From contig JAECYW010000001.1 of NCBI GenBank assembly GCA_023014335.1, forward strand, positions 496,001-560,000: a stretch of 64,000 nt of DNA, read 5' to 3'. The stretch comes from Galerina marginata (lineage: Eukaryota; Basidiomycota; Agaricomycetes; Agaricales; Galerinaceae). Positions 1 through 64,000 of this stretch are shown here, one piece after another. Below the pieces are notes generated by a model. It was not told the origin of the DNA, made no database searches, and saw nothing but the letters and a program-made list of their open reading frames with translations. Every line of letters begins with the position of its first letter. The first letter of the stretch is position 1. The position numbers and the translations under genes were made by a program.

Positions 1-345
1 GCATAGCAGGCAGAAATGGTTTCTAACGCAATGGTTGGAAATTCTCCCACTGCTATAGTGACCCTGCATGGTTTCTGTATCTCAGCCATTACTGGGCCAA
101 TTTTGATGATCTTGGTATCAAAAAATTCGTAAAAATCAGGGCCTTCCTGGTCACGTGACCAGGCACAATTAGGCTTGTTAGAACCGCCTCATTTTTCTGC
201 TTTTTTTGAGTATAAGATCATCCTAATAGCTTCAGATTTGAGCGGACTATGCAATATTTACTTATTTAAGCTTTATTTATAGTCGGACTCACCTAGAAAG
301 TAAGAACTTGTTTTTGCCATGCGCAGCAATGGCCTCTGACCAAGT
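1..345 (+). mobile_element. Helentron (Helitron2-like) non-autonomous copy, 3' part
   Basis: The left part is cut by the window edge. Visible are the 5'-side hairpin GCATAGCAGGC at the very start and the complete 3' end: subterminal AAGAACTTGT, then the GCCAT...ATGGC hairpin, then ...CTCTGACCAAGT ending at 345. The same sequence is seen at 2526-2997. It interrupts the RNase H region of LINE-1, whose minus-strand sequence resumes at 346. There is no coding capacity. It belongs to the family whose ends carry ACAAGTTCTT. Confidence 0.8.
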
Positions 346-2525
346 GGAATGATAACCAGCGCAGCGGATCACCCGCCAGCCAGGTCTCGATGAGCTTGCA
401 CGCGCGCAGGGAGTGAGCCTGTGACGAATGCAGGGAAGGGTCAAGGGCCGGCTTCGCAGCTGCGATCGAGTCCGTGAAAATTGCGATGTGCTCGCAAGCG
501 CGCTGAGTTGCGAGCTCGAGGGCACGAACGACAGCCGATAGCTCCGCGTCGGGCGCGGTAGCACGGCCTACAAGCCACCTGAAGCGATTAACCTCGGCGC
601 CTTGTGAGTAAAGGACCCCTGCTGCAACAGCCTGAGTAGCCTTTTTGGAGGCGGGGTTAGTGAAAACACTAGCGTCCACCCCAATGCACAACCCCCACGT
701 ATCGGACATAAACAAATACGAAATGAAGTCGAGGTAGAGAATACAATCGCCCTCCTCCAAAGGAGAGAGGGAGTCGTCAAAGTGAATGTGTGACCAATAA
801 GTGTCGCACAATCGACGGCCTGGCTGAGCAAGGGGATGCGAAGGATCCAAGTGCTCGGTCAGCTCGGGGAGCCTCTTGACGATGTCCATGATAGGCCCCT
901 TCGTGGCGAGCCGTTGCCGGCGCGTCAGCGAATGAGCCGACAGGGGGTGAGGCTTAGCCTTGCCCAACATATGCCCGATCAGGAATGATCGAACGGGGTG
1001 AGTCGCCGAAAGAGTACCCGCGCGCAGAATCCCAAGCGCGGCCATTCGATCGAGGAGGATATGAATAGGGAGGAGGCCCGCAAGGGCTTCCACACCTGGG
1101 CCTGGGGACGTCGAAAACGCCCCTGTAATCCAGAGAGCAGCCTTACGCTGCATCTGGCTCAATAGCTTCACTGCGCCCTTACACTTAGCGCCGTCGAAGT
1201 ACCATAAGCGGAACCCATAAGTAGCTATGGGTACCACGCAGGAACGGTATAGAAGCCGCTTGGAGTGCGGTTCCAGACCTTTAGTAGACGAACCAAGCAT
1301 TCACATAGCCTGAACTGATGAGAATGCTTTGGTCGAGTAAAAGCAAACGTGCTCATGAAAGGTGAGCTTGCGATCAAAGAAGAAGCCCAAGTAACGCCAA
1401 AACGGCTTGGGTTTCAGAGGAGTGGCTCCGGTGTACGGGGCAAAGCCCAGATCGATCGGAGGGTTGTAATCTGAGAACGACCTGTCGAAGTGATAAATCT
1501 CCGACTTGTCATGCTCGAGGACGAGAGCAAACTTAGTAAAAAGAACGGGAGAAAGAGCAGAGCCCTGCCCAACCCCCACGTCTGCAGACCGAGGCGCAGA
1601 AGTGAAGGCGTTCCACGCATACTGCGTGTGACGCCCAACGAGATAGGAGGCGAAGAATTTCACCACATTCGGTGGAAAACCAAGCCGGGAAAGGACCGCC
1701 AATAAAACATCATGATTTATTGAAGGAAAGAATTGGGCCAGATCGAACGCCAAGAAGCTCGTTTTAAGTCCCTTAGCCCACCCCGCTCGCACAATGTGAG
1801 TGAGGTAGAGGCCAGCATCCTCAGTGGAGCGTTGCCGAACGCCCCCAACCTGATTTGGATGGAAAACATCATGTTTGATCGCGTCAAACTGAATGCGGTT
1901 CGAGATCATCTTCTCGATGAGCTTCCCCAAAGTATTCAAAAGCACAATTGGCCTGAATGACTTGGGGGTGGCGTAGGAGGGCTTGCCCGGTTTTGGAATG
2001 ATAACTGACTTGCTCTCCTTGAACGAGGAGGGCCAACAGGAATGCTCTAGGCAACCATTGGCGATCCGGAGGAAAGTCGCAGCGGAGCTTTTCGACTTGG
2101 AGACGAACCACTTCAGGTGATCCCAACCGATGTGGTCGGGGCCCAGTGCAGATCTGCTTGAACACATTGAGAGAGCCTCGGTGAGTTCAAACATGGAAAA
2201 AGGGAGCCAATCCCTCACTGGCATAGCAGGGATACGGTCAATATCAGACAGATTGTAAGCCCGGCCAGAGGCCGAGTTATACGTTCTATGGAGTGCATCC
2301 CAAAGGGAATTGAGAGAGATACACGGGGCCCCCTGGTAGGAGAGGGCCTCGCAGGCAGGTAACACGCGCTTCTGGACCCAGTTCATGAGATCCCAGGGGC
2401 GCTTGTTGGCATAGGCAATATCCGCGATGCGCTCATCGAAGAACTTGTGCTTGGTCTCTTTGCAGAGTTTACGGAATGACCGCCAATCGTCATCCTCGAG
2501 GGACGCACGATAGGTGGCCAGGGAT
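346..2525 (-). pseudogene. LINE-1 ORF2 fragment: reverse transcriptase and RNase H, inactivated
   Basis: Minus-strand continuation of ORF2 of a Tad1-like LINE. From 2525 downwards it encodes the RT domain (finger/palm region with AFDLAQFFPSINHDVL and GVGQGSALSPVL), then the connection and RNase H-like region (GVDASVF, IFTDSIA). Compared with LINE-2 (62482-62643) it lacks 54 in-frame codons at about 1539-1540, including the catalytic YVDD motif, so it cannot be an active reverse transcriptase. A stop (ATG TGA ATG) at about 1300 replaces a sense codon that LINE-2 keeps. The left end is cut by the Helentron ending at 345; the 3' end of the LINE is outside the window. Confidence 0.9.
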
Positions 2526-2997
2526 TACAAGTTCTTACGTAGTAAAAGAAATTGTTTTCCGGCCTGCATAGCAGGCAGAAATGGTTTCTAACGCAATGGT
2601 TGGAAATTCTCCCACTGCTATAGTGACCCTGCATGGTTTCTGTATCTCAGCCAGTACTGGGCCAATTTTGATGATTTTGGTATCAAAAAATTCGTAAAAA
2701 TCAGGGCCTTCCTGGTCACGTGACCACGTCGTTATAGGTTTGTTAGATCCGCCTCATTTTTCTGCTTTTTTTGAGTATAAGATCATCCCGATCGGTTCAG
2801 GTTTGAGCATACTACATATTATTTACATATTTAATATGTATTTATTTAATAATATCCCAATTGGTTCAGATTTGAGCGGACTACATATTATTTACTTATT
2901 TAACATGTATTTATGTAATAACATTTCTGGAGGTACTGCCTCACCCCCAAAGTAAGAACTTGTTTTTGCCATGCGCAGCAATGGCCTCTGACCAAGT
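2526..2997 (+). mobile_element. Helentron non-autonomous short copy (472 bp)
   Basis: Complete short member. The 5' end begins T-ACAAGTTCTTACGTAG, a hairpin-forming terminus, followed by a GCCTGCATAGCAGGC hairpin. The 3' end carries the inverted copy TAAGAACTTGT about 50 nt inside the terminus, then the GCCAT...ATGGC hairpin and ...CCAAGT. LINE-2 has an uninterrupted site (63627 region: GGGATTCAGTAC), so the insertion is exact: GGGAT / element / TCAGTAC, without a larger target duplication. The asymmetric arrangement of inverted repeats (terminal at 5', subterminal at 3') is the hallmark described for Helentrons/Helitron2. Confidence 0.85.
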
Positions 2998-3809
2998 TCA
3001 GTACATTCCGGAGTCCACCATTCGGTAGATCGGGACGTAATGGAGCGTCGGACCGCAAACTCCTCATAGGAGTCCGCGAACACCTTAGCGACAGCGCTAG
3101 CCGCCGCCTCGACGGAGTCCGGGGAAACAAGATCTAGGGCCGGAAGGCCCTCGATCTTCGAAATAATGGCAGCCTGATATCGCATCTGGACTTCCAGGGG
3201 GATCGCTCGTTTACCAGCATCAGATCTGGACAATCTGATCAGGACGAAAGAAGAGATCGGGACATGGTCCGATCTCATCTTCAGTTCCGGTTCCAGGCAT
3301 GTCGTGAGAGACACAGCCTGGTCCGGCGGAACAAACACAAGATCAATGACGGAGGGTCAAAGATCCGGGTTGTGTGAGATGAACGTCGGGCCCGGGTTGC
3401 TAGGAATAGCAAGCTCGAGGCCAACGGAAGCTGCTGTGTCCAGCAGAGAGATGGCTGTTGTCCCGTGGGAGCGACAGTCAGGATCCCACTCCCTCAAGTA
3501 GCAGTTGAAGTCTCCGCCCATGTAAACGAGCGGGGGGAGTGAATTGGCTTTCTCAGCAAGGAGCTTGATTGCCGTGTGTTGATCATCCGAGTATACACCC
3601 ATGATGTTGAAAGTAAATCTCCCCGCATACAAGGAGATAAGGACAATATCGCGGCTGTCGATAAGATCGCGGCGAAGGGAAGGCCGCAGCAACACAAGCC
3701 CTCTGCTCACAAAAGCGATACAGCGGGGTGCCACTCCGGCGGGCTGGTGGCAAAACATCGGAATCCAATCCGGATGATTCGCAGTCCCGATAACATCATC
3801 ACCTTTCTT
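2998..3809 (-). pseudogene. LINE-1 ORF2 fragment: AP-like endonuclease, C-terminal part and linker
   Basis: Minus-strand ORF2 between two Helentrons. It encodes the second half of an APE-type endonuclease: GGDFNCYLREWD (the GDFN motif) and MRSDHVPISS (the SDH motif), followed by the linker to the RT. At about 3357-3359 the frame has TGA where LINE-2 has CGA (…SHNPDL-stop versus …SHNPDLR), a C-to-T change that cuts the protein. At 3809 the frame continues exactly into 5083-5106 when the Helentron is removed (…TSS-KKGDDV…). Confidence 0.88.
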
Positions 3810-5082
3810 TACAAGTTCTTACGTAGTAAAAGAACTTGTTTTCCGGCCTGCATAGCAGGCAGAAAACATTCCTAACGCCAAGGACGGAAATACTCCCACT
3901 CATATAGTGACCCTGCATGGTTTCTGTATCTCAGCCATTACTGGGCCAAATTTTATGATTTTGGTATCAAAAAAATCGTAAAAATCAGGGCTTTCATGTG
4001 GCATGTGTATCCAGGGACGATTAGGTCATGTGACTTGTTCACACAACCCAAAAAGCGCAAATTTGTGTGAATTTACAGTTAAAACAGATTTCAGTGAGCT
4101 AGATATGCTAAAATGTGTTGCCCAGACCAATCTAGAATGATGTACAAATATTTACATATGTTTTGCAATGATGTCATGGTGTCCAAATGAGGCAAACAGT
4201 CAGCTCAACTTGGTGAAAATCCGAAAATTGGTGTTAAACTGACTGGATAACCCATAAAAGGCACACCAAACATTGCAAAACATGACCAAATAACATGGAA
4301 ATAATGTTCTAGAAGCTTACATAATCAAACTCACAGCAGGACTTTATGCAATTGCCTTGGATTTGGTAATGCACCAACTTGGACCAAAATATTCTCAGGG
4401 ATATGTCATGTGATATGTGTGCACAGACCATCTCTTAGGTAAAAAAAACATTATCAGTATTTTTATTTTATTTAATGCCTTTAAAATCTCTCAATACAGC
4501 TTATTTACTGTGTTTTCAACAATATTCCGCATTTGGTAAGTCACATAGCGATGTGACAGTACATATGTGACACCATCTTTTAGCCCTGATTTTTCTGTTA
4601 ATTACACACTTTGTTTCAAGGCAATCGGATAAAAACTAAGCAACATATGAACTAATATTGTTACAAGTTCTTATTGTAGTCAATTAATTAATCTTGTTAC
4701 AAGTTCTTACGTAGTAAAAGAACTTGTTTTCCGGCCTGCATAGCAGGCAGAAAACATTCCTAACGCCAAGGACGGAAATACTCCCACTCATATAGTGACC
4801 CTGCATGGTTTCTGTATCTCAGCCATTACTGGGCCAAATTTTATGATTTTGGTATCAAAAAAATCGTAAAAATCAGGGCCTTCCTGGTCACGTGACCAGG
4901 CCGTTTTAGGCTTGTTAGAACCACCTCATTTTTCTGCTTTTTTTGAGTATAAGATCATCCTAATAGCTTCAGATTTGAGCGGACTATGCATTATTCACTT
5001 ATTTAACCTTTATTTATAGTTGGACTTACCTTGAAAGTAAGAACTTGTTTTTGCCATGCGCAGCAATGGCCTCTGACCAAGT
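3810..5082 (+). mobile_element. Compound non-autonomous Helentron with two 5' ends (1273 bp)
   Basis: Starts T-ACAAGTTCTTACG at 3810 and ends …GACCAAGT at 5082. A second complete 5' end (hairpin terminus plus about 200 bp of the same downstream sequence) lies inside at about 4700. So the layout is 5' end A, about 880 bp of AT-rich sequence, 5' end B, about 385 bp, 3' end. Two other copies in the window (10687-11943 and 13900-15166) have the same layout, so it moves as a unit. Removal restores the LINE-1 ORF2 frame. No protein is encoded. Confidence 0.85.
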
Positions 5083-5106
5083 AGAAGAGGTGCTGGGGGC
5101 TTGTCT
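5083..5106 (-). pseudogene. LINE-1 ORF2 sliver (RQAPSTSS) between two insertions
   Basis: Twenty-four bases of endonuclease-coding LINE-1 ORF2 survive between the compound Helentron and LINE-4. Its 15 bases at 5092-5106 are repeated at 5541-5555 and are the LINE-4 target duplication. The frame runs from 5556 upward into this piece and then to 3809. Confidence 0.8.
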
Positions 5107-5540
5107 GGGTGCCTTAACCTCCCACTCTGCTTTGTTAATGGCTGGTATGGGTTTCGGGTCGTCATGGCGCGGGTGGGCGAGGGTTTTCGGGTTGGGTTCG
5201 GGTCTGGAAGCGGACGTCGGGTTTGGAAGGTGGAGAGAGTGCAGCAGCTGCAGCTGCCAGGAGATGTTTGGGCTTCGGTCCTTACGTGGTATTGGCGTAG
5301 CGGTGGGGGCCGTCCCTCCCTCGCGGGACTGGGCGGTTAGGTGGTCCGTCCCCCCTAGCAAAGGCCTGGTGCACGAAGGACGCCGTTGGAAGGATTCGGA
5401 AGAAGTGGATGGGCTCGGGTTCAGTTCGGGGATTAGTAGTTTACTGCGCGCTTTCGACCGGGGATTTGTATTAGTTAGGCGACCGGACTGCTTTCGCACA
5501 CCGGTATATAAATTGTTGATTTAAAAAAAAAAAAAAAAAA
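5107..5540 (+). mobile_element. LINE-4: 5'-truncated LINE (3' UTR only) with poly-A
   Basis: Plus-strand insertion of a 3' UTR closely matching 60230-60638, ending in an A tract at about 5523-5540. It is flanked by the 15-bp direct repeat GCTGGGGGCTTGTCT (5092-5106 and 5541-5555), as expected from target-primed reverse transcription. No RT coding sequence is left. Open frames across it are chance readings of GC-rich UTR. It interrupts the endonuclease domain of LINE-1. Confidence 0.88.
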
Positions 5541-5693
5541 GCTGGGGGCTTGTCTTACAACGCGCCACGGCGGTTCTTGGACAAAGATCACGTCGTATAT
5601 TTCAACGAGCGTGGACAGGCATACATCGAGGGCTAGCGAATTTTTAGCTACGTTGTATGTAAGTACTCTAATCTCGTCGGGTGTCCTTGGCAT
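5541..5693 (-). pseudogene. LINE-1 ORF2 start: AP-like endonuclease N-terminus
   Basis: ORF2 starts with ATG at 5693-5691 and reads MPRTPDEIRVLTYNVAKN…, including LTYNVAKN and FVQEPPW, the N and E motifs of the APE-type endonuclease. The preceding ORF1 ends with TGA at 5695-5693, so stop and start overlap as TGATG; this suggests ORF2 is made by termination-reinitiation. The frame is broken at 5541 by the poly-A of LINE-4. Confidence 0.85.
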
Positions 5694-5938
5694 CAAGCTA
5701 GGGGCGACGGGTTAGAGGAGGCGGCCGGACGACGAACGACGGGGCGTTCACATACCTGCTTATAGAGAGCTTCGATCCCTGGGCGATCAAAGCGGAGGCC
5801 CCAGAACTTGCACTTGTTCAAGGTGGCGGAGTGCTCCTTCTTGCAGTTGGAGCAGTGGGGGCGGTGAGGGCACGGCTCACCCTCCGGCGTCGGGGGAATG
5901 GGCGGATTGCTCTTGGGCAAGCCCTTGCAGCAAGGTGC
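5693..5938 (-). pseudogene. LINE-1 ORF1 3' part: last zinc knuckle
   Basis: Minus-strand C-terminus of the LINE gag-like ORF1. From 5938 it reads APCCKGLPKSN…, then PCPHRPHCSNCKKEHSA, a C-x-H/C zinc-knuckle segment typical of Tad/I-clade ORF1, ending at the TGA 5695-5693. The first codon GCA (5938-5936) is the direct in-frame continuation of CAT at 58634-58632 (…EEQHRDH-APCCKG…) on the other side of the 52.7 kb insertion. Confidence 0.88.
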
Positions 5939-5987
5939 ACTTGTTTAGAGGCCATTGCTTCGCATGGCAAAAACGAGTTCTTTTTCT
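5939..5987 (-). other. 3' terminus of the giant Helentron
   Basis: Reading the minus strand toward 5939: subterminal AAAGAACTCGT, TTTTGCCATGCG…, hairpin GCCAT/ATGGC around GCGAAGCA, then CCTCTAAACAAGT. The subterminal inverted repeat pairs with the terminal ACGAGTTCTT of the 5' end. The RepHel stop codon lies about 160 bp upstream. Confidence 0.8.
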
Positions 5988-6142
5988 TTGCTGCTTCTTA
6001 TCTATAATAGTACACTTGTTACAAATATCCTTTTAACTGTTTGAATTAAACTACATTAGTTAGAAAAAAGCTAATTAGCAATTAAACTAAATTACTCTAC
6101 AAACTACCAGTATATTATCAGCTCTGTATAATTATTATCAAT

Positions 6143-9100
6143 TCATACTCCATATATAACAACCACTGCTTCTTTCTTTTTGCACTTAAATAATAAATCT
6201 CCTTCAAAATCATCTAACTGTCCTTGTTTTATACATTGAGCACCAGTAAGAATACCATCATGGTACCAGATTTCATTATTAACTATAAATCTTGATGTAA
6301 AATGATTGCTTCCACTATATATAATACCTTTCAATGATAATCTAGTTATACTCTTGTCTTGGTTTTCAATTTTAATATATTTACTTATAATCTTTTTAAC
6401 CTCCAAACTAAAACATATAAAACTTGGTGAAATAGTAAAATATCTTGTGATACAAACTTTTTTAGTACATAGTCCACAATATTTCTTTTGGTTTTGCCAG
6501 TGTTTAAAGTTTGACTGAGTAGATTTATGTGAAGAACATGTAATAAATATCAAAGATTGAGATTGAATTTGAGAACTTGCTTCATAATTACAATCACTGC
6601 ACTTTTCATAACTGATATCTTTCGGATTAGGTTTTTGGAACATTGATTGTAAAAGATCACGGATATCAGTTCCTGTATGCCCTATAGGGAATTTATCTGG
6701 TTGAGATGTTTTTAATTCATGTCTAACCAAATCTCTAACTGCAGATAATGTTTGAGATCCAGTTTGAACATTTTTATATCCCTTTACCAAAGTTTGTGTA
6801 AATTCTCCATATTGACTAAGCTCTTTGGTCCATTGTTTTTTGTTTTGAGACCATAAATTGAACAATATTGTAAATAATGAGTCATAAGAACAGCTATAAT
6901 TGACTGAATCCCATTTTAAGCCTTGAAGTTCAATATCATAAGTAATTTTGGGTTTTTTGATCTTAATTATTTTCTTAGCCTCTAATGGAACTATAGGTAT
7001 TTCAGTATCCTCTATTTTTCTCTTTAAATTGTTTACTTTAACTGGGATTGAACCTTTGGCAGGCTGAAAATGTTGTGCAACAAAAGTTTTAGCTTTTGAA
7101 ACCACAGGCTTCTTATTGATAATAGTCCATGGACTATCTTTAACAGCTGTTGTATTTTCCATTGGCTTTTCTTTAGACCATTGTAGTGCTTTATCTATAC
7201 AAGGTGGACAATAACCTGTGCCTTTGATTTGTTGATACTGTCTTATTATAATATTTCTAAGATTTCCAGTAATTGAAGTAGGAAGTTGATCAAGATATTT
7301 GAGTCTAGTAATCTCATCTAATAACTCAAGTTCTCTGAATTCTTGTCTTAGATAACCAGATATACCACATGTAATTTTATGATCATCAAAGCCTTGAAGA
7401 ATAATTGTGCCTTCTGCAGTTGAACCTCTAGATAATGCAGTGTAATAAGCCATATGACTGCGACAACTATTCAAATTTACAACATTGTATTCTCTTGTTT
7501 TTCCTTGTGAAGCATAATCAGTCATTGCAAAATTTGGAAGCACAGAAACTTGAGATCTATTAATTGAAATAGGGGATTTTAAACCTGAACAAAGAACACT
7601 CTTGCTAGAGCGAGTTAAAGGAACAACATTTTGAGGAAGACCTTTGAGTTGAATTGTCTTAGCTGGTGAATCAAGTTTGACAAATAAAACATCAAGAACC
7701 AAATGATTTTCAGCACCTTTTGAAGCTTGCCAGCCTACAACATGAGCTTCTTGACCACGTGTGATACATAATTCTGTAGCATCATTATTGCGGATCATAA
7801 CTGGCATTCCAAAACATAAAGACAATTTTCCAGGAACAGTTTCAGTCATTGAATATCTCATATTCCATAGAATATTTTGAAGTTTTGAAGGAAGAGATAC
7901 TTGTTTTTTTCTGATTGTTTTAGCTTGAGGATTTTTTCTCTTTAAAAGTCTAAGTGTTTCAGGTGGAACACTTTCACCAATAGTATCCACAGAATAAAAA
8001 TCAGTTAGAGTCTGACCAGTGTCTTTTGCAAATCTCTGACATCCCAGATCATTGATTTTATCCTTTTCAGAATTTAAACCTAGAATGATTGAGACATTGC
8101 GGAATAATGAACTAGCAATATTGGGCTGATCCTTTCTTTTTCCAGCTATTCTTGTTCTGAGAAACTGAATATCAGAAGCTGTACAGGCTGCGTAGCGCAT
8201 ATTTTCTAAAGCAGTGCGAAGTTTAGTATCTGCAGGAGATTGAAATCTTTGTCTCATGTTTTGTCGCAAAATCACAACTGTAGTTATCTGATGCCATAAA
8301 GCTTTGCCTATTGCAGTTTGCTGGCCAGGTTCTGTCATAGCAGCATTAATTGTAGTACCAACTCCTCCACTGTAAAGAGAAGCACCTTTAACAGGTGCTA
8401 ATTGAGCAAAATCTCCAGCAAAAATCATATTCATACCACCAAATGGATTATCAACAACATTTTTAAGTTTAGCGAGCTGAGCACTGATTTTATAAAGATC
8501 AAGACATGATAACATTGAAACTTCATCAAGAAAAATATATTCAACACCTTCAAGTCTAGTATAAACCTGAGCTAAATTGGTTTGTTCATTTTTTTTCATT
8601 GCCTCAGTTTGAATACCTAGAGCTGAATGATATGTAGATCCTTTGAGTAAAGCAGCTGCTGAAACAGTAGGAGCCAGAATCATGATGCGATGTTTTTCTT
8701 TTCTTAGTTCAAAAAAAGCAATTAAAGCTTTAATAACCTGAGATTTACCAGTTCCACCCATTCCACCTAGATACATTTTAAGAGGTTCAGTTTTATGAAG
8801 AGTTGCATGATTAGCCACAATGCGGAATGCACGCTCTTGTTCTGTATTCAAACTAAATTTACTAACAGTATCATCAATGAATTTCTGTTCATTCAATTTC
8901 TCAGCCTGGAAATCCTTATTAATATATGATATATCTGATACTACAACTTCATCATGAGACTCATGGTTATCAGTAGATTTATTAATACCTGATGGCAGAT
9001 CCTTCATTCTTTGAGCAATAACATCTTTTTTAGCAGCATCAACTATAGAATTCCATTCACTGCTATTGAAATTCTCAGTAGGTTTAAAAGTGCTATCAGG

Positions 9101-10686
9101 TTTTATAGTATTGTCTTTGGAGCTATCCAGCCAGCCTATATTTTGAACTACTTTTTCAATCTGAGCCATTTCTTCAGTTTTAGCTGCATCATTGATAAGA
9201 AGTTCAGACATGTCTTGTTCATTATCAAAAGATGCTAGTGGACCATCATCGGTATAGTCCAATGCTGTCTGATCTAGTTCATTAAGAGTTTGTTCACTAT
9301 CAATCCAAGATCCAAATATACTATTCTTTTGAGCTGCACCTTTTTTCAATTTAGCAGAGTAATCATCTCTGGCATCATTGCATTCATATCTTAAATTGAA
9401 ATTCTTCATCAACTGGTTTTGATGTTTAGCAAATTTGAAAGCATTAAAAGCTTCATCCCAGGTTTGATTTTCAAGCTTAAGATCTCTTCCAGTTCTCCAT
9501 GGTTTAAAAAGTGTTAACATTGTTGAACAATAATATTCTCTATCACCTTGATCACTTCTAGGAAGAATGCCACCTAAAAACACTGGAACTACTAAAGGAT
9601 CATTGGTTTTATAAACTACCTCATGTGTTCTATACAGAGGATGACCAGGTAAGAAGTTATACTTTATATTAAGACTTGTTTCAGCAGATTTATTGATAGT
9701 ACTATTTTGAATATTTAATTCATCATCTGACTGGCTGGATTTGCCACCACCAACTTGTGAAATAATATCTAGCTCATCATTTGAATCCAGTTCCTCATTT
9801 AATTCTTCTTCTTCAATATTATCAAGCTGTCCATTAAGTATATCTTGCAAGGAGTCAAATTTTTTCAAGTTCTTTTTTGAGCGCCTTGTAGTTTCTGATC
9901 TGCGAATCCATTCATATAAAGTGATATTTTTGTGTATGTTTGGGCAATAAATATAATCATCAACTTTAGAAAGACCAACATAGTCTCCAAGATTCTTATC
10001 AAGAACAACTTTTTCTGGACTTTCTTCTTTATCATTATCACCCCATGCATCTCTGACTTTGCGGACATAGAGTCTCCAGTAAAACTTTATAAATTTGTGC
10101 TGAGTATAATGATCTGGATTTCCTAATAGATATAAAGATGCCATTGGACTTCCTATTTCCATTTTAGATGTAAGTGAGTTGACCATTTTAGTCATTAAAG
10201 CTCTAGCAGTTTCTTGGCGACTACTGCTACCACCTAGTAACTCTGAATTTTTAGAGAATATTTGGCGCACTGTATCAAAAATTGAATAAGTTGTAAGACC
10301 TGGTTTAGTAACATAATCTGTAACATAAGCAACAACAGCTTTGACTGAAGTTCCAGACAAAAGACTTGTTACATCTGTATTTGCTCTAATAAGATAAGAC
10401 AGAGCTGGTGTAAATGTATTCATCCAACTTTCACCTTTTTTCAATTTTAGAGCACCTGTAAGAGGTTCAACCATAGTATTCTCAACAATATCTCTAGGAA
10501 ATCTTGCTTTACATTCACCTTTGCTATTTTTGCAGCCTTTTCTTACAGATCTACCATCTTTGGTTTCAATATCAGTTCTACAGTCATGTCTATTAGATCT
10601 TGCAAGTATATCATTGGTCTCTTCTTCAAATTTGACCCACCATTCATTTAATTCTTTGCATTTGGAACAATCTGTACAATTTTTTG
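6143..10686 (-). pseudogene. RepHel, C-terminal portion: tyrosine motif, Pif1-like helicase, USP-like domain
   Basis: About 1,515 codons of the rolling-circle transposase. Just after the N-side is AYVTDYVTKPGL, the two-tyrosine motif of Helitron Rep. The SF1B (Pif1/RecD2-like) helicase follows: GGMGGTGKSQ (Walker A), IFLDEVSML (Walker B), FAGDFAQLAPVKG, LRQNMRQ, and YASQGKT…YTALSRG. A C-terminal region of about 290 residues starts WDSVNYSCSYDSLFTILFN and later has YSGSNHFTSRFIV…WYHDG, resembling the Cys and His boxes of ubiquitin-specific proteases, with CxxC pairs between. The frame is open from 10686 to the TGA at 6145-6143. It is separated from its HUH half by the nested Helentron at 10687-11943, so it is broken in this copy. 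The start is internal; there is no native ATG here. Confidence 0.88.
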
Positions 10687-10687
10687 A
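10646..10687. repeat. 42-bp direct repeat flanking a nested Helentron, copy 1
   Basis: The RepHel sequence ATTTAATTCTTTGCATTTGG… (42 bp, encoding the KSKNCTDCSKCKELN region) occurs here and again at 11944-11985, on either side of the inserted Helentron. Helentrons normally make no such duplication. Removing the insertion plus one copy restores the frame. Confidence 0.85.
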
Positions 10688-11943
10688 CTTGTTCAGAGGC
10701 CATTGCTGCGCATGGCAAAAACAAGTTCTTACTTTCAAGGTGAGTCCGACTATAAATACAGGTTAAATAAGTAAATAATGCATAGTCCGCTCAAATCTGA
10801 ACCGATTGGGATGATCTTATACTCAAAAAAAGCAGAAAAATGAGGCGGATCTAACAAGCCTAATTGCGCCTGGTCACGTGACCAGGAAGGCCCTGATTTT
10901 TACGAATTTTTTGATACCAAGATCATAAAAATTGGCCCAGTAATGGCTGAGATACAGAAACCATGCAGGGTCACAGTATGAGTGGGAGAATTTCCAACCA
11001 TTGCGTTAGAAACCATTTCTGCCTGCTATGCAGGCCGGAAAACAAGTTCTTTTACTACGTAAGAACTTGTAACAAGATTAATTAATAGACTACAATAAGA
11101 AACTTGTAACAAGATTAATTCTTACGTCCCTTAGTTTTTATCGGATTGCCTTGAAACAAAGTGTGTAATTATCAGAAAAATCAGGGCTAAAAGATGGTGT
11201 CACATGCGTATTGTCACATCTTTATGTGACTTACCAAATGCGGAATATTGTTGAAAGCACAGTAAATAAGCTATATTGAGAGATTTTAAAGGCATTAAAA
11301 TAAAATAAAAATACTGATAATGTTTTTTTTACCTAAGAGATGGTCTGTGCACACATATCACATGACATATCCCTGAGAATATTTTGGTCCAAGTTGGTGC
11401 ATTACCAAATCCAAGGCAATTGCACAAAGTCCTGCTGTGAGTTTGATTATGTAAGCTTCTAGAACAATATTTCCATGTTATTTGGTCATGTTTTGCAATG
11501 TTTGGTGTGCCTTTTATGGGTTATCCAGTCAGTTTGACACCAATTTTCGGATTTTCACCAAGTTGAGCTGACTGTTTGCTTGATTTGGACACCATGACAT
11601 CATTGCAAAACATATGTAAATATTTGTACATTATTCTAGATTGGTCTGGGCAACACATTTTAGCCTATCTAGCTCACTGAAATCCATTTCAAGTGGAAAT
11701 TTACACAAATTTGCGCTTTTTGGGTCGTGTGAGCAGGTCACATGACCTAATCGACCCTGGATACACATGCCACATGAAAGCCCTGATTTTTACGAATTTT
11801 TTGATACCAAGATCATAAAAATTGGCCCAGTAATGGCTGAGATACAGAAACCATGCAGGGTCACAGTATGAGTGGGAGAATTTCCAACCATTGCGTTAGA
11901 AACCATTTCTGCCTGCTATGCAGGCCGGAAAACAAGTTCTTTT
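10687..11943 (-). mobile_element. Compound non-autonomous Helentron, nested in RepHel, 5' terminus truncated
   Basis: Same compound family as 3810-5082. The 3' end is complete (minus strand ending …CTGAACAAGT at 10687). The internal second 5' end is complete at 11041-11074. The outer 5' end stops at AAAGAACTTG… and lacks the last ~23 bases including the TACGTAG loop. It is bordered by the 42-bp direct repeat at 10646-10687 and 11944-11985. It splits the Rep domain between the HUH motif and the tyrosine motif. Confidence 0.85.
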
Positions 11944-13899
11944 ATTTAATTCTTTGCATTTGGAACAATCTGTACAATTTTTTGATTTACATAACTCAGG
12001 TGGAGGTTTTGGCATTGTTTTTGTTGGATCTGAATAACCAGTCTGTTCTTGCTTAGATTTAAAAGATGCAAGAATATCAGCTAATGGCTTTTCATTTAAC
12101 AATTCACCTTGATGAACACTTTCCAGATATTCTACCATTTGTTTTTGAAAGTCAGAAGTACTATCCATGATGCGATCTCTGATCTCCTGAGGTGAAAGTG
12201 AATTTTTAATCCATAATAGAAGATGTAGATGCAAAGTTAGACGACCTTGCTGTTCAACTGTTCCATAGTAAGCATTTGTTTTACCATACAAGCCTGGAGA
12301 GTCATTGCCAACACCCAATACATGTTTAATAAAGGTTTCACACATAAAATGAAAGAATCTTGCAGCTGCTACAGGGTTTTGAGCAACAAGGCGGTAAGCT
12401 TCATCTGGTAGACAAATCTCAGGTTTGAACTCAATATCCTTATCAGCAAAATAAAGACAGATTGGATGTTTACTATCTGCAGGAGAAAGTGTAATAAACC
12501 AAGAAGGTGCACCTATATAGGAAATCAAAGACCATATTTCATTGCGCATAGACTTTTTACCTGCTAAAGAACCTTCAACATGACCTCCAATTGTATCCAA
12601 GTCTTGTATGACTTTATAGCATAGTTTTTCCTCTTCAGTTTCAGGTTTTACACGCTCACCAAGAGAAAGGCGCTTGCTAATATTAGATAACACTGAATGA
12701 TTAAGGTTTAATAGGCGATTAGCCATTTCAGAAAAATAAGATCTCTGTACTACTAATCTTCCTCGACTTGTGCTTTGAGAAATCTGTTCATGATTAAATG
12801 CAATCAAAGGAAAATTGGGATCAGTTTGAAACCTTTTATCATGATACATTAACAGATGTCTTTTCTGGACCAAAGGTGAATGGATTTTGTTCATTATTGA
12901 TTGACCTATACCACCATGACCATATGGAAAAAGCCATGGAAGCATAGAAGGAAACAACTGAGGATTTTTAAATATTGAGCAAGGTTTTTCAGAATGACCA
13001 GCAAATAAAATTTTTCCATTGCTCATAAGATGTTCCAAAGCTTTAGCCTTTATAGTATCAATAGAAAGCTCTGAAAACTCTTGTCCTGTAAGACCTTGAA
13101 CAGTAAATGAGCAAGGACCTGATTCTACACCATCTTCTTCTTCATTATCATGTACACTAGTGGCTTCTGGATCTTTATTTATAATAGACTCTCTATAATC
13201 AATAACAACAGGACAGTCACTTTCAGGATATTGCATTAAGTTGTCTTTTGAGATACCAACATCAGAATAATCAGCATGATTTAATTTAAGCCAGTTTAAA
13301 GCCTTAGCTACATGGTTGCGACGGACAAGTAAAGGAGTGCGTTTAATATCATCTTTGGTGGGTCTGCAAGGTCCAGTAAATATAAATGCAAGAACTTCAT
13401 CAAGCTCTTTTACTGGAGGTGGTAAAACATCATATATTTTTGGGACTGGATTTTGAAAGGTAATAGCATTGGCTCTCATTTTATATCTGCCTGATGCCAC
13501 TTTGACTATGCATCTATTGTGTCTTACACGTGCAATTAAAAGCTTTTCAACATAAGTCAGATTTTTAAGCACATCTGGTACTTCGCCAATCCAAAAACCT
13601 GAAGCTAAAGCAAATGAGGGTATTTTGTTTTTCTTCAAACTAGCACAACAGGTTTTACATGCATGAGTACATTTTGAATCAATAATTGGACCAGTAATAT
13701 CAGAAATAGGATCTTCAGGAGTTTTTCTTTCTTTGCGAGTAATACCTGGGTTTATTAATACCTTTAGTCTATCTTTTATTTCACTTAAGGGTATTAGATT
13801 TCTAAATGGTGTTAATTTTCCACAAACTGCACAGCCTGCTTCTACAAATTGAGAAGGACTTGTATCTTGTATAAAGCCTGAAATTATTTTATAAAGTAG
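11944..13899 (-). pseudogene. RepHel, N-terminal portion: DUF6570-like region and HUH Rep domain
   Basis: Open frame from 13899 to the nested Helentron. N-side: CAVCGKLTPF and CKTCCASLKKN cysteine pairs, then SGFWIGEVPDVLKNLTYVEKLL and MRANAITFQNP…IYDVLPPP, the pattern of the DUF6570 domain that precedes fungal Helitron Rep. The Helitron-like N domain follows with RSYFSEMANRLL, GAPSWFITLSPAD and GRLTLHLHLLLWIK, the HxH (HUH) metal-binding motif of the rolling-circle nuclease. The frame continues in phase upstream across the insertion at 13900-15166 (…PPSK-S-LLYKII…). Single catalytic motifs look intact, but the gene is in three pieces. Confidence 0.88.
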
Positions 13900-15166
13900 A
13901 CTTGGTCAGAGGCCATTGCTGCGCATGGCAAAAACAAGTTCTTACTTTCTAGGTGAGTCCGACTATAAATGAAGGTTAAATAAGTAAATATTACATAGTC
14001 CGCTCAAATCTGAAGCTATTAGGATGTTCTTATACTCAAAAAAAGCAGAAAAATGAGGCGGATCTAACAAGCCTAAAACGGCCTGGTCACGTGACCAGGA
14101 AAGCCCTGATTTTTACGATTTTTTTGATACCAAGATCATAAAAATTGGCCCAGTAATGGCTGAGATACAGAAACCATGCAGGGTCACTATAGCAGTGGGA
14201 GAATTTCCAACCATTGCGTTAGGAATGTTTTCTGCCTGCTATGCAGGCCGGAAAACAAGTTCTTTTACTACGTAAGAACTTGTAACAAGATTAATTAATT
14301 GACTACAATAAGAACTTGTAATAAGATTAGTTCATACGTCACTTAGTTTTTATCGGATTTCCTTGAAATAAAGTGTGTAATTATCAGAAAAATCAGGGCT
14401 AAAAGATGGTGTCACATGCGTATTGTCACATCTTTATGTGACTTACCAAATGCGGAATATTGTTGAAAACACAGTAAATAAGCTATATTGAGAGATTTTA
14501 AAGACATTAAAATAAAATAAAAATACTGATAATGTTTTTTTTATCTAAGAGATGGTCTGTGCACACATATCACATGACATATCCCTGAGAATATTTTGGT
14601 CTAACTTGGTGCATCAACTGATTCCAAGGCAATTGCACAAAGTCCTGCTGTGAGTTTGATTATGTAAGCTTCTAGAACATTATTTTCATGTTATTTGGTC
14701 ATGTTTTGCAATGTTTGGTGTGCCGTTATCCAGTCAGTTTAACACCAATTTTCGGATTTTCACCAAGTTGAGCTGACTGTTTGCCTGATTTGGACACCAT
14801 GACATCATTGCAAAACATATGTAAATATTTGTACATTATTCTAGATTGGTCTGGGTAACATATTTTAGTATATCTAGCTCACTGAAATCTGTTTTAAGTG
14901 TAAATTCACACAAATTTGCGCTTTTTGGGTCGTGTGAACAGGTCACATGACCTAATCAACCCTGGATACACATGCCACATGAAAGCCCTGATTTTTACGA
15001 TTTTTTTGATACCAAGATCATAAAAATTGGCCCAGTAATGGCTGAGATACAGAAACCATGCAGGGTCACTATAGCAGTGGGAGAATTTCCAACCATTGCG
15101 TTAGGAATGTTTTCTGCCTGCTATGCAGGCCGGAAAACAAGTTCTTTTACTACGTAAGAACTTGTA
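13900..15166 (-). mobile_element. Compound non-autonomous Helentron nested in RepHel N-terminus
   Basis: Complete 1267-bp compound copy: 3' end at 13900, internal 5' end at about 14266-14283, outer 5' end at 15166. Taking it out joins …CCATCTAAAAGT (minus, ending 15167) to CTACTTTATAAA (from 13899) in the RepHel frame without change, another clean T^N insertion. Confidence 0.85.
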
Positions 15167-15253
15167 ACTTTTAGATGGTGGCTGAGGAGGAAAAGTTTTA
15201 TTTCTTTCTTCAGACTCAGATATATCTTTTTGTTTCTTTAGGTTATTTTGAAC
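15167..15253 (-). pseudogene. RepHel, most N-terminal visible codons
   Basis: Twenty-nine codons (…NNLKKQKDISESEERNK…) continue the RepHel frame upstream of the nested Helentron. The frame is closed by TGA at 15256-15254 and holds no ATG, so the real start is missing or lies in an upstream exon. A possible intron with donor GTGAGT (about 15257) and acceptor CCTCCTCAG (about 15182) crosses the segment, but joining it to the upstream JmjC-like frame gives a stop. The segment overlaps the stop codon of the JmjC-like gene at 15240-15238. Confidence 0.6.
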
Positions 15254-17302
15254 TCACGTAAAGGAGCTTTCAAAGCAGTTAGGCGTATCACATCATACCT
15301 AAGTGGCTCCAAGAAGGTGAAAACTTCATGTTCGGATTCCAAAGCCTCATTGACGGGGTCTTCAAGAAAAGTGCCCTCAAAGCAGAGCAGGATTTGACGG
15401 TTAAGGGTTGCTGCTGTACTTCCTGGGGCGCCTTTAAATTTAGCCTTGTCAGCTTTCTTCCTGTAAAGAAGAAGAGCAGAAGCCTGCTGAGCGATGTAAG
15501 GAACCCAAAGAGAAGTACGAGGATTCTTGACGGTCCGTTTGGTCTTTTTATCAATGATATCAACTGACTTAAAAAGCCAGTCAATAAGAGCGTAAGCCTG
15601 TCCTCTGGCGTGTTGGTACCGCAAGCGATCCTTTGGATGAACTGCGTTGAAGTCGAAAGCTTCGATAGCTGCGAGACGTTCTGCAGAGAGTTGCTTGACG
15701 TTGTTGACCGTGATATCCTGGTTGTACATGTAGGTTTTGAAGTCGAGGACGTTGATCAATATGATGAGATTGCAAAATGACATCAAGTCGACGACGGATG
15801 AAAAGTTTTCTAAATCGAAAACATGGGCATGTGCGATTTCTGTAATTAAGATAATATTAGGCAGAGAAAAGAATAAAAGCAAAAAGACCAACCATATTTG
15901 TTATACCTCTGCTTTACGAGACCTTCATAATATAAGGAGGCGAGGCGGCAAAGCAGGATGCAAGTGGGAGTATGGTTGGTGTTGGAAATGAAGTTATCGA
16001 GCATGAAAGCGTGAATGAGACCAATCATTGTATCGTGGATAGTTGAGGAAGCTATATAGTGACCACCCGAGCAGATAGTGTGAAATGGGGTATAAACCCA
16101 GTGAGGGCAGTCAGGACCCATTACCCTAGAAATCTGGGGTCAATAAACAAGTTATAGCTAAATAGAGAAAAACTTACAGCCGAGTTTTGTGGGTTAGGAG
16201 TATACCTTCCAAGATCCAATGATCCAAATTGGGAACCTCCAAAGAAAACTGAAGAAACATGTTAATGTTTGCCAGTTCCAACATAGCGGCAGCTCGATCC
16301 ACTTCTGGGTCAGGGTTTTTCTTCAAAAGTTCTTTCCGGGTGGCCTTCATCCAAAACTTAGCGCTGTCTTGGTTCCTAACCTCAATGACAGTACCCTGGC
16401 CATCACTATCAATGTGGCCGAGATGTAAGGCGCCGCTAAGCCCGATGAGATACCATGACATATCCGAGTAGGGATAGTGCTCGGTTTGACGGTGGCAGAA
16501 GAGGTCAGCACCAGTAGCATTCCAAGCTATAAGCTCAGAAGAGTACCCAGTGGTCGGAAGAGGACAAGTGGAGTTAGGAATGTCCAAGACGTTCAAGATT
16601 TTGCCTTTATCACCCTGGTCGATGCAATCCAGGATCTGCTGAAGGTTTCCGGTGTGATGACAATCGTTAGGGTTCTTGCTAATGACTGAGTGATCTAATA
16701 AATAGTTAGTACTTGTTCAACCAGAGAGATTGTTAAGCTTACCGTGGATACAAAGAGCGGAGGTGAGAGAGCAGATATTGCTGAGAGAGCGCTGGGTAAA
16801 TTCGATGCTGGACATTTCGCAATCAGTCAGAACAAGCTGTTTGTGGCGAACTAGATCCTGGACAGCTTCAGGCTCTAATTCCTTGTACGCCTTTTCATCC
16901 ATGATAAGGAAATTACTATAAACTCCTTTCTGTGTATGACGCGGCTTTCCATTGACGTAACAAGACTCCACGGCTTTGAGAAGCCCATAAAAGTTCTGAG
17001 CGTCAGATTTTTTCTGAAGTGATAATTCCATAGTCAGATATCTTCGGTTATATTACCAGAAATGAGACTTACGTGAAAGGTTGGATGGACAACAGTGGGC
17101 CGGCCAAAAGCATCGTAAAGAACCACGTCATTGACATCGGCAGCCTTCACTTCATCATACATCTTGACTCTCTATCTCAGAGGATTTAGTAAAAGTAGCT
17201 TAAATGTAAATATATTCTTACCTCGGGTGGATTTGTAACCACATCCAATTTAGCGTCTGGAAAGGACATTTCAATGTCCTGCTGAGGAACGTAGGTTTTC
17301 TG

Positions 17303-17775
17303 TGTTAGACTTTCACAATAAAGTGTGTTACTAGTGATTAACACTAATAAGATCACAATAAGCTTAGTTTGCACAATCTGATGATTTGAGTCAAAAAGTA
17401 GTAAAACGCTTGTATAAGCCCGAGTTTCAATCGTATGTCTTCGTTTCCGAGACATAAGAGGGATTACATGTTGGTACGTATGCTAGCTACCGTACGAGGC
17501 GAGGCGTGACGATAGGTGTCCACAATATCGCGTTCGAAATAATTGTGACACAGAACTCCGAATTACACTACAAAAAGAATATCGACGGAAAGGTCTCGAT
17601 GAGGAGATTACGAAACAGTAAAGCTTTTTACGTAATATCGCTTCTATCTTACGCTATAAGCGAATTACTATGCAAATCGCGCTATTTTACAGTGAAACTA
17701 GTTGAAACCAATATGAAACCAAAAGTAAAACACTATCTACAGAGTTCAGAAGTGTTTTATCAACTAATTCTAACA
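17303..17775 (-). repeat. Copia 3' LTR
   Basis: 473 bp, TG…CA type ends (TGTTAGAC…TTCTAACA). Open frames read inside it are fortuitous. It appears identical to 22216-22688. Confidence 0.93.
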
Positions 17776-17928
17776 CAACCCCCTGATATAACACTTCTGT
17801 AACTTTAAGAATTATATAACACAAGAATAGTTCATTCATCAAGCCAAAGTCCATAAATCAAACAGAGTCCATATGAGATGTTGTATCATCCCATCAACAA
17901 CCCCCTGATTCAACATCTCTCCCTCTTC

Positions 17929-20900
17929 CTACTTCAACCCTATTTCAGCTCGGAGTTTTTCAACTTGTGGCTTAGCAAGGGCTTTTGTTAACAAGTCGGC
18001 TGGCATATCTTCCGTTCTACAATGAATGGGCTCTATTCGTTTCATTGAAACTTGATCTCGCAACCAGTAAAAGCATAAATCCAGATGTTTCATCCTTCCA
18101 TGATGTTCTGGATTCTTTGCAACGGACATAGATGACTGATTGTCCATATATAATGTGGCTGGTGCGGATGGCGTATAACCAAGTTCCATTAATAAATTCT
18201 GCACCCAACGGATTTCCATGCCAGCCAGCCCAGCAGCAATATACTCTGCTTCAGTTGTTGATCTTGTTACAACTTGCTGCAGTTTGCTTCGCCACGACAC
18301 AGCTCCAGACCCAATTTTAACCAAATACCCAGATGTGGACTTTCCAGCATCCTTGTCCCCTCCATGATCAGCATCACTATAGGTTATAAACATCCTATTT
18401 CCAATAGATGGGTCTGGGCCATACTCCAGCTTCAAATCCAGGGTTCCTTTCAAATAGCGGAACAAATGCTTAACAGCTTTCCAGTGTGCCATTCCAGGAT
18501 TGGAATTAAAACGTGCAAGCACACCCACTGTAAAAGCAATATCGGGACGCGTCATAATAGCCAAATACATGAGGGATCCAACGGCATTAATGTAAGGGAT
18601 GTTCTGCATTTCCATCTTATCCTCAGGAGTTTTAGAACTTTCTTGAGCTGTCAACTTTGATCCAGGCAGCATAGGGGTACCAAGGGGTTTGCAATCAGCC
18701 ATATTAAATTCCTCTAGCTTGTTGATGATGTACTGACGTTGGGAAAGATAGAGCTTTCGCTTTTCTCTATTCCGAGTGATTTCAACGCCTAGCAGGAATT
18801 TAGTTTCACCAAGGTCCCTTAGTTTGAAATGTTTTGCCAGCTCAACTACAAAGTTGTCCAATGCCTCCTTTGATTTAGATGCAAGTGTGATATCATCCAC
18901 AAACACGGGCATTATGACTTTGATACCATCTCTGTCAAATATATAGAGTGATGCATCACTGTATGTTTTCTTGAACCCAAGTTCAATTAACACAGCACAC
19001 AGTGTCTCACCCCATAAACGTGATGACTGCTTTAACCCATAAATGGACTTGTCAAGTCGACAGACAGTTCTTGGTCCACCTTGCCTAAATCCTTCTGGCT
19101 GCTCCATGTAGATTTCAACATCAATATCACTATTTGTAAATGCATAGGATATGTCCACAGAACGAAGTTCCAAATCTTCAATAGCAGCAAGAGCCAGAAC
19201 AATACGAACAGTTGCCTGACGCATTGTAGATGCAAAGGTTTCAAAGAAGTCTTGACCCGGTCGCTGGTTGAACCCCTTTGCGACCACACGTGCTTTAAAT
19301 CGCTCAATTGACCCATCTGCATTATGCTTCACCCTATACACCCATTTTGATCCAATTGCTTTTTGACCATCTGGCAATTCCACAATTTTCCAAGTTCCGT
19401 TTTCTAAGTGCCAGTTATATTCCTCCAGCATTGCAGCATCCCACTGCTCCGCTTGTTCACTCTGTTTAGCCTCCTTGAATGATTGTGGATCACAATTACT
19501 AGAGCTTGCAACATAGGCTTCTTCCTCACTGCCTTCATCATCATCCTCCTCAGAGTCAGAAGCAATGGCAGGTGTTGGATGACGCACTTTCCACCATTCT
19601 GTAGGTTTCTTTGGAGGACGTCTTTCACGTCGAACAGCAATTGGTCTAGGATCAAAGGATGGCCCAGCTTCAATTTCCTCTGATTCTGCATCTTGTTCAT
19701 CTACTTCTGGTGTTGCTTCCCTTGACTTTGGTTCAATCTTCGGTACAACCGGTTCCTCCACAATCACAGGAGGTTCAGCAGGAGGTTGAACCATTATCAC
19801 TGGATCATTGATATTTCTCGGAGGTTGAACTTCAACTTGAGGTAACAATTCCGGGAGTGGAGCATCATCATTTCCTGGGATCAATGGGCGGGGTTCAACG
19901 TCATTGTCATCATTTATACTTGCTTTGGGCTTTAGCAACTCTCCACTATACGTGTAGCGTTCATCAAAATCTGCCCGTTCACAAATGATGACTTTCTTGG
20001 TTTCAGGATTGTAAAATCTCCAACCCTTGTAGCCGTCAGGATAGCCAATGAATATGCACTTTTCCATATGTGAACCCAACTTCTCCCGTTTATCCCTTTG
20101 AATATGAACATATGCGACACAACCCCAAACTCGTAAATGCGCAACACTAGGTTTCGATTTGTGCCAGACTTCATAAGGTGTTTTCCCCTTCACCGCAGAT
20201 GTGGGACAGCGATTCAAGACGTGTACAAGTGCAGCCAAACACTCAGCCCAAAATTTCTTGGACAAGCCAGACTCTTCCAACAAAGCCACTATTCTCTCAG
20301 CAAATAGCCTATTTGCACGTTCAGCTACTCCATTCTGCTGAGGCCTGTTTCTGACGGTATGCTCCCTGATAATACCACATGCATCCATATAGTCTGCCAT
20401 TTCCTTTGACATGTATTCACCAGCTTTATCATCACGGAATCGCTTGATTTTCTTGCCGGTTAAATTCTCCGCATAAGCTTTGAATTGTTTAAACGCAGCA
20501 AAGGTTTCACTCTTTTTCTTGATAGGGATAAGCACTTTAAAGCGCCCACAATCATCAATAAAAGAAACCCAGTATCTAAATCCACCATGCGATATAACTC
20601 CGATTTCATGAACATCTGAATGAACTAATTCCAAGACTTCAGTTGCGCGATGCTCAGAAGATGGAAAAGGATTGGCATGCATTTTACCAGCCAGACATGG
20701 CTCACAAATAGGATCAGGCTTTTCATCCGAGTCTAACATCAAACCATCAACTAGCTTTTGCGACATCATCATCTTGATATCAGCATAGTTTTGGTGTCCA
20801 AGCCGTTTATGCCATAAAGACAAATCAAGAGGCAGCGTAGAAGCCAAATGTACATTCTCCATTTTATCAATAGTGCAACCATCTAAATACGCAACATCAT

Positions 20901-22164
20901 TATGATCCATAGTAGCACTAAAAATCCATTGATTATCATGAAGAAAGTTCATTGTGGGTCCAGAAATATGTACATCAATGCCTTTATGTTTTGTCAAATA
21001 TAGAACAGCAAGAAGGTTATTACGAAGCGCAGGTACATGTAATACTCTAGTGAATTCAACATCTCTATAACGTTTTCCTTTATATACAGGGCGAAATAAG
21101 ACCGTCCCAACACCCTCTGAATAGACTATTCTATGATCTGCAAGTCTAATTGGCACTCTATAAGGTCTATAATTGCGAATCCAATTTCTATGCGGTGTCA
21201 TATTAGAAGTGGCCCCTGTATCCGCATTCCAATGAAAAACGTTAGAAGATGTAGAATTGACTTCATGTTCAGCAACAGCACTTGCCTTGCCAGCAAATTC
21301 TGTCACTGCTGCTGCCTTCTCTTCTTCTGTCTTTTTGGCACCCTCTGGCTGCTTGTCCTTCAATTCCGGACAATCCGACGCGTAATGCCCCAACTTTTTA
21401 CAGATGAAGCAATTAATGTCCTTGACATCCCGTTTGCCGCGTTTGCCATTCCAAGGCTTTTTCCCTCCGCCACCACCTGTCTTTGCCATATTTACATTCT
21501 CTGCCTGACGTTGACGATGAAGTTCTTCACTTCTATAGGCTTGCATTATAACGGTTTTATCCATCTTGTCCATTAACAACAGACTAGAAGCCAAATGACG
21601 ATAGTCTTCAGGCAATGCACGGATAAGCGCCATGCACTGCAACTCATCATCAAGTTCTTCAATCTTAAAATCTTTTGGACGAAGATTTTGGATATTCTGC
21701 ATGGCCTTTTCAATGCGAACTCCCAAATTAACCAAAGACTCGTCATCCTGCTTTCTGATTGAAAACAGGTCATCATAGGCATTGAACCGCGCTCCTGGCT
21801 TCTTAGACAGGTGGGCTTGCTCCAATAACTTCCACATCTCAATAGGGTCTTCTTCATGCCCTCTAAAGTGCACCCTTTGATCATTTTCTACCAAAAGGTA
21901 GATTTCACCAGCAGCCTTTTCTGCTTTTGATTCCCACTTTGTCAATTCATCTGAACCACTTGGTTTAGATTCCTTGCCAGACACTAGTCTCCATAGTCCA
22001 TTTCGCATTAACCATGCCTTCATCTCTCCAGACCACTCCGGGTAGTTTGCAGAAGATAAAGGTTTGATCTTTGCCATTGAATTGTCAGAAGACATTTTCA
22101 AAGTTGAGTTTGTTAAAGCTTCAAAGCTTTCAATTCCAAGTTTCAAAGTTCCCAAAGGGCACAA
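17929..22164 (-). CDS. Copia Gag-Pol polyprotein
   Basis: A single uninterrupted frame of up to 1,411 codons. Order: Gag (about residues 25-250), CCHC knuckle CFICKKLGHYASDC, protease WNADTGATSNM (DTGA active site), GAG-pre-integrase CLAGKMH, integrase core (HSDVHEIG, DDKAGEY, RPQQNGVAERANR), a Pro/Glu-rich spacer, reverse transcriptase (KWVYRVKHNADG, VDISYAFTNSDI, MPVFVDDITLASK with the catalytic FVDD) and RNase H (YSDADHGGD, STTEAEYIA). The order INT before RT defines Ty1/copia. The first ATG gives a 23-residue lead; MSSDNSMAKIKPL is the more likely start by family comparison. Everything looks functional. Expression would come from the 5' LTR at 22216-22688. Confidence 0.95.
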   Translation of the reverse strand: MCPLGTLKLGIESFEALTNSTLKMSSDNSMAKIKPLSSANYPEWSGEMKAWLMRNGLWRLVSGKESKPSGSDELTKWESKAEKAAGEIYLLVENDQRVHFRGHEEDPIEMWKLLEQAHLSKKPGARFNAYDDLFSIRKQDDESLVNLGVRIEKAMQNIQNLRPKDFKIEELDDELQCMALIRALPEDYRHLASSLLLMDKMDKTVIMQAYRSEELHRQRQAENVNMAKTGGGGGKKPWNGKRGKRDVKDINCFICKKLGHYASDCPELKDKQPEGAKKTEEEKAAAVTEFAGKASAVAEHEVNSTSSNVFHWNADTGATSNMTPHRNWIRNYRPYRVPIRLADHRIVYSEGVGTVLFRPVYKGKRYRDVEFTRVLHVPALRNNLLAVLYLTKHKGIDVHISGPTMNFLHDNQWIFSATMDHNDVAYLDGCTIDKMENVHLASTLPLDLSLWHKRLGHQNYADIKMMMSQKLVDGLMLDSDEKPDPICEPCLAGKMHANPFPSSEHRATEVLELVHSDVHEIGVISHGGFRYWVSFIDDCGRFKVLIPIKKKSETFAAFKQFKAYAENLTGKKIKRFRDDKAGEYMSKEMADYMDACGIIREHTVRNRPQQNGVAERANRLFAERIVALLEESGLSKKFWAECLAALVHVLNRCPTSAVKGKTPYEVWHKSKPSVAHLRVWGCVAYVHIQRDKREKLGSHMEKCIFIGYPDGYKGWRFYNPETKKVIICERADFDERYTYSGELLKPKASINDDNDVEPRPLIPGNDDAPLPELLPQVEVQPPRNINDPVIMVQPPAEPPVIVEEPVVPKIEPKSREATPEVDEQDAESEEIEAGPSFDPRPIAVRRERRPPKKPTEWWKVRHPTPAIASDSEEDDDEGSEEEAYVASSSNCDPQSFKEAKQSEQAEQWDAAMLEEYNWHLENGTWKIVELPDGQKAIGSKWVYRVKHNADGSIERFKARVVAKGFNQRPGQDFFETFASTMRQATVRIVLALAAIEDLELRSVDISYAFTNSDIDVEIYMEQPEGFRQGGPRTVCRLDKSIYGLKQSSRLWGETLCAVLIELGFKKTYSDASLYIFDRDGIKVIMPVFVDDITLASKSKEALDNFVVELAKHFKLRDLGETKFLLGVEITRNREKRKLYLSQRQYIINKLEEFNMADCKPLGTPMLPGSKLTAQESSKTPEDKMEMQNIPYINAVGSLMYLAIMTRPDIAFTVGVLARFNSNPGMAHWKAVKHLFRYLKGTLDLKLEYGPDPSIGNRMFITYSDADHGGDKDAGKSTSGYLVKIGSGAVSWRSKLQQVVTRSTTEAEYIAAGLAGMEIRWVQNLLMELGYTPSAPATLYMDNQSSMSVAKNPEHHGRMKHLDLCFYWLRDQVSMKRIEPIHCRTEDMPADLLTKALAKPQVEKLRAEIGLK

Positions 22165-22215
22165 GCAGTTTAAATCAATCAGATGTGTGCCAGACTAAGG
22201 CCGGGGCCCATAACC

Positions 22216-22688
22216 TGTTAGACTTTCACAATAAAGTGTGTTACTAGTGATTAACACTAATAAGATCACAATAAGCTTAGTTTGCACAATCTGATGATTT
22301 GAGTCAAAAAGTAGTAAAACGCTTGTATAAGCCCGAGTTTCAATCGTATGTCTTCGTTTCCGAGACATAAGAGGGATTACATGTTGGTACGTATGCTAGC
22401 TACCGTACGAGGCGAGGCGTGACGATAGGTGTCCACAATATCGCGTTCGAAATAATTGTGACACAGAACTCCGAATTACACTACAAAAAGAATATCGACG
22501 GAAAGGTCTCGATGAGGAGATTACGAAACAGTAAAGCTTTTTACGTAATATCGCTTCTATCTTACGCTATAAGCGAATTACTATGCAAATCGCGCTATTT
22601 TACAGTGAAACTAGTTGAAACCAATATGAAACCAAAAGTAAAACACTATCTACAGAGTTCAGAAGTGTTTTATCAACTAATTCTAACA
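22216..22688 (-). repeat. Copia 5' LTR
   Basis: 473 bp, appears identical to the 3' LTR. It should carry the promoter of the Copia transcript (minus strand). The 5-bp TTCTG direct repeat follows on the right. Confidence 0.93.
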
Positions 22689-23157
22689 TTCTGGTCTTCT
22701 TCCACGTTGAAGAGAGGAAGCGGCGAGTACGTGAGGAGTTTTGGGTTGGCTTTTCCTTTTCCCTTTGACTGAGTATTGCGCTTGGGGTTCTTCTTGACGA
22801 TGGGCTCTGGAACTGGGAGAGGGCGTTTTTCCCCGCGCTCACGCAATTTCCTCCCCAGGTCTAAATAAGATTAGAATTAGAATCAATACCCTTAAAATGA
22901 AATTTAAATTCACCTTCAGTATTCAATGCGGGTGGATCACCAGAAGCTACAGGCTCATTAGCATCAGTTTCCTGCTCTTCCAGAGGATCTATAGAAACTA
23001 AAGTTAAAGCTAGCGACATATAAATGAATATTGGTTTACTTACCTTGAGTTCCAGGAGCTGACTGGTCAGCAGGCGCAGCAGGTGCATCTCCAGTAGTAT
23101 CTATATAAACTATCAGGTTAATTCTAGAGAAAGGACATTTAGATAGATATGAATTTA

Positions 23158-23335
23158 CCTTCTGGTTCAGGAGCTGGTGCGCCTGAGCCTGAACCTGAGG
23201 CTGCGCCTGAGCCTGAACCTAAGCCTGAGCCAGCGCCTGAGCCTGAGCCTGAGCCAGCGCCTGAGCCAGCGCCTGAGCCTGAGCCTGAGCCTGAGCCTGA
23301 ACCTGAACCTGCACCTGCACCTGCGCCTGCAGAAT
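23158..23335. repeat. GCCTGA hexanucleotide-derived repeat in a JmjC-gene exon
   Basis: About 25 imperfect copies of GCCTGA/GCCTGAGCC. On the minus strand they encode an in-frame low-complexity Ser-Gly/Ala-Gly tract within the JmjC-like protein. The plus-strand Pro-Glu reading is a shadow. Confidence 0.85.
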
Positions 23336-25104
23336 CACCTTCACCATCTTCTTCACCATCAGGGTTTCCCCTAGGCCCTTGCTGAGATGCACTAGCAATC
23401 AAGCCTGGAAGTAGAGGGGGCAGAACTGAAGCCATAGGCCAACTTTCCGAAATTGGCCCTACAATCGTAACATCACTAGTAGAAGGCAAAGCAGTCTTCA
23501 GATTCTGATCTAAAGGCGAAGAAGTGTTAGTATATCACAGAACATCAATCAAGTACATCAATAATACCTGGCTTGAACCATTCAATCTCAGAGTCAGTCA
23601 TGTTTTCGATATCACTCCAAGGTAGCTCAGTAGCCAGATATTGCATGGCTAGATATGGCTGAGTAGATCCTTCAGCTATACCAAATAAAGTCAACCAGAT
23701 CATCCTTTCGATGCGCTTGATGATTTCAGGCTTTTGATTGCCCAAAGCCTTGGAAAACTTGAAATTTGTAGTAAGGATATTGCTTCAAAAGTTAAATTGA
23801 AAATAAAGACTTACACCAATCATCTCCGCTTTGTCCCAGGAAAGGGAACATAGCTTAAGGTCGCTAAGCAACATAATCGGAGAAACCAGTAAAGCTATCT
23901 GAAGAGAAAGCCGGAAGCCAGCATGTTTATAGTCCTCGGCAAGCTTGGTGAATATGGCCTTTTCTGCCGGTGTTAAGGAACTACTGACTCTATAAAGGTA
24001 AAGTTGATGATTAAAGATAAAGGATATATATAATATAAATCTGCTTACTCCTCGGAAGGGAAAAACAAGTCATTTAGATCATTTGGAACATCTGGTATAC
24101 TATAGCTGTCCGGAGTGTATTCCATCGTCAACAAATGCCTAAGATGCATGGCGGCGAGTTGTAAATTCCATAGTGTTTGCAAGGAGCCGCTATTGGCCTC
24201 AACGTTGCATAAAAACTTGAGCGTGCTCAGGTGTATATTGTTAGTGGCGTAAGGCGTTTGCAGGGTATCTTGGCTTCTGAAATTTGCCCGTGCGTCTAGC
24301 AGTATAGACCGACAATCATTCACCAGTGATAACCTCTGCAAATATTCAGAATAAAAGACTTAAATAATATAAAAAGAAACATACGCGAAAGCTCAATTTA
24401 GGAAGAGGGAGTTTGGGATGCTGTGGAACCAGTATCGTGGATTGCCTGCCAAGTAACCAGGCAGCAACATCCAAAACGCGATATGAACAGACCAAAATGG
24501 CAAGGTCGTTGTTGACTTTGACAGGTTTCTTGCCTTTTTTGTAGGCTACCACAGTATTGCTGGCGGCAGGCTCGCCAGTTTCCATGTCTGGGCCCTCAAT
24601 ACGCAGGAGCTGGCGAAGTCCACTATCCCCCGTGATGCGGTGTGCTCCAAAGCGCTTTTCAAACATATCCATTGAGTTACCAAAGTGCTTCAGATTGAAA
24701 CCCCAGATAAGAATAATGTTTTAAAACCCTTAAATTGAACCGTACCTTCAGCAACTTGTCTAAAGTACTGGAACCCTGGAAAACATCTGCAAGAACTGGC
24801 TCAGTTAAGCTATCAGTATCCCATGGGAATGCTGCAAGCAGCAAAGAGTTGGCTCTGGGAGAATCAGCTGCTGTGGCTGGAGCTGGAGCTAAGAAACAAC
24901 TGAATCAACAAGGCTTTTAGTTCAGTAAATGGTTTGAAATAATACCCTGAGAGAGGGGCTGAGAAGAAGAAGAAGCATTAGTAGACATATTCAAGAAAAG
25001 AAGCAAGAGTTGTAAAGGGAAGTTGAGGTTGAGGTTGAGATTGACAGTAGGAGGCTAAAAGAAATCAACTTCAACATGCGTCTTAGGTCAGGCATGTGGC
25101 TGTG

Positions 25105-25146
25105 CTAACCCTACAAGGACCGACACGTCGGTCCTCTTAGGGTTAG
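25105..25146. repeat. 42-bp micro-palindrome (degenerate copy)
   Basis: Related to the perfect palindromes at 38306, 38405, 57725, 57809 and 57957: half-arm CTAACCCTAAGAGGACCGAC, here with CTACAAGG in the left arm and GACACGTC at the centre. Preceded by GTGGCTGTG. Lies upstream of the JmjC-like gene start. Confidence 0.8.
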
Positions 25147-25339
25147 ACACTACTCTTAGGGTTAGGGCTCAGTCTTGACTGTGCTCAAGCGCAGGCAACA
25201 TGGGCCTATAATTATAAGTCAGAGGGCAATCTTAGGGCATCTGAGAGTTGCCCAAGTTTATTTCATATTTCTTATTGTTCATCATTCATATATACCAAAA
25301 TATATTATAGTCTACTATTAATATGAAATATTAAACTAC

Positions 25340-28300
25340 TTTAATTGATGGTGATGAGGACGTCGCGGGAACTGCGACGCACAGGCCTCAGCTTCTCGAA
25401 TACAAGCGCATGGGGGGTGGGCTGCTGCAGTCGCGATCGTGCTTCGGGAGTGGAAGTGGAATACGAGGAGGGGGAGGTCGCGGAGGCTTGATGCACCACC
25501 GCCTGTTCTCCGAATGCGGGTGTGTGGGCGTGGCGATCGCGAATGAGCCCCGCAATATGAAATAAGGGCGGAGGGCGGGGCCGCGGGAGACTTGACGCAC
25601 AGGGATTGCATCCCCGAATGCGAGTGCGTGGGGCTGGATCCCAGCCGTCGCGAATGGGCACCATCAGAGTTCCCGCTGGCGTGTCTGCTAGCCGTGATAT
25701 GGCAGGGGGGTGGCCGGCACCGCGTCGCAAGATGGCATAGTCGCGAATCGGCAGCGCGGGTACGATACACCGGGAAGGGCGAAGCCGCATGAGGCTCGAT
25801 GCACAGGCGTCGAGTCTCAAAATGCGAGTGCGTGGGTGAGGCGGGGATTCGCGGGTACGGAACGATGGGGGGTGAGCCGCGGGAGGGTCGACGCACTGGC
25901 GTCGAGCTCCCGAATGCGAGTGCGTCGGCGTTCGGACGGCATGCGAGAAGGCCATGACGGGGTTGCGAATGCCCGTCGTTGCCGTAACGTAGCAGGCGAA
26001 GCGGGGGCGGGTACTGCATTGCAAAACGACGGGCGTTTAGGCTAATTGTTGCCCGTCGTCGTCGGCGTGGCAGGAATGGGCTCCCTACGCGACCTGTTGG
26101 TGGGTTAGCGCGGTGGGGAGGGGAAGATGTGGTGGGTGGGCTTACCTGCTACCGTTTCCTCGCCACTGCTGCCATCTCCTAACCTCTTGCCGCCGTTTCA
26201 TTGCCCCTACGCCTGCCGTGGTACGCACACCGAAGGCGGTTCGTGTTGCTGCGTCCGTTTTCGTGGTCGTCGTCGGGAGTTCGCGTCGATCGGCTGGCTG
26301 GGAGACGCGGGAACCGCTGGGGCCCTGCTACCGTGGTGACGTGGCTTCAGTGGTGGGCGGCATCGACGGCGATGGAGGAAGGGGTGGAAGGTGCAGGCGG
26401 TGGTGAGAGGTGGAGGTGATGGGCGAAGCAAAGAGTCAACGCGTGACACGTCACGGCGTTGATGGGATTAGGCATCCGCGGCAGGTGCAGCAGCAGCGCT
26501 ATCTGGAGGAAGGAGGAAGGGCCGACCGTGAGGTGCGCGTCGTCGTCGACGTGGCAGCAATGACGATCAACCTGACCATTGGTTAGCGGAGCGATGGCGG
26601 GGATGACGCGGGGGGTGTGCTTACCTGTCGCCGTTGTCTCCACCTCGGGCTGCCATTCCTCTCCCCCCCCCCGTTTTCGTAGTCGTCGTTGCCGGTCCGT
26701 GTCGGTATGATGGCTGAGCCACACGGGAGCCGCTGGGGCCATGCTATCGTGGTGACGTGGCACAGCCGGTAGGCGGCATCGGACGCGATGGATGTAGGAA
26801 GGTGGAGGGGGTGGTGAGAGGCGGTGGTGAGAGGCGGTGGTGACGGATAAAGGCAAGAGTCAAGGGGGAGGGAAGCCCTGGAAGAAACAAAGTCGTACGA
26901 CTTTGAAAGTCAGGTGCGTGTTGAACGTCACCTGATGTTACGTGTCGCGTGACAGTCCGCGTTGACTTAAAGTCATCGCCTCCCTCCTTCTTTCCTCTCT
27001 CCTCGAGGCATTGGCTTGAAACCTTCGCCTCCGTTTTTCTCTCCTCCAGCGAATCCGCCCGGATAGGCCGATAGCGCATCCCCCACTGGGGGGGGTGCCA
27101 CGCTTTTTCTCTTTATTAAATTTCTTCTTTTTTTTTATCTTCTTGGCTTTTCTGTCCGCGAAGGCGACTCAGAGGCGTAAGGCTCTGGCTGTGATGGCCA
27201 TCCGATGTCGCCTCTGCTGCTCTTCGCGGTTCCTGCGCCTCAACCCTTCAACAAGTAAGTTTTTATTCATTTTTTACTTACTTTTTGGGTTGATTTAACA
27301 ACCCCTCAGCGCACACGCGATCCACGTCAAGTACGTGTCCCTCGATCCGCCGCCTCACTCGCCACCTCCAGAACGAGGATCTGCTCTCGGCTCCTTCACG
27401 CCTTGCCTGCTGCACGTCGGCGTTGTGTGATGGACTTTCCCTCACCTCGATCGGCTCTCTCCACCCTGGCTTTGGTGGCTGGAGGTTTTTCTCGTCCGCA
27501 AGCTCCTCCCCCGCACCGCCCTCGCGTCGCGTGTCGGTAGTCATCATCGACGCTGACGTAGTGCCCGACCGTTGCCCGACCACCGCCTCGCCTCGATCCG
27601 CTCCGTCTCCGCTCCCCGCACACGACCACTCACCAACCACCACGGTCGACTCAGCCGGCTTGCGTCATCAAAGTTTCGCCGCCCGTGTCTCCTCGCCTCA
27701 GCCCCCCATCGCCTCAGCCTTCATCGCCAACTGCTGTCGCTGTCTACCACCACAGCCGCGGGAGCAAGTTCGTCTGGTTTCCCCCCTGCCGTGATTTGAG
27801 GAAATGATGGGCGCAGGCGGTGGTCGACGACGATAGCTGTATCGACGTTGGTGGAGGTCGTCGCCGAGCCACGGCGCCTCAGGAGACTCCTCGCATCTTC
27901 CACCCTGTAAGCCCTTTTGTTTTTGTTTGTTCTTTGAACTCTTGTTGATGTGCTTTGTGTTTTGCAGTGATGCCTCACGCCTCCCGCCTCCCGCCTCCGG
28001 GCTACGTGGTCCTCAATCCGCCGCCCCTTTGGCCGCCTCTCGATCTCGTGTCTCCTCCGGTCGGTTCCGTCACCCTTCGCTTGCCACGTCGGCAGTGCGG
28101 TGGACATTGCCTCGCCTCCATCCACTCCCTCCGTCTACGCCAGGCTACGGTGGCTGACAGGGCTTGACTTTCGTCTCGTCCGCTGCCTCCTCCGTGGCAC
28201 CCCTCTCGCGTCGTGCCTCGGCTCGTCACCATTGACGCAGGCGGGCTCACGTCACCAAGGTTTCGCCTACCTCGTCCGCTCCCCCTGTTTACCACAACGC

Positions 28301-29130
28301 CGCGGGAGCAAGTGCCTGGTGCTGGGGGGTCTGTCTTCCCCAGCTCAATACCTCTCCCGCGGCACGTAGGCCTCCCTCGCTCCTTTTGTACAGCCTCCGA
28401 CCTCAACGAATTCCCTCCCGCGGCGGTTGGGTACTTACACCTCACGCCACAGCGTAAACCGTCACCCAGAAACGAGCAGCCCGCGCGAATCACAGGGCGG
28501 TTGAAACAAGCCGCTGGAGTTGGAAAGCCGGGGGCAAGAGCTGGGAGCTGGGAAGTCGGGAAAGTCGGGCACTGGACTACCGACGGTGGCCTCGACTAAT
28601 CCTGGCAGTTGAGCCTGCGCTGTTCCATCCACTCAACGAACAGCCGCGGGAGCAAGGCCGACGAGCACGAACACGAACACGCCTGCGCCTGCTCACGACG
28701 GAAACTCGGGCCTGGGCTGAGGAGGGGAGAGGGAGGCATGAGGACAGAGGAGGAGGAGGAACAGGAGAACTCACGACCCGAATGCGAGCACCTCAATCCC
28801 TCATACTCACCCTCCGTCTCCTCGTCGTCACGCCTCTTCCATATTCTGCGCCTTCCTCGTCGTTCTGGTCATCCGCGACTGTATTCGTCTACTGCGGCGT
28901 GGGGCGTCGCCTCTCCTCTTGCTTCGCCTCTCAGCTCCTCCCCTCTCCTCGCCTCTCAATTCTCTTAACGCCATCGTCGCCGCTGTCGCAAACTGCTCCT
29001 GTGCTTTCCTTTTCCGATACCCAACTATCCTCCCCTTCAACCCCCAACCTATCTATCCCCAACCTCCCTGCACCGCTGTCGCCGCTTTGATTCGCTTCAC
29101 CGCCAATCTTGCCTCGTACTAATCTGGCCT
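25340..29130. other. GC-rich island without a recognisable gene
   Basis: A sharp change from AT-rich DNA to strongly GC- and CpG-rich DNA, then back. It contains degenerate tandem units: about 130-bp units at 25400-25960 (…CCGAATGCGAGTGCGT…), and longer related blocks (26040-26410 with 26530-26830; 27640-27790 with 28230-28370). Many long open frames on both strands reflect GC content and repeats; none shows a domain. Intron-like signals occur (GTAAGT at about 27256 to CCCCTCAG at 27308; GTAAGC at about 27907 to TTTTGCAG at 27967), so a spliced transcript is possible. It lies between the divergent JmjC-like and TET/JBP-like genes. Confidence 0.6.
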
Positions 29131-30893
29131 GGCTTTGTCTCAACTCATGACTCTTTAGCTAACTTTAATTGACCTTATAATACTAAAGTATATTAATTTT
29201 CTCTATTCTCTCAAGGTCTCTATTGTAACCTGTATTGCTTGATTGATCCTGGGTAAATCATATATAAGTATGCTACTAAGGTTTGGAACTGCGATTTTAG
29301 TAGTTACAGCCTCTAGGTTAGCTCTGATAGCTTGTGACGCCTTTTTAAGAAGTCTTGTGACATCTAGATGTTAGTCTTCCTGTTATCAACCTTCATCATG
29401 TCCAGCCACACTCCTGTTCTTCTCCCTATTTCTTCTTTAGAACTTGGTAACCTTTTGACAGCCTCTTTTGCAGAGCTAGAGGGGAAACCAATTGATAAGG
29501 TTACCAGTGTCTTGTGGGAGCAGAAAATGCTGTCCAAGATTGTGGCTGATCAAGCCAAATTTGTAAGTACCCTGCTGAACTCTATATAGGCCACAGAGAA
29601 GATTCTAAATGATCTAAGATTCCATCTATTAAAACCTGGCTCAGGAGGAGCATTTCTATGGAAGTAAAGAACCTCTCAGACTCTGAACTCTTGCAATTTT
29701 TTGTTGGAAACCAATTTTTGCAGAAGTACCATCCAGAGGTTGCTATAGAATATCTAGACCAACTTCAACACCTCTTGGATAAGAGGCAGGTAAGGATTTT
29801 TACAGTCCACTTAAGGTATCATCTTTAAATTCTGCTAGTTTGGAACCAATGAACCTCAACACCATCAGCTGAACTTCTTGGAAGACATTACCCGGCATGA
29901 CTTTGTAGACTCCAAGGAATTTATTTCAGACTCTGGAGAGGAAGAGAATGAGGATTCCGACTATGAAGATATTGAATCTGGGTCTGTTCCTTTTGATCCT
30001 CAGTCACCGCCTCGAAAGCGTCAAAAACAGCCCCAAAAATCTATAAATAAAGCTCAAATCCCTACTTCTGTCAACCCCTCCGTATCTTCTACTACTTTTG
30101 AGGCTTTTGACAAGATGCCTATTCTTTCCAACAACCTTTCGCAATGGAATCAAATCCTAGAAGCCAATCCAAGCTTTTGGGAAATGAAAGGTCGAAGCTG
30201 GAAGACTTTACTGGATGAAGCTTACTCTCTTAGAAAAGTAAGTATTAATTTAAAATTTTCCTGGATGTTATTGATCTTATAAAACCTCAGGACCTTGCTT
30301 TATCCAAAGAATCCAATGAAGAACAATATCAGAAGGTTCTTGGAGTCTTAAGAGAGATACGGAAAGTCAAGCGTAGCATCTATTCCCTTCCAGGATGGCA
30401 GAAGGCTATTAAGGTAAAATATCTTCCTTAATTTAATAACTGATTAACTGGTATCTTTAGGACTCGGAATTACCGAAAAGTGTTGAACTTTGGAGCAGCC
30501 GTTATATGCTTTTCCACTGCAAGGCTCCTTTTGCGGTCTCTCTTATAAGGAAAAACAAGATTATTGAGTCATTAAGTTTGATTCTATATTCTTGGATACC
30601 TAAAGAAGAAACCCTCACTTGGACGCCTATGGATAAAATTCCGGAGTTTACAGTTAGTCATGTTGTTCTCTATAAAAATATAACATCTAACAAATCATAG
30701 GTGAAGGGCTCCAGAAAGTTAACAGCCAGCGAGGTACTACAATTTCTCAAAAAAAATCCCGACATGATTCCTCGACAAAGTTATCCCTCTTCTATCTATT
30801 TTCTTTTGAATCGGGACAACTTCTTGATAGCCTACAAACAGTGGCTAGCCTTTGCCATAAATGAAGCAAACCAATCAGAAACCAAGGCCAAGT

Positions 30894-33800
30894 CACTTCA
30901 GTGGCCCCTACTTAGGTACCCGGCGGGAACTTTAATATGGCGTATATAACCTACCCATGGGGGTGTCTACAACAAAAATAAAAAATAAAAAACGGCAGCT
31001 ACAATTTATAAAAATTGTTAAAAATTTCAAAAATAAAAATGTTTTTGTTATAAAAACATGAGAAATGTTTTAAAATTGTAGAAAAGTTTTAACAATAAAT
31101 AGAAATAATTATAGATTTGTTTTTTTTAATAGGTGCCAGGGGTCTTTTTATAGAAATATTAAATTGTAGCTAGCAGCCCAACTAGGGTAGATAGATAGAA
31201 TCTGTAAAGAGATCTTGTAATGCAACCCTGAGTACTATGTATCCTCCAAAAATTGAAGTAATCCAGAGATATGAATTCTTCTACCCACAAAATAAATTTG
31301 GTATTTGTGGGCTAGCCAAAATATATGGCAAGGATCTGTATAAAGATCATAAGATGTCATATAGAGTGATATTAAGACCAAAACTTGTCACAATTTTGTT
31401 CCAAGTCCAAGCTTTCCGACAATCTGTTCCAGCACGTCTAAGCAGACATACTCCTTTCTGTTCCATATCTCAGATGCGGAGTACTTTTCCATACTTGTTT
31501 TTGTGTTATCCTCAAGTTGGTAGGCATCTGCTCCTAAGGCTTCTTTCTGTAGCATATCTTACTGAGGTCTTCCCAAGTTTCAGAGTTGCAGAGTTGAGGA
31601 CAACTCCGCCCTTATATTTAAAGACTTATAATTACCACTTAGATCTTCAGTCTGAATATTAGTTTAACCACCTGGGTAACCTTGACATCTTATTGCTCTC
31701 ATCTATCTAAGTTGTTCACTTCTGAAATACGCCTTAAGTCAAGGTGCTGACCTTCTGGTCTCCTGACCATAAATTAGGGCACATCATTAGGTGAAGCACA
31801 GTTCATAGCTGAGGCCAAATCTTTGTCTGTCCAGTTCCGCATTCTGCGTCACTGCGAGTCTTATATAAATTATGTCCAAATTAGATAGATTATTGAATGT
31901 TTTGACTAGTTACAAACTGCAATAATAATGCTTGATATATACTGTGCTATGCAAAGGTCAAAAAAATGGATGTTTTATACAATGTCAAAATGTCAAAAAT
32001 GTTAAAAGAGTGAAAAACTTAGCAATTTAAAATGTAATATCTATTAAATTTAACACAATCTTGTAGCTCTGAATTTTCTGAATTTTCTGATATTTAAATC
32101 ATGGCAATTGGATAAAAACTGAGCAAGTTATAGTCAAATTACATTTTGAAAGAGAAGTGTTCAAAAGTGTATTTTGTGTTTTTCTTCGCAAGGAGGGCAC
32201 CAAGTCACATGACACTAAAAGATTCTAGATCAGAAAAAATAGCTCCACATTTTCTATTTATAGACCCTGACCTCAAAATGCCATTTTTGGCACTAGTTCT
32301 ATTTATAGATTGAACTGAAAGGTATGAACTATTTATATACTATGGCGAATTCTAAATACATTTTGCTTTTCTATTTTAGACCTAATCTCTGATATATCTA
32401 TATTTAGAGCAAGTTCTATTTTTAAATTTTGACCCTGAACTTCCTTTTTTAGAAAGTGAGTGTACTTTACGACCATCTCCAAAATTGGTTTTGGAACCCA
32501 ATTCTATTTTTAGATTGAAATTTTGAAACTTCCTTTTCTGGTAATATTTGAAGATCTAATTTAAGCATTTTCTATTAATAGATTAATTCTGAAACCTTCA
32601 GTATAATAATCTATTTATAAATTATTTTTAGACACCAATGACAACTGTATTGTTTCTATTTATAGATAAATCATTTAAATTCATAAATAGTCATCTATTA
32701 ATATAGGAACTATCTCTATTTATAGATTACCCATCAAACATATTAGCTATATTTAGATCACAACTACTTTTCAAATTATTCATATGATCAGTCTATTTTT
32801 AGAATATTATGACTGACTATCTTTAAAAGTAGTCAAACTTATATACAAGTTAAACAAGGTCAATTCCAAAAATAGTTAAGCACCATTAAAATCATTATCA
32901 GGTTTTGCATGTCTGATTTGGCAGATGGAAAAATCTTTTAGCAAGGAAACAGTATTTTAGAATATTGTTTTCTATATTTAGATCATTTTACAGTATTGAT
33001 CATGTGATCATTTACTTTTTATACTAAAATATTAGCCAAATAAGATCAGTTCTAAAAATAGCTCATACTGTTATCTAGATATATAATTCTATTAAAGAAA
33101 TTAGAACAAGTGAATGTAATCTATTTTTGGAACACATAACCAGATCAGCATTCATCAGATCTATTAATAGGCTCAATCTAAAGCAAAGATGCATTTATAT
33201 TTAAAGTAACAACTGTGATACCATGTTGATAGCTGAGTTGACAGATGAATTTAGATTGTTTACAGCTATTTGCCAAATAGTAAACATAAATGGTTATATG
33301 TTTATATTTGTACACATACTCATATTTGGATTACAGCTAAGTTCATATCAATAGGCCATCACTTGAAATTTACACGTCTAGGCAGATTTGTGGTGGACTC
33401 TAAATCTGTCCTAGCCAAGAGTCTCGAACGTGAGCTGATGAGCCTGGCCATCAAAATTAGAAATCCAGATGTTGGCTCATTACAACTTTGGACCCTGCTC
33501 AGAGAAGAATTCTAAGTGAGCTATGTATGTAATTTTAGCAATTCGGCCTATCAATATAAACATGACTGTAAATTGATGCATAATGATATCAGGACTGGGG
33601 ACCAAGAGGGGGCAATGAGGTGGCATAGTGTTATTTACAGCAAGAGTCCCAATGGTTTCAGTGTTACAGTGATCCTTTATCTAAGCAGATCTAAGCAAAG
33701 GTTGCTGAGTGGTACTAGGTGGGCTTCTTTCTGATATGAAGGACTCTGGCCAAGACTCCAGATACAGGCAGCCAAAGAAACATTAACAGGGTACTTCATG

Positions 33801-36563
33801 TCTCAGAATCTTCCAGGCACAGCCCTTGGGTATTACTAGATGTAATTTTGGCATTGGTTAGGTGTTGGTGAGGGTATGATAGATCATAAAGTTTGACCAC
33901 AGCATGTGTAAAGACTGGACTCAAGAGTATCATCCAGACTAAGAAGAGCGAAACTTAAGGATTGAATGCTAGACTAAAATGTGAAACCCAAGAATAAAAG
34001 TTGAGCTTGTCGCCTTAAGGCACATAAGCTATTTATATAAAATAATAGCTGACTAATCATTTTTATCTAATCTTATCTGCTGCTATTGGTTGTCAAAAAA
34101 GAAATGATAATTGACAAAAAAATAAATGATCCAGATTTAAAGAAGAGACAAGAACTTAACAGAACATAGATCAAGTTATACATGAATGTTAAAACAGTAG
34201 TTACTTGTAATTGTCACAGCATGGAAGAGCATTTGCACTCTGCTTGCTGCTCTAGAGGGATTTTTTGGATTTTTAAGTGACACAATCAGTGATGAATTTT
34301 GGCTTAAACCACAAAGATTGAGAGCTATTTTTAGAACTGATCAGATTTGGTTAATTTTTCAGTATAAAAAGCAAATCGTTATATGATCTATATTGGAAAT
34401 TAGTCTAAATATAGAATACAATGTTTAAAAGACACTTGCTTTTTTTGGATATTTTTCTGTCTGCCATTATTAGACCTGATCTATATCTAATTAGATTTGA
34501 ATATCTTTATATATTTTCTAAAAATAGACTAAGAGTATAATTGATTTGAAAAGTAGGTGTGATCTAAATATAGCTAATATGTTTGATGGGTAATCTATAA
34601 ATAGAGATAGTTCCTATATTAATAGATGACTATTTATGAATTTAAATGACTTATCTATAAATAGAAACAATACAGTTGTCATTGGTGTCTAAAAATAATT
34701 TATAAATAGATTATTATACTGAAGGTTTCAGAATTAATCTATTAATAGAAAATGCTTAAATTAGATCTTCAAATATTACCAGAAAAGGAAGTTTCAAAAT
34801 TTCAATCTAAAAATAGAATTGGGTTCCAAAACCAATTTTGGAGATGGTCGTAAAGTACACTCACTTTCTAAAAAAGGAAGTTCAGGGTCAAAATTTAAAA
34901 ATAGAACTTGCTCTAAATATAGATATATCAGAGATTAGGTCTAAAATAGAAAAGCAAAATGTATTTAGAATTTGCCATAGTATATAAATAGTTCATACCT
35001 TTCAGTTCAATCTATAAATAGAACTAGTGCCAAAAATGGCATTTTGAGGTCAGGGTCTATAAATAGAAAATGTGGAGCTATTTTTTCTGATCTAGAATCT
35101 TTTAGTGTCATGTGACTTGGTGCCCTCCTTGCGAAGAAAAACACAAAATACACTTTTGAACGCTTCTCTTTCAAAATGTAATTTGACTATAACTTGCTCA
35201 GTTTTTATCCAATTGCCATGATTTAAATATCAGAAAATTCAGAAAAGTCAGAGCTACAAGATAACGTTAAATTCAATAGATATTATATTTTAAATTACTA
35301 AGTCTTTCACTCTTTTAACATTTTTAACATTTTGAGATCTTATAAAACATCCATTTTTTTGACCTTTGCATAAGACAATATATATTAAGCATTATTTTTG
35401 CACTTTGTAACTGGTCAAATGTTCAATATTCTACAATCATGCACCGGCTAATGTTACACTGAAACTTAACAATTAAAATCAAAATTTTTAGCCTCACTTT
35501 TGCTCCTAAAACCTATATCACAATTTTTTATAATTTGATTACTTTGTTCAGTCAAAATTTCAGATGATTTTGTTCACTTCTTGCAAAGTTATTCCCCAAA
35601 CACTGGTGTAACACTGAGTGGTGAGCCATTTTTAGGGATTTTGGGCTTGTCATTTCTCAGTCAAATATTATCCAATCCCTCTGAAATTTACCCAGTCAAG
35701 GGGCATGCATAAGGCTCACAGGAAAATTTTATTTTGTCAAAAAATAGGCATTTTTGACTGAGTTATGAAAGTGTAATAACACTCAGTGGTGGTGTAACAT
35801 TAGCCAGTGGATGACTGTATTTAATTTGGAAATTTTTATCATTTAAATTATTCTTTTCTATCCATAGTACTTTGAACATACTTTGCTATATTAGCACTAT
35901 CAATCATACTGTTATTCAGACTATTTGCGGAAGACTTGCAGCTAGACTATAGTAAATTTATTGAATGACTTGTGAAAGACCTGCAGTATTAGGATGGTAT
36001 ATATATAAGCTTATATAAATGCTATATGTATTTATTCAATTCAAAAATCAATGATTTTGATTTTATTCAGTAGTTTTGGTCTTAATATCACTCTATATGA
36101 TGTCTTATGATTTTTATACAGATCCTCACCATATATTTTGGCTAACCCACAAATACCGAATTTATTTTGTGGGTAGAAGAATTCATACCTCTGGATTGCT
36201 TCAATTTTTGGAGGATACATAGTACTCAGGGTTGCATTACAAGATCTCTTTACAGATTCTATCTATCTACCCTGGTTGAGCTGCTAGCTACAATTTAATA
36301 TTTCTATAAAAAGACCCCTGGCACCTATTAAAAAAAACAAATCTATAACTATTTCTATTTATTGTTAAAACTTTTCTACAATTTTAAAATGTTTCTCATG
36401 TTTTTATAACAAAAACATTTTTATTTTTGAAATTTTTAACAATTTTTATAAATTGTAGCTGCCGTTTTTTATTTTTTATTTTTGTTGTAGACACCCCCAT
36501 GGGTAGGTTATATACGCCATATTAAAGTTCCCGCCGGGTACCTAAGTAGGGGCCACTGAAGTG
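30894..36563. mobile_element. Long-hairpin DNA transposon A (5,670 bp), no transposase seen
   Basis: Ends are inverted (CACTTCAGTGGCCCCTACTT… and its complement) and flanked by the 8-bp direct repeat GGCCAAGT (30886-30893, 36564-36571). The inverted arms are very long: 30894-31385 pairs with about 36075-36563, and about 31870-32790 with about 34540-35440. The arms are full of TCTATTTATAGA-like motifs. The centre (about 32800-34540) has only short frames without recognised domains. The 8-bp duplication fits hAT, P or KDZ-type transposases, but the superfamily is not decided. A sister element lies at 44127-49628. Confidence 0.85.
35442..35809. mobile_element. Small inverted-repeat element nested in hairpin arm
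   Basis: Inverted ends CACCGGCTAATGTTACAC and GTGTAACATTAGCCAGTG (17 of 18 match) bound about 368 bp that is absent from the opposite arm of the hairpin element. Its target duplication is not clear. No coding sequence. Confidence 0.6.
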
Positions 36564-38305
36564 GGCCAAGTATATCTATGATGTGCGTCTTTATTTATTT
36601 TATTTAATTCTTAAACCGGTTTAAACTTTTCATAGCTTAACGGATTGAAAGAAGACCAAATGATCCATTGGCTATATTCTGATCTTATGCGTGAACTCAA
36701 ACAACAGATCAAGAGTGGAGCTATTGATTATTATAACAATCCTGCTCTAGAAACCATATTGCGTAGGAGTGATATCTTTCGGGATATTAAGAAAGAACTA
36801 GGCAATAAAATACTTCAAGGACATCCGGTAGGTTTAATTTTCAAAATTTTAATATGATACTGATATTATTCCAGACTGCCAAAGCTACTTGTCTAAAATG
36901 TAAAGATTTGGATGTCGACAAAAAGTGCCGAAGAAATATATATGTCTCTACAGATAACAAGTTGGACCTTTCTCTGGCTGGCATTGGGGTTTCTTTTGCA
37001 GATAAAAAGGATCAGATTGAAGCCATTCCAGTCTGCTTTATTACTTTAATTGTCTTGAAATCTTACTGATTATTCTGGTAGGGCAATAACCTTAAAAGTG
37101 GCCAGAAACCCACTATTCTGCATCCTTCTGATAGCAGGTTACAACTGGAAGAGATTATGTATGATGAAGAAGTCATTCAAAGATGCGGCTCTCAAGTTTT
37201 CAGGTTTTATGACCAGAAAAATCCTACAAAAATGGTATAACGTCTTTTTTAATCAAATAATTATCTATCTTATTGGATTACAGCTGGATTTTTGGGTCTA
37301 TAACCCTTTTCCAGATGAGATCTTCAAGATTCTTTTATCTAATCATGAAGGTCTTCGAGAGCTCAATCTTAAAAGCCTCAAGCGTGGATCTCAGTTTGAA
37401 TTCTATTCTCAAGGAACTATGGTTCCAAGAGGTTCTCGAATTCCTATGGGAGGGCTTCCTGGAGATGCATATGTTATGTATCCAGGAATGGAGGCTTTGG
37501 ATTGTGAAGGAATTAATATACTATTCAATGATGCCGAGGTTTTGCTCTTATTTTAATTTGAAGTGTTTGGCTCTGATCATATATCCTTTCTTTTAGACCT
37601 CTATGATTCTTTCGGAAGCTGCTAGAATATTTTCTTTTGATCATTTCAAAGCTCTTGATAAGGCAAGCAATGAAGGGGACAGACTAGGCACTTCAGGGGC
37701 CACCACATATCACTGCAACAACTATACTGCACCCCTTCATAAGGACAACGACACTGTTCCTGGAATTTGTTCTCAATATCAGCTTCAAGCTCGAAAGGAC
37801 CTTAAGGAGTACTCTTTTATTTACGGTGACTATCGGAAATATGTGGTGGCTAGGACAAACTCTTTATGGTATTGATTTTTAAGCTGATTAGACCCTCTGA
37901 CTAATATTTGTTTTTTTAGGTCATTCAGTGGATCCACTATGCATGGAACTATGCTACCTTCTACACTGCCTTTAAGGCCAGAAGATATTACGATTAAAAG
38001 ACGTCAAGATAGTGGTCAACAGAAGCTTAGACAAAGAGATCAAGGTGGTGATGGTGGAGGTGATAGGCCACCCAGAGTCTCCAACGGCGACCATAGAACG
38101 GAAACCAAGAAAAACAATATAGCTGCTCGAAAGTATCAGAAAGTTCGGGTCTGTCATCAAGAAATCTATAACTACTGGAATGAGTAGAATTACCTGATTG
38201 AATACTGCGATTAAACTGTTAGGTATTTGCTTACAATATAAAAAATGTTATTCAATTTATAGTTGCAAGCAAAATGAACATATAGCTTGGACAGTACTTT
38301 TAAAG

Positions 38306-38347
38306 CTAACCCTAAGAGGACCGACGCGTCGGTCCTCTTAGGGTTAG
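38306..38347. repeat. Perfect 42-bp micro-palindrome
   Basis: Half-arm CTAACCCTAAGAGGACCGAC, then G-C centre to its exact complement, followed by GTTGCACAGCCAC. Outer GTGGCTGTG arm is missing on the left of this copy. Confidence 0.9.
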
Positions 38348-38395
38348 GTTGCACAGCCACCAAAAAATATAAAGTTACTTTTTACCGCTTGATGA

Positions 38396-38459
38396 GTGGC
38401 TGTGCTAACCCTAAGAGGACCGACGCGTCGGTCCTCTTAGGGTTAGGTTGCACAGCCAC
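38396..38459. repeat. Micro-palindrome with outer GTGGCTGTG/CACAGCCAC arms
   Basis: Core palindrome 38405-38446 identical to the one at 38306. Outer arms GTGGCTGTG (38396-38404) and CACAGCCAC (to 38459) extend the fold, so the whole unit is about 64 bp. Confidence 0.9.
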
Positions 38460-39525
38460 TCAAAAATTATAAAGTCTTAGAAACACGTCTGTTACTATAA
38501 AAAACATAAAAAGCTATAGACATGTGGCTGTATAAGAATACAATTCATTAATCTTCTCTGTCTTCTTTCTCTTATAATAGGCAAGCCATTCATCTGTGAG
38601 ATAACTAAGTTACAAAAACCCAGACTATATATTTATTCTACCCTATCTCCTTCCTCCTATAATAGGAGAGGGATTCATCTGTGGGGGAGACCCCCTTCCA
38701 AAGGTTTCTATGAAAACAATCAGACAAGTGATATAATAGATGATAGTGGATTACGAGTTCTTACGTAGTAAAAGAACTCGTTTTCCACACTTGATAGCAG
38801 AAGCAAATGATTCCTAACGCGAACGATGGAAATTCTCCCACTGCCTCATTTTTTGTGACTGACCCTGAATTAAAAGTCTACAAATTTTGTAATAGTGGGA
38901 ATTTTTTTTGACAGTGAGAATGGTTGTATGATGCGCGTTGCTATGGGCTATTTTTAGCTTTTGTGTTTAAAACCTAAGTTAGGGTTAGATTTTTTGTGTA
39001 GCACTACTGAGCACTATGGCTAGTGTTCTTTTGCAAAACAAATACAAGTTCTAAACTAACTACTATAGACTGCTTAGAATACTCTAGTCTACAAAAAACA
39101 CTAGAGAGGCACACCAGAAACCCTATTCTAGCCTATAAACAATCAACTAATATGTTATACCAGGAAAAGAAGATATTTACCTATAAAAGTACTTCAAACT
39201 TAAGTTTCTCTACTAAATTCTGCCTATAACTACATAGAAGACACAACAAAGTCAACAAACCATGTAAAAGGCCACAAAAAGCGCTAGCAAAGCACTGGTA
39301 TAGCCTAGAACTAAGGTAAAAGAAACCTAGAGAAAGAGGAACAATAGTTAGTAGGATACCTTGACCAGCATACCATGGTAGTCCTCTCAAGAGAGGTACA
39401 CTATCATCCTATCCGGGACAACTGGCATACTGGTAAAGAAGAAAGAAAGAAGCGATGAGCTGGCAGTTTATGACAGTGTGAAATGTGTCATGTGATTTTG
39501 TTTTTTTTAGGGTTAAGGTTTCAAT

Positions 39526-39567
39526 GTGGCTGTGAGAGCTCCGTCGCGACGGAGGCCTCATAGCCAC
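39526..39567. repeat. Micro-palindrome, CCGTCGCGACGG core
   Basis: GTGGCTGTGAGAGCTCCGTC, then GCGACGGAGGCCTCATAGCCAC. Same GTGGCTG outer arms as the other micro-palindromes but a different core. Two arm mismatches. Confidence 0.8.
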
Positions 39568-40194
39568 CAAATAACACCTAAGGTTAGGTTTATTTTGTAT
39601 TTTAGCCATATCTCACTGTTTTTCAATCAAATCCAATGATTCTAATACCAATAAAAGGGGAAAAATCAGATGGTTTCATATCAACAGACAGAAAGTTGAA
39701 AAAAAATCCATCAAATTAGATAATATGTTAGAAAATGCGTATAATTGTAGTGCTCTGCTTCATGTTCTTCTACTTTCCCCTCGCTTAGTTAAAAAACATT
39801 GCTCTAGTAATATTAGGAGTAAGATTTGGTGCATCTGAGTTTGAAATCATTTCCCACATGTCTTAAACATGATAAAAGTGGCTCAGATTGCAGAAATCAC
39901 ATGAAAAAAAAGTCAAATCACTCAAAAAATGCACTTTTAATGTTATTGAACCCAGAGATCAATATTTATAGGTGTATGGCCATCCACCAAAGTCTTTAAC
40001 TTTCTTAAATTACCAAATTTCTTTAATTTAAACAATTAAAATATCAAAATCTCCAAATTTTGCAATTTTGCAGTCATGTGACTTCTGCGCACAGACCACC
40101 ATTCTATAGCCCTAAATTTTTTGCTTTTTATACATTTTATTTTAAAGAAATCCATGAAAAACTCAGCTCAATAAAGTGAATAACATAAGTTGTA

Positions 40195-40545
40195 ATAATT
40201 TGGTGTGGCTGTGCAGAATGCTTTGTGGCTGTGCATAATGCCATTTGAAAGGCCTGAATTTTACAAATTTTTTGACATTATTTTTGTGAGAATTGACCCA
40301 GTAATGACTGAGATACACTGAAAACGATATTTTGGTGTGGCTGTGAGACCTCCGTCGCAACGGAGGTCTCACAGCCACATTGGAACCCTAACCCTAAAAA
40401 GCAAAATCACCAATCTACATTTAAAACATCAATTACTGGGTCAATTCTCACAAAAATAATGTCAAAAAATTTGTAAAATTCAGGCCTTTCAAATGGCATT
40501 ATGCACAGCCACAAAGCATTCTGCACAGCCACACCAAATTATCAC
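40195..40545. repeat. Inverted repeat of about 150-bp arms
   Basis: The block from AATTTGGTGTGGCTGTGCAG through AATGACTGAGATACACTG (40197 on) is repeated in inverse from about 40425 to 40545. Between the arms is the micro-palindrome 40337-40378 and a telomere-like AACCCTAACCCTAA. Lies within the 38752-41388 Helentron. Confidence 0.75.
40337..40378. repeat. Perfect micro-palindrome, CCGTCGCAACGG core
   Basis: GTGGCTGTGAGACCTCCGTC and its complement around GCAAC; ends CACAGCCAC. Nearly perfect over 42 bp. Confidence 0.85.
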
Positions 40546-41388
40546 TTTCAATGTATTTTATTCATTACTCAGTCAATTCTTGCAAAAATGATATCAGAAA
40601 ATTTGTAAAATTCAAGCCTTATAAATGTAGTACTTTTCTGATTACAAATATATTAATATTATGTGACCAGGTAATTTTTTTTATTGAGAAATAGCTTTTG
40701 GATACAAGTCTCCAAATCAGTAATCACATTGTAATATGCTCAAATCTGATTCAAATTGCACAAATTTAATATTAAAAAGACCAGAAAATTCAGGGCAATT
40801 AAATAGCTGGATAACTATTTGCAAATATTTGGCTTTGTTTGTTTTATTCAAGAAATAAGTATTTTGCATCTATGAGAGAAAAGTTCTGGAACACAAAAAA
40901 AAATGTATAAAATATGAGATATTTTTTGGAGTCCAAATATATTATACGATGTAATCTGGCAACTTCTTGTTCAAAAAATGATAAAGATAGGAGTATAGAT
41001 ATATTATACCATCACAGCTTTCTGAATTCTGGTCAAAATATTGTGAATTTTGTATCATAAAATTTGGAAAATTCTTGATGATCCACTGCTTATATTTATA
41101 CTGACAAATATTTACAAATATTTGCAACATTCCTAAAATACTTTTATTTAATATTCAAATTATTTATTTTATTGTACATGTAAATGCTGAGCTATGATTA
41201 CAATTTCTTTGGGTCTTTAAATATTTCTTGATGTTCTTAATAATGGGGTAGTTGATACCAAAGTACTTCACCAACCTACTGTATGATAAATTAGTCTGGC
41301 TCATTTATTATATAAACTTATTGAAAAAAGAAGAAAAAGAAATAAAGAACTCGTATTTGCCATGCGCAGCAATGGCTGCTTCACAAGT

Positions 41389-41742
41389 TTACTTACTTTG
41401 GACTTTTAACCTATGAAAACCAGGCGTGGAAAATGTTGTTCACCCTGTTTCCAAGGTTTTCTGATAAAGGAATCAGACAAGTAACAAATAACCGCCAATT
41501 TACTTACAAAGTTGCATCCTCAGCCTTTAAACTCTGGAAACCAGGTGCATGGAAGGTCATTAAGACCATTCTGTGTGATAGAGAAAGGAAGTAGGCAAAG
41601 AAATATAGAATATAGGTTGATATAAGCAGATGTGGAGAGTCTTGCAGAAATCGCTACTGATCCACACCCAGGTCAGTCGCTTATAAAGATGTTGAAAGAC
41701 AAAAATAGTACAATAAATCAGTACTTTCTATTCCCCCACCTA
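41389..41742. other. Intergenic stretch, two similar segments, no gene
   Basis: Contains two diverged copies of a segment reading TTTACTTACTTTGGACTTTTAACC…GGAAACCAGG (41388-41470 and about 41500-41590). No conserved frame. Confidence 0.5.
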
Positions 41743-42860
41743 TTCCGAGAGGAATGGCCAAATTCCACTGGAATCCTGTGGAATGGCTGTGGAATCCACT
41801 GGAATGAGTGTAGATTCCTGTGGAATGCCAAAGCCAACTTCAGTGGAATTCCATTTTGCTATTCCACTGAGTGGAATCCAGTGGAATCCAGTGGTGGAAT
41901 CCAGTGGAATCCAGTGGTGGAATCCAGTGGTGGAATGACTTAAGACATCTGACTTGTACTTGAACAAGTCCAGGAATAAAATAACATGCATAAGCATGAA
42001 TTGAACCCAAGACCTGTTCATAGCAATAGCCACAAACACTTTAACCACTTCACCATTGGTTCTTTGAAAAATCCAAAACTAATTACTATATATACCCTAT
42101 GGCCTATTAAATATATATATTTTACATGATCTGTAGGTGGGAAATTCAGGGTCAATAGGGTATCATCGGATTCAGAATTTTCAGGAGATTCCAAATATAA
42201 ATATGCCATAATTTTTGTAGGGTTCTATTGCTATATTTAGGCAGGTTTACATACCGTGGAAACTTTTTGCCAAAAATAGTAACCATGCAGCCTGATCTAA
42301 AAATCATATATCCGTTGAAATCATGTGACTAGCTGCTTCCGATGACGAGAAAAACCCAAAAAAGACGAAAAAACACAAGTCTTTGAATTTTTTTTTTCCA
42401 AATATAGATTGCCTGTTTAGAAAGATATCCAAATAACAGTTTTTGATGTGTTACAATGTTTGGTTTTGTTTATAAAGTGTATAAATAGCCTATATCCTTG
42501 TTTTATTTGTATTTCTTTTTTCTAAAAAACAACAAGAGGAATGGCTGTATATTAGGTAATACTTAAGTAAATTGAATATTTTTATTGTGAGAATTTTTTT
42601 AAGACTCAGACCTATCAGTATTGTACACAAATAGTTCCAAATATATTAGATAAGCACTGAAAATTAAATATTTACGTGTTATTTGGCTGGTGGATTCCAC
42701 TCCTCTCCATTCCAGTGGCCTGTTCCTCTTCAAAAGAGGAATTTGGTCTCATTCCACAGGAATAGGGTGCCACAGGAATGACAATTTGGCAGGGCTCTCT
42801 GCCATAGTAGCATTCCTCAGCATTCCACAGGAATGAGTGGATTCCACTGGATTCCACCAG
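41743..42860. mobile_element. Possible small element with GGAATCCA-rich subterminal repeats
   Basis: Both ends are made of short repeats of TGGAATCCAGTGG/ATTCCACTGGAATCC in inverted orientation (41743-41940 and 42688-42860), with C-rich tips TATTCCCCCACC on the left and GCGGGGGGGAGTGATA on the right. The middle (about 41945-42680) has no recognisable protein. Many transposons carry such subterminal motif clusters as transposase-binding sites; the boundaries and target duplication are not certain. Confidence 0.45.
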
Positions 42861-42891
42861 GAACGCGGGGGGGAGTGATAAGTGCTCCAAT

Positions 42892-43447
42892 AAATGATGG
42901 ATAGTGCTGTGCTGCGCAGCCATTAAAGCCATGTACATAGCATTGCGCAGTCATTAAAGCCATGTACAAAGCATTGCGCAGTCATTAAACCTACGCATAT
43001 AGCACTGCGCAGTCATCAAAGCTATGTACATAGCATTGCGCAGTCATTAAAGCCATATACATAGCATTGCACAGTCATTAAAGCTATCTAAGTATCATCA
43101 CACTGTCTTAAAGCTATGCATGTAGTGCCGCACAGCCTATAAAGCCATGAAAGTAGTATTGCACAGCTATTAAAACTATGAGATTAGTATGGCGCAGCCT
43201 TTAAAGCTATGAAAGTAATATCGCGCAGCCTTTAAAGCTATGAAATTAGTATCGCGCAGCCTTTAAAGCTATGAAATTAGTATCGCGCAGCCTTTAAAGC
43301 TATGAAATTAGTATCGCGCAGCCTTTAAAGCTATGAGATTAGTATCGCGCAGCCTTTAAAGCTATGAAATTAGTATGGCGCAGCCCTAAACCTATGCGCA
43401 GCCTTTAAAGCTATGAAATTAGTATCGCGCAGCCCTAAACCTATGAG
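42892..43447. repeat. Minisatellite upstream of the SET-domain gene
   Basis: Two related tandem arrays. First about six 36-37 bp units (…GCATTGCGCAGTCATTAAAGCCATGTACATA…), then about eight 31-bp units (TTTAAAGCTATGAAATTAG + TATCGCGCAGCC), the last few nearly identical. All carry GCGCAG and TTTAAAGCTATG/ATTAAAGCCATG. The array ends about 60 bp upstream of the ATG of the SET gene. Confidence 0.9.
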
Positions 43448-43451
43448 AGTA

Positions 43452-43465
43452 TGTCTATATAAGAT
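43452..43465 (+). promoter_or_regulatory. Putative TATA box of the SET-domain gene
   Basis: TCTATATAAG sits between the minisatellite and the ATG at 43509, about 50 bp upstream of it. A CTCACTCC pyrimidine-rich start-like region follows. Position only; no experimental evidence. Confidence 0.4.
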
Positions 43466-43508
43466 TCCAGAATACTACAATGAGCTTTAATTTCTTTCAC
43501 TCACTCCA

Positions 43509-46500
43509 ATGGCAGACTCTGCAGTTGCTTCTACCTCTCATCCTGCTATTACCTGGAATCCAGCAAATTCCATTCAGTTCTCTCTTGTAAATGACTTGTC
43601 CCTCTCTGTTCTTCCTTCCCAGGCTATACTACATATCGACCCTCTTATCGTCAATGCTCTTTTTGCTCAACAGAAGCAAAAATCCCAGAACAGAAGTCAT
43701 AATATCCAAACCATCTCTTTTGATACAAATATGGAACCTTTTGGTCACTCTATGATCTGGTCTATGTTTGAAAAGGTCAAGCACAACCTTAATTTTCAAG
43801 ATCCACACGGATATATAGCCACTGTGAAAAAGCTTGCAACTAGTATTCTTCATCATTATCCTGCACTTGTCTGGGAAAACAAGAAAAAAGAAAGTTTGAA
43901 AACTCTATTTTGGTGGGTTTTAAGATATCTATCTATCTATATACTATTAATATTGCCTCACAGGTGCATCACCGCCTACAGTTTGATTATTAATCCAGCA
44001 GCCATAGTGCGTCTTAAGGTCAAACCTCTTGGCCATGCTAAACAAAAAGGTTTTGCAATCTATGCCAACAAGGACATCATACAAGGAGAATACATCCAAG
44101 AACTCCTTGGTTTAATGCCAGAGGATCACTTCAGTGGCCCCCGACCAGGTACCTGGAAGGTAGGTACATTATATGTAAACAACCTACCTAATGGAGGCCC
44201 TGCACGACAAAAAACTAAAATAAAAACTCCGCCAAAAAAAAATAAAATTGTTAATAATTGTTGTAACCCTAGGCGTATTAGTTGAAAATTTCTGAAAAAT
44301 ATCAAAAACAAAAGCAAAATTTATAAACAAGTTGAAATATAAAACTTGTAATTTGAAATAAAAATGCAAAGTTTAAACAATTTGTTTGAAAGATAACAAC
44401 TATTTGTAAATTATTATAAAATGAGGGGTGCCAGGGGTCTTTTTTCCCAAATATTAAATCTGGGCTAGCAGGCCATCCGGGATAGATAGCAGGAATCTAT
44501 AAAAAGATCTTGAGATGCAATGTAGAGTACTATCTATTGCCAAAAGATTGAAGCAATCCAATGTCATCAAATCTTCCAGCCATAAAATATATTTTGCAAT
44601 TTCAGGCCAGCCAGAAAGCAGAGCTGAGATCCATGAGAGTGCTATTCAGTAAAAGCACTTCCCGGAAAGCAGAAATATCAATATATATATATTTTTGCCA
44701 AATATGATGAATTCACTACAGTCTAGTGGACTATACAAGAGATGTTAAAGTTTAAAGCAAGTCACCAGAGCATTAACCTAGTCACAACAATTCTACAGCA
44801 TCAGTCAAGTCATTGTAAGTCATCTGCAAGTCATAAAAAGGATATAATGAATTTTCTCCAGCTTCAGTCATGTTACTGCAAGTCACTTGCAAATAAAATT
44901 CAGCTCATCAGGACATCAACCAAGTCACCACAAGTTATCACAAGTCATCTACAAGTCATAGAAAGGATACAAAACCAAGCAATTTTAAAGGTAATATCTA
45001 TCAAATTTAATGTCATATTGTAGGTCTGAATTTTCTGAATTTTCTGATATTTAAATCATGGCAATTGGTTAAAAATTGAGTAAGTTACAGTCAAATTATA
45101 TTTTAAAGAAGTTGTGTTCAAAAGTGTGTTTTGTGTTTTTCTTAGCAAGTAAGGCACCAAGTCACATGATACTAACAGATTCCAGATCAGAAAAAATGGG
45201 TCTACATTTTCTATCTTTAGACTCTGACCTGAAAATGCCATTTTGGCAATGGTTTTATTTATAGATTAACTTAAATTTATGAACTATTTTTATCCTACAG
45301 CAAATGATCTAGAAAATACATTTAACTTTTCTATTTTTAGAGCTCAATCCTGATACATCTATATTTAGAACAAGTTCTATTTTTAAATTTTGACCCTGAA
45401 ATTCCTTTTTTAGAAAGTGAGCCTATTTTACAATGATCTCCAAAATTGGTTTTTAAGACTATTTCTATTTTTAGATTGAAATTTTGAAAATTTCTTGCTT
45501 TCTATTTATAGACCCTGATCTGAAAATGCCTTTGTGGGAACTAGTTCTATTTATAGACTAAACTCAAATATATTTATTTTTGTACTTTTGCTCTAATCTA
45601 AGTGTTTCTATTAATAGATTAATGCTTAAACCTTCTGCATAATAATCTATTTACAAACTATATTTAGACATCAATGTCAATTGTACTGTTTCTATTTATA
45701 GATGAGCCTTCTAAATTCATGAATAGTCATCCATTAATATAGGAGCAATTTCTATTTATAGATTATCCATCCAAGATATCAGCTATATTTAAAAACTCCA
45801 TCAAAATCGTTATCAGACTTTGGCAGTGGGAAAATCCTCCAAAGGAGCGAGTATCTTGCTAAAAATTGTAATGCATATTTAGTCTATTTAGCAATATAGA
45901 TTATATAATCACTGGCTTTTTATACTGAGAAATTAGCCAAATAAGATCAGTTCTAAAAATAGTTCCCAAGCTTTATGATTAATATAAACCAATATAAATA
46001 AAGGCTCTCAGAGCCGTGATAATGACATATATAAAAAGACAATCAAAACACAGTTGCCTAAAATGGCAGCATTTACTTAGTTATCTAATTTTGGACTTAG
46101 CAGCATTTATGCTAATGCTTTAATTTATTAATTAACATAAAATGTTTATATCTTAATGAGGAAGGTAGCTTGTCATGTGATTTAAATTGTAGTATAGTCT
46201 AAAAATAGTTTACATTCTTTTGAGACTCTCTTTCCTCTTTGGGAAATTTTCCCATCAGCCAAAAATTTCCCATTGCTGGCTTTTTTTTGGATTTTTGAAT
46301 TTTTCTCTGTGGGAAACATAGCTAGGCACAACATTTGGATGAATTCAGAGTCAGATAGCTTGGCTGCACATTTTTTATTAATAGCACAGCCACATACAAG
46401 CTGCCCAAGCTGTCAAAACTGAGGCTACTTATGCTATTTGGATATTTTGGCTTGGGCACACCGAGATCTGAATTGGAATAAGTTAACTTTGGCTTACAAT

Positions 46501-49500
46501 GTTAGACTCTTTCCCAACCAAAGAGCTTGACTTATATTCTTGGGTCTCACACCTCAGTCTGCAGTTCAATCCTTGAATTCTTCCTTTAGTCTTGATGGCA
46601 CCCTTCAAGTCTGGCTCTTATACACAGAGTGGTCAAAATTTGTAATCTGCAAAAATTACATCCAGTTGTACCCTGGATGAATTGATTAAAATAGTATGAT
46701 AGATTGTTTAATGATGACAAAGCACACAATTGGGGTTATGAAGACCACTATTGGTCAGCAATATTGATACTTGGGCAGTAAGTGAGGGTATTACAGAAAT
46801 TGATAATCTAGCACCTTTGCTCTTTGTTGCTCAGCTGGACACTTAGAAAAATACACAGATTGATGTGTGTTATCTATATCATAGGTTATGGACATTATAA
46901 TTAGCTTACAGCTGTATGCAAAATGATACTATGATTTACCTGAACATTGGTCAGACCCCTCAGTCGGTCAGTCACACTTTTTGGCAGGAAAATATGACAC
47001 GGTGACTGATGAGCTGTGCAAATGGAATGATCTGATTGGTTTGGCCAACTGAGGGGTCCGACCAATGTTTGGGTCAAGCATAGTAGCCACTCTAGACCAA
47101 TACATATACAGTGCAAAGTCTGCAAATTTTTATAGCCGAAGTCTTCTGGTGGGCTAAAAAATTGATATACATACAATCTCTACTGCTGCAAATATGCTAA
47201 CCCAGTGATAGGCCTATTTGACATAAGTTGGATTATTTCACATTTATTTATATGTATGTCAAACTCAGATAGTCTAATGTTTTGATCCAATTGATGACTG
47301 TCTACCGAATTATCATTGCTATCTGTATTCAAGGATCATAACACTGAAACAGCAGTCAGGCCCCAAGCCACCTCACCGATATTGTCTATTTTTGACCTGT
47401 TGGTCAGAGTAAGACATATTTTGCTGTAAATGCTTTGACTTAAATTGAGCCCATAGAAGGCACATGATTAACTAATAGATCTGATGAATGCTGATTTGGT
47501 CAGGTGTTCCAAAAATAGATTAAATTCATTTGCTTTAATTGGGGGAGCTTGCTCTTTTTGTACAGATGATCTCATTCCTTAGCCACACATGACCTACAAA
47601 AATCAAAATGACCCCCCTTGTGGGATGATGTAGCAAGCCTCTCAAGTGTCTGCCTGTCACCAGGGCCTAGATGAACAAGAGCAGACAGCAAAGCCGTTTG
47701 CGATTAATAATGTTCTTATATTTAATAGAATTATGTCTATATAACAGTATAAGCTATTTTTAGAACTGATATTATTTGGCTAATATCTCAGTATAAAAAA
47801 GTAAATGATCACATGATCTATATTTAGACCATTCTAAATATAGATCACAATTTAAAACACTCTTTTCTTTTTAGGAGATTTTCCCATCTGCCAAATGAGA
47901 CTGGAAAAACCTGATAATAATTTTGATGGTGCTTAAGTATTTTTAGAATTGACTTTGTTCTGGTTATTTATAAGTGAATCATCATATTTGGCTACTTTTA
48001 AAGATAGTTATTCATAATATCCTAAAAATAGACTGATCACATGATTCATTTAAAATGAAGAGAGATCCAATTTTAATGGACGACTATTTATAGATTTAAA
48101 TGGCTCATCTATAAATAGAAACAGTACAGTTGTCAAGGTTTAGGTATTAATCAATTAATAGAATTAAAGCTCCAAATACTACCTAAAAAAGAAATGTCAA
48201 AATTTCAATCTAAAAATAGAAATAGTCTTAAAAACCAATTTTGCAGATCATTGTAAAATAGGCTCACTTTCTAAAAAAGGAATTTCAGGGTCAAAATTTA
48301 AAAATAGAACTTGTTCTAAATATAGATATATCAGGATTTAGCTCTAAAAATAGAAAAGTTAAATCTATTTTCTGGATCATTTGCTGTAGGATAAAAATAG
48401 TTCATAAATTTGAGTTTAATCTATAAATAGAACGAGTTCTAAAAAGGCATTTTCAGGTCAGGGTCTATAAATAGAAAATGTAGGGCCATTTTTTTTGATC
48501 TGGAATCTGTCAGTATCATGTGACTTGGCATCTTAGTTGCCAAGAAATACACAAAAATACATGTTTAAACATGCCTCTTTATATAATTTGACTATAACTT
48601 GCCCAGTTTTTATCCAATTGCCATGATTTAAATATCAGAAAATTCAGAAAATTCAGATCTACAACATGACATTAAATTGAATGGATATTACTTTTTAAAT
48701 TGCTTGGTTTTTTATCCTTTCTATGACTTACAACGACTTCTGGTGACTTGGTTCATGGTCTGATGAGTTGAATTTTATTTTTGAGTAATTTGCAGTAACA
48801 TGACTGAAGCTGGAGCAAATTCATCATATTGTTTCTATGACTTGTGGATGATTTGCAGTGACATTGAATTTCATTTGCAAGTAACTTGCAGTGACTTGGA
48901 TGAAGCTAAAGAAAAATCATTGTATCCTTTCTATAATTCGCAAATGACTTACAGTGACTCAACTAATGCTGTAGAATTGTGATTAATGCTCTGGTGACTG
49001 GTTTTAAGCTTTAAATTCTCTTTCATAGTCCATTAGACTGTTGTGAATTCATTATATTTAGCGGACATATATATATTGATATTTCTGTTTTCTGGGCTGT
49101 GTCTGCTGAATAGCACTCTCATGGATCTCAGCTCTGCTTTCTGGCTGGCCTGAAATTGCAAAATATATTTTATGGCTGGAAGATTTGATGACATTGGATT
49201 GCTTCAATCTTTTGGCAATAGATAGTACTCTACATTGCATCTCAAGATCTTTTTATAGATTCCTGCTATCTATCCTGGATGGCCTGCTAGCCCAGATTTA
49301 ATATTTGGGAAAAAAGACCCCTGGCACCCCTCATTTTATAATAATTTACAAATAGTTGTTATCTTTCAAACAAATTGTTTAAACTTTGCATTTTTATTTC
49401 AAATTACAAGTTTTATATTTCAACTTGTTTATAAATTTTGCTTTTGTTTTTGATATTTTTCAGAAATTTTCAACTAATACGCCTAGGGTTACAACAATTA

Positions 49501-50094
49501 TTAACAATTTTATTTTTTTTTGGCGGAGTTTTTATTTTAGTTTTTTGTCGTGCAGGGCCTCCATTAGGTAGGTTGTTTACATATAATGTACCTACCTTCC
49601 AGGTACCTGGTCGGGGGCCACTGAAGTGAGAGGATCGAGCTGAAAAGTACACTGATCTCTCCACAATCACTCCTCATGAACACAACCGCAATGATGGCTC
49701 CTTTGAAGAAAAACTCTTGATTGGACCTATTAGGTTCATTAACCATCGCTGTGTTTCTTATAATGTTGAGGTGAGTTTCAATTCTTGTTTACAGGTATTT
49801 AATATTAATAAATGCGGATAGTTTATTGCTATTCGAAACACATATGCTTTTACCATTATGGCAACAAAGAATATCAAAGCCAAGGAAGAAATCTTGCTTT
49901 GCTATGGGGTTGACTACTTCAAGGAGAATGGAGCTGAATGCTTATGTGAAGATTGCAGGGAAATACCAGATGAGGAGGAGGAGGCAGAAGCATCTAAGAA
50001 GGATGAAGGTCAGATTAACATTGAGGAGAGAGACCAAGCCAAAAAGAACAAAAGAGCAAAACAAAAAGAGAATCGCAAGCTGGGACCAAATTAA
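43509..50094 (+). pseudogene. SET-domain protein gene, split by a hairpin element
   Basis: ATG 43509 (MADSAVASTSHPAITW), stop TAA 50092-50094. Exon 1 to about 43910, intron with GTGGGT…CTCACAG to 43961, exon 2 to the inserted element at 44127, continuing at 49636; a further intron 49770-49820 (GTGAGT…GGATAG). About 110 residues into exon 2 and after the insertion come the SET-domain motifs: KGFAIYANKDIIQGEYI, GPIRFINHRCVSYNVE (the RFINHxC…N core) and EILLCYGVDYF…CLCEDC (YG and post-SET-like cysteines). The tail is acidic then Lys-rich. SET proteins transfer methyl groups from S-adenosylmethionine to lysines, often histone; the target here is unknown. Removing the element and one AGAGGAT copy restores …GLMPED-RAEKY… in frame. 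Confidence 0.75.
44127..49628. mobile_element. Long-hairpin DNA transposon B (5,502 bp), no transposase seen
   Basis: Inverted ends CACTTCAGTGGCCCCCGACC and complement, bordered by AGAGGAT (44120-44126, 49629-49635; 7 bp clear, 8 bp in element A). The inverted arms match along about 44127-45790 with about 48060-49628. It shares end sequence, TCTATTTATAGA-type motifs and blocks such as CTGATATTTAAATCATGGCA with element A, so both belong to one family. The centre (about 45800-48050) has no convincing protein; it includes diverged sequence also found in element A. Confidence 0.85.
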
Positions 50095-50521
50095 CATATC
50101 ATCTGCTGTATTGACACTTTTATGATGTTTTTGTATGTTTTTATAACCCTGAAATTCAGTCAAATTTTGCCATTCTGATACTGAGAGCAAATAACAAAAA
50201 ATATATTGATACATAGACATTTTACAAGGGGTGATTCAAGAGCCATTTGATGAGATATATACAAGCAAGTATTGTGTGGCGTGTGATGAGATGCAGAGAG
50301 GATACAAGTATGTGACAAGATTGAGTTGAACATTGTTAGTTGAATAACAATGAAAACATCCGAATGACAAGAAAAACTCAATGAAGCTCTGATAACCTTT
50401 GTCTCAACATATCAAACAAGGGATCATCATGCCACATAGATCGAGGGAAGTCATAGATCCTTCTACCTGATAAAACCCTATTAATTAATATGTTTTTTAA
50501 AAGTATAAAAGGTCATTGCAC
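50095..50521. other. Convergent intergenic region
   Basis: Between the 3' end of the SET gene (plus) and the 3' end of the next gene (minus). AT-rich, no conserved frame seen; it should hold both 3' UTRs. Confidence 0.5.
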
Positions 50522-52907
50522 TTACGCCTTTGGTGTTGCCAAAACCACAGCCCAACAGATGTTGGTTCCAATCGTAAGCTCATCCGGGGACTTCTGCAAG
50601 TTATAACCCAAAGTGGTGTATCCAACAAGAGTCAAAGATCCAGTTGGAATATCTCCTGGAAAGACAGGAAGAGTTTCAGCAACCTTGCGTAGACCCTTTG
50701 GAAGATCAATCTGAAGAGATCGCCCATCCAAGATAGGAACTGGTTATAAACAAGTTAATATCTTTAAAAACAAGATATCAATGAGAAACTCACTGGTCTC
50801 ATCACAGGTATATCCCAGCTTCCACTTTGAATTTTTGAATTGAGCCTGCTGTGCATTGGCAGGACTCAACTTCTTGGTGCCCATAGGACGAGAAGGACCG
50901 GCGCGGCCATATGAATCTATTAGCAACAATATTGAGATGAATAAAAGATTAAAGTCAAATAAACATACTTTGAGCTTTATTATTGGAGCTTCCGGGGCGG
51001 GATGAAAAAGACCAGCGATTGTTGGACATCAGGGTTTTGATACCAGGTACCTTGTAAACCAAGCAGAGAGTGGCAACCAATCTTTCATATTCCATAGTCT
51101 GAATTACGCCTGTCAGAATCTTATATGATGAACCATTAATATCCTTGGCATGACGAGTGTAGTCTTCATCAACACATATGAGGCTGAGACAGAGAGCCGG
51201 AGTTTTCTGGTTTCGTAAAGTGATCAAAGGATAGATGGATCCAGTGTCTGGTTTTTTGGCGATAAGGTCACAAGGTTCGATTCTTGACAAGTTGACGGTG
51301 CTCGTGCCTGTGTCCGAAACAAAAGTGAACAAATCCAGCAAGTACCTATCCGAATAAAGTTAAAACAGAATATCAAAATAGAATAGAATGATTTACTTCT
51401 TGCTAGTCTTTGTCAAATTTGGCAGCAGTTCTGAGACATACATCATAGGCTCCGGTGCTTCACCTGCAGGAAGATATCGATTGTTGGTGTATCCACTGAA
51501 ATATTGTTAGTCAATTAGCTATAGGCAGTAAATAAGTAGATACCTAGGCAATTTGGGAAGATCCTTGTAAGTTTTGGCAAGGAAGACATCAACCAAGTCT
51601 TTATCATAGATCTGGCATTTCCGTAACTTGGGACGACTATATATATATAGTATCAGGCAATAAAATTGATTAATCAACAGAAATGCATACCTTTCAAGAG
51701 GATCTTTAGTGATCAAATCCTCCAGATAAACACCAGTATCTTTCAAATCATCTTTTCTCTTAGCAAAAGACTTTTCTTCTTTCGATTTAGCCTCCTTTGC
51801 CTTTTTTCTATAAGCCACAAAAAGTCAACAAAGTAAATATATTATAGAAACAAAAATAATGAACATACATGGCTGAGTTGACAATTTTCTGACGTTGAGG
51901 ATTGTTACTAAAAAAATGGATTAAATAATATTCTGAAGAAAATACACCATACACACCTAGTCTTAGTCTTTCCTTTGGACTTACTCAAAGGAAGCTCATC
52001 ATCCTCTGAGGTGTTATCCTCCTCCCTAAGAAAAGAAAAACAGAAAAGGGAAAATTAGCTTAAAGTCAAAAAGAAAAAAAAAAAAAAAAACATACGCTTC
52101 ATCATCTATGAAATTAGCATCAGAATCTTGTTCATCATCTTCCTCCTCTTCATCTTCTGCCTCATCTTCATCTTCTGCCTCATCTTCATCTTCCTCTGCA
52201 ACTTCAGCATCATCACTATCAAACACCTCTTCTTCACTAGCGCTATCAGATTCCGATTCAGTCTCTTCCTTAATAGCCTTGGTAGTCTTTCTCTTTGTTT
52301 GAATCAAAACAATAGGCGATTTGAGTTTCAAATTTTTGGCAGAAGACTTCATTGTAGGAGTGTTGGGAGGCTTTGACTGTGAAGTATGACGAGGTTTTTT
52401 TGGTGACTTCTGTTCAGGACTAAAATAGCCTTTAATATAAAGTTCATAAAAATGAAAACCAAAATACCTTGGAGTAAATGCAGCAGTGTCGATGTTTTTC
52501 TTCTTAGACTTTGAGCTGATTAAAAAAGTAATTAATAAAAGAGGCAAAATATCTGAACTAACTACTCACAGGCTTCCTGCAGTGGCTTGAGGAGGCCCTA
52601 CTCTCTGAGACCTTCTCGGAGTAACCCTAGAAAACCATATTAGTGTCATAATATCTTAACATGGATAAAGAAGCAAAAAAGCACGGAGGTGGGGGCTGAT
52701 CCGATCTGCAATGAAAGTTTAGTTTCAAAAAAGTAAAATACAACAAGCAGAACATACAAAGAGGCAGCATCAGAGGTTTCATTTTCACTCGCACTATAAT
52801 AATAGCAATAATTTTCAGCATCTATCAAAAAAGAACAGATAATTCAATATCTACCTGTGATTTTCCTCTGAAGAGGAGTCTTGTTTGACTTTTCTTTTAG
52901 GTGGCAT
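50522..52907 (-). CDS. Unrecognised multi-exon gene with basic/acidic N-terminus
   Basis: Minus strand, ATG 52907-52905 (MPPKRKVKQDSSSEENH), stop TAA 50524-50522. At least ten exons with short introns: N-terminal part rich in Lys/Ser (SKSKKKN, SPEQKSPKKPRHTSQS), an acidic tract (EDEDEAEDEDEAEDEEEEDDE, coded by a TCTTCATCTTCTGCC repeat), then KKAKEAKSKEEKSF. The C-terminal half (51340-50522) looks folded: YLLDLFTFVSDTGTSTVNLSR, LITLRNQKTPALCLSLICVDED, GSLTLVGYTTLGYN and NICWAVVLATP. I do not recognise the family. The charged N-terminus suggests a nuclear or DNA-associated protein; this is inference. No inactivating break was found, but all introns were judged by eye. Confidence 0.6.
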
Positions 52908-53837
52908 AGTGGGTGTAGTGTGTATGAGAGTTAAGATTTGAGGGAAGACGACTGGATAGACAGAAAGAAATCTGTGGCTTCTTATACCTCTCAGACTTCC
53001 CCAAAGGATTTCGGATCACACAAAAGATCCGATTTTTTAGGAGTAGAATGGATTTACATTTCAGATCAATTACGGTGGGTTACGTACAAATATATATTGA
53101 GCCCCTATAAAAAAAAGCTTCTGAATGACATAGAAATTAAGAACCGCCAAATTCTAACTGTGGGGACCCTGACAGGTTGGCTGGAAACCAGATCACCGTC
53201 TATTTAGTTATAGAAAAGAAGATCCGATTTGATAATGCCAAGATGTAAAAACAGGGTTCTAGATTCTTGTCCGGTCAGCAGACCTAACACATTTCCGGTC
53301 CGACTCCAAAGTTCCTAGCAACTGAATGGGAAAATTTCAAGTCTATATTGAAATAAAAAAGAATATAGTGCCATTTCTAAAGGTACACCGTCAAGGGTCC
53401 ACAAGACTAGATTGATCCAACACCTAAAAAGGAAGTGACAAAGCTTTTTTTTTTACGAGCATAGGAGAATTTGATTGATCGATCATAGAAGTGGAATATG
53501 CTTTAAAAGCGAGCAAAAAAATTTGTGAAAGTATTCCTTCTTTCTCCAACCTATTGATAAAGCACTATGGATCAATTCTATGATATGAAAGCTACCGGTT
53601 AGTCAAACTTTCATAGTTTTTTCTCTTATTAACGAGATTTTAGAAAGTAAAGTGGAAAGACTTGCGGAAAGCCAGGTACATAAAAGGAAGCAGTTATGTC
53701 ATTTTAATGCGGTATGTAACCATGTATGTCTTTTAAAATGACAAACGTGACTGAAACAATACTAGACAGACGGCATTAAGAATCAGGTCCAAGTCACTCC
53801 AGTGGAGCAAAATAGAAGCTGGAAACTTATCCGTAAT
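52908..53837. other. Divergent intergenic region
   Basis: Lies between the starts of the flanking minus- and plus-strand genes, so it should contain both promoters. The frame at 52938-53207 is probably chance. An upstream short ATG frame at about 53742-53780 (MTNVTETILDRRH) precedes the next gene. Confidence 0.5.
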
Positions 53838-54753
53838 ATGACCACTGAAGACGCTGAAGAAGTGGTATTGCGTGTTCAAGGTGTATTAAGCCAGAAGTCA
53901 CTTCCACCTATATCGCAGCCATTTAATATGTAAGTCAGAAAAGTTGTCAAAAACACTAAAGAGCCAGCCAATGTTAAATATAATATACACACAGTGAACC
54001 TAAACAACGACATTTTATGCGGCAATCAGTAACACTCACTGGACTGGGCAGCACACTTTTCTATCAGGCTATACAAAATGCTCAAGAAATTCACCAGATA
54101 TTCTCACGCACCTTTCCACAAGGCGCTCTCGAGGATTGGAATTCTGCTTCTTTTGAAGGCTATCCAGCTATTGACATGAACAACCGCTTTTTCACACTTC
54201 GCAAACATGCAATCACGGATGAAATATTACCTTTCTCAAATGAAGTCGATCCACATGGAATCCTTGCTGCTGCTATGGATATTGATGAACAGTTTGTTCA
54301 TACTACAGAAAATGAAGTTGAGTACTATGAACTCCTTGAGGATCGTGAACAAGAAACCAAGTAAGTTTCTGTTCTGATTAGACCTTTTAAGATCTTTAAT
54401 AATAATCATGCAGGTATCAACAAGTCAATCCTATAAAGTTCCGGTGTGGAGATATTGTTGAAGCCCAACTTTCCTTTATCTGTATCCAAATGAAGAATGC
54501 AAAATATAGGATGTTGACGGTTCTTCGGGCAATTACCATTTTGGACACCTCATCTTTAAGGGTGCGTATTGAGTTATTAAGCTTGTGATGATTAGACTCT
54601 GATGTAACTTAACTTTAGGAAGCTGCCATAAAACGCAATCGAACTAAAAACCAGACAGTGAGGCAGGTTTCTTTAAAAAGAAAGGTTGGATATGCCACAG
54701 ATGAAGTTGTAGAAGCACGCGATAGACTGAGCTGTATGAAACTGAAAGATTAG
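53838..54753 (+). CDS. Unrecognised four-exon gene
   Basis: Plus strand, ATG 53838 (MTTEDAEEVVLRVQG), stop TAG 54751-54753. Exons about 53838-53929, 53996-54360, 54415-54560 and 54620-54753; the introns are GTAAGTCAG…CACACAG, GTAAGTT…CATGCAG and GTGCGT…ACTTTAG. About 240 residues. Visible segments: DPHGILAAAMDIDEQFVHTT, KFRCGDIVEAQLSFICIQMK and RMLTVLRAITILDTSSL. It resembles hypothetical proteins that I believe are common in Agaricomycetes, but no function is known to me. Frame is intact. Confidence 0.6.
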
Positions 54754-54869
54754 ATATTTCATAATACTCTAATAGCAGTTTCTTTATTCAATATAAATAT
54801 ATTAATAAAAGATTTAACAAGTTGGATAATCTTATAGCAAATTTGTGACCGGATGGACCGCATACGCTA

Positions 54870-55040
54870 TTAAGCAAGGGTCTTGTCTTGTGTAAGGTTA
54901 CAGATCTTGTGTAAACGGATCTTGCATAAGCTTACGGATCTTGTGTATTTAATAGGGCTTACAAATCTTCAGTATTGAATAGAGTTGCGGATCTTATGCA
55001 TTCAGAAGAGGTTACGGATCTTGCGGATCTTATGGAGCTT
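54870..55040. repeat. Degenerate short repeats TTACGGATCTTGTG upstream of the F-box-like gene
   Basis: Seven or eight imperfect copies of (G)TTACGGATCTTGTGTA spaced irregularly over about 165 bp, ending roughly 150 bp before the ATG at 55192. Could be a cluster of binding sites or a decaying minisatellite. Confidence 0.55.
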
Positions 55041-55191
55041 GCCGCAAAACAGTCTGTCACTGCTTCAGGGAAGACTAGCTGATACAATATATAAACTGGT
55101 TCAACTTCGTCCAATTTCTTCAGTTCCTTTCCGTTCTCCTTCACTCATACTCTCTAGCCAAATATTCTCTATTCTTCCTGTTATCGTCACT

Positions 55192-57213
55192 ATGGCCAAA
55201 AGTCAGACTAAAAAGCAAGCCACTCATGCTGGTGGGTTACATTTAAATTCAAAGTTGTTATAAAGCTAATTTTTCAAATAATAGAAACTCCTTACCGTCG
55301 TCGCTCTGCTCGAATTCACAAGGCTTCTACAGCTACTAATCAAGTGGATATGGAAAACAACTCTGGTGTTCCGATTATAGGTATGTCTAGAATTTATGAC
55401 TATGTTAATAATATTGACTCAATACTTTTCATACAGAGGCCAACAACTCTGGTGTTCCGATTATAGGTATGTCTAGAGTTTATGACTATGTTAATAATAT
55501 TGACTCAATACTTTTCATACAGAGGCCAATAATACTGTAATAGAAGATACAAATAGTAAGTAATCAAACTTATATATAACTTTATAACTTACTGATTAAA
55601 ATTAACCATAGTGTCTGAAGAACTTGAGTATCCTCTGGAAGAGGATGCTAGAGAGCTCCATCTAGAACGCTTCATTTCCAATAATCTTCCACTAGGAAAG
55701 TTCAATTGCGATGCTCTCAAGTTGTTGTGGAAAGGCACTGTGCAATCTATTGTCAACCAATCCATGAAAAATGAAGAATCTCGTCGTCATGCCATTTGCG
55801 TGGTTCGCCAAGCTGCAGCTTGTCTTGAAATCAACTTGGGCGCAACTATACCAATTCCTGTTGGTGAAGACAGGGCAACTAGGAGACCTAACATCTTCGA
55901 GGTCAACAATAGTATCCCTCATTTATCAGACGAACTCAAACACGCATCAAAAACTCTCTGGGACAGATGGGGAAACTCCAAAAATCTTGTTGATTTGATT
56001 GCTTTAGCAGAAGAAGAAGTTCTAGGACCAGATGTCCAGGCTTTTATTCTGATTCTTGCCAAGTCTGTTGGAATCCTAAGCAGTAATATCAGTAAGCCTG
56101 TGTTATTATTTATCTGGCTATTGATATCTGATTATATGAACAGTCAACAAAGTAACATATGCTGTTCATCACAGCAAAATGTTCTTCCTTCCAGCTGCCA
56201 TTCAGAACAAAATACTCGACAATCTCTCTGCATATGATCGCCAATCTTTTGCTGAAACCAGCAAAAGTCATCTTTTTTGTTTAAACCGGTATAACTGCAA
56301 CTTGATTGGATCCATGCTAGAGGATTTTGGATTCACTCTGGATATTTTCATGTCAGCTCTGGCAGACTGTCAGGCCATCATCACTGGATCCTTTGCTCTT
56401 CAGCCCCTCCTTCCAAAAGACCAGCGCTTCAACTCCAATAATCTCGATATCGTCATGTCTACCCACGCAGTCCGACTCTTCCAAACCAAAATCCTCCATG
56501 GCTACACTCTCTATATCCCTGACACCAGATTCCATTCTTATAATCCTGTCATCTGTGACCGCATCATCTTTTCCCACAAGGATGCAAGACACACAATCCG
56601 GATTCTCATTATCAAAAATGGACATTCACCTTTGGAATCAATTTTCTACGAGCCAACCACCGCGATGATGAATGCGATCACTCCAAAAGGTCTATTCTCT
56701 GCCTACCCTGCTCTTCTTCACTTCCGCATCTCTCTGAACAATCCATGGATGGCCTTTGACCAAAATCGCAACAATCCCTACCTTGGAAGACATGAAGCTG
56801 AAGAAATCTCAACCAACATGCAAAGGAAATATGCCAATAGAGGCTTCATCACTACTTGCGATCTTCATAATATTGAAATGGGTGGGAATACCATGGCACT
56901 TGAGCATCGATGCCGCATTGATCCAGTCTGTCCACTGACTCCTCGAGTTATTGGAGATCGCGGATGTATTCTTTGGCCTTTCCTCAAATGCCAAATTGTT
57001 CCAGCAGCAGGTGAAATGGGTTATGTTATGCCTGGCATCAATTTCAACCACATACGACCACGGCTCGATACTATATACTGGACAGTTGGAGCTGGAGTAT
57101 GTGGAGCACCACAAGCAGGGAGGCCATCTGGATTTGTAAGTTATCAGCGTAATTTTTATAACTAAATTTGAGTAAACTTGCTATTGATAGATATTTGCTG
57201 CAGCTGACGATTA
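55192..57213 (+). CDS. F-box-like / nucleotidyltransferase-like protein gene
   Basis: ATG 55192 (MAKSQTKKQATHA). Short first exons (ETPYRRRSARIHK; a 30-nt exon ANNSGVPIIG present twice), then a large exon from 55611 (helical region with VSEELEYPLEEDARELHLE) to about 56090, an intron, and a final large exon from about 56135. The latter begins with LPAAIQNKILDNLSAYDRQSFAETS, like an F-box, followed by CQAIITGSFALQPLLP…NNLDIVMST, like the GS…D-x-D start of a nucleotidyltransferase fold seen in fungal F-box relatives. The last intron (GTAAGT 57135 to TTGATAG 57190) would give the end …GFIFAAADD at TAA 57211-57213; without it the frame ends at 57165. No break was seen. Function unknown. Confidence 0.6.
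55356..55530 (+). repeat. 86-bp tandem duplication containing a 30-nt exon and its intron
   Basis: The block CTCTGGTGTTCCGATTATAG + GTATGTCTAG…TTTTCATACAG repeats with a period of 86 bp (start of units about 55361 and 55447), with a single base difference in the intron (AGAATTTATG/AGAGTTTATG). Each copy carries a 30-nt exon, so the reading frame is kept. Confidence 0.85.
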
Positions 57214-57351
57214 ATCTTATCATGTATGTAAATAGAGCTGACATATGTATAGATATGTATATAGAAATGTACTGTATATAAAAGAATGCACTTTTTATTT
57301 ATTATATCCACAGAGATTTTCCCCTAAGTTTATGAGTATACACTTTCTTCA

Positions 57352-57685
57352 CTGAGCTACAACAGTTGAAATACATTTCTAATAGATTTAAGTTAAGTTT
57401 GACATGACGTTGTACTGTATTAAGCATCCTATGTATTTTATTCATCAAGAGTCAATAATATATCACTCTTACACCTATAACTTTTTAACCAACCTAGCCA
57501 CCCCACCTTCGCTAAAGCTCAGGGGGGCCCCCAAGAGGCTATATTGGTTAAAAAGATATAGGTGTAAGAGTGATGTAATATTAGCTCTTGATGAATAAAA
57601 TACATAGGACTTTAGGTACAGTACGATGTTCAAGCAAAGCAGAACTTTAATCTATTAGAAATGTATTTCAACTGTTGTAGCTCAG
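57352..57685. mobile_element. Fold-back MITE (334 bp)
   Basis: Nearly complete inverted repeat: CTGAGCTACAACAGTTGAAA… at the left is matched by …TTTCAACTGTTGTAGCTCAG at the right, and pairing continues to an unpaired GC-rich centre at about 57495-57530. A clear target duplication is not seen. No coding function; lies downstream of the F-box-like gene. Confidence 0.8.
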
Positions 57686-57720
57686 AGAAGTTTTGAATAG
57701 AAATCTGAGGTATAATTTAC

Positions 57721-57775
57721 TGTGCTAACCCTAAGAGGACCGACGCGTCGGTCCTCTTAGGGTTAGCACAGCCAC
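57721..57775. repeat. Micro-palindrome (perfect) with CACAGCCAC arm
   Basis: TGTGCTAACCCTAAGAGGAC and complement around CGACGCGTCG; ends GCACAGCCAC. Confidence 0.9.
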
Positions 57776-57799
57776 AATCAAAAAAAAATTTTGGGTTGG

Positions 57800-57860
57800 G
57801 TTGTGATGCTAACCCTAAGAGGACCGACGCGTCGGTCCTCTTAGGGTTAGCACAGCCACA
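57800..57860. repeat. Micro-palindrome (perfect core)
   Basis: Core 57809-57850 identical to the others; right arm GCACAGCCAC, left arm degenerate (TTGTGATG). Confidence 0.88.
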
Positions 57861-57948
57861 ATAAAAAAAAAATTTTGGCTTGTTATCAATATTCAACCTC
57901 AGACTTATACTTAAAAAGCATTTCTGAGGTTTAAAAATTTAGGTGTGT

Positions 57949-58009
57949 TTTTGGTGCTAACCCTAAGAGGACCGACGTGTCGGTCCTCTTAGGGTTAGCA
58001 CAGCCACAA
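57949..58009. repeat. Micro-palindrome (one centre substitution)
   Basis: Core 57957-57998 with GACGTGTCG at the centre, a C-to-T change in the CpG; followed by GCACAGCCACAACAC. The sequence between palindromes (TTGGCTTGTTATCAATATTC…) is also repeated, so units of about 150 bp are partly tandem here. Confidence 0.85.
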
Positions 58010-58400
58010 CACAAAAAAAATTTATTTGGCTTGTTATCAATATTCAACCTCAGACTTGTATTTACAAGGCATTTTCAATGCTTAAAGTTTTTGATGTGTT
58101 CATTTTTAGCATGTCAATTCTCCTGAGTTTGATTTCAAACCAACGGTAAACAGAAGTATTACATTGAAGGATATAGAAAGTACTAGGAGAAGTTGAACAA
58201 GACTTACAACGAGTATTATTTATTACTGGAATGCATCTAGAAGTATATAAATAGATATACAACTGACATGAACCATGTTTGGTGACTGTTTAGTCATATA
58301 AGCTATACATAAACCTTAGCAACCAGAGCAAGAGCCTGTAACGGACTGCAAAGTAAAAGAAGTGATATTTAATCACGTTACTGACAAAACCTAACCTTAG
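58010..58400. other. AT-rich stretch without a gene
   Basis: Between the last micro-palindrome and the conserved 5' end of the giant element. Short frames only; nothing recognised. Confidence 0.5.
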
Positions 58401-58631
58401 TTTAGGTGTCCAGGAACAAAAGCTAAAAATAGACCATAGCAACGGACATCAGACAACCATTCCCATGGTCAATAATGATTTTGACACTATTAGAAAAGTT
58501 TGTAGACTTTTAATTCAGGGTCGCTCACAAAAAATGAAGCAGTGGGAGAATTTCCAACCATCGCGTTAGGAATCAAATCCTTCTGCTATCGAGTGTAGAA
58601 AACGAGTTCTTTTACTACGTAAGAACTCGTA
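58400..58631 (-). other. 5' terminus of the giant Helentron
   Basis: Minus strand from 58631: TACGAGTTCTTACGTAG, hairpin partner AAAGAACTCG, then a weak hairpin ACACTCGATAGCAGAAGG, then TCCTAACGCGATGG, GAAATTCTCCCACTGC and CCCTGAATTAAAAGTC. The same order occurs at 38752 onward (plus). The flanking base is T58632 (minus), last base of the LINE ORF1 codon CAT. Confidence 0.82.
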
Positions 58632-59040
58632 ATGGTCTCGGTGTTGCTCTTCCGTGTGTGGACCCGAGCAGAGCAGGCAGCGCAAAGCCAAGGCCTTGCA
58701 CGCCATCATGGTGTGACCCCACCGCCAGCAGCGCTGACACTGGGGGACACCGGCTTGGCGGTTCGACTCCTTGATGACAAGGACATGGGGACCGAGCATG
58801 AAAGTGCGCCCAATGAGCGCACGGGCACGGGAGCCCGACTTGGAATCCCAAATGTTGAAGTATGCAGTACTGGTGGTACTGGTCTTGGTATTGCGGACGA
58901 GTCTGACAGGACCGTCGAGGTGGAGAAGATCCGCAAGAGCAGACTTGTACATAGCCTGTCTTATGTGATCTGGATGGGTGGGTCCCGCCTGGTTGGGCTG
59001 GAACGCCGGAACGTCAAGCACTCGAAGATACGACTTTGAG
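58632..59040 (-). pseudogene. LINE-1 ORF1 middle fragment: RNA-binding region and first zinc knuckles
   Basis: Minus-strand gag-like frame: LDVPAFQPNQAGPTH…, an RRM-like region, then CQRCWRWGHTMMACKA and CLLCSGPHTEEQH (CCHC zinc knuckles). Cut on the left by the giant Helentron at codon CAT and on the right by LINE-3. The 14 bases GATACGACTTTGAG at 59027-59040 are the LINE-3 target duplication. Confidence 0.9.
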
Positions 59041-60638
59041 GATGTGGGATGAAGGGGGTGTTTGCATTGGGACCGACGCTAGCGTTTACGTGAACGTCAA
59101 TCCCAATAGGGCCACTCAGTCCGTCGCGGCTGGGGTTATCTTTTCGCAAGGCATTGAAGTTGATCGCTTCAGATGGCTTGTGGGTCGTACCACCGCGCCC
59201 GACGCGGAAATGTCGGCCATTTGCCGTGCCATCGAGGCCGCCACCAGGCGGCAATGCAGGCACGTCGCCATCTTCACGGACTCGATTGCTATGGCAAAGC
59301 GAGCCCTTGACACTTCCTTGCATTCGTCGCAGTCTCACTCGCTGCGCGCTTGCAAACTCCTCAAAACCTGGCTTGAGGCTGATCCTCAACGCTGGATCTC
59401 TTTCCACAACGTCCCCACTAATCTCGAGTGGGGCGTACATCATATGGCTCACGAGCATGCGCGGGGAGCCGCTCACTTCCCCGTGGACTTCGGTTCGCGG
59501 GTCACTTTTGATCGCCTTCGCGCAGAAGGCGACACTTGCGTGGCGGCACGCTGGGCCAAGGCTGCAGCTGACCGTCCACAACACCTGGGCCGCGACTTCC
59601 TCCAGCTTTCAACGCTGGGTAAGAAACCGCGTCCCATCTGTCCGGCTACTCGCAAGGGTGGGCCTTATATTCGCGAATCTGGAGGCGATGCCGCCTCCTT
59701 CGCGCGCTTGTGCAGGTGTATACTGAATCATGCGCCAATCGGCTCGTATTACGACCGGTTTAACATCCAAGAGCCTCATGGCTGCCCCCGCTGCGGCGCT
59801 CCTCGCGAGACCCGCTCACACATCCTGAAGTACTGCCCTCGGTACGACAGACAATCCCCAACCGACCGTCTGCACGGTTTGTTGATGTTCTTGTTGGAGA
59901 ATCAAGAAGCTTTCTCCTTCGCCCGCCAAGCGGCAGCACCGCAAGGCATTGGGTAAGGCGTTCCGCGCGGGCTCACTGCTCAGAGAGGCCTTGATACCTT
60001 CTCCCGGGTTGCGTCGGTTGGGGGAGGTCCAATCCCTCCTTCAGACGAGGTTGACAGGCCGAGGACGGGGTGGTGCAGTTCCGCGCGTTCTTCGCGTTTT
60101 GTACCCGGTTGCATTCGCTACGACCGGTGGTTACCCTGCGGCCCATATCTCGAATGGTAGCTGCACTTTTGGCTTGCGCGGCGGTTCATTCATGTGTTCC
60201 GTCGGTTGGGGGCCTTATCCCCGCATCCGCTTATTTCCTTCGCTGGTATGGGTTTCGGGTCGTCAAGGCGCGGGTGGGTGAAGGTTTTCGGGTTGGGTCT
60301 GGGTTCTGAAGTGGGCGTCGGGTTTGGAAGGCGGAGAGAGTGCAGCAGCTGCGGCTGCCAGGAGATGTTCGGGCTTCGGTCCTTACGTGGTATTGGCGTA
60401 GCGGTGGGGGCCGTCCCTCCCTCGGGACTGGGCGGTTAGGTGGTCCGTCCCCCCTAGCAAAGGCCTGGCGCACGAAGGACGCCGTTGGAAGGATTCGGAA
60501 GAAGCGGATGGGTTCGGGTCTGGTTTGGGGATTAGTAGTTTATTGCGCGCTTTCGACCGGGGATTTGTATTAGCTAGGCGACCGGACTGCTTTCGCGCAC
60601 CGGTATATAAATTGTTGATTCAAAAAAAAAAAAAAAAA
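59041..60638 (+). mobile_element. LINE-3: 5'-truncated LINE with RNase H, 3' UTR and poly-A
   Basis: Plus-strand insertion into LINE-1 ORF1, flanked by GATACGACTTTGAG (59027-59040 and 60639-60652), ending in an A tract at 60622-60638. Coding part 59041-59956: RNase H-like domain (GTDASVYVNVN, AEMSAICRAIEAATRR, IFTDSIAMAKR) and a terminal zinc knuckle CPRCGAPRETRSHILKYC; the RT is lost by 5' truncation. The 3' UTR matches LINE-4. Sequence is related to, but not identical with, the LINE-1 RNase H. Confidence 0.9.
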
Positions 60639-61851
60639 GATACGACTTTGAGGCCGGGAGGCCAACCCAAATCTTGTCACCAAGATCGGGGAAGAGTTGG
60701 TGTGCGCACCCGCGTATGATTTCTATATCACGCTGGTTGGGCACACCGGAGGTGACGACCGAGTAGCCCCAGTACGCCTGGAGAACGGATTCAGCGCGAA
60801 CGCTGGCTCCGTGGGTGGAAAGGGCCTTAACGACGGTGCTCCAGAGCTTGTCGCGCTCAACTGGGGGGGGCTGAGGCATGGAGAAGTCGATCAGGACCTG
60901 CTTGCGCGAGGGCCCAGCCGAGGTGAAGAGAGGGGCATCCCTCTTCTGCTTCTTAGCAGGAGCGGGATTACCCTGGGGGGCAGAAGGCGTAATGGGCCTT
61001 TTGGGAGGAACCGCCGAAGCGGGTTTGGCTGCAGCAGCCGCATAGCCCACTCGGGGTTTCTGCGTCCTGCCGGGCTTGGAGTGGAGAGGGACCGGGGGAG
61101 GAGGCCTCTGGAAAGGAATAACCTCCCTAGCCTTAGCAGGCCGGGGCTGCGGTTGTTTCGGGTGGTCGGCGTTGCCCTTCCCTTTATCGACCTTAGCCGA
61201 GGGAGGGGGAACATCGGGAGGTGCTGCTCTCTCCGGAGGAAAGAGGGCAGCGGGCGATGGTCGCACGGGACGGCGGATGGTCTGATCGACCTCCATCGAG
61301 TCCGGGATCTGAATGAACGGCAAGATGGCCTCAGAGAGGCCAACATGGTCGTGGGCGGGGCCGGTGGATGCATCGATCCATCCGGTGTTCTTGAGAGCCG
61401 CGACAAAGTCGACGGTGGAGGAGGCGAGTCTGCGAGACCCGGCTAAAGAAGCATCGATGCTAGGCCTCCCCCGAAGGAGAGCCCTAGTGGCCGATTCAAG
61501 GAGGGCTGCGATGGACGAGGCAGACTCACTCCCTTCAGTGATCCCCTCTTCACGAGCTGAGTGATCTGACGGAGTGGATGGCTCGTAGTCGGCCATTTCT
61601 GAGTCAGAGGCAGGTGGTCTGTGCGCCAATGGCTGAACTGTAGAGCTGGACACCCTGGAGGACGGCCTGGAAGGTCCTCGACATTCCTGGGCAGGGACAT
61701 CAGAGGCATAACGAGCTCTAGCTGCAGAAGATGCAGCAGAGCTGGAGGATCCCACTGCAGGAGCTGCAGTGAAGACCGGAGTGGGGGGGGCTCTTGTCTG
61801 GCCCGGATCTTGGGCGCTCGGTAAGCGCTCGGTCCCAGGCTTGGGAGGCAT
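60639..61851 (-). pseudogene. LINE-1 ORF1 N-terminal fragment
   Basis: Starts ATG 61851-61849 (MPPKPGTERLPSAQDP). About 400 codons: long low-complexity Pro/Ala/Ser-rich and charged region, then a folded part (VERDKLWSTVVKALSTHGA, DLGDKIWVGLPASKSY) before the LINE-3 insertion. Gag-like ORF1 proteins of this clade bind the LINE RNA. The poly-T reading (FFFF) at the end of the frame is the LINE-3 tail. The true frame resumes at 59040 (…SKSY-L-RVLDVPAF…). Confidence 0.9.
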
Positions 61852-61989
61852 GACGGTTGGGTTGCTGTGAGGCAGTGTACCAAGTTTCGAGGAGATCGAA
61901 CAAGTGGTTGAAGCGTGAAGAACGAGTTAAACGACGAGCAGATTTTCTCACGCTGACTACCAATATGGTAAAAGGCAAGGAGGGATGAT
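61852..61989 (-). other. LINE-1 5' UTR and junction with LINE-2
   Basis: About 138 bp between the ORF1 start and the point (about 61989-61990) where homology to LINE-2 ORF2 begins. An internal promoter would be expected here for a LINE of this type. Not visible as a known motif. Confidence 0.6.
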
Positions 61990-64000
61990 GAGGAGAATAT
62001 GAATAGGGAGGAGACCCGCGAGGGCCTCCACACCTGGGCCGGGGGACGTCGAGAACGCCCCTGTAATCCAGAGAGCAGCCTTACGCTGCATCTGGCTCAA
62101 TAGCTTCACAGCGCCTTTACACTTAGCGCCGTCGAAGTACCATAAGCGGAACCCATAAGTGGCTATGGGTACCACGCAGGAGCGGTACAGAAGCCGCTTG
62201 GAGTGCGGTTCCAGACCCTTAGTAGACGATCCAAGCATCCGCATAGCCTGAACTGATGAGAATGCCTTGGTCGAGTAGAAACGAACGTGCTCATGGAAGG
62301 TGAGCTTGCGATCAAAGAAGAAGCCCAAGTACCGCCAGAACGGCTTGGGTTTCAGGGGAGTAGCTCCGGTGTAAGAGGCAAAGCCCAGATCGATCGGAGG
62401 GTTATAATCCGAGAACGACCTGTCGAAGTGATAAATCTCCGACTTGTCATGCTCGAGGACGAGAGCAAACTTAGTGAAAAGTTCGAAAATAACCTTGTAA
62501 GCTTTTTTGAGGAGCAAACAATTTTCGTCAAGCGACTTCGACTGCACAATGAGTGTACCGTCGTCGACGTAGGAGAGGAGCCAGCACGCATCTGGGTGCA
62601 GCTTGAAGAGGCGCATGATCAGCACAAAGCACAAAGCCAACAGAACAGGAGAGAGAGCAGAGCCCTGCCCTACCCCCACGTCTGCAGACCGAAGCGGAAA
62701 CGTAAAGGCGTTCCACGCATACCGCGTGTGACGCCCAACGAGATAAGAGGCGAAGAATTTCACCACATTTGGTGGAAAACCAAGCCGAGAGAGCACCGCC
62801 AATAAAACATCATGGTTAATCGAGGGAAAGAATTGGGCCAGATTGAACGCCAAGAAGCTCGTTTTAAGTCCCTTAGCCCACCCCGCTCGCACAATGTGAG
62901 TGAGGTAGAGGCCAGCATCCTCAGTGGAGCGTTGCCGAACGCCCCCAACCTGATTCGGATGGAAAACATCATGTTTGATCGCATCAAACTGAATGCGGTT
63001 CGAGATCATCTTCTCGATGAGCTTCCCCAAAGTATTCAAAAGCACAATTGGCCTGAATGACTTGGGGGTAGCGTAGGAGGGCTTGCCCGGTTTCGGGATG
63101 ATAACCGACTTGCTCTCCTTGAACGAGGAGGGCCAATAGGAATGCTCGAGGCACCCATTGGCAATCCGGAGGAAAGTCGCAGCAGAGCTTTTCAACTCAG
63201 AGACGAACCACTTCAGGTGATCCCAACCAATATGGTCAGGGCCCGGCGCGGATCTGCTCGAACACGCCGAGAGAGCCTCGGTAAGTTCAAACATGGAAAA
63301 GGGAAGCCAATCCCTCACCGGCAGGGCGGGGATACGGCCGATATCAGATAGATCGTGTGCCTGGCCAGAGGCCGAGTTGTACGTTCCATGGAGTGCATCC
63401 CATAGGGAATCGAGAGAAATGCACGGGGCCCCCTGGTATGAGAGGGCCTCGCAGGCAGGTAACATGCGCTTCTGGACCCAATTCATGAGATCCCATGGGC
63501 GCTTGTTGGAGTATGCAACGTCCGCGATGCGCTCATCGAAGAACTTGCGCTTAGTCTCTTTGCAGAGCTTACGGAAAGCCCGCCAATCTACATCCTCAAG
63601 GGACGCGCGATAGGTGGCCAGGGATTCAGTACATTCCGGAGTCCACCACTGGGTGGATCGGGATGTAATGGAGCGTCGGACCGCGAATTCCTCATAGGAG
63701 TCCGCGAACACCTTAGCGACAGCGCTAGCCGCCGCCTCGACTGAGTCCGGGGAGACAAGATCTAGGGCCGGAAGGCCCTCGATCTTCGAAATAATGGCAG
63801 CCCGATATCTCATCTGGGCTTCCAGGGGGATCGCTCGTTTACCAGCATCTGATCTGGACGATCTGATCGGGACGAAAGAAGAGATCGGCACGTGGTCCGA
63901 TCTCATCTTCAGTTCCGGTTCCAGGCATGTCGTGAGAGACACAGCCTGGTCCGGCGGAACAAACACAAGATCTATGACGGAGGGTCGAAGATCCGGGTTG
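61990..64000 (-). pseudogene. LINE-2: ORF2 fragment (endonuclease end, full RT, truncated C-terminus)
   Basis: Minus-strand copy of the same LINE family, entering from the right edge and truncated at about 61990, where LINE-1 begins. The frame 63966-61957 is open: endonuclease SDH motif (MRSDHVPISS), RT with LIEKMISNRIQFD, AFNLAQFFPSINHDVL, GQGSALSPVLLAL and LLSYVDDGTLIVQS (catalytic YVDD intact), and the start of the connection region. RNase H is missing. It keeps the empty target sites for the Helentron at 2526 and the codons lost from LINE-1, and so serves as the reference for LINE-1 lesions. Confidence 0.9.

Follow-up and report, generated by a model that had tools for sequence, protein, structure and literature searches.

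A giant Helitron2-type element family in Galerina marginata, with a unit of about 33 kb that carries intron-bearing genes

Background

The FoHeli elements of Fusarium oxysporum, which are of the Helitron2/Helentron kind, measure about 6 kb (FoHeli1) and about 5 kb (FoHeli2) in the sections of the source drawn on here (PMC5148889). In Pleurotus ostreatus the HELPO1 Helitrons carry between one and four additional genes whose only copies are in Helitrons, and among the entries listed in the part of the paper used they reach 13.7 kb (PMC4289320). The portions of a 2019 review cited here give lengths of up to 39 kb for the gene-capturing Helitrons of maize, which hold several host gene pieces, and up to 14 kb for fungal Helitrons, with whole-gene capture described as exceptionally rare (PMC6431247). 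Among the papers listed in searches for fungal Helitrons and Helentrons, no title or opening of an abstract describes a comparable giant cargo-bearing element.

The Starships of fungi are large mobile units with gene cargo. The Galerina unit is smaller than these; it resembles them as a large mobile unit carrying genes and differs in having a RepHel, with no tyrosine recombinase seen in 18 frames of the window that were scanned (some of them outside the element) or in seven hand-joined gene models.

Here we analyze a window of 64,000 nucleotides from Galerina marginata, within a single assembly that is the source of all genomic results. The core claim, that a rolling-circle element of tens of kilobases with a RepHel and intron-bearing cargo was inserted as one unit, is supported, and we consider it very probable that the window element is a copy of a giant Helitron2-type family with a unit of about 33 kb and about six intron-bearing genes. 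It shares with FoHeli and other Helitron2/Helentron elements a RepHel with HUH and Pif1 parts, an asymmetric terminal inverted repeat, a 5' hairpin, the lack of a target duplication, a high copy number and small non-autonomous relatives, and differs from FoHeli in its size and its roughly six additional genes. Like HELPO1, it is a mushroom rolling-circle element with extra genes, but the cap genes of HELPO1 lie downstream of RepHel in the text consulted, whereas the Galerina block lies on the 5' side. The maize Helitrons, as the cited sections present them, carry gene fragments, in contrast to intron-bearing genes that show few amino acid changes between subfamilies and stand alongside a RepHel.

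Results

The element is a single insertion into a LINE

The 52,693 bp listed first in Table 1 are a single insertion into a LINE. The original prediction had placed the limits to the exact base, save for an ambiguity of one base (A) at the junction, and had called for an empty LINE site to be sought. That site is present in the same assembly. The locus recurs 40 kb away as a segmental copy in which the LINE is uninterrupted: its halves abut base to base at C1:461744/461745, with GCAAGGTGC followed directly by ATGGTCTCGG and no target duplication. A second precise empty site exists for another member of the family, C12b, which is inserted in the SET-gene sequence of another giant copy; the uninterrupted counterpart of its target is in the window at 49912, and the same one-base ambiguity (A) recurs there.

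One check counts against this reading. When the flanks were compared with the empty copy, summed over ten collinear blocks with gaps excluded, the left arm had 1 mismatch in 4,336 bp and the right arm 44 in 9,327 bp. Ectopic recombination between two Helentrons, or segmental duplication, might have enclosed a region of host genes between chance ends, and both the unequal arms and the position of the locus within a segmental duplication point that way. We nonetheless regard this as highly improbable: the LINE is joined base to base at the ends, the same block lies between the same ends elsewhere, and the second empty site is also precise.

Table 1. Features of the element and its flanks, in window positions
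Feature	Positions	Strand	Evidence and remarks
Left flank, LINE	5301..5938	.	100% over 638 bp to C1:461107-461744; identity extends over 857 bp
Whole element	5939..58631	-	52,693 bp; 5' end 58631, 3' end 5939; empty site, and ends common to eight other copies
3' end	5939..5982	-	Sense strand: AAGAACTCGT as subterminal repeat, GCCATGCGAAGCAATGGC as imperfect hairpin, CTCTAAACAAGT as terminus; read directly
RepHel, C-terminal part	6143..10690	-	PIF1 (Pfam 4.4e-24); Y2-like motif and cysteine-protease-like C-terminus by eye; collinear with C12a frame
Small Helentron within RepHel	10691..11940	.	48-bp repeat of RepHel sequence at its flanks
RepHel, middle part	11941..13903	-	DUF6570 2.6e-43, Helitron_like_N 4.3e-35 (Pfam); HUH motif HLHLLLW
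Small Helentron within RepHel	13904..15166	.	C12a alignment
RepHel remnant, 84 bp	15167..15250	-	Followed by absence of 1,796 bp of C12a (6748-8543), about 450 N-terminal residues
Gene A, 3' part	16177..17302	-	Open frames; contiguous with 5' part in C12a, and across Copia site in C42a
Copia retrotransposon	17303..22688	-	LTR pair identical over 473 bp; TTCTG duplicated (5 bp)
Gene A, 5' part	22689..24904	-	Without Pfam match (E up to 0.5); DNA present in further copies
GC-rich stretch	25219..29230	.	Aligns between copies in pieces only
Gene B, 5' part	29368..30893	+	Open frames; further genome copies
Hairpin element 1	30894..36563	.	TIR CACTTCAGTGGC; 8-bp duplication GGCCAAGT
Gene B, 3' part	36564..38184	+	HxD...H seen by eye; without Pfam match
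Helentron, 2.6 kb	38753..41387	+	Ends of the same kind, reversed
1.17-kb insert	41719..42887	.	8-bp duplication CAATAAAT
Gene C (SET-domain methyltransferase), 5' part	43491..44127	+	Pfam SET 4.5e-10, joined frames
Hairpin element 2	44128..49628	.	8-bp duplication AGAGGATC
Gene C (SET), 3' part	49629..50091	+	C12a model matches PDB KMT5B/SUV420H1, E 4e-6
Gene D, acidic protein	50525..52450	-	No Pfam match above cut-off
Gene E	53984..54585	+	dN/dS 0.18 between subfamilies over 53984-54361
Gene F, F-box-like protein	55281..57162	+	97% to a Galerina marginata protein; dN/dS 0.23-0.25
5' terminal region	58365..58631	-	Common to both subfamilies, 92% identity
5' end	58602..58631	-	Perfect 10-bp stem ACGAGTTCTT/AAGAACTCGT, 9-nt loop; read directly
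Right flank, LINE	58632..59041	.	99.5% over 410 bp to C1:461745-462154

Other copies share both ends

Eight other copies with the same two ends, for which the original prediction had proposed a search, were found in this genome, all with different flanks; giant copies are located on contigs C12, C6, C42, C34 and C23. Both ends fall at the bases seen in the window in each of the six same-subfamily copies whose ends were fetched and in both copies of a second subfamily, so that, with the window copy counted, both ends were read in all nine copies examined. Helentrons insert in a TT dinucleotide; here the base preceding the 5' end is a host T on the sense strand in 9/9 copies, and the base on the opposite side varies.

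Helitron2 elements have an asymmetric terminal inverted repeat and a hairpin at each end. The repeat is asymmetric here, with ACGAGTTCTT one base in from the 5' end and AAGAACTCGT at a distance of 34 bases from the 3' end. The 5' hairpin folds as DNA at -8.8 kcal/mol (z -3.84). A stem is present at the 3' end as well, with stability no greater than that of shuffled sequences (z -0.64; 47 of 200 shuffles equally good). The outermost 30 bases of the 3' end (5939-5968) have 27 exact matches in the genome and one with a single mismatch, and none in a reversed control. At 20 of these 28 giant-type 3' ends a RepHel C-terminus lies 206-211 bp away, and at the remaining eight there is none among the RepHel matches entered in the pairing (22 of the 34 listed). 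Among those 34 matches, drawn from the 30 of 634 candidates that were scored, at least 23 (the window and partial matches included) are at 98-100% identity, and at least five of the latter are open frames of 2,626-2,661 aa. The SET methyltransferase, the F-box-like protein and other cargo genes recur beside RepHel in other copies. Between the two subfamilies, cargo DNA is 74-89% identical and RepHel 98-99%. With considerable confidence, we interpret these elements as a multicopy family of giant rolling-circle transposons; transposition is argued here from comparison within the assembly.

A standard unit of about 33 kb

The eight other copies range from 32.6 to 39.4 kb, three of them from 32.9 to 33.3 kb, and one, C12a, is 32,889 bp long with an open RepHel frame of 2,629 aa. 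With the nested inserts set aside, the window element is collinear with C12a apart from 1.8 kb that its RepHel lacks and one stretch that varies. On the strength of these lengths and this collinearity, we put the standard unit at about 33 kb instead of 52.7 kb. Its layout is a hairpin at the 5' end, followed by a block of some six intron-bearing genes and then by RepHel, with 207 bp between the end of that gene and the 3' terminus.

The window copy is longer because it holds, besides a Copia element, three small Helentrons, a pair of hairpin elements and an insert of 1.17 kb, all of which may have arrived before or after it landed. Together these seven inserts total 22,874 bp and leave 29.8 kb. 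All of them had been recognized from the start (the Helentrons at 1.3, 1.3 and 2.6 kb) apart from the 1.17-kb insert, which was overlooked; the early figure for the length at insertion, about 31 kb, came close, given 29.8 kb plus the 1.8 kb of RepHel that is absent here. The Copia insert is missing from C42a and C42b, and the alignment to C12a, which included blocks of less than 100 bp, places the second nested Helentron at 13904-15166.

So much nesting, and the frequency in this region of small Helentrons with related ends, could be taken to mean that a small ordinary Helentron hit the LINE and grew to 52.7 kb around a gene block that was never mobile with it. Nested insertions do account for 22.9 kb. 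Yet eight copies with different flanks hold the cargo and RepHel between the same ends, and C12a matches the order of the window over 32,889 bp with the exceptions noted, which makes growth by nesting a most unlikely origin.

RepHel and class assignment

The C12a RepHel matches DUF6570, Helitron_like_N and PIF1 in Pfam, as do the pieces in the window, and its HLHLLLW motif is at residue 1034. The sequence YVTDYVTK, seen by eye in RepHel, we take to be the tyrosine pair of the Y2 motif; a search of RepHel with the pattern YxxYxxK returned no match. An OTU or other cysteine protease domain is a Helentron trait; no such match was obtained from Pfam for the C12a frame, the C-terminal Cys/His pattern having been seen by eye. 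The HUH and Pif1-type RepHel, and the lack of a target-site duplication at two empty sites, are properties of Helitron and Helitron2 elements. The Helentron label that was first applied does not hold in its strict sense: since no AP-endonuclease was found by Pfam in the 2,629-aa C12a frame at E up to 1, Helitron2 appears to fit better as a class name.

The claim that the element carries its own RepHel stands as far as the parts are concerned, but the gene is broken by two nested Helentrons and has lost about 450 N-terminal residues. Because its RepHel is broken, the window copy would now be mobile only in trans, through intact copies elsewhere.

Cargo genes

The expected minimum of six cargo genes agrees with our hand models, in which six besides RepHel is a fair count. 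A simple gene finder merged B with C and overlooked other genes, and the models were corrected by eye. Both parts of A probably belong to one gene. The Pfam scan of B gave no match (the best, DUF3399 at E 0.07, fell far under the cut-off), and searches of PDB by sequence with B and F gave nothing usable. A TET/JBP-like oxygenase was considered for B and rejected, the by-eye HxD...H pattern having no computed support. A structure prediction for protein F from seven sequences had a mean pLDDT of 41.5. Scans of the window with Rfam (gathering threshold) and for tRNAs returned no match.

The cargo genes show signs of purifying selection, judged by substitution patterns. Between subfamilies dN/dS is 0.10-0.28 for six exons of three genes (SET, E and F), with one pair of copies compared per gene. 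In the main exon of gene D (52068-52415) the mismatches number 11, 13 and 37 by codon position and there is no stop, and the E and F frames of the second subfamily are likewise free of stops. These values bear on whether the cargo consists of functionless passengers, host genes that were caught by chance and are drifting. The pick-up of gene fragments by Helitrons is known (PMC6431247, in the sections cited), and genes A, B and C are interrupted in the window copy; the low ratios, the intact frames and the codon-position bias of gene D are nevertheless at odds with drift, and we think it rather unlikely that the genes are mere passengers.

Discussion

For the giant unit with its cargo, movement may be pictured as follows. 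RepHel would cut one strand at the hairpin of the 5' end. The helicase would then unwind the complete unit, and the strand, freed at the 3' end, would be pasted beside a host T. The family suggests that RepHel can mobilize tens of kilobases.

An evenly balanced possibility is that a long-lived Helitron2 lineage of about 33 kb is the rolling-circle counterpart of Starships, in which selected accessory genes (KMT5-like SET, F-box-like and others) would serve the element. As cargo modules are swapped within the lineage, a shared RepHel and 3' end would sweep through it, perhaps by way of rounds begun at the 5' end of another copy.

The unit is well above the sizes given in the sections of the fungal Helitron literature cited here, and its many near-identical copies present a case of intron-bearing genes moved as a unit by a fungal rolling-circle element. 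They raise the question of why such an element carries a histone-methyltransferase-like gene, and they offer a natural system for the study of gene acquisition and swapping by Helitrons.

Insertion of the element into a LINE

The assembly (69.3 Mb, 43 contigs) holds a segmental duplication at this locus, in which copy A (contig C1:451677-486940) and copy B (C1:496344-565533, the one in the window, C1:496001-560000) are collinear, with separate extra insertions in each. In copy A the LINE runs uninterrupted across the site, GCAAGGTGC being followed directly by ATGGTCTCGG, and in copy B 52,693 bp lie between the same two bases. The empty LINE site that the original prediction proposed as a check on a single insertion is thus present in copy A.

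Adjoining the site, copies A and B differ at 0 of 857 bp in the left flank and 2 of 393 bp in the right. Over ten collinear blocks, hand-picked from an alignment whose remaining rows are repeat-to-repeat matches, the left side has a single mismatch in 4,336 bp and the right side has 44 in 9,327 bp (gaps uncounted). LINE halves of clearly different divergence had been expected to speak against one interrupted LINE; the flanks are indeed unequal, yet copy A is continuous through the site. Because copy A runs unbroken there, the inequality suggests gene conversion of the left arm rather than two different LINEs.

Immediately to the right of the element, at 59042-60637, the segmental copy lacks an insert that is LINE-like, has poly-A and is flanked by a duplication of 17 bp. 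An 888-bp repeat forms a head-to-tail array at C1:488014-492641 (loci L021 and L022); its units are more than 99.9% identical and resemble small Helentron sequence, and the array could have arisen by rolling-circle read-through.

Giant copies elsewhere in the genome

Both ends were fetched for six copies that have cargo next to RepHel, all of which start with ACTTGTTTAGAGGCCATTGC and finish with AAGAACTCGTA, the same bases as the window element, in different flanks. The host base preceding the 5' end (sense strand) is T in all nine copies: these six, the two of a second subfamily (C34 and C23) and the window's. A second exact empty site was found: C12b has landed in SET-gene sequence belonging to another giant copy, and the unbroken form of that sequence lies at window position 49912. 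By coordinates that outer copy (C12:3481180-3592503) spans about 111 kb, with the 38.8-kb C12b nested in its SET gene.

With 30 of 634 candidates scored, at least 34 RepHel matches were listed in the genome. Of the 34, counting the window's own and partial rows, 23 are at 98-100% identity; five of these, on C12, C39, C23 and (two) C6, have frames of 2,626 to 2,661 aa. Two cargo stretches reappear next to several high-identity RepHel copies, their order and orientation kept.

A 30-base probe for the 3' end (up to 2 mismatches) matched the genome 81 times (27 exact, 1 with a single mismatch, 53 with two), and its reversed control 0 times. The exact and single-mismatch matches were counted as 28 giant-type ends; the 53 two-mismatch matches, which look like termini of small related elements, were left out. 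With 22 of the 34 RepHel rows entered, 20 of the 28 ends have a RepHel C-terminus 206-211 bp inward. The 28 ends occur on 13 contigs, and in each of the 7 contigs with at least two they fall within a single island of at most ~251 kb; such islands could mark centromeres or pericentromeres.

Features of the window element and other giant copies (unprefixed positions, window; copies, position on the contig of that name and size by coordinate; cargo genes defined by hand models)
Feature	Position	Size (bp)	Remarks
Nested Helentron	10691-11940		with 48-bp repeat of RepHel sequence
Nested Helentron	13904-15166		from C12a alignment
Nested Copia	17303-22688		LTRs identical over 473 bp; duplication TTCTG
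Nested hairpin element 1	30894-36563		duplication GGCCAAGT
Nested Helentron	38753-41387		from C12a alignment
Nested insert, 1.17 kb	41719-42887		duplication CAATAAAT
Nested hairpin element 2	44128-49628		duplication AGAGGATC
Cargo gene A			split by Copia
Cargo gene B			split by hairpin 1
Cargo gene C (SET)			split by hairpin 2; Pfam SET 4.5e-10; best PDB match SUV420H1/KMT5B, E 4e-6
Cargo gene D			acidic protein
Cargo gene E			
Cargo gene F			F-box-like; sub-threshold F-box match (E up to 1) in 5 of 7 relatives, best 0.0057
C12a	3447086-3479974	32,889	
C12b	3542936-3581721	38,786	
C6a	1851243-1884572	33,330	
C6b	1792275-1825606	33,332	
C42a	1770063-1807571	37,509	
C42b	1711290-1750690	39,401	
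C34	2450533-2485487	34,955	second subfamily; same ends
C23	2282300-2314916	32,617	second subfamily; same ends

Anatomy and nested inserts

C12a, fetched in full, can be aligned end to end with the window element, allowing for the nested inserts, with block identities of 90-99.5% outside a variable stretch (25219-29230) that aligns in pieces only, at 77-90%. This stretch is GC-rich (up to 60%) and varies among copies, the rest of the element being mostly 30-43% GC. The seven nested inserts total 22,874 bp, and the remainder is 29,819 bp. Beyond the second Helentron RepHel continues for 84 bp (15167-15250), and the next 1,796 bp of C12a are missing from the window.

The Copia is missing from C42a and C42b. 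The interval from 30.9 to 52.1 kb measures 6,157 bp in C42a versus 21,185 bp in the window by coordinates and, judged by this length, C42a seems to be without the four inserts located there. Because C42a appears without these and the Copia, these inserts were probably gained once the lineages of the window copy and C42a had separated, either before or after the landing in the LINE.

The hairpin elements are related to each other (5.5-5.7 kb, long inverted arms, TIR CACTTCAGTGGC, 8-bp duplications), with no transposase noticed in them and near relatives at C1:388278-393917 and C1:404499-410138. Near-perfect palindromes CTAACCCTAAGAGGACCGACG/CGTCGGTCCTCTTAGGGTTAG, repeated within the element at 25095-25146, 38303-38466 and 57720-58023, contain TTAGGG units that we take to be telomere-like; the second subfamily has different palindromes close to its 5' end. 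A RepHel copy at C6:1929800-1934000 (L051) carries a small (~350 bp) Helentron at the RepHel position of the window's nested one (10690), reflecting either an old common insertion or a hot spot.

RepHel and cargo genes

The C12a RepHel has Pfam matches to DUF6570, Helitron_like_N and PIF1, with no AP-endonuclease match in the same domain search, and an HUH motif, HLHLLLW, at residue 1034. Read by eye, RepHel has a tyrosine pair, YVTDYVTK; a pattern search of RepHel for YxxYxxK, a spacing unlike that of YVTDYVTK, returned none. The window RepHel is missing ~450 N-terminal residues and is interrupted by two nested Helentrons.

Selection on the cargo was estimated from one copy pair per gene, comparing the window (genes E and F) or C12a (SET) with C34. 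The dN/dS ratio is 0.18 for gene E, 0.23 and 0.25 for gene F, and 0.28, 0.12 and 0.10 for SET exons 1-3. Mismatches at the three codon positions number 5, 5 and 30 in gene E and 11, 13 and 37 in the main exon of gene D, with no stops in the other copy.

The best matches of both the gene F protein (97%) and the SET protein (70% full-length; 86-90% over 77-81%) are from Galerina marginata CBS 339.88, and the source is therefore presumably a Galerina, an agaric mushroom. C13, on which the 3'-end probe marked no giant ends, has a SET gene that is 30-39% identical to the cargo SET and apparently has the same intron position, after NAE/NVE (by eye). The cargo SET may plausibly have been captured at the DNA level from an old relative in the host. 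Relatives of gene B (52-58%) are on C21 and C40, one of those on C40 within an element island, and distant relatives of gene F (26-32%) are on several contigs. A third, more distant arrangement, with the order B-F-SET instead of B-SET-D-E-F, occurs at C39:675875-686178, C14:80193-90417 and C14:137389-147613.

The second subfamily (C34 and C23) is 98-99% identical in RepHel protein and 97.4% in 3'-end DNA, while its cargo has a dS of 0.2 to 1.4 and a DNA identity of 74-89%. At the 5' end the outermost 268 bp are 92% identical, and the DNA immediately inside aligns in pieces only. A module of RepHel plus 3' end and a cargo module seem to have been exchanged between element lineages. Because the cargo is on the 5' side of RepHel, the modules would be swapped if a round began at the 5' end of a neighbouring copy; ordinary recombination would have the same effect.

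Relation to known elements

In excerpts of earlier papers, fungal Helitrons reach 14 kb and maize Helitrons, which contain fragments, reach 39 kb (PMC6431247); Pleurotus HELPO1 reaches 13.7 kb and has one to four additional genes (PMC4289320); and fungal RepHels belong mostly to the Helitron2 group, with the endonuclease in none (PMC5148889). The literature searched, in which coverage of subscription papers was poor, held no report of such giant elements. We rate the window element as a Helitron2-type transposon that is unusual in its size and bears conserved cargo.
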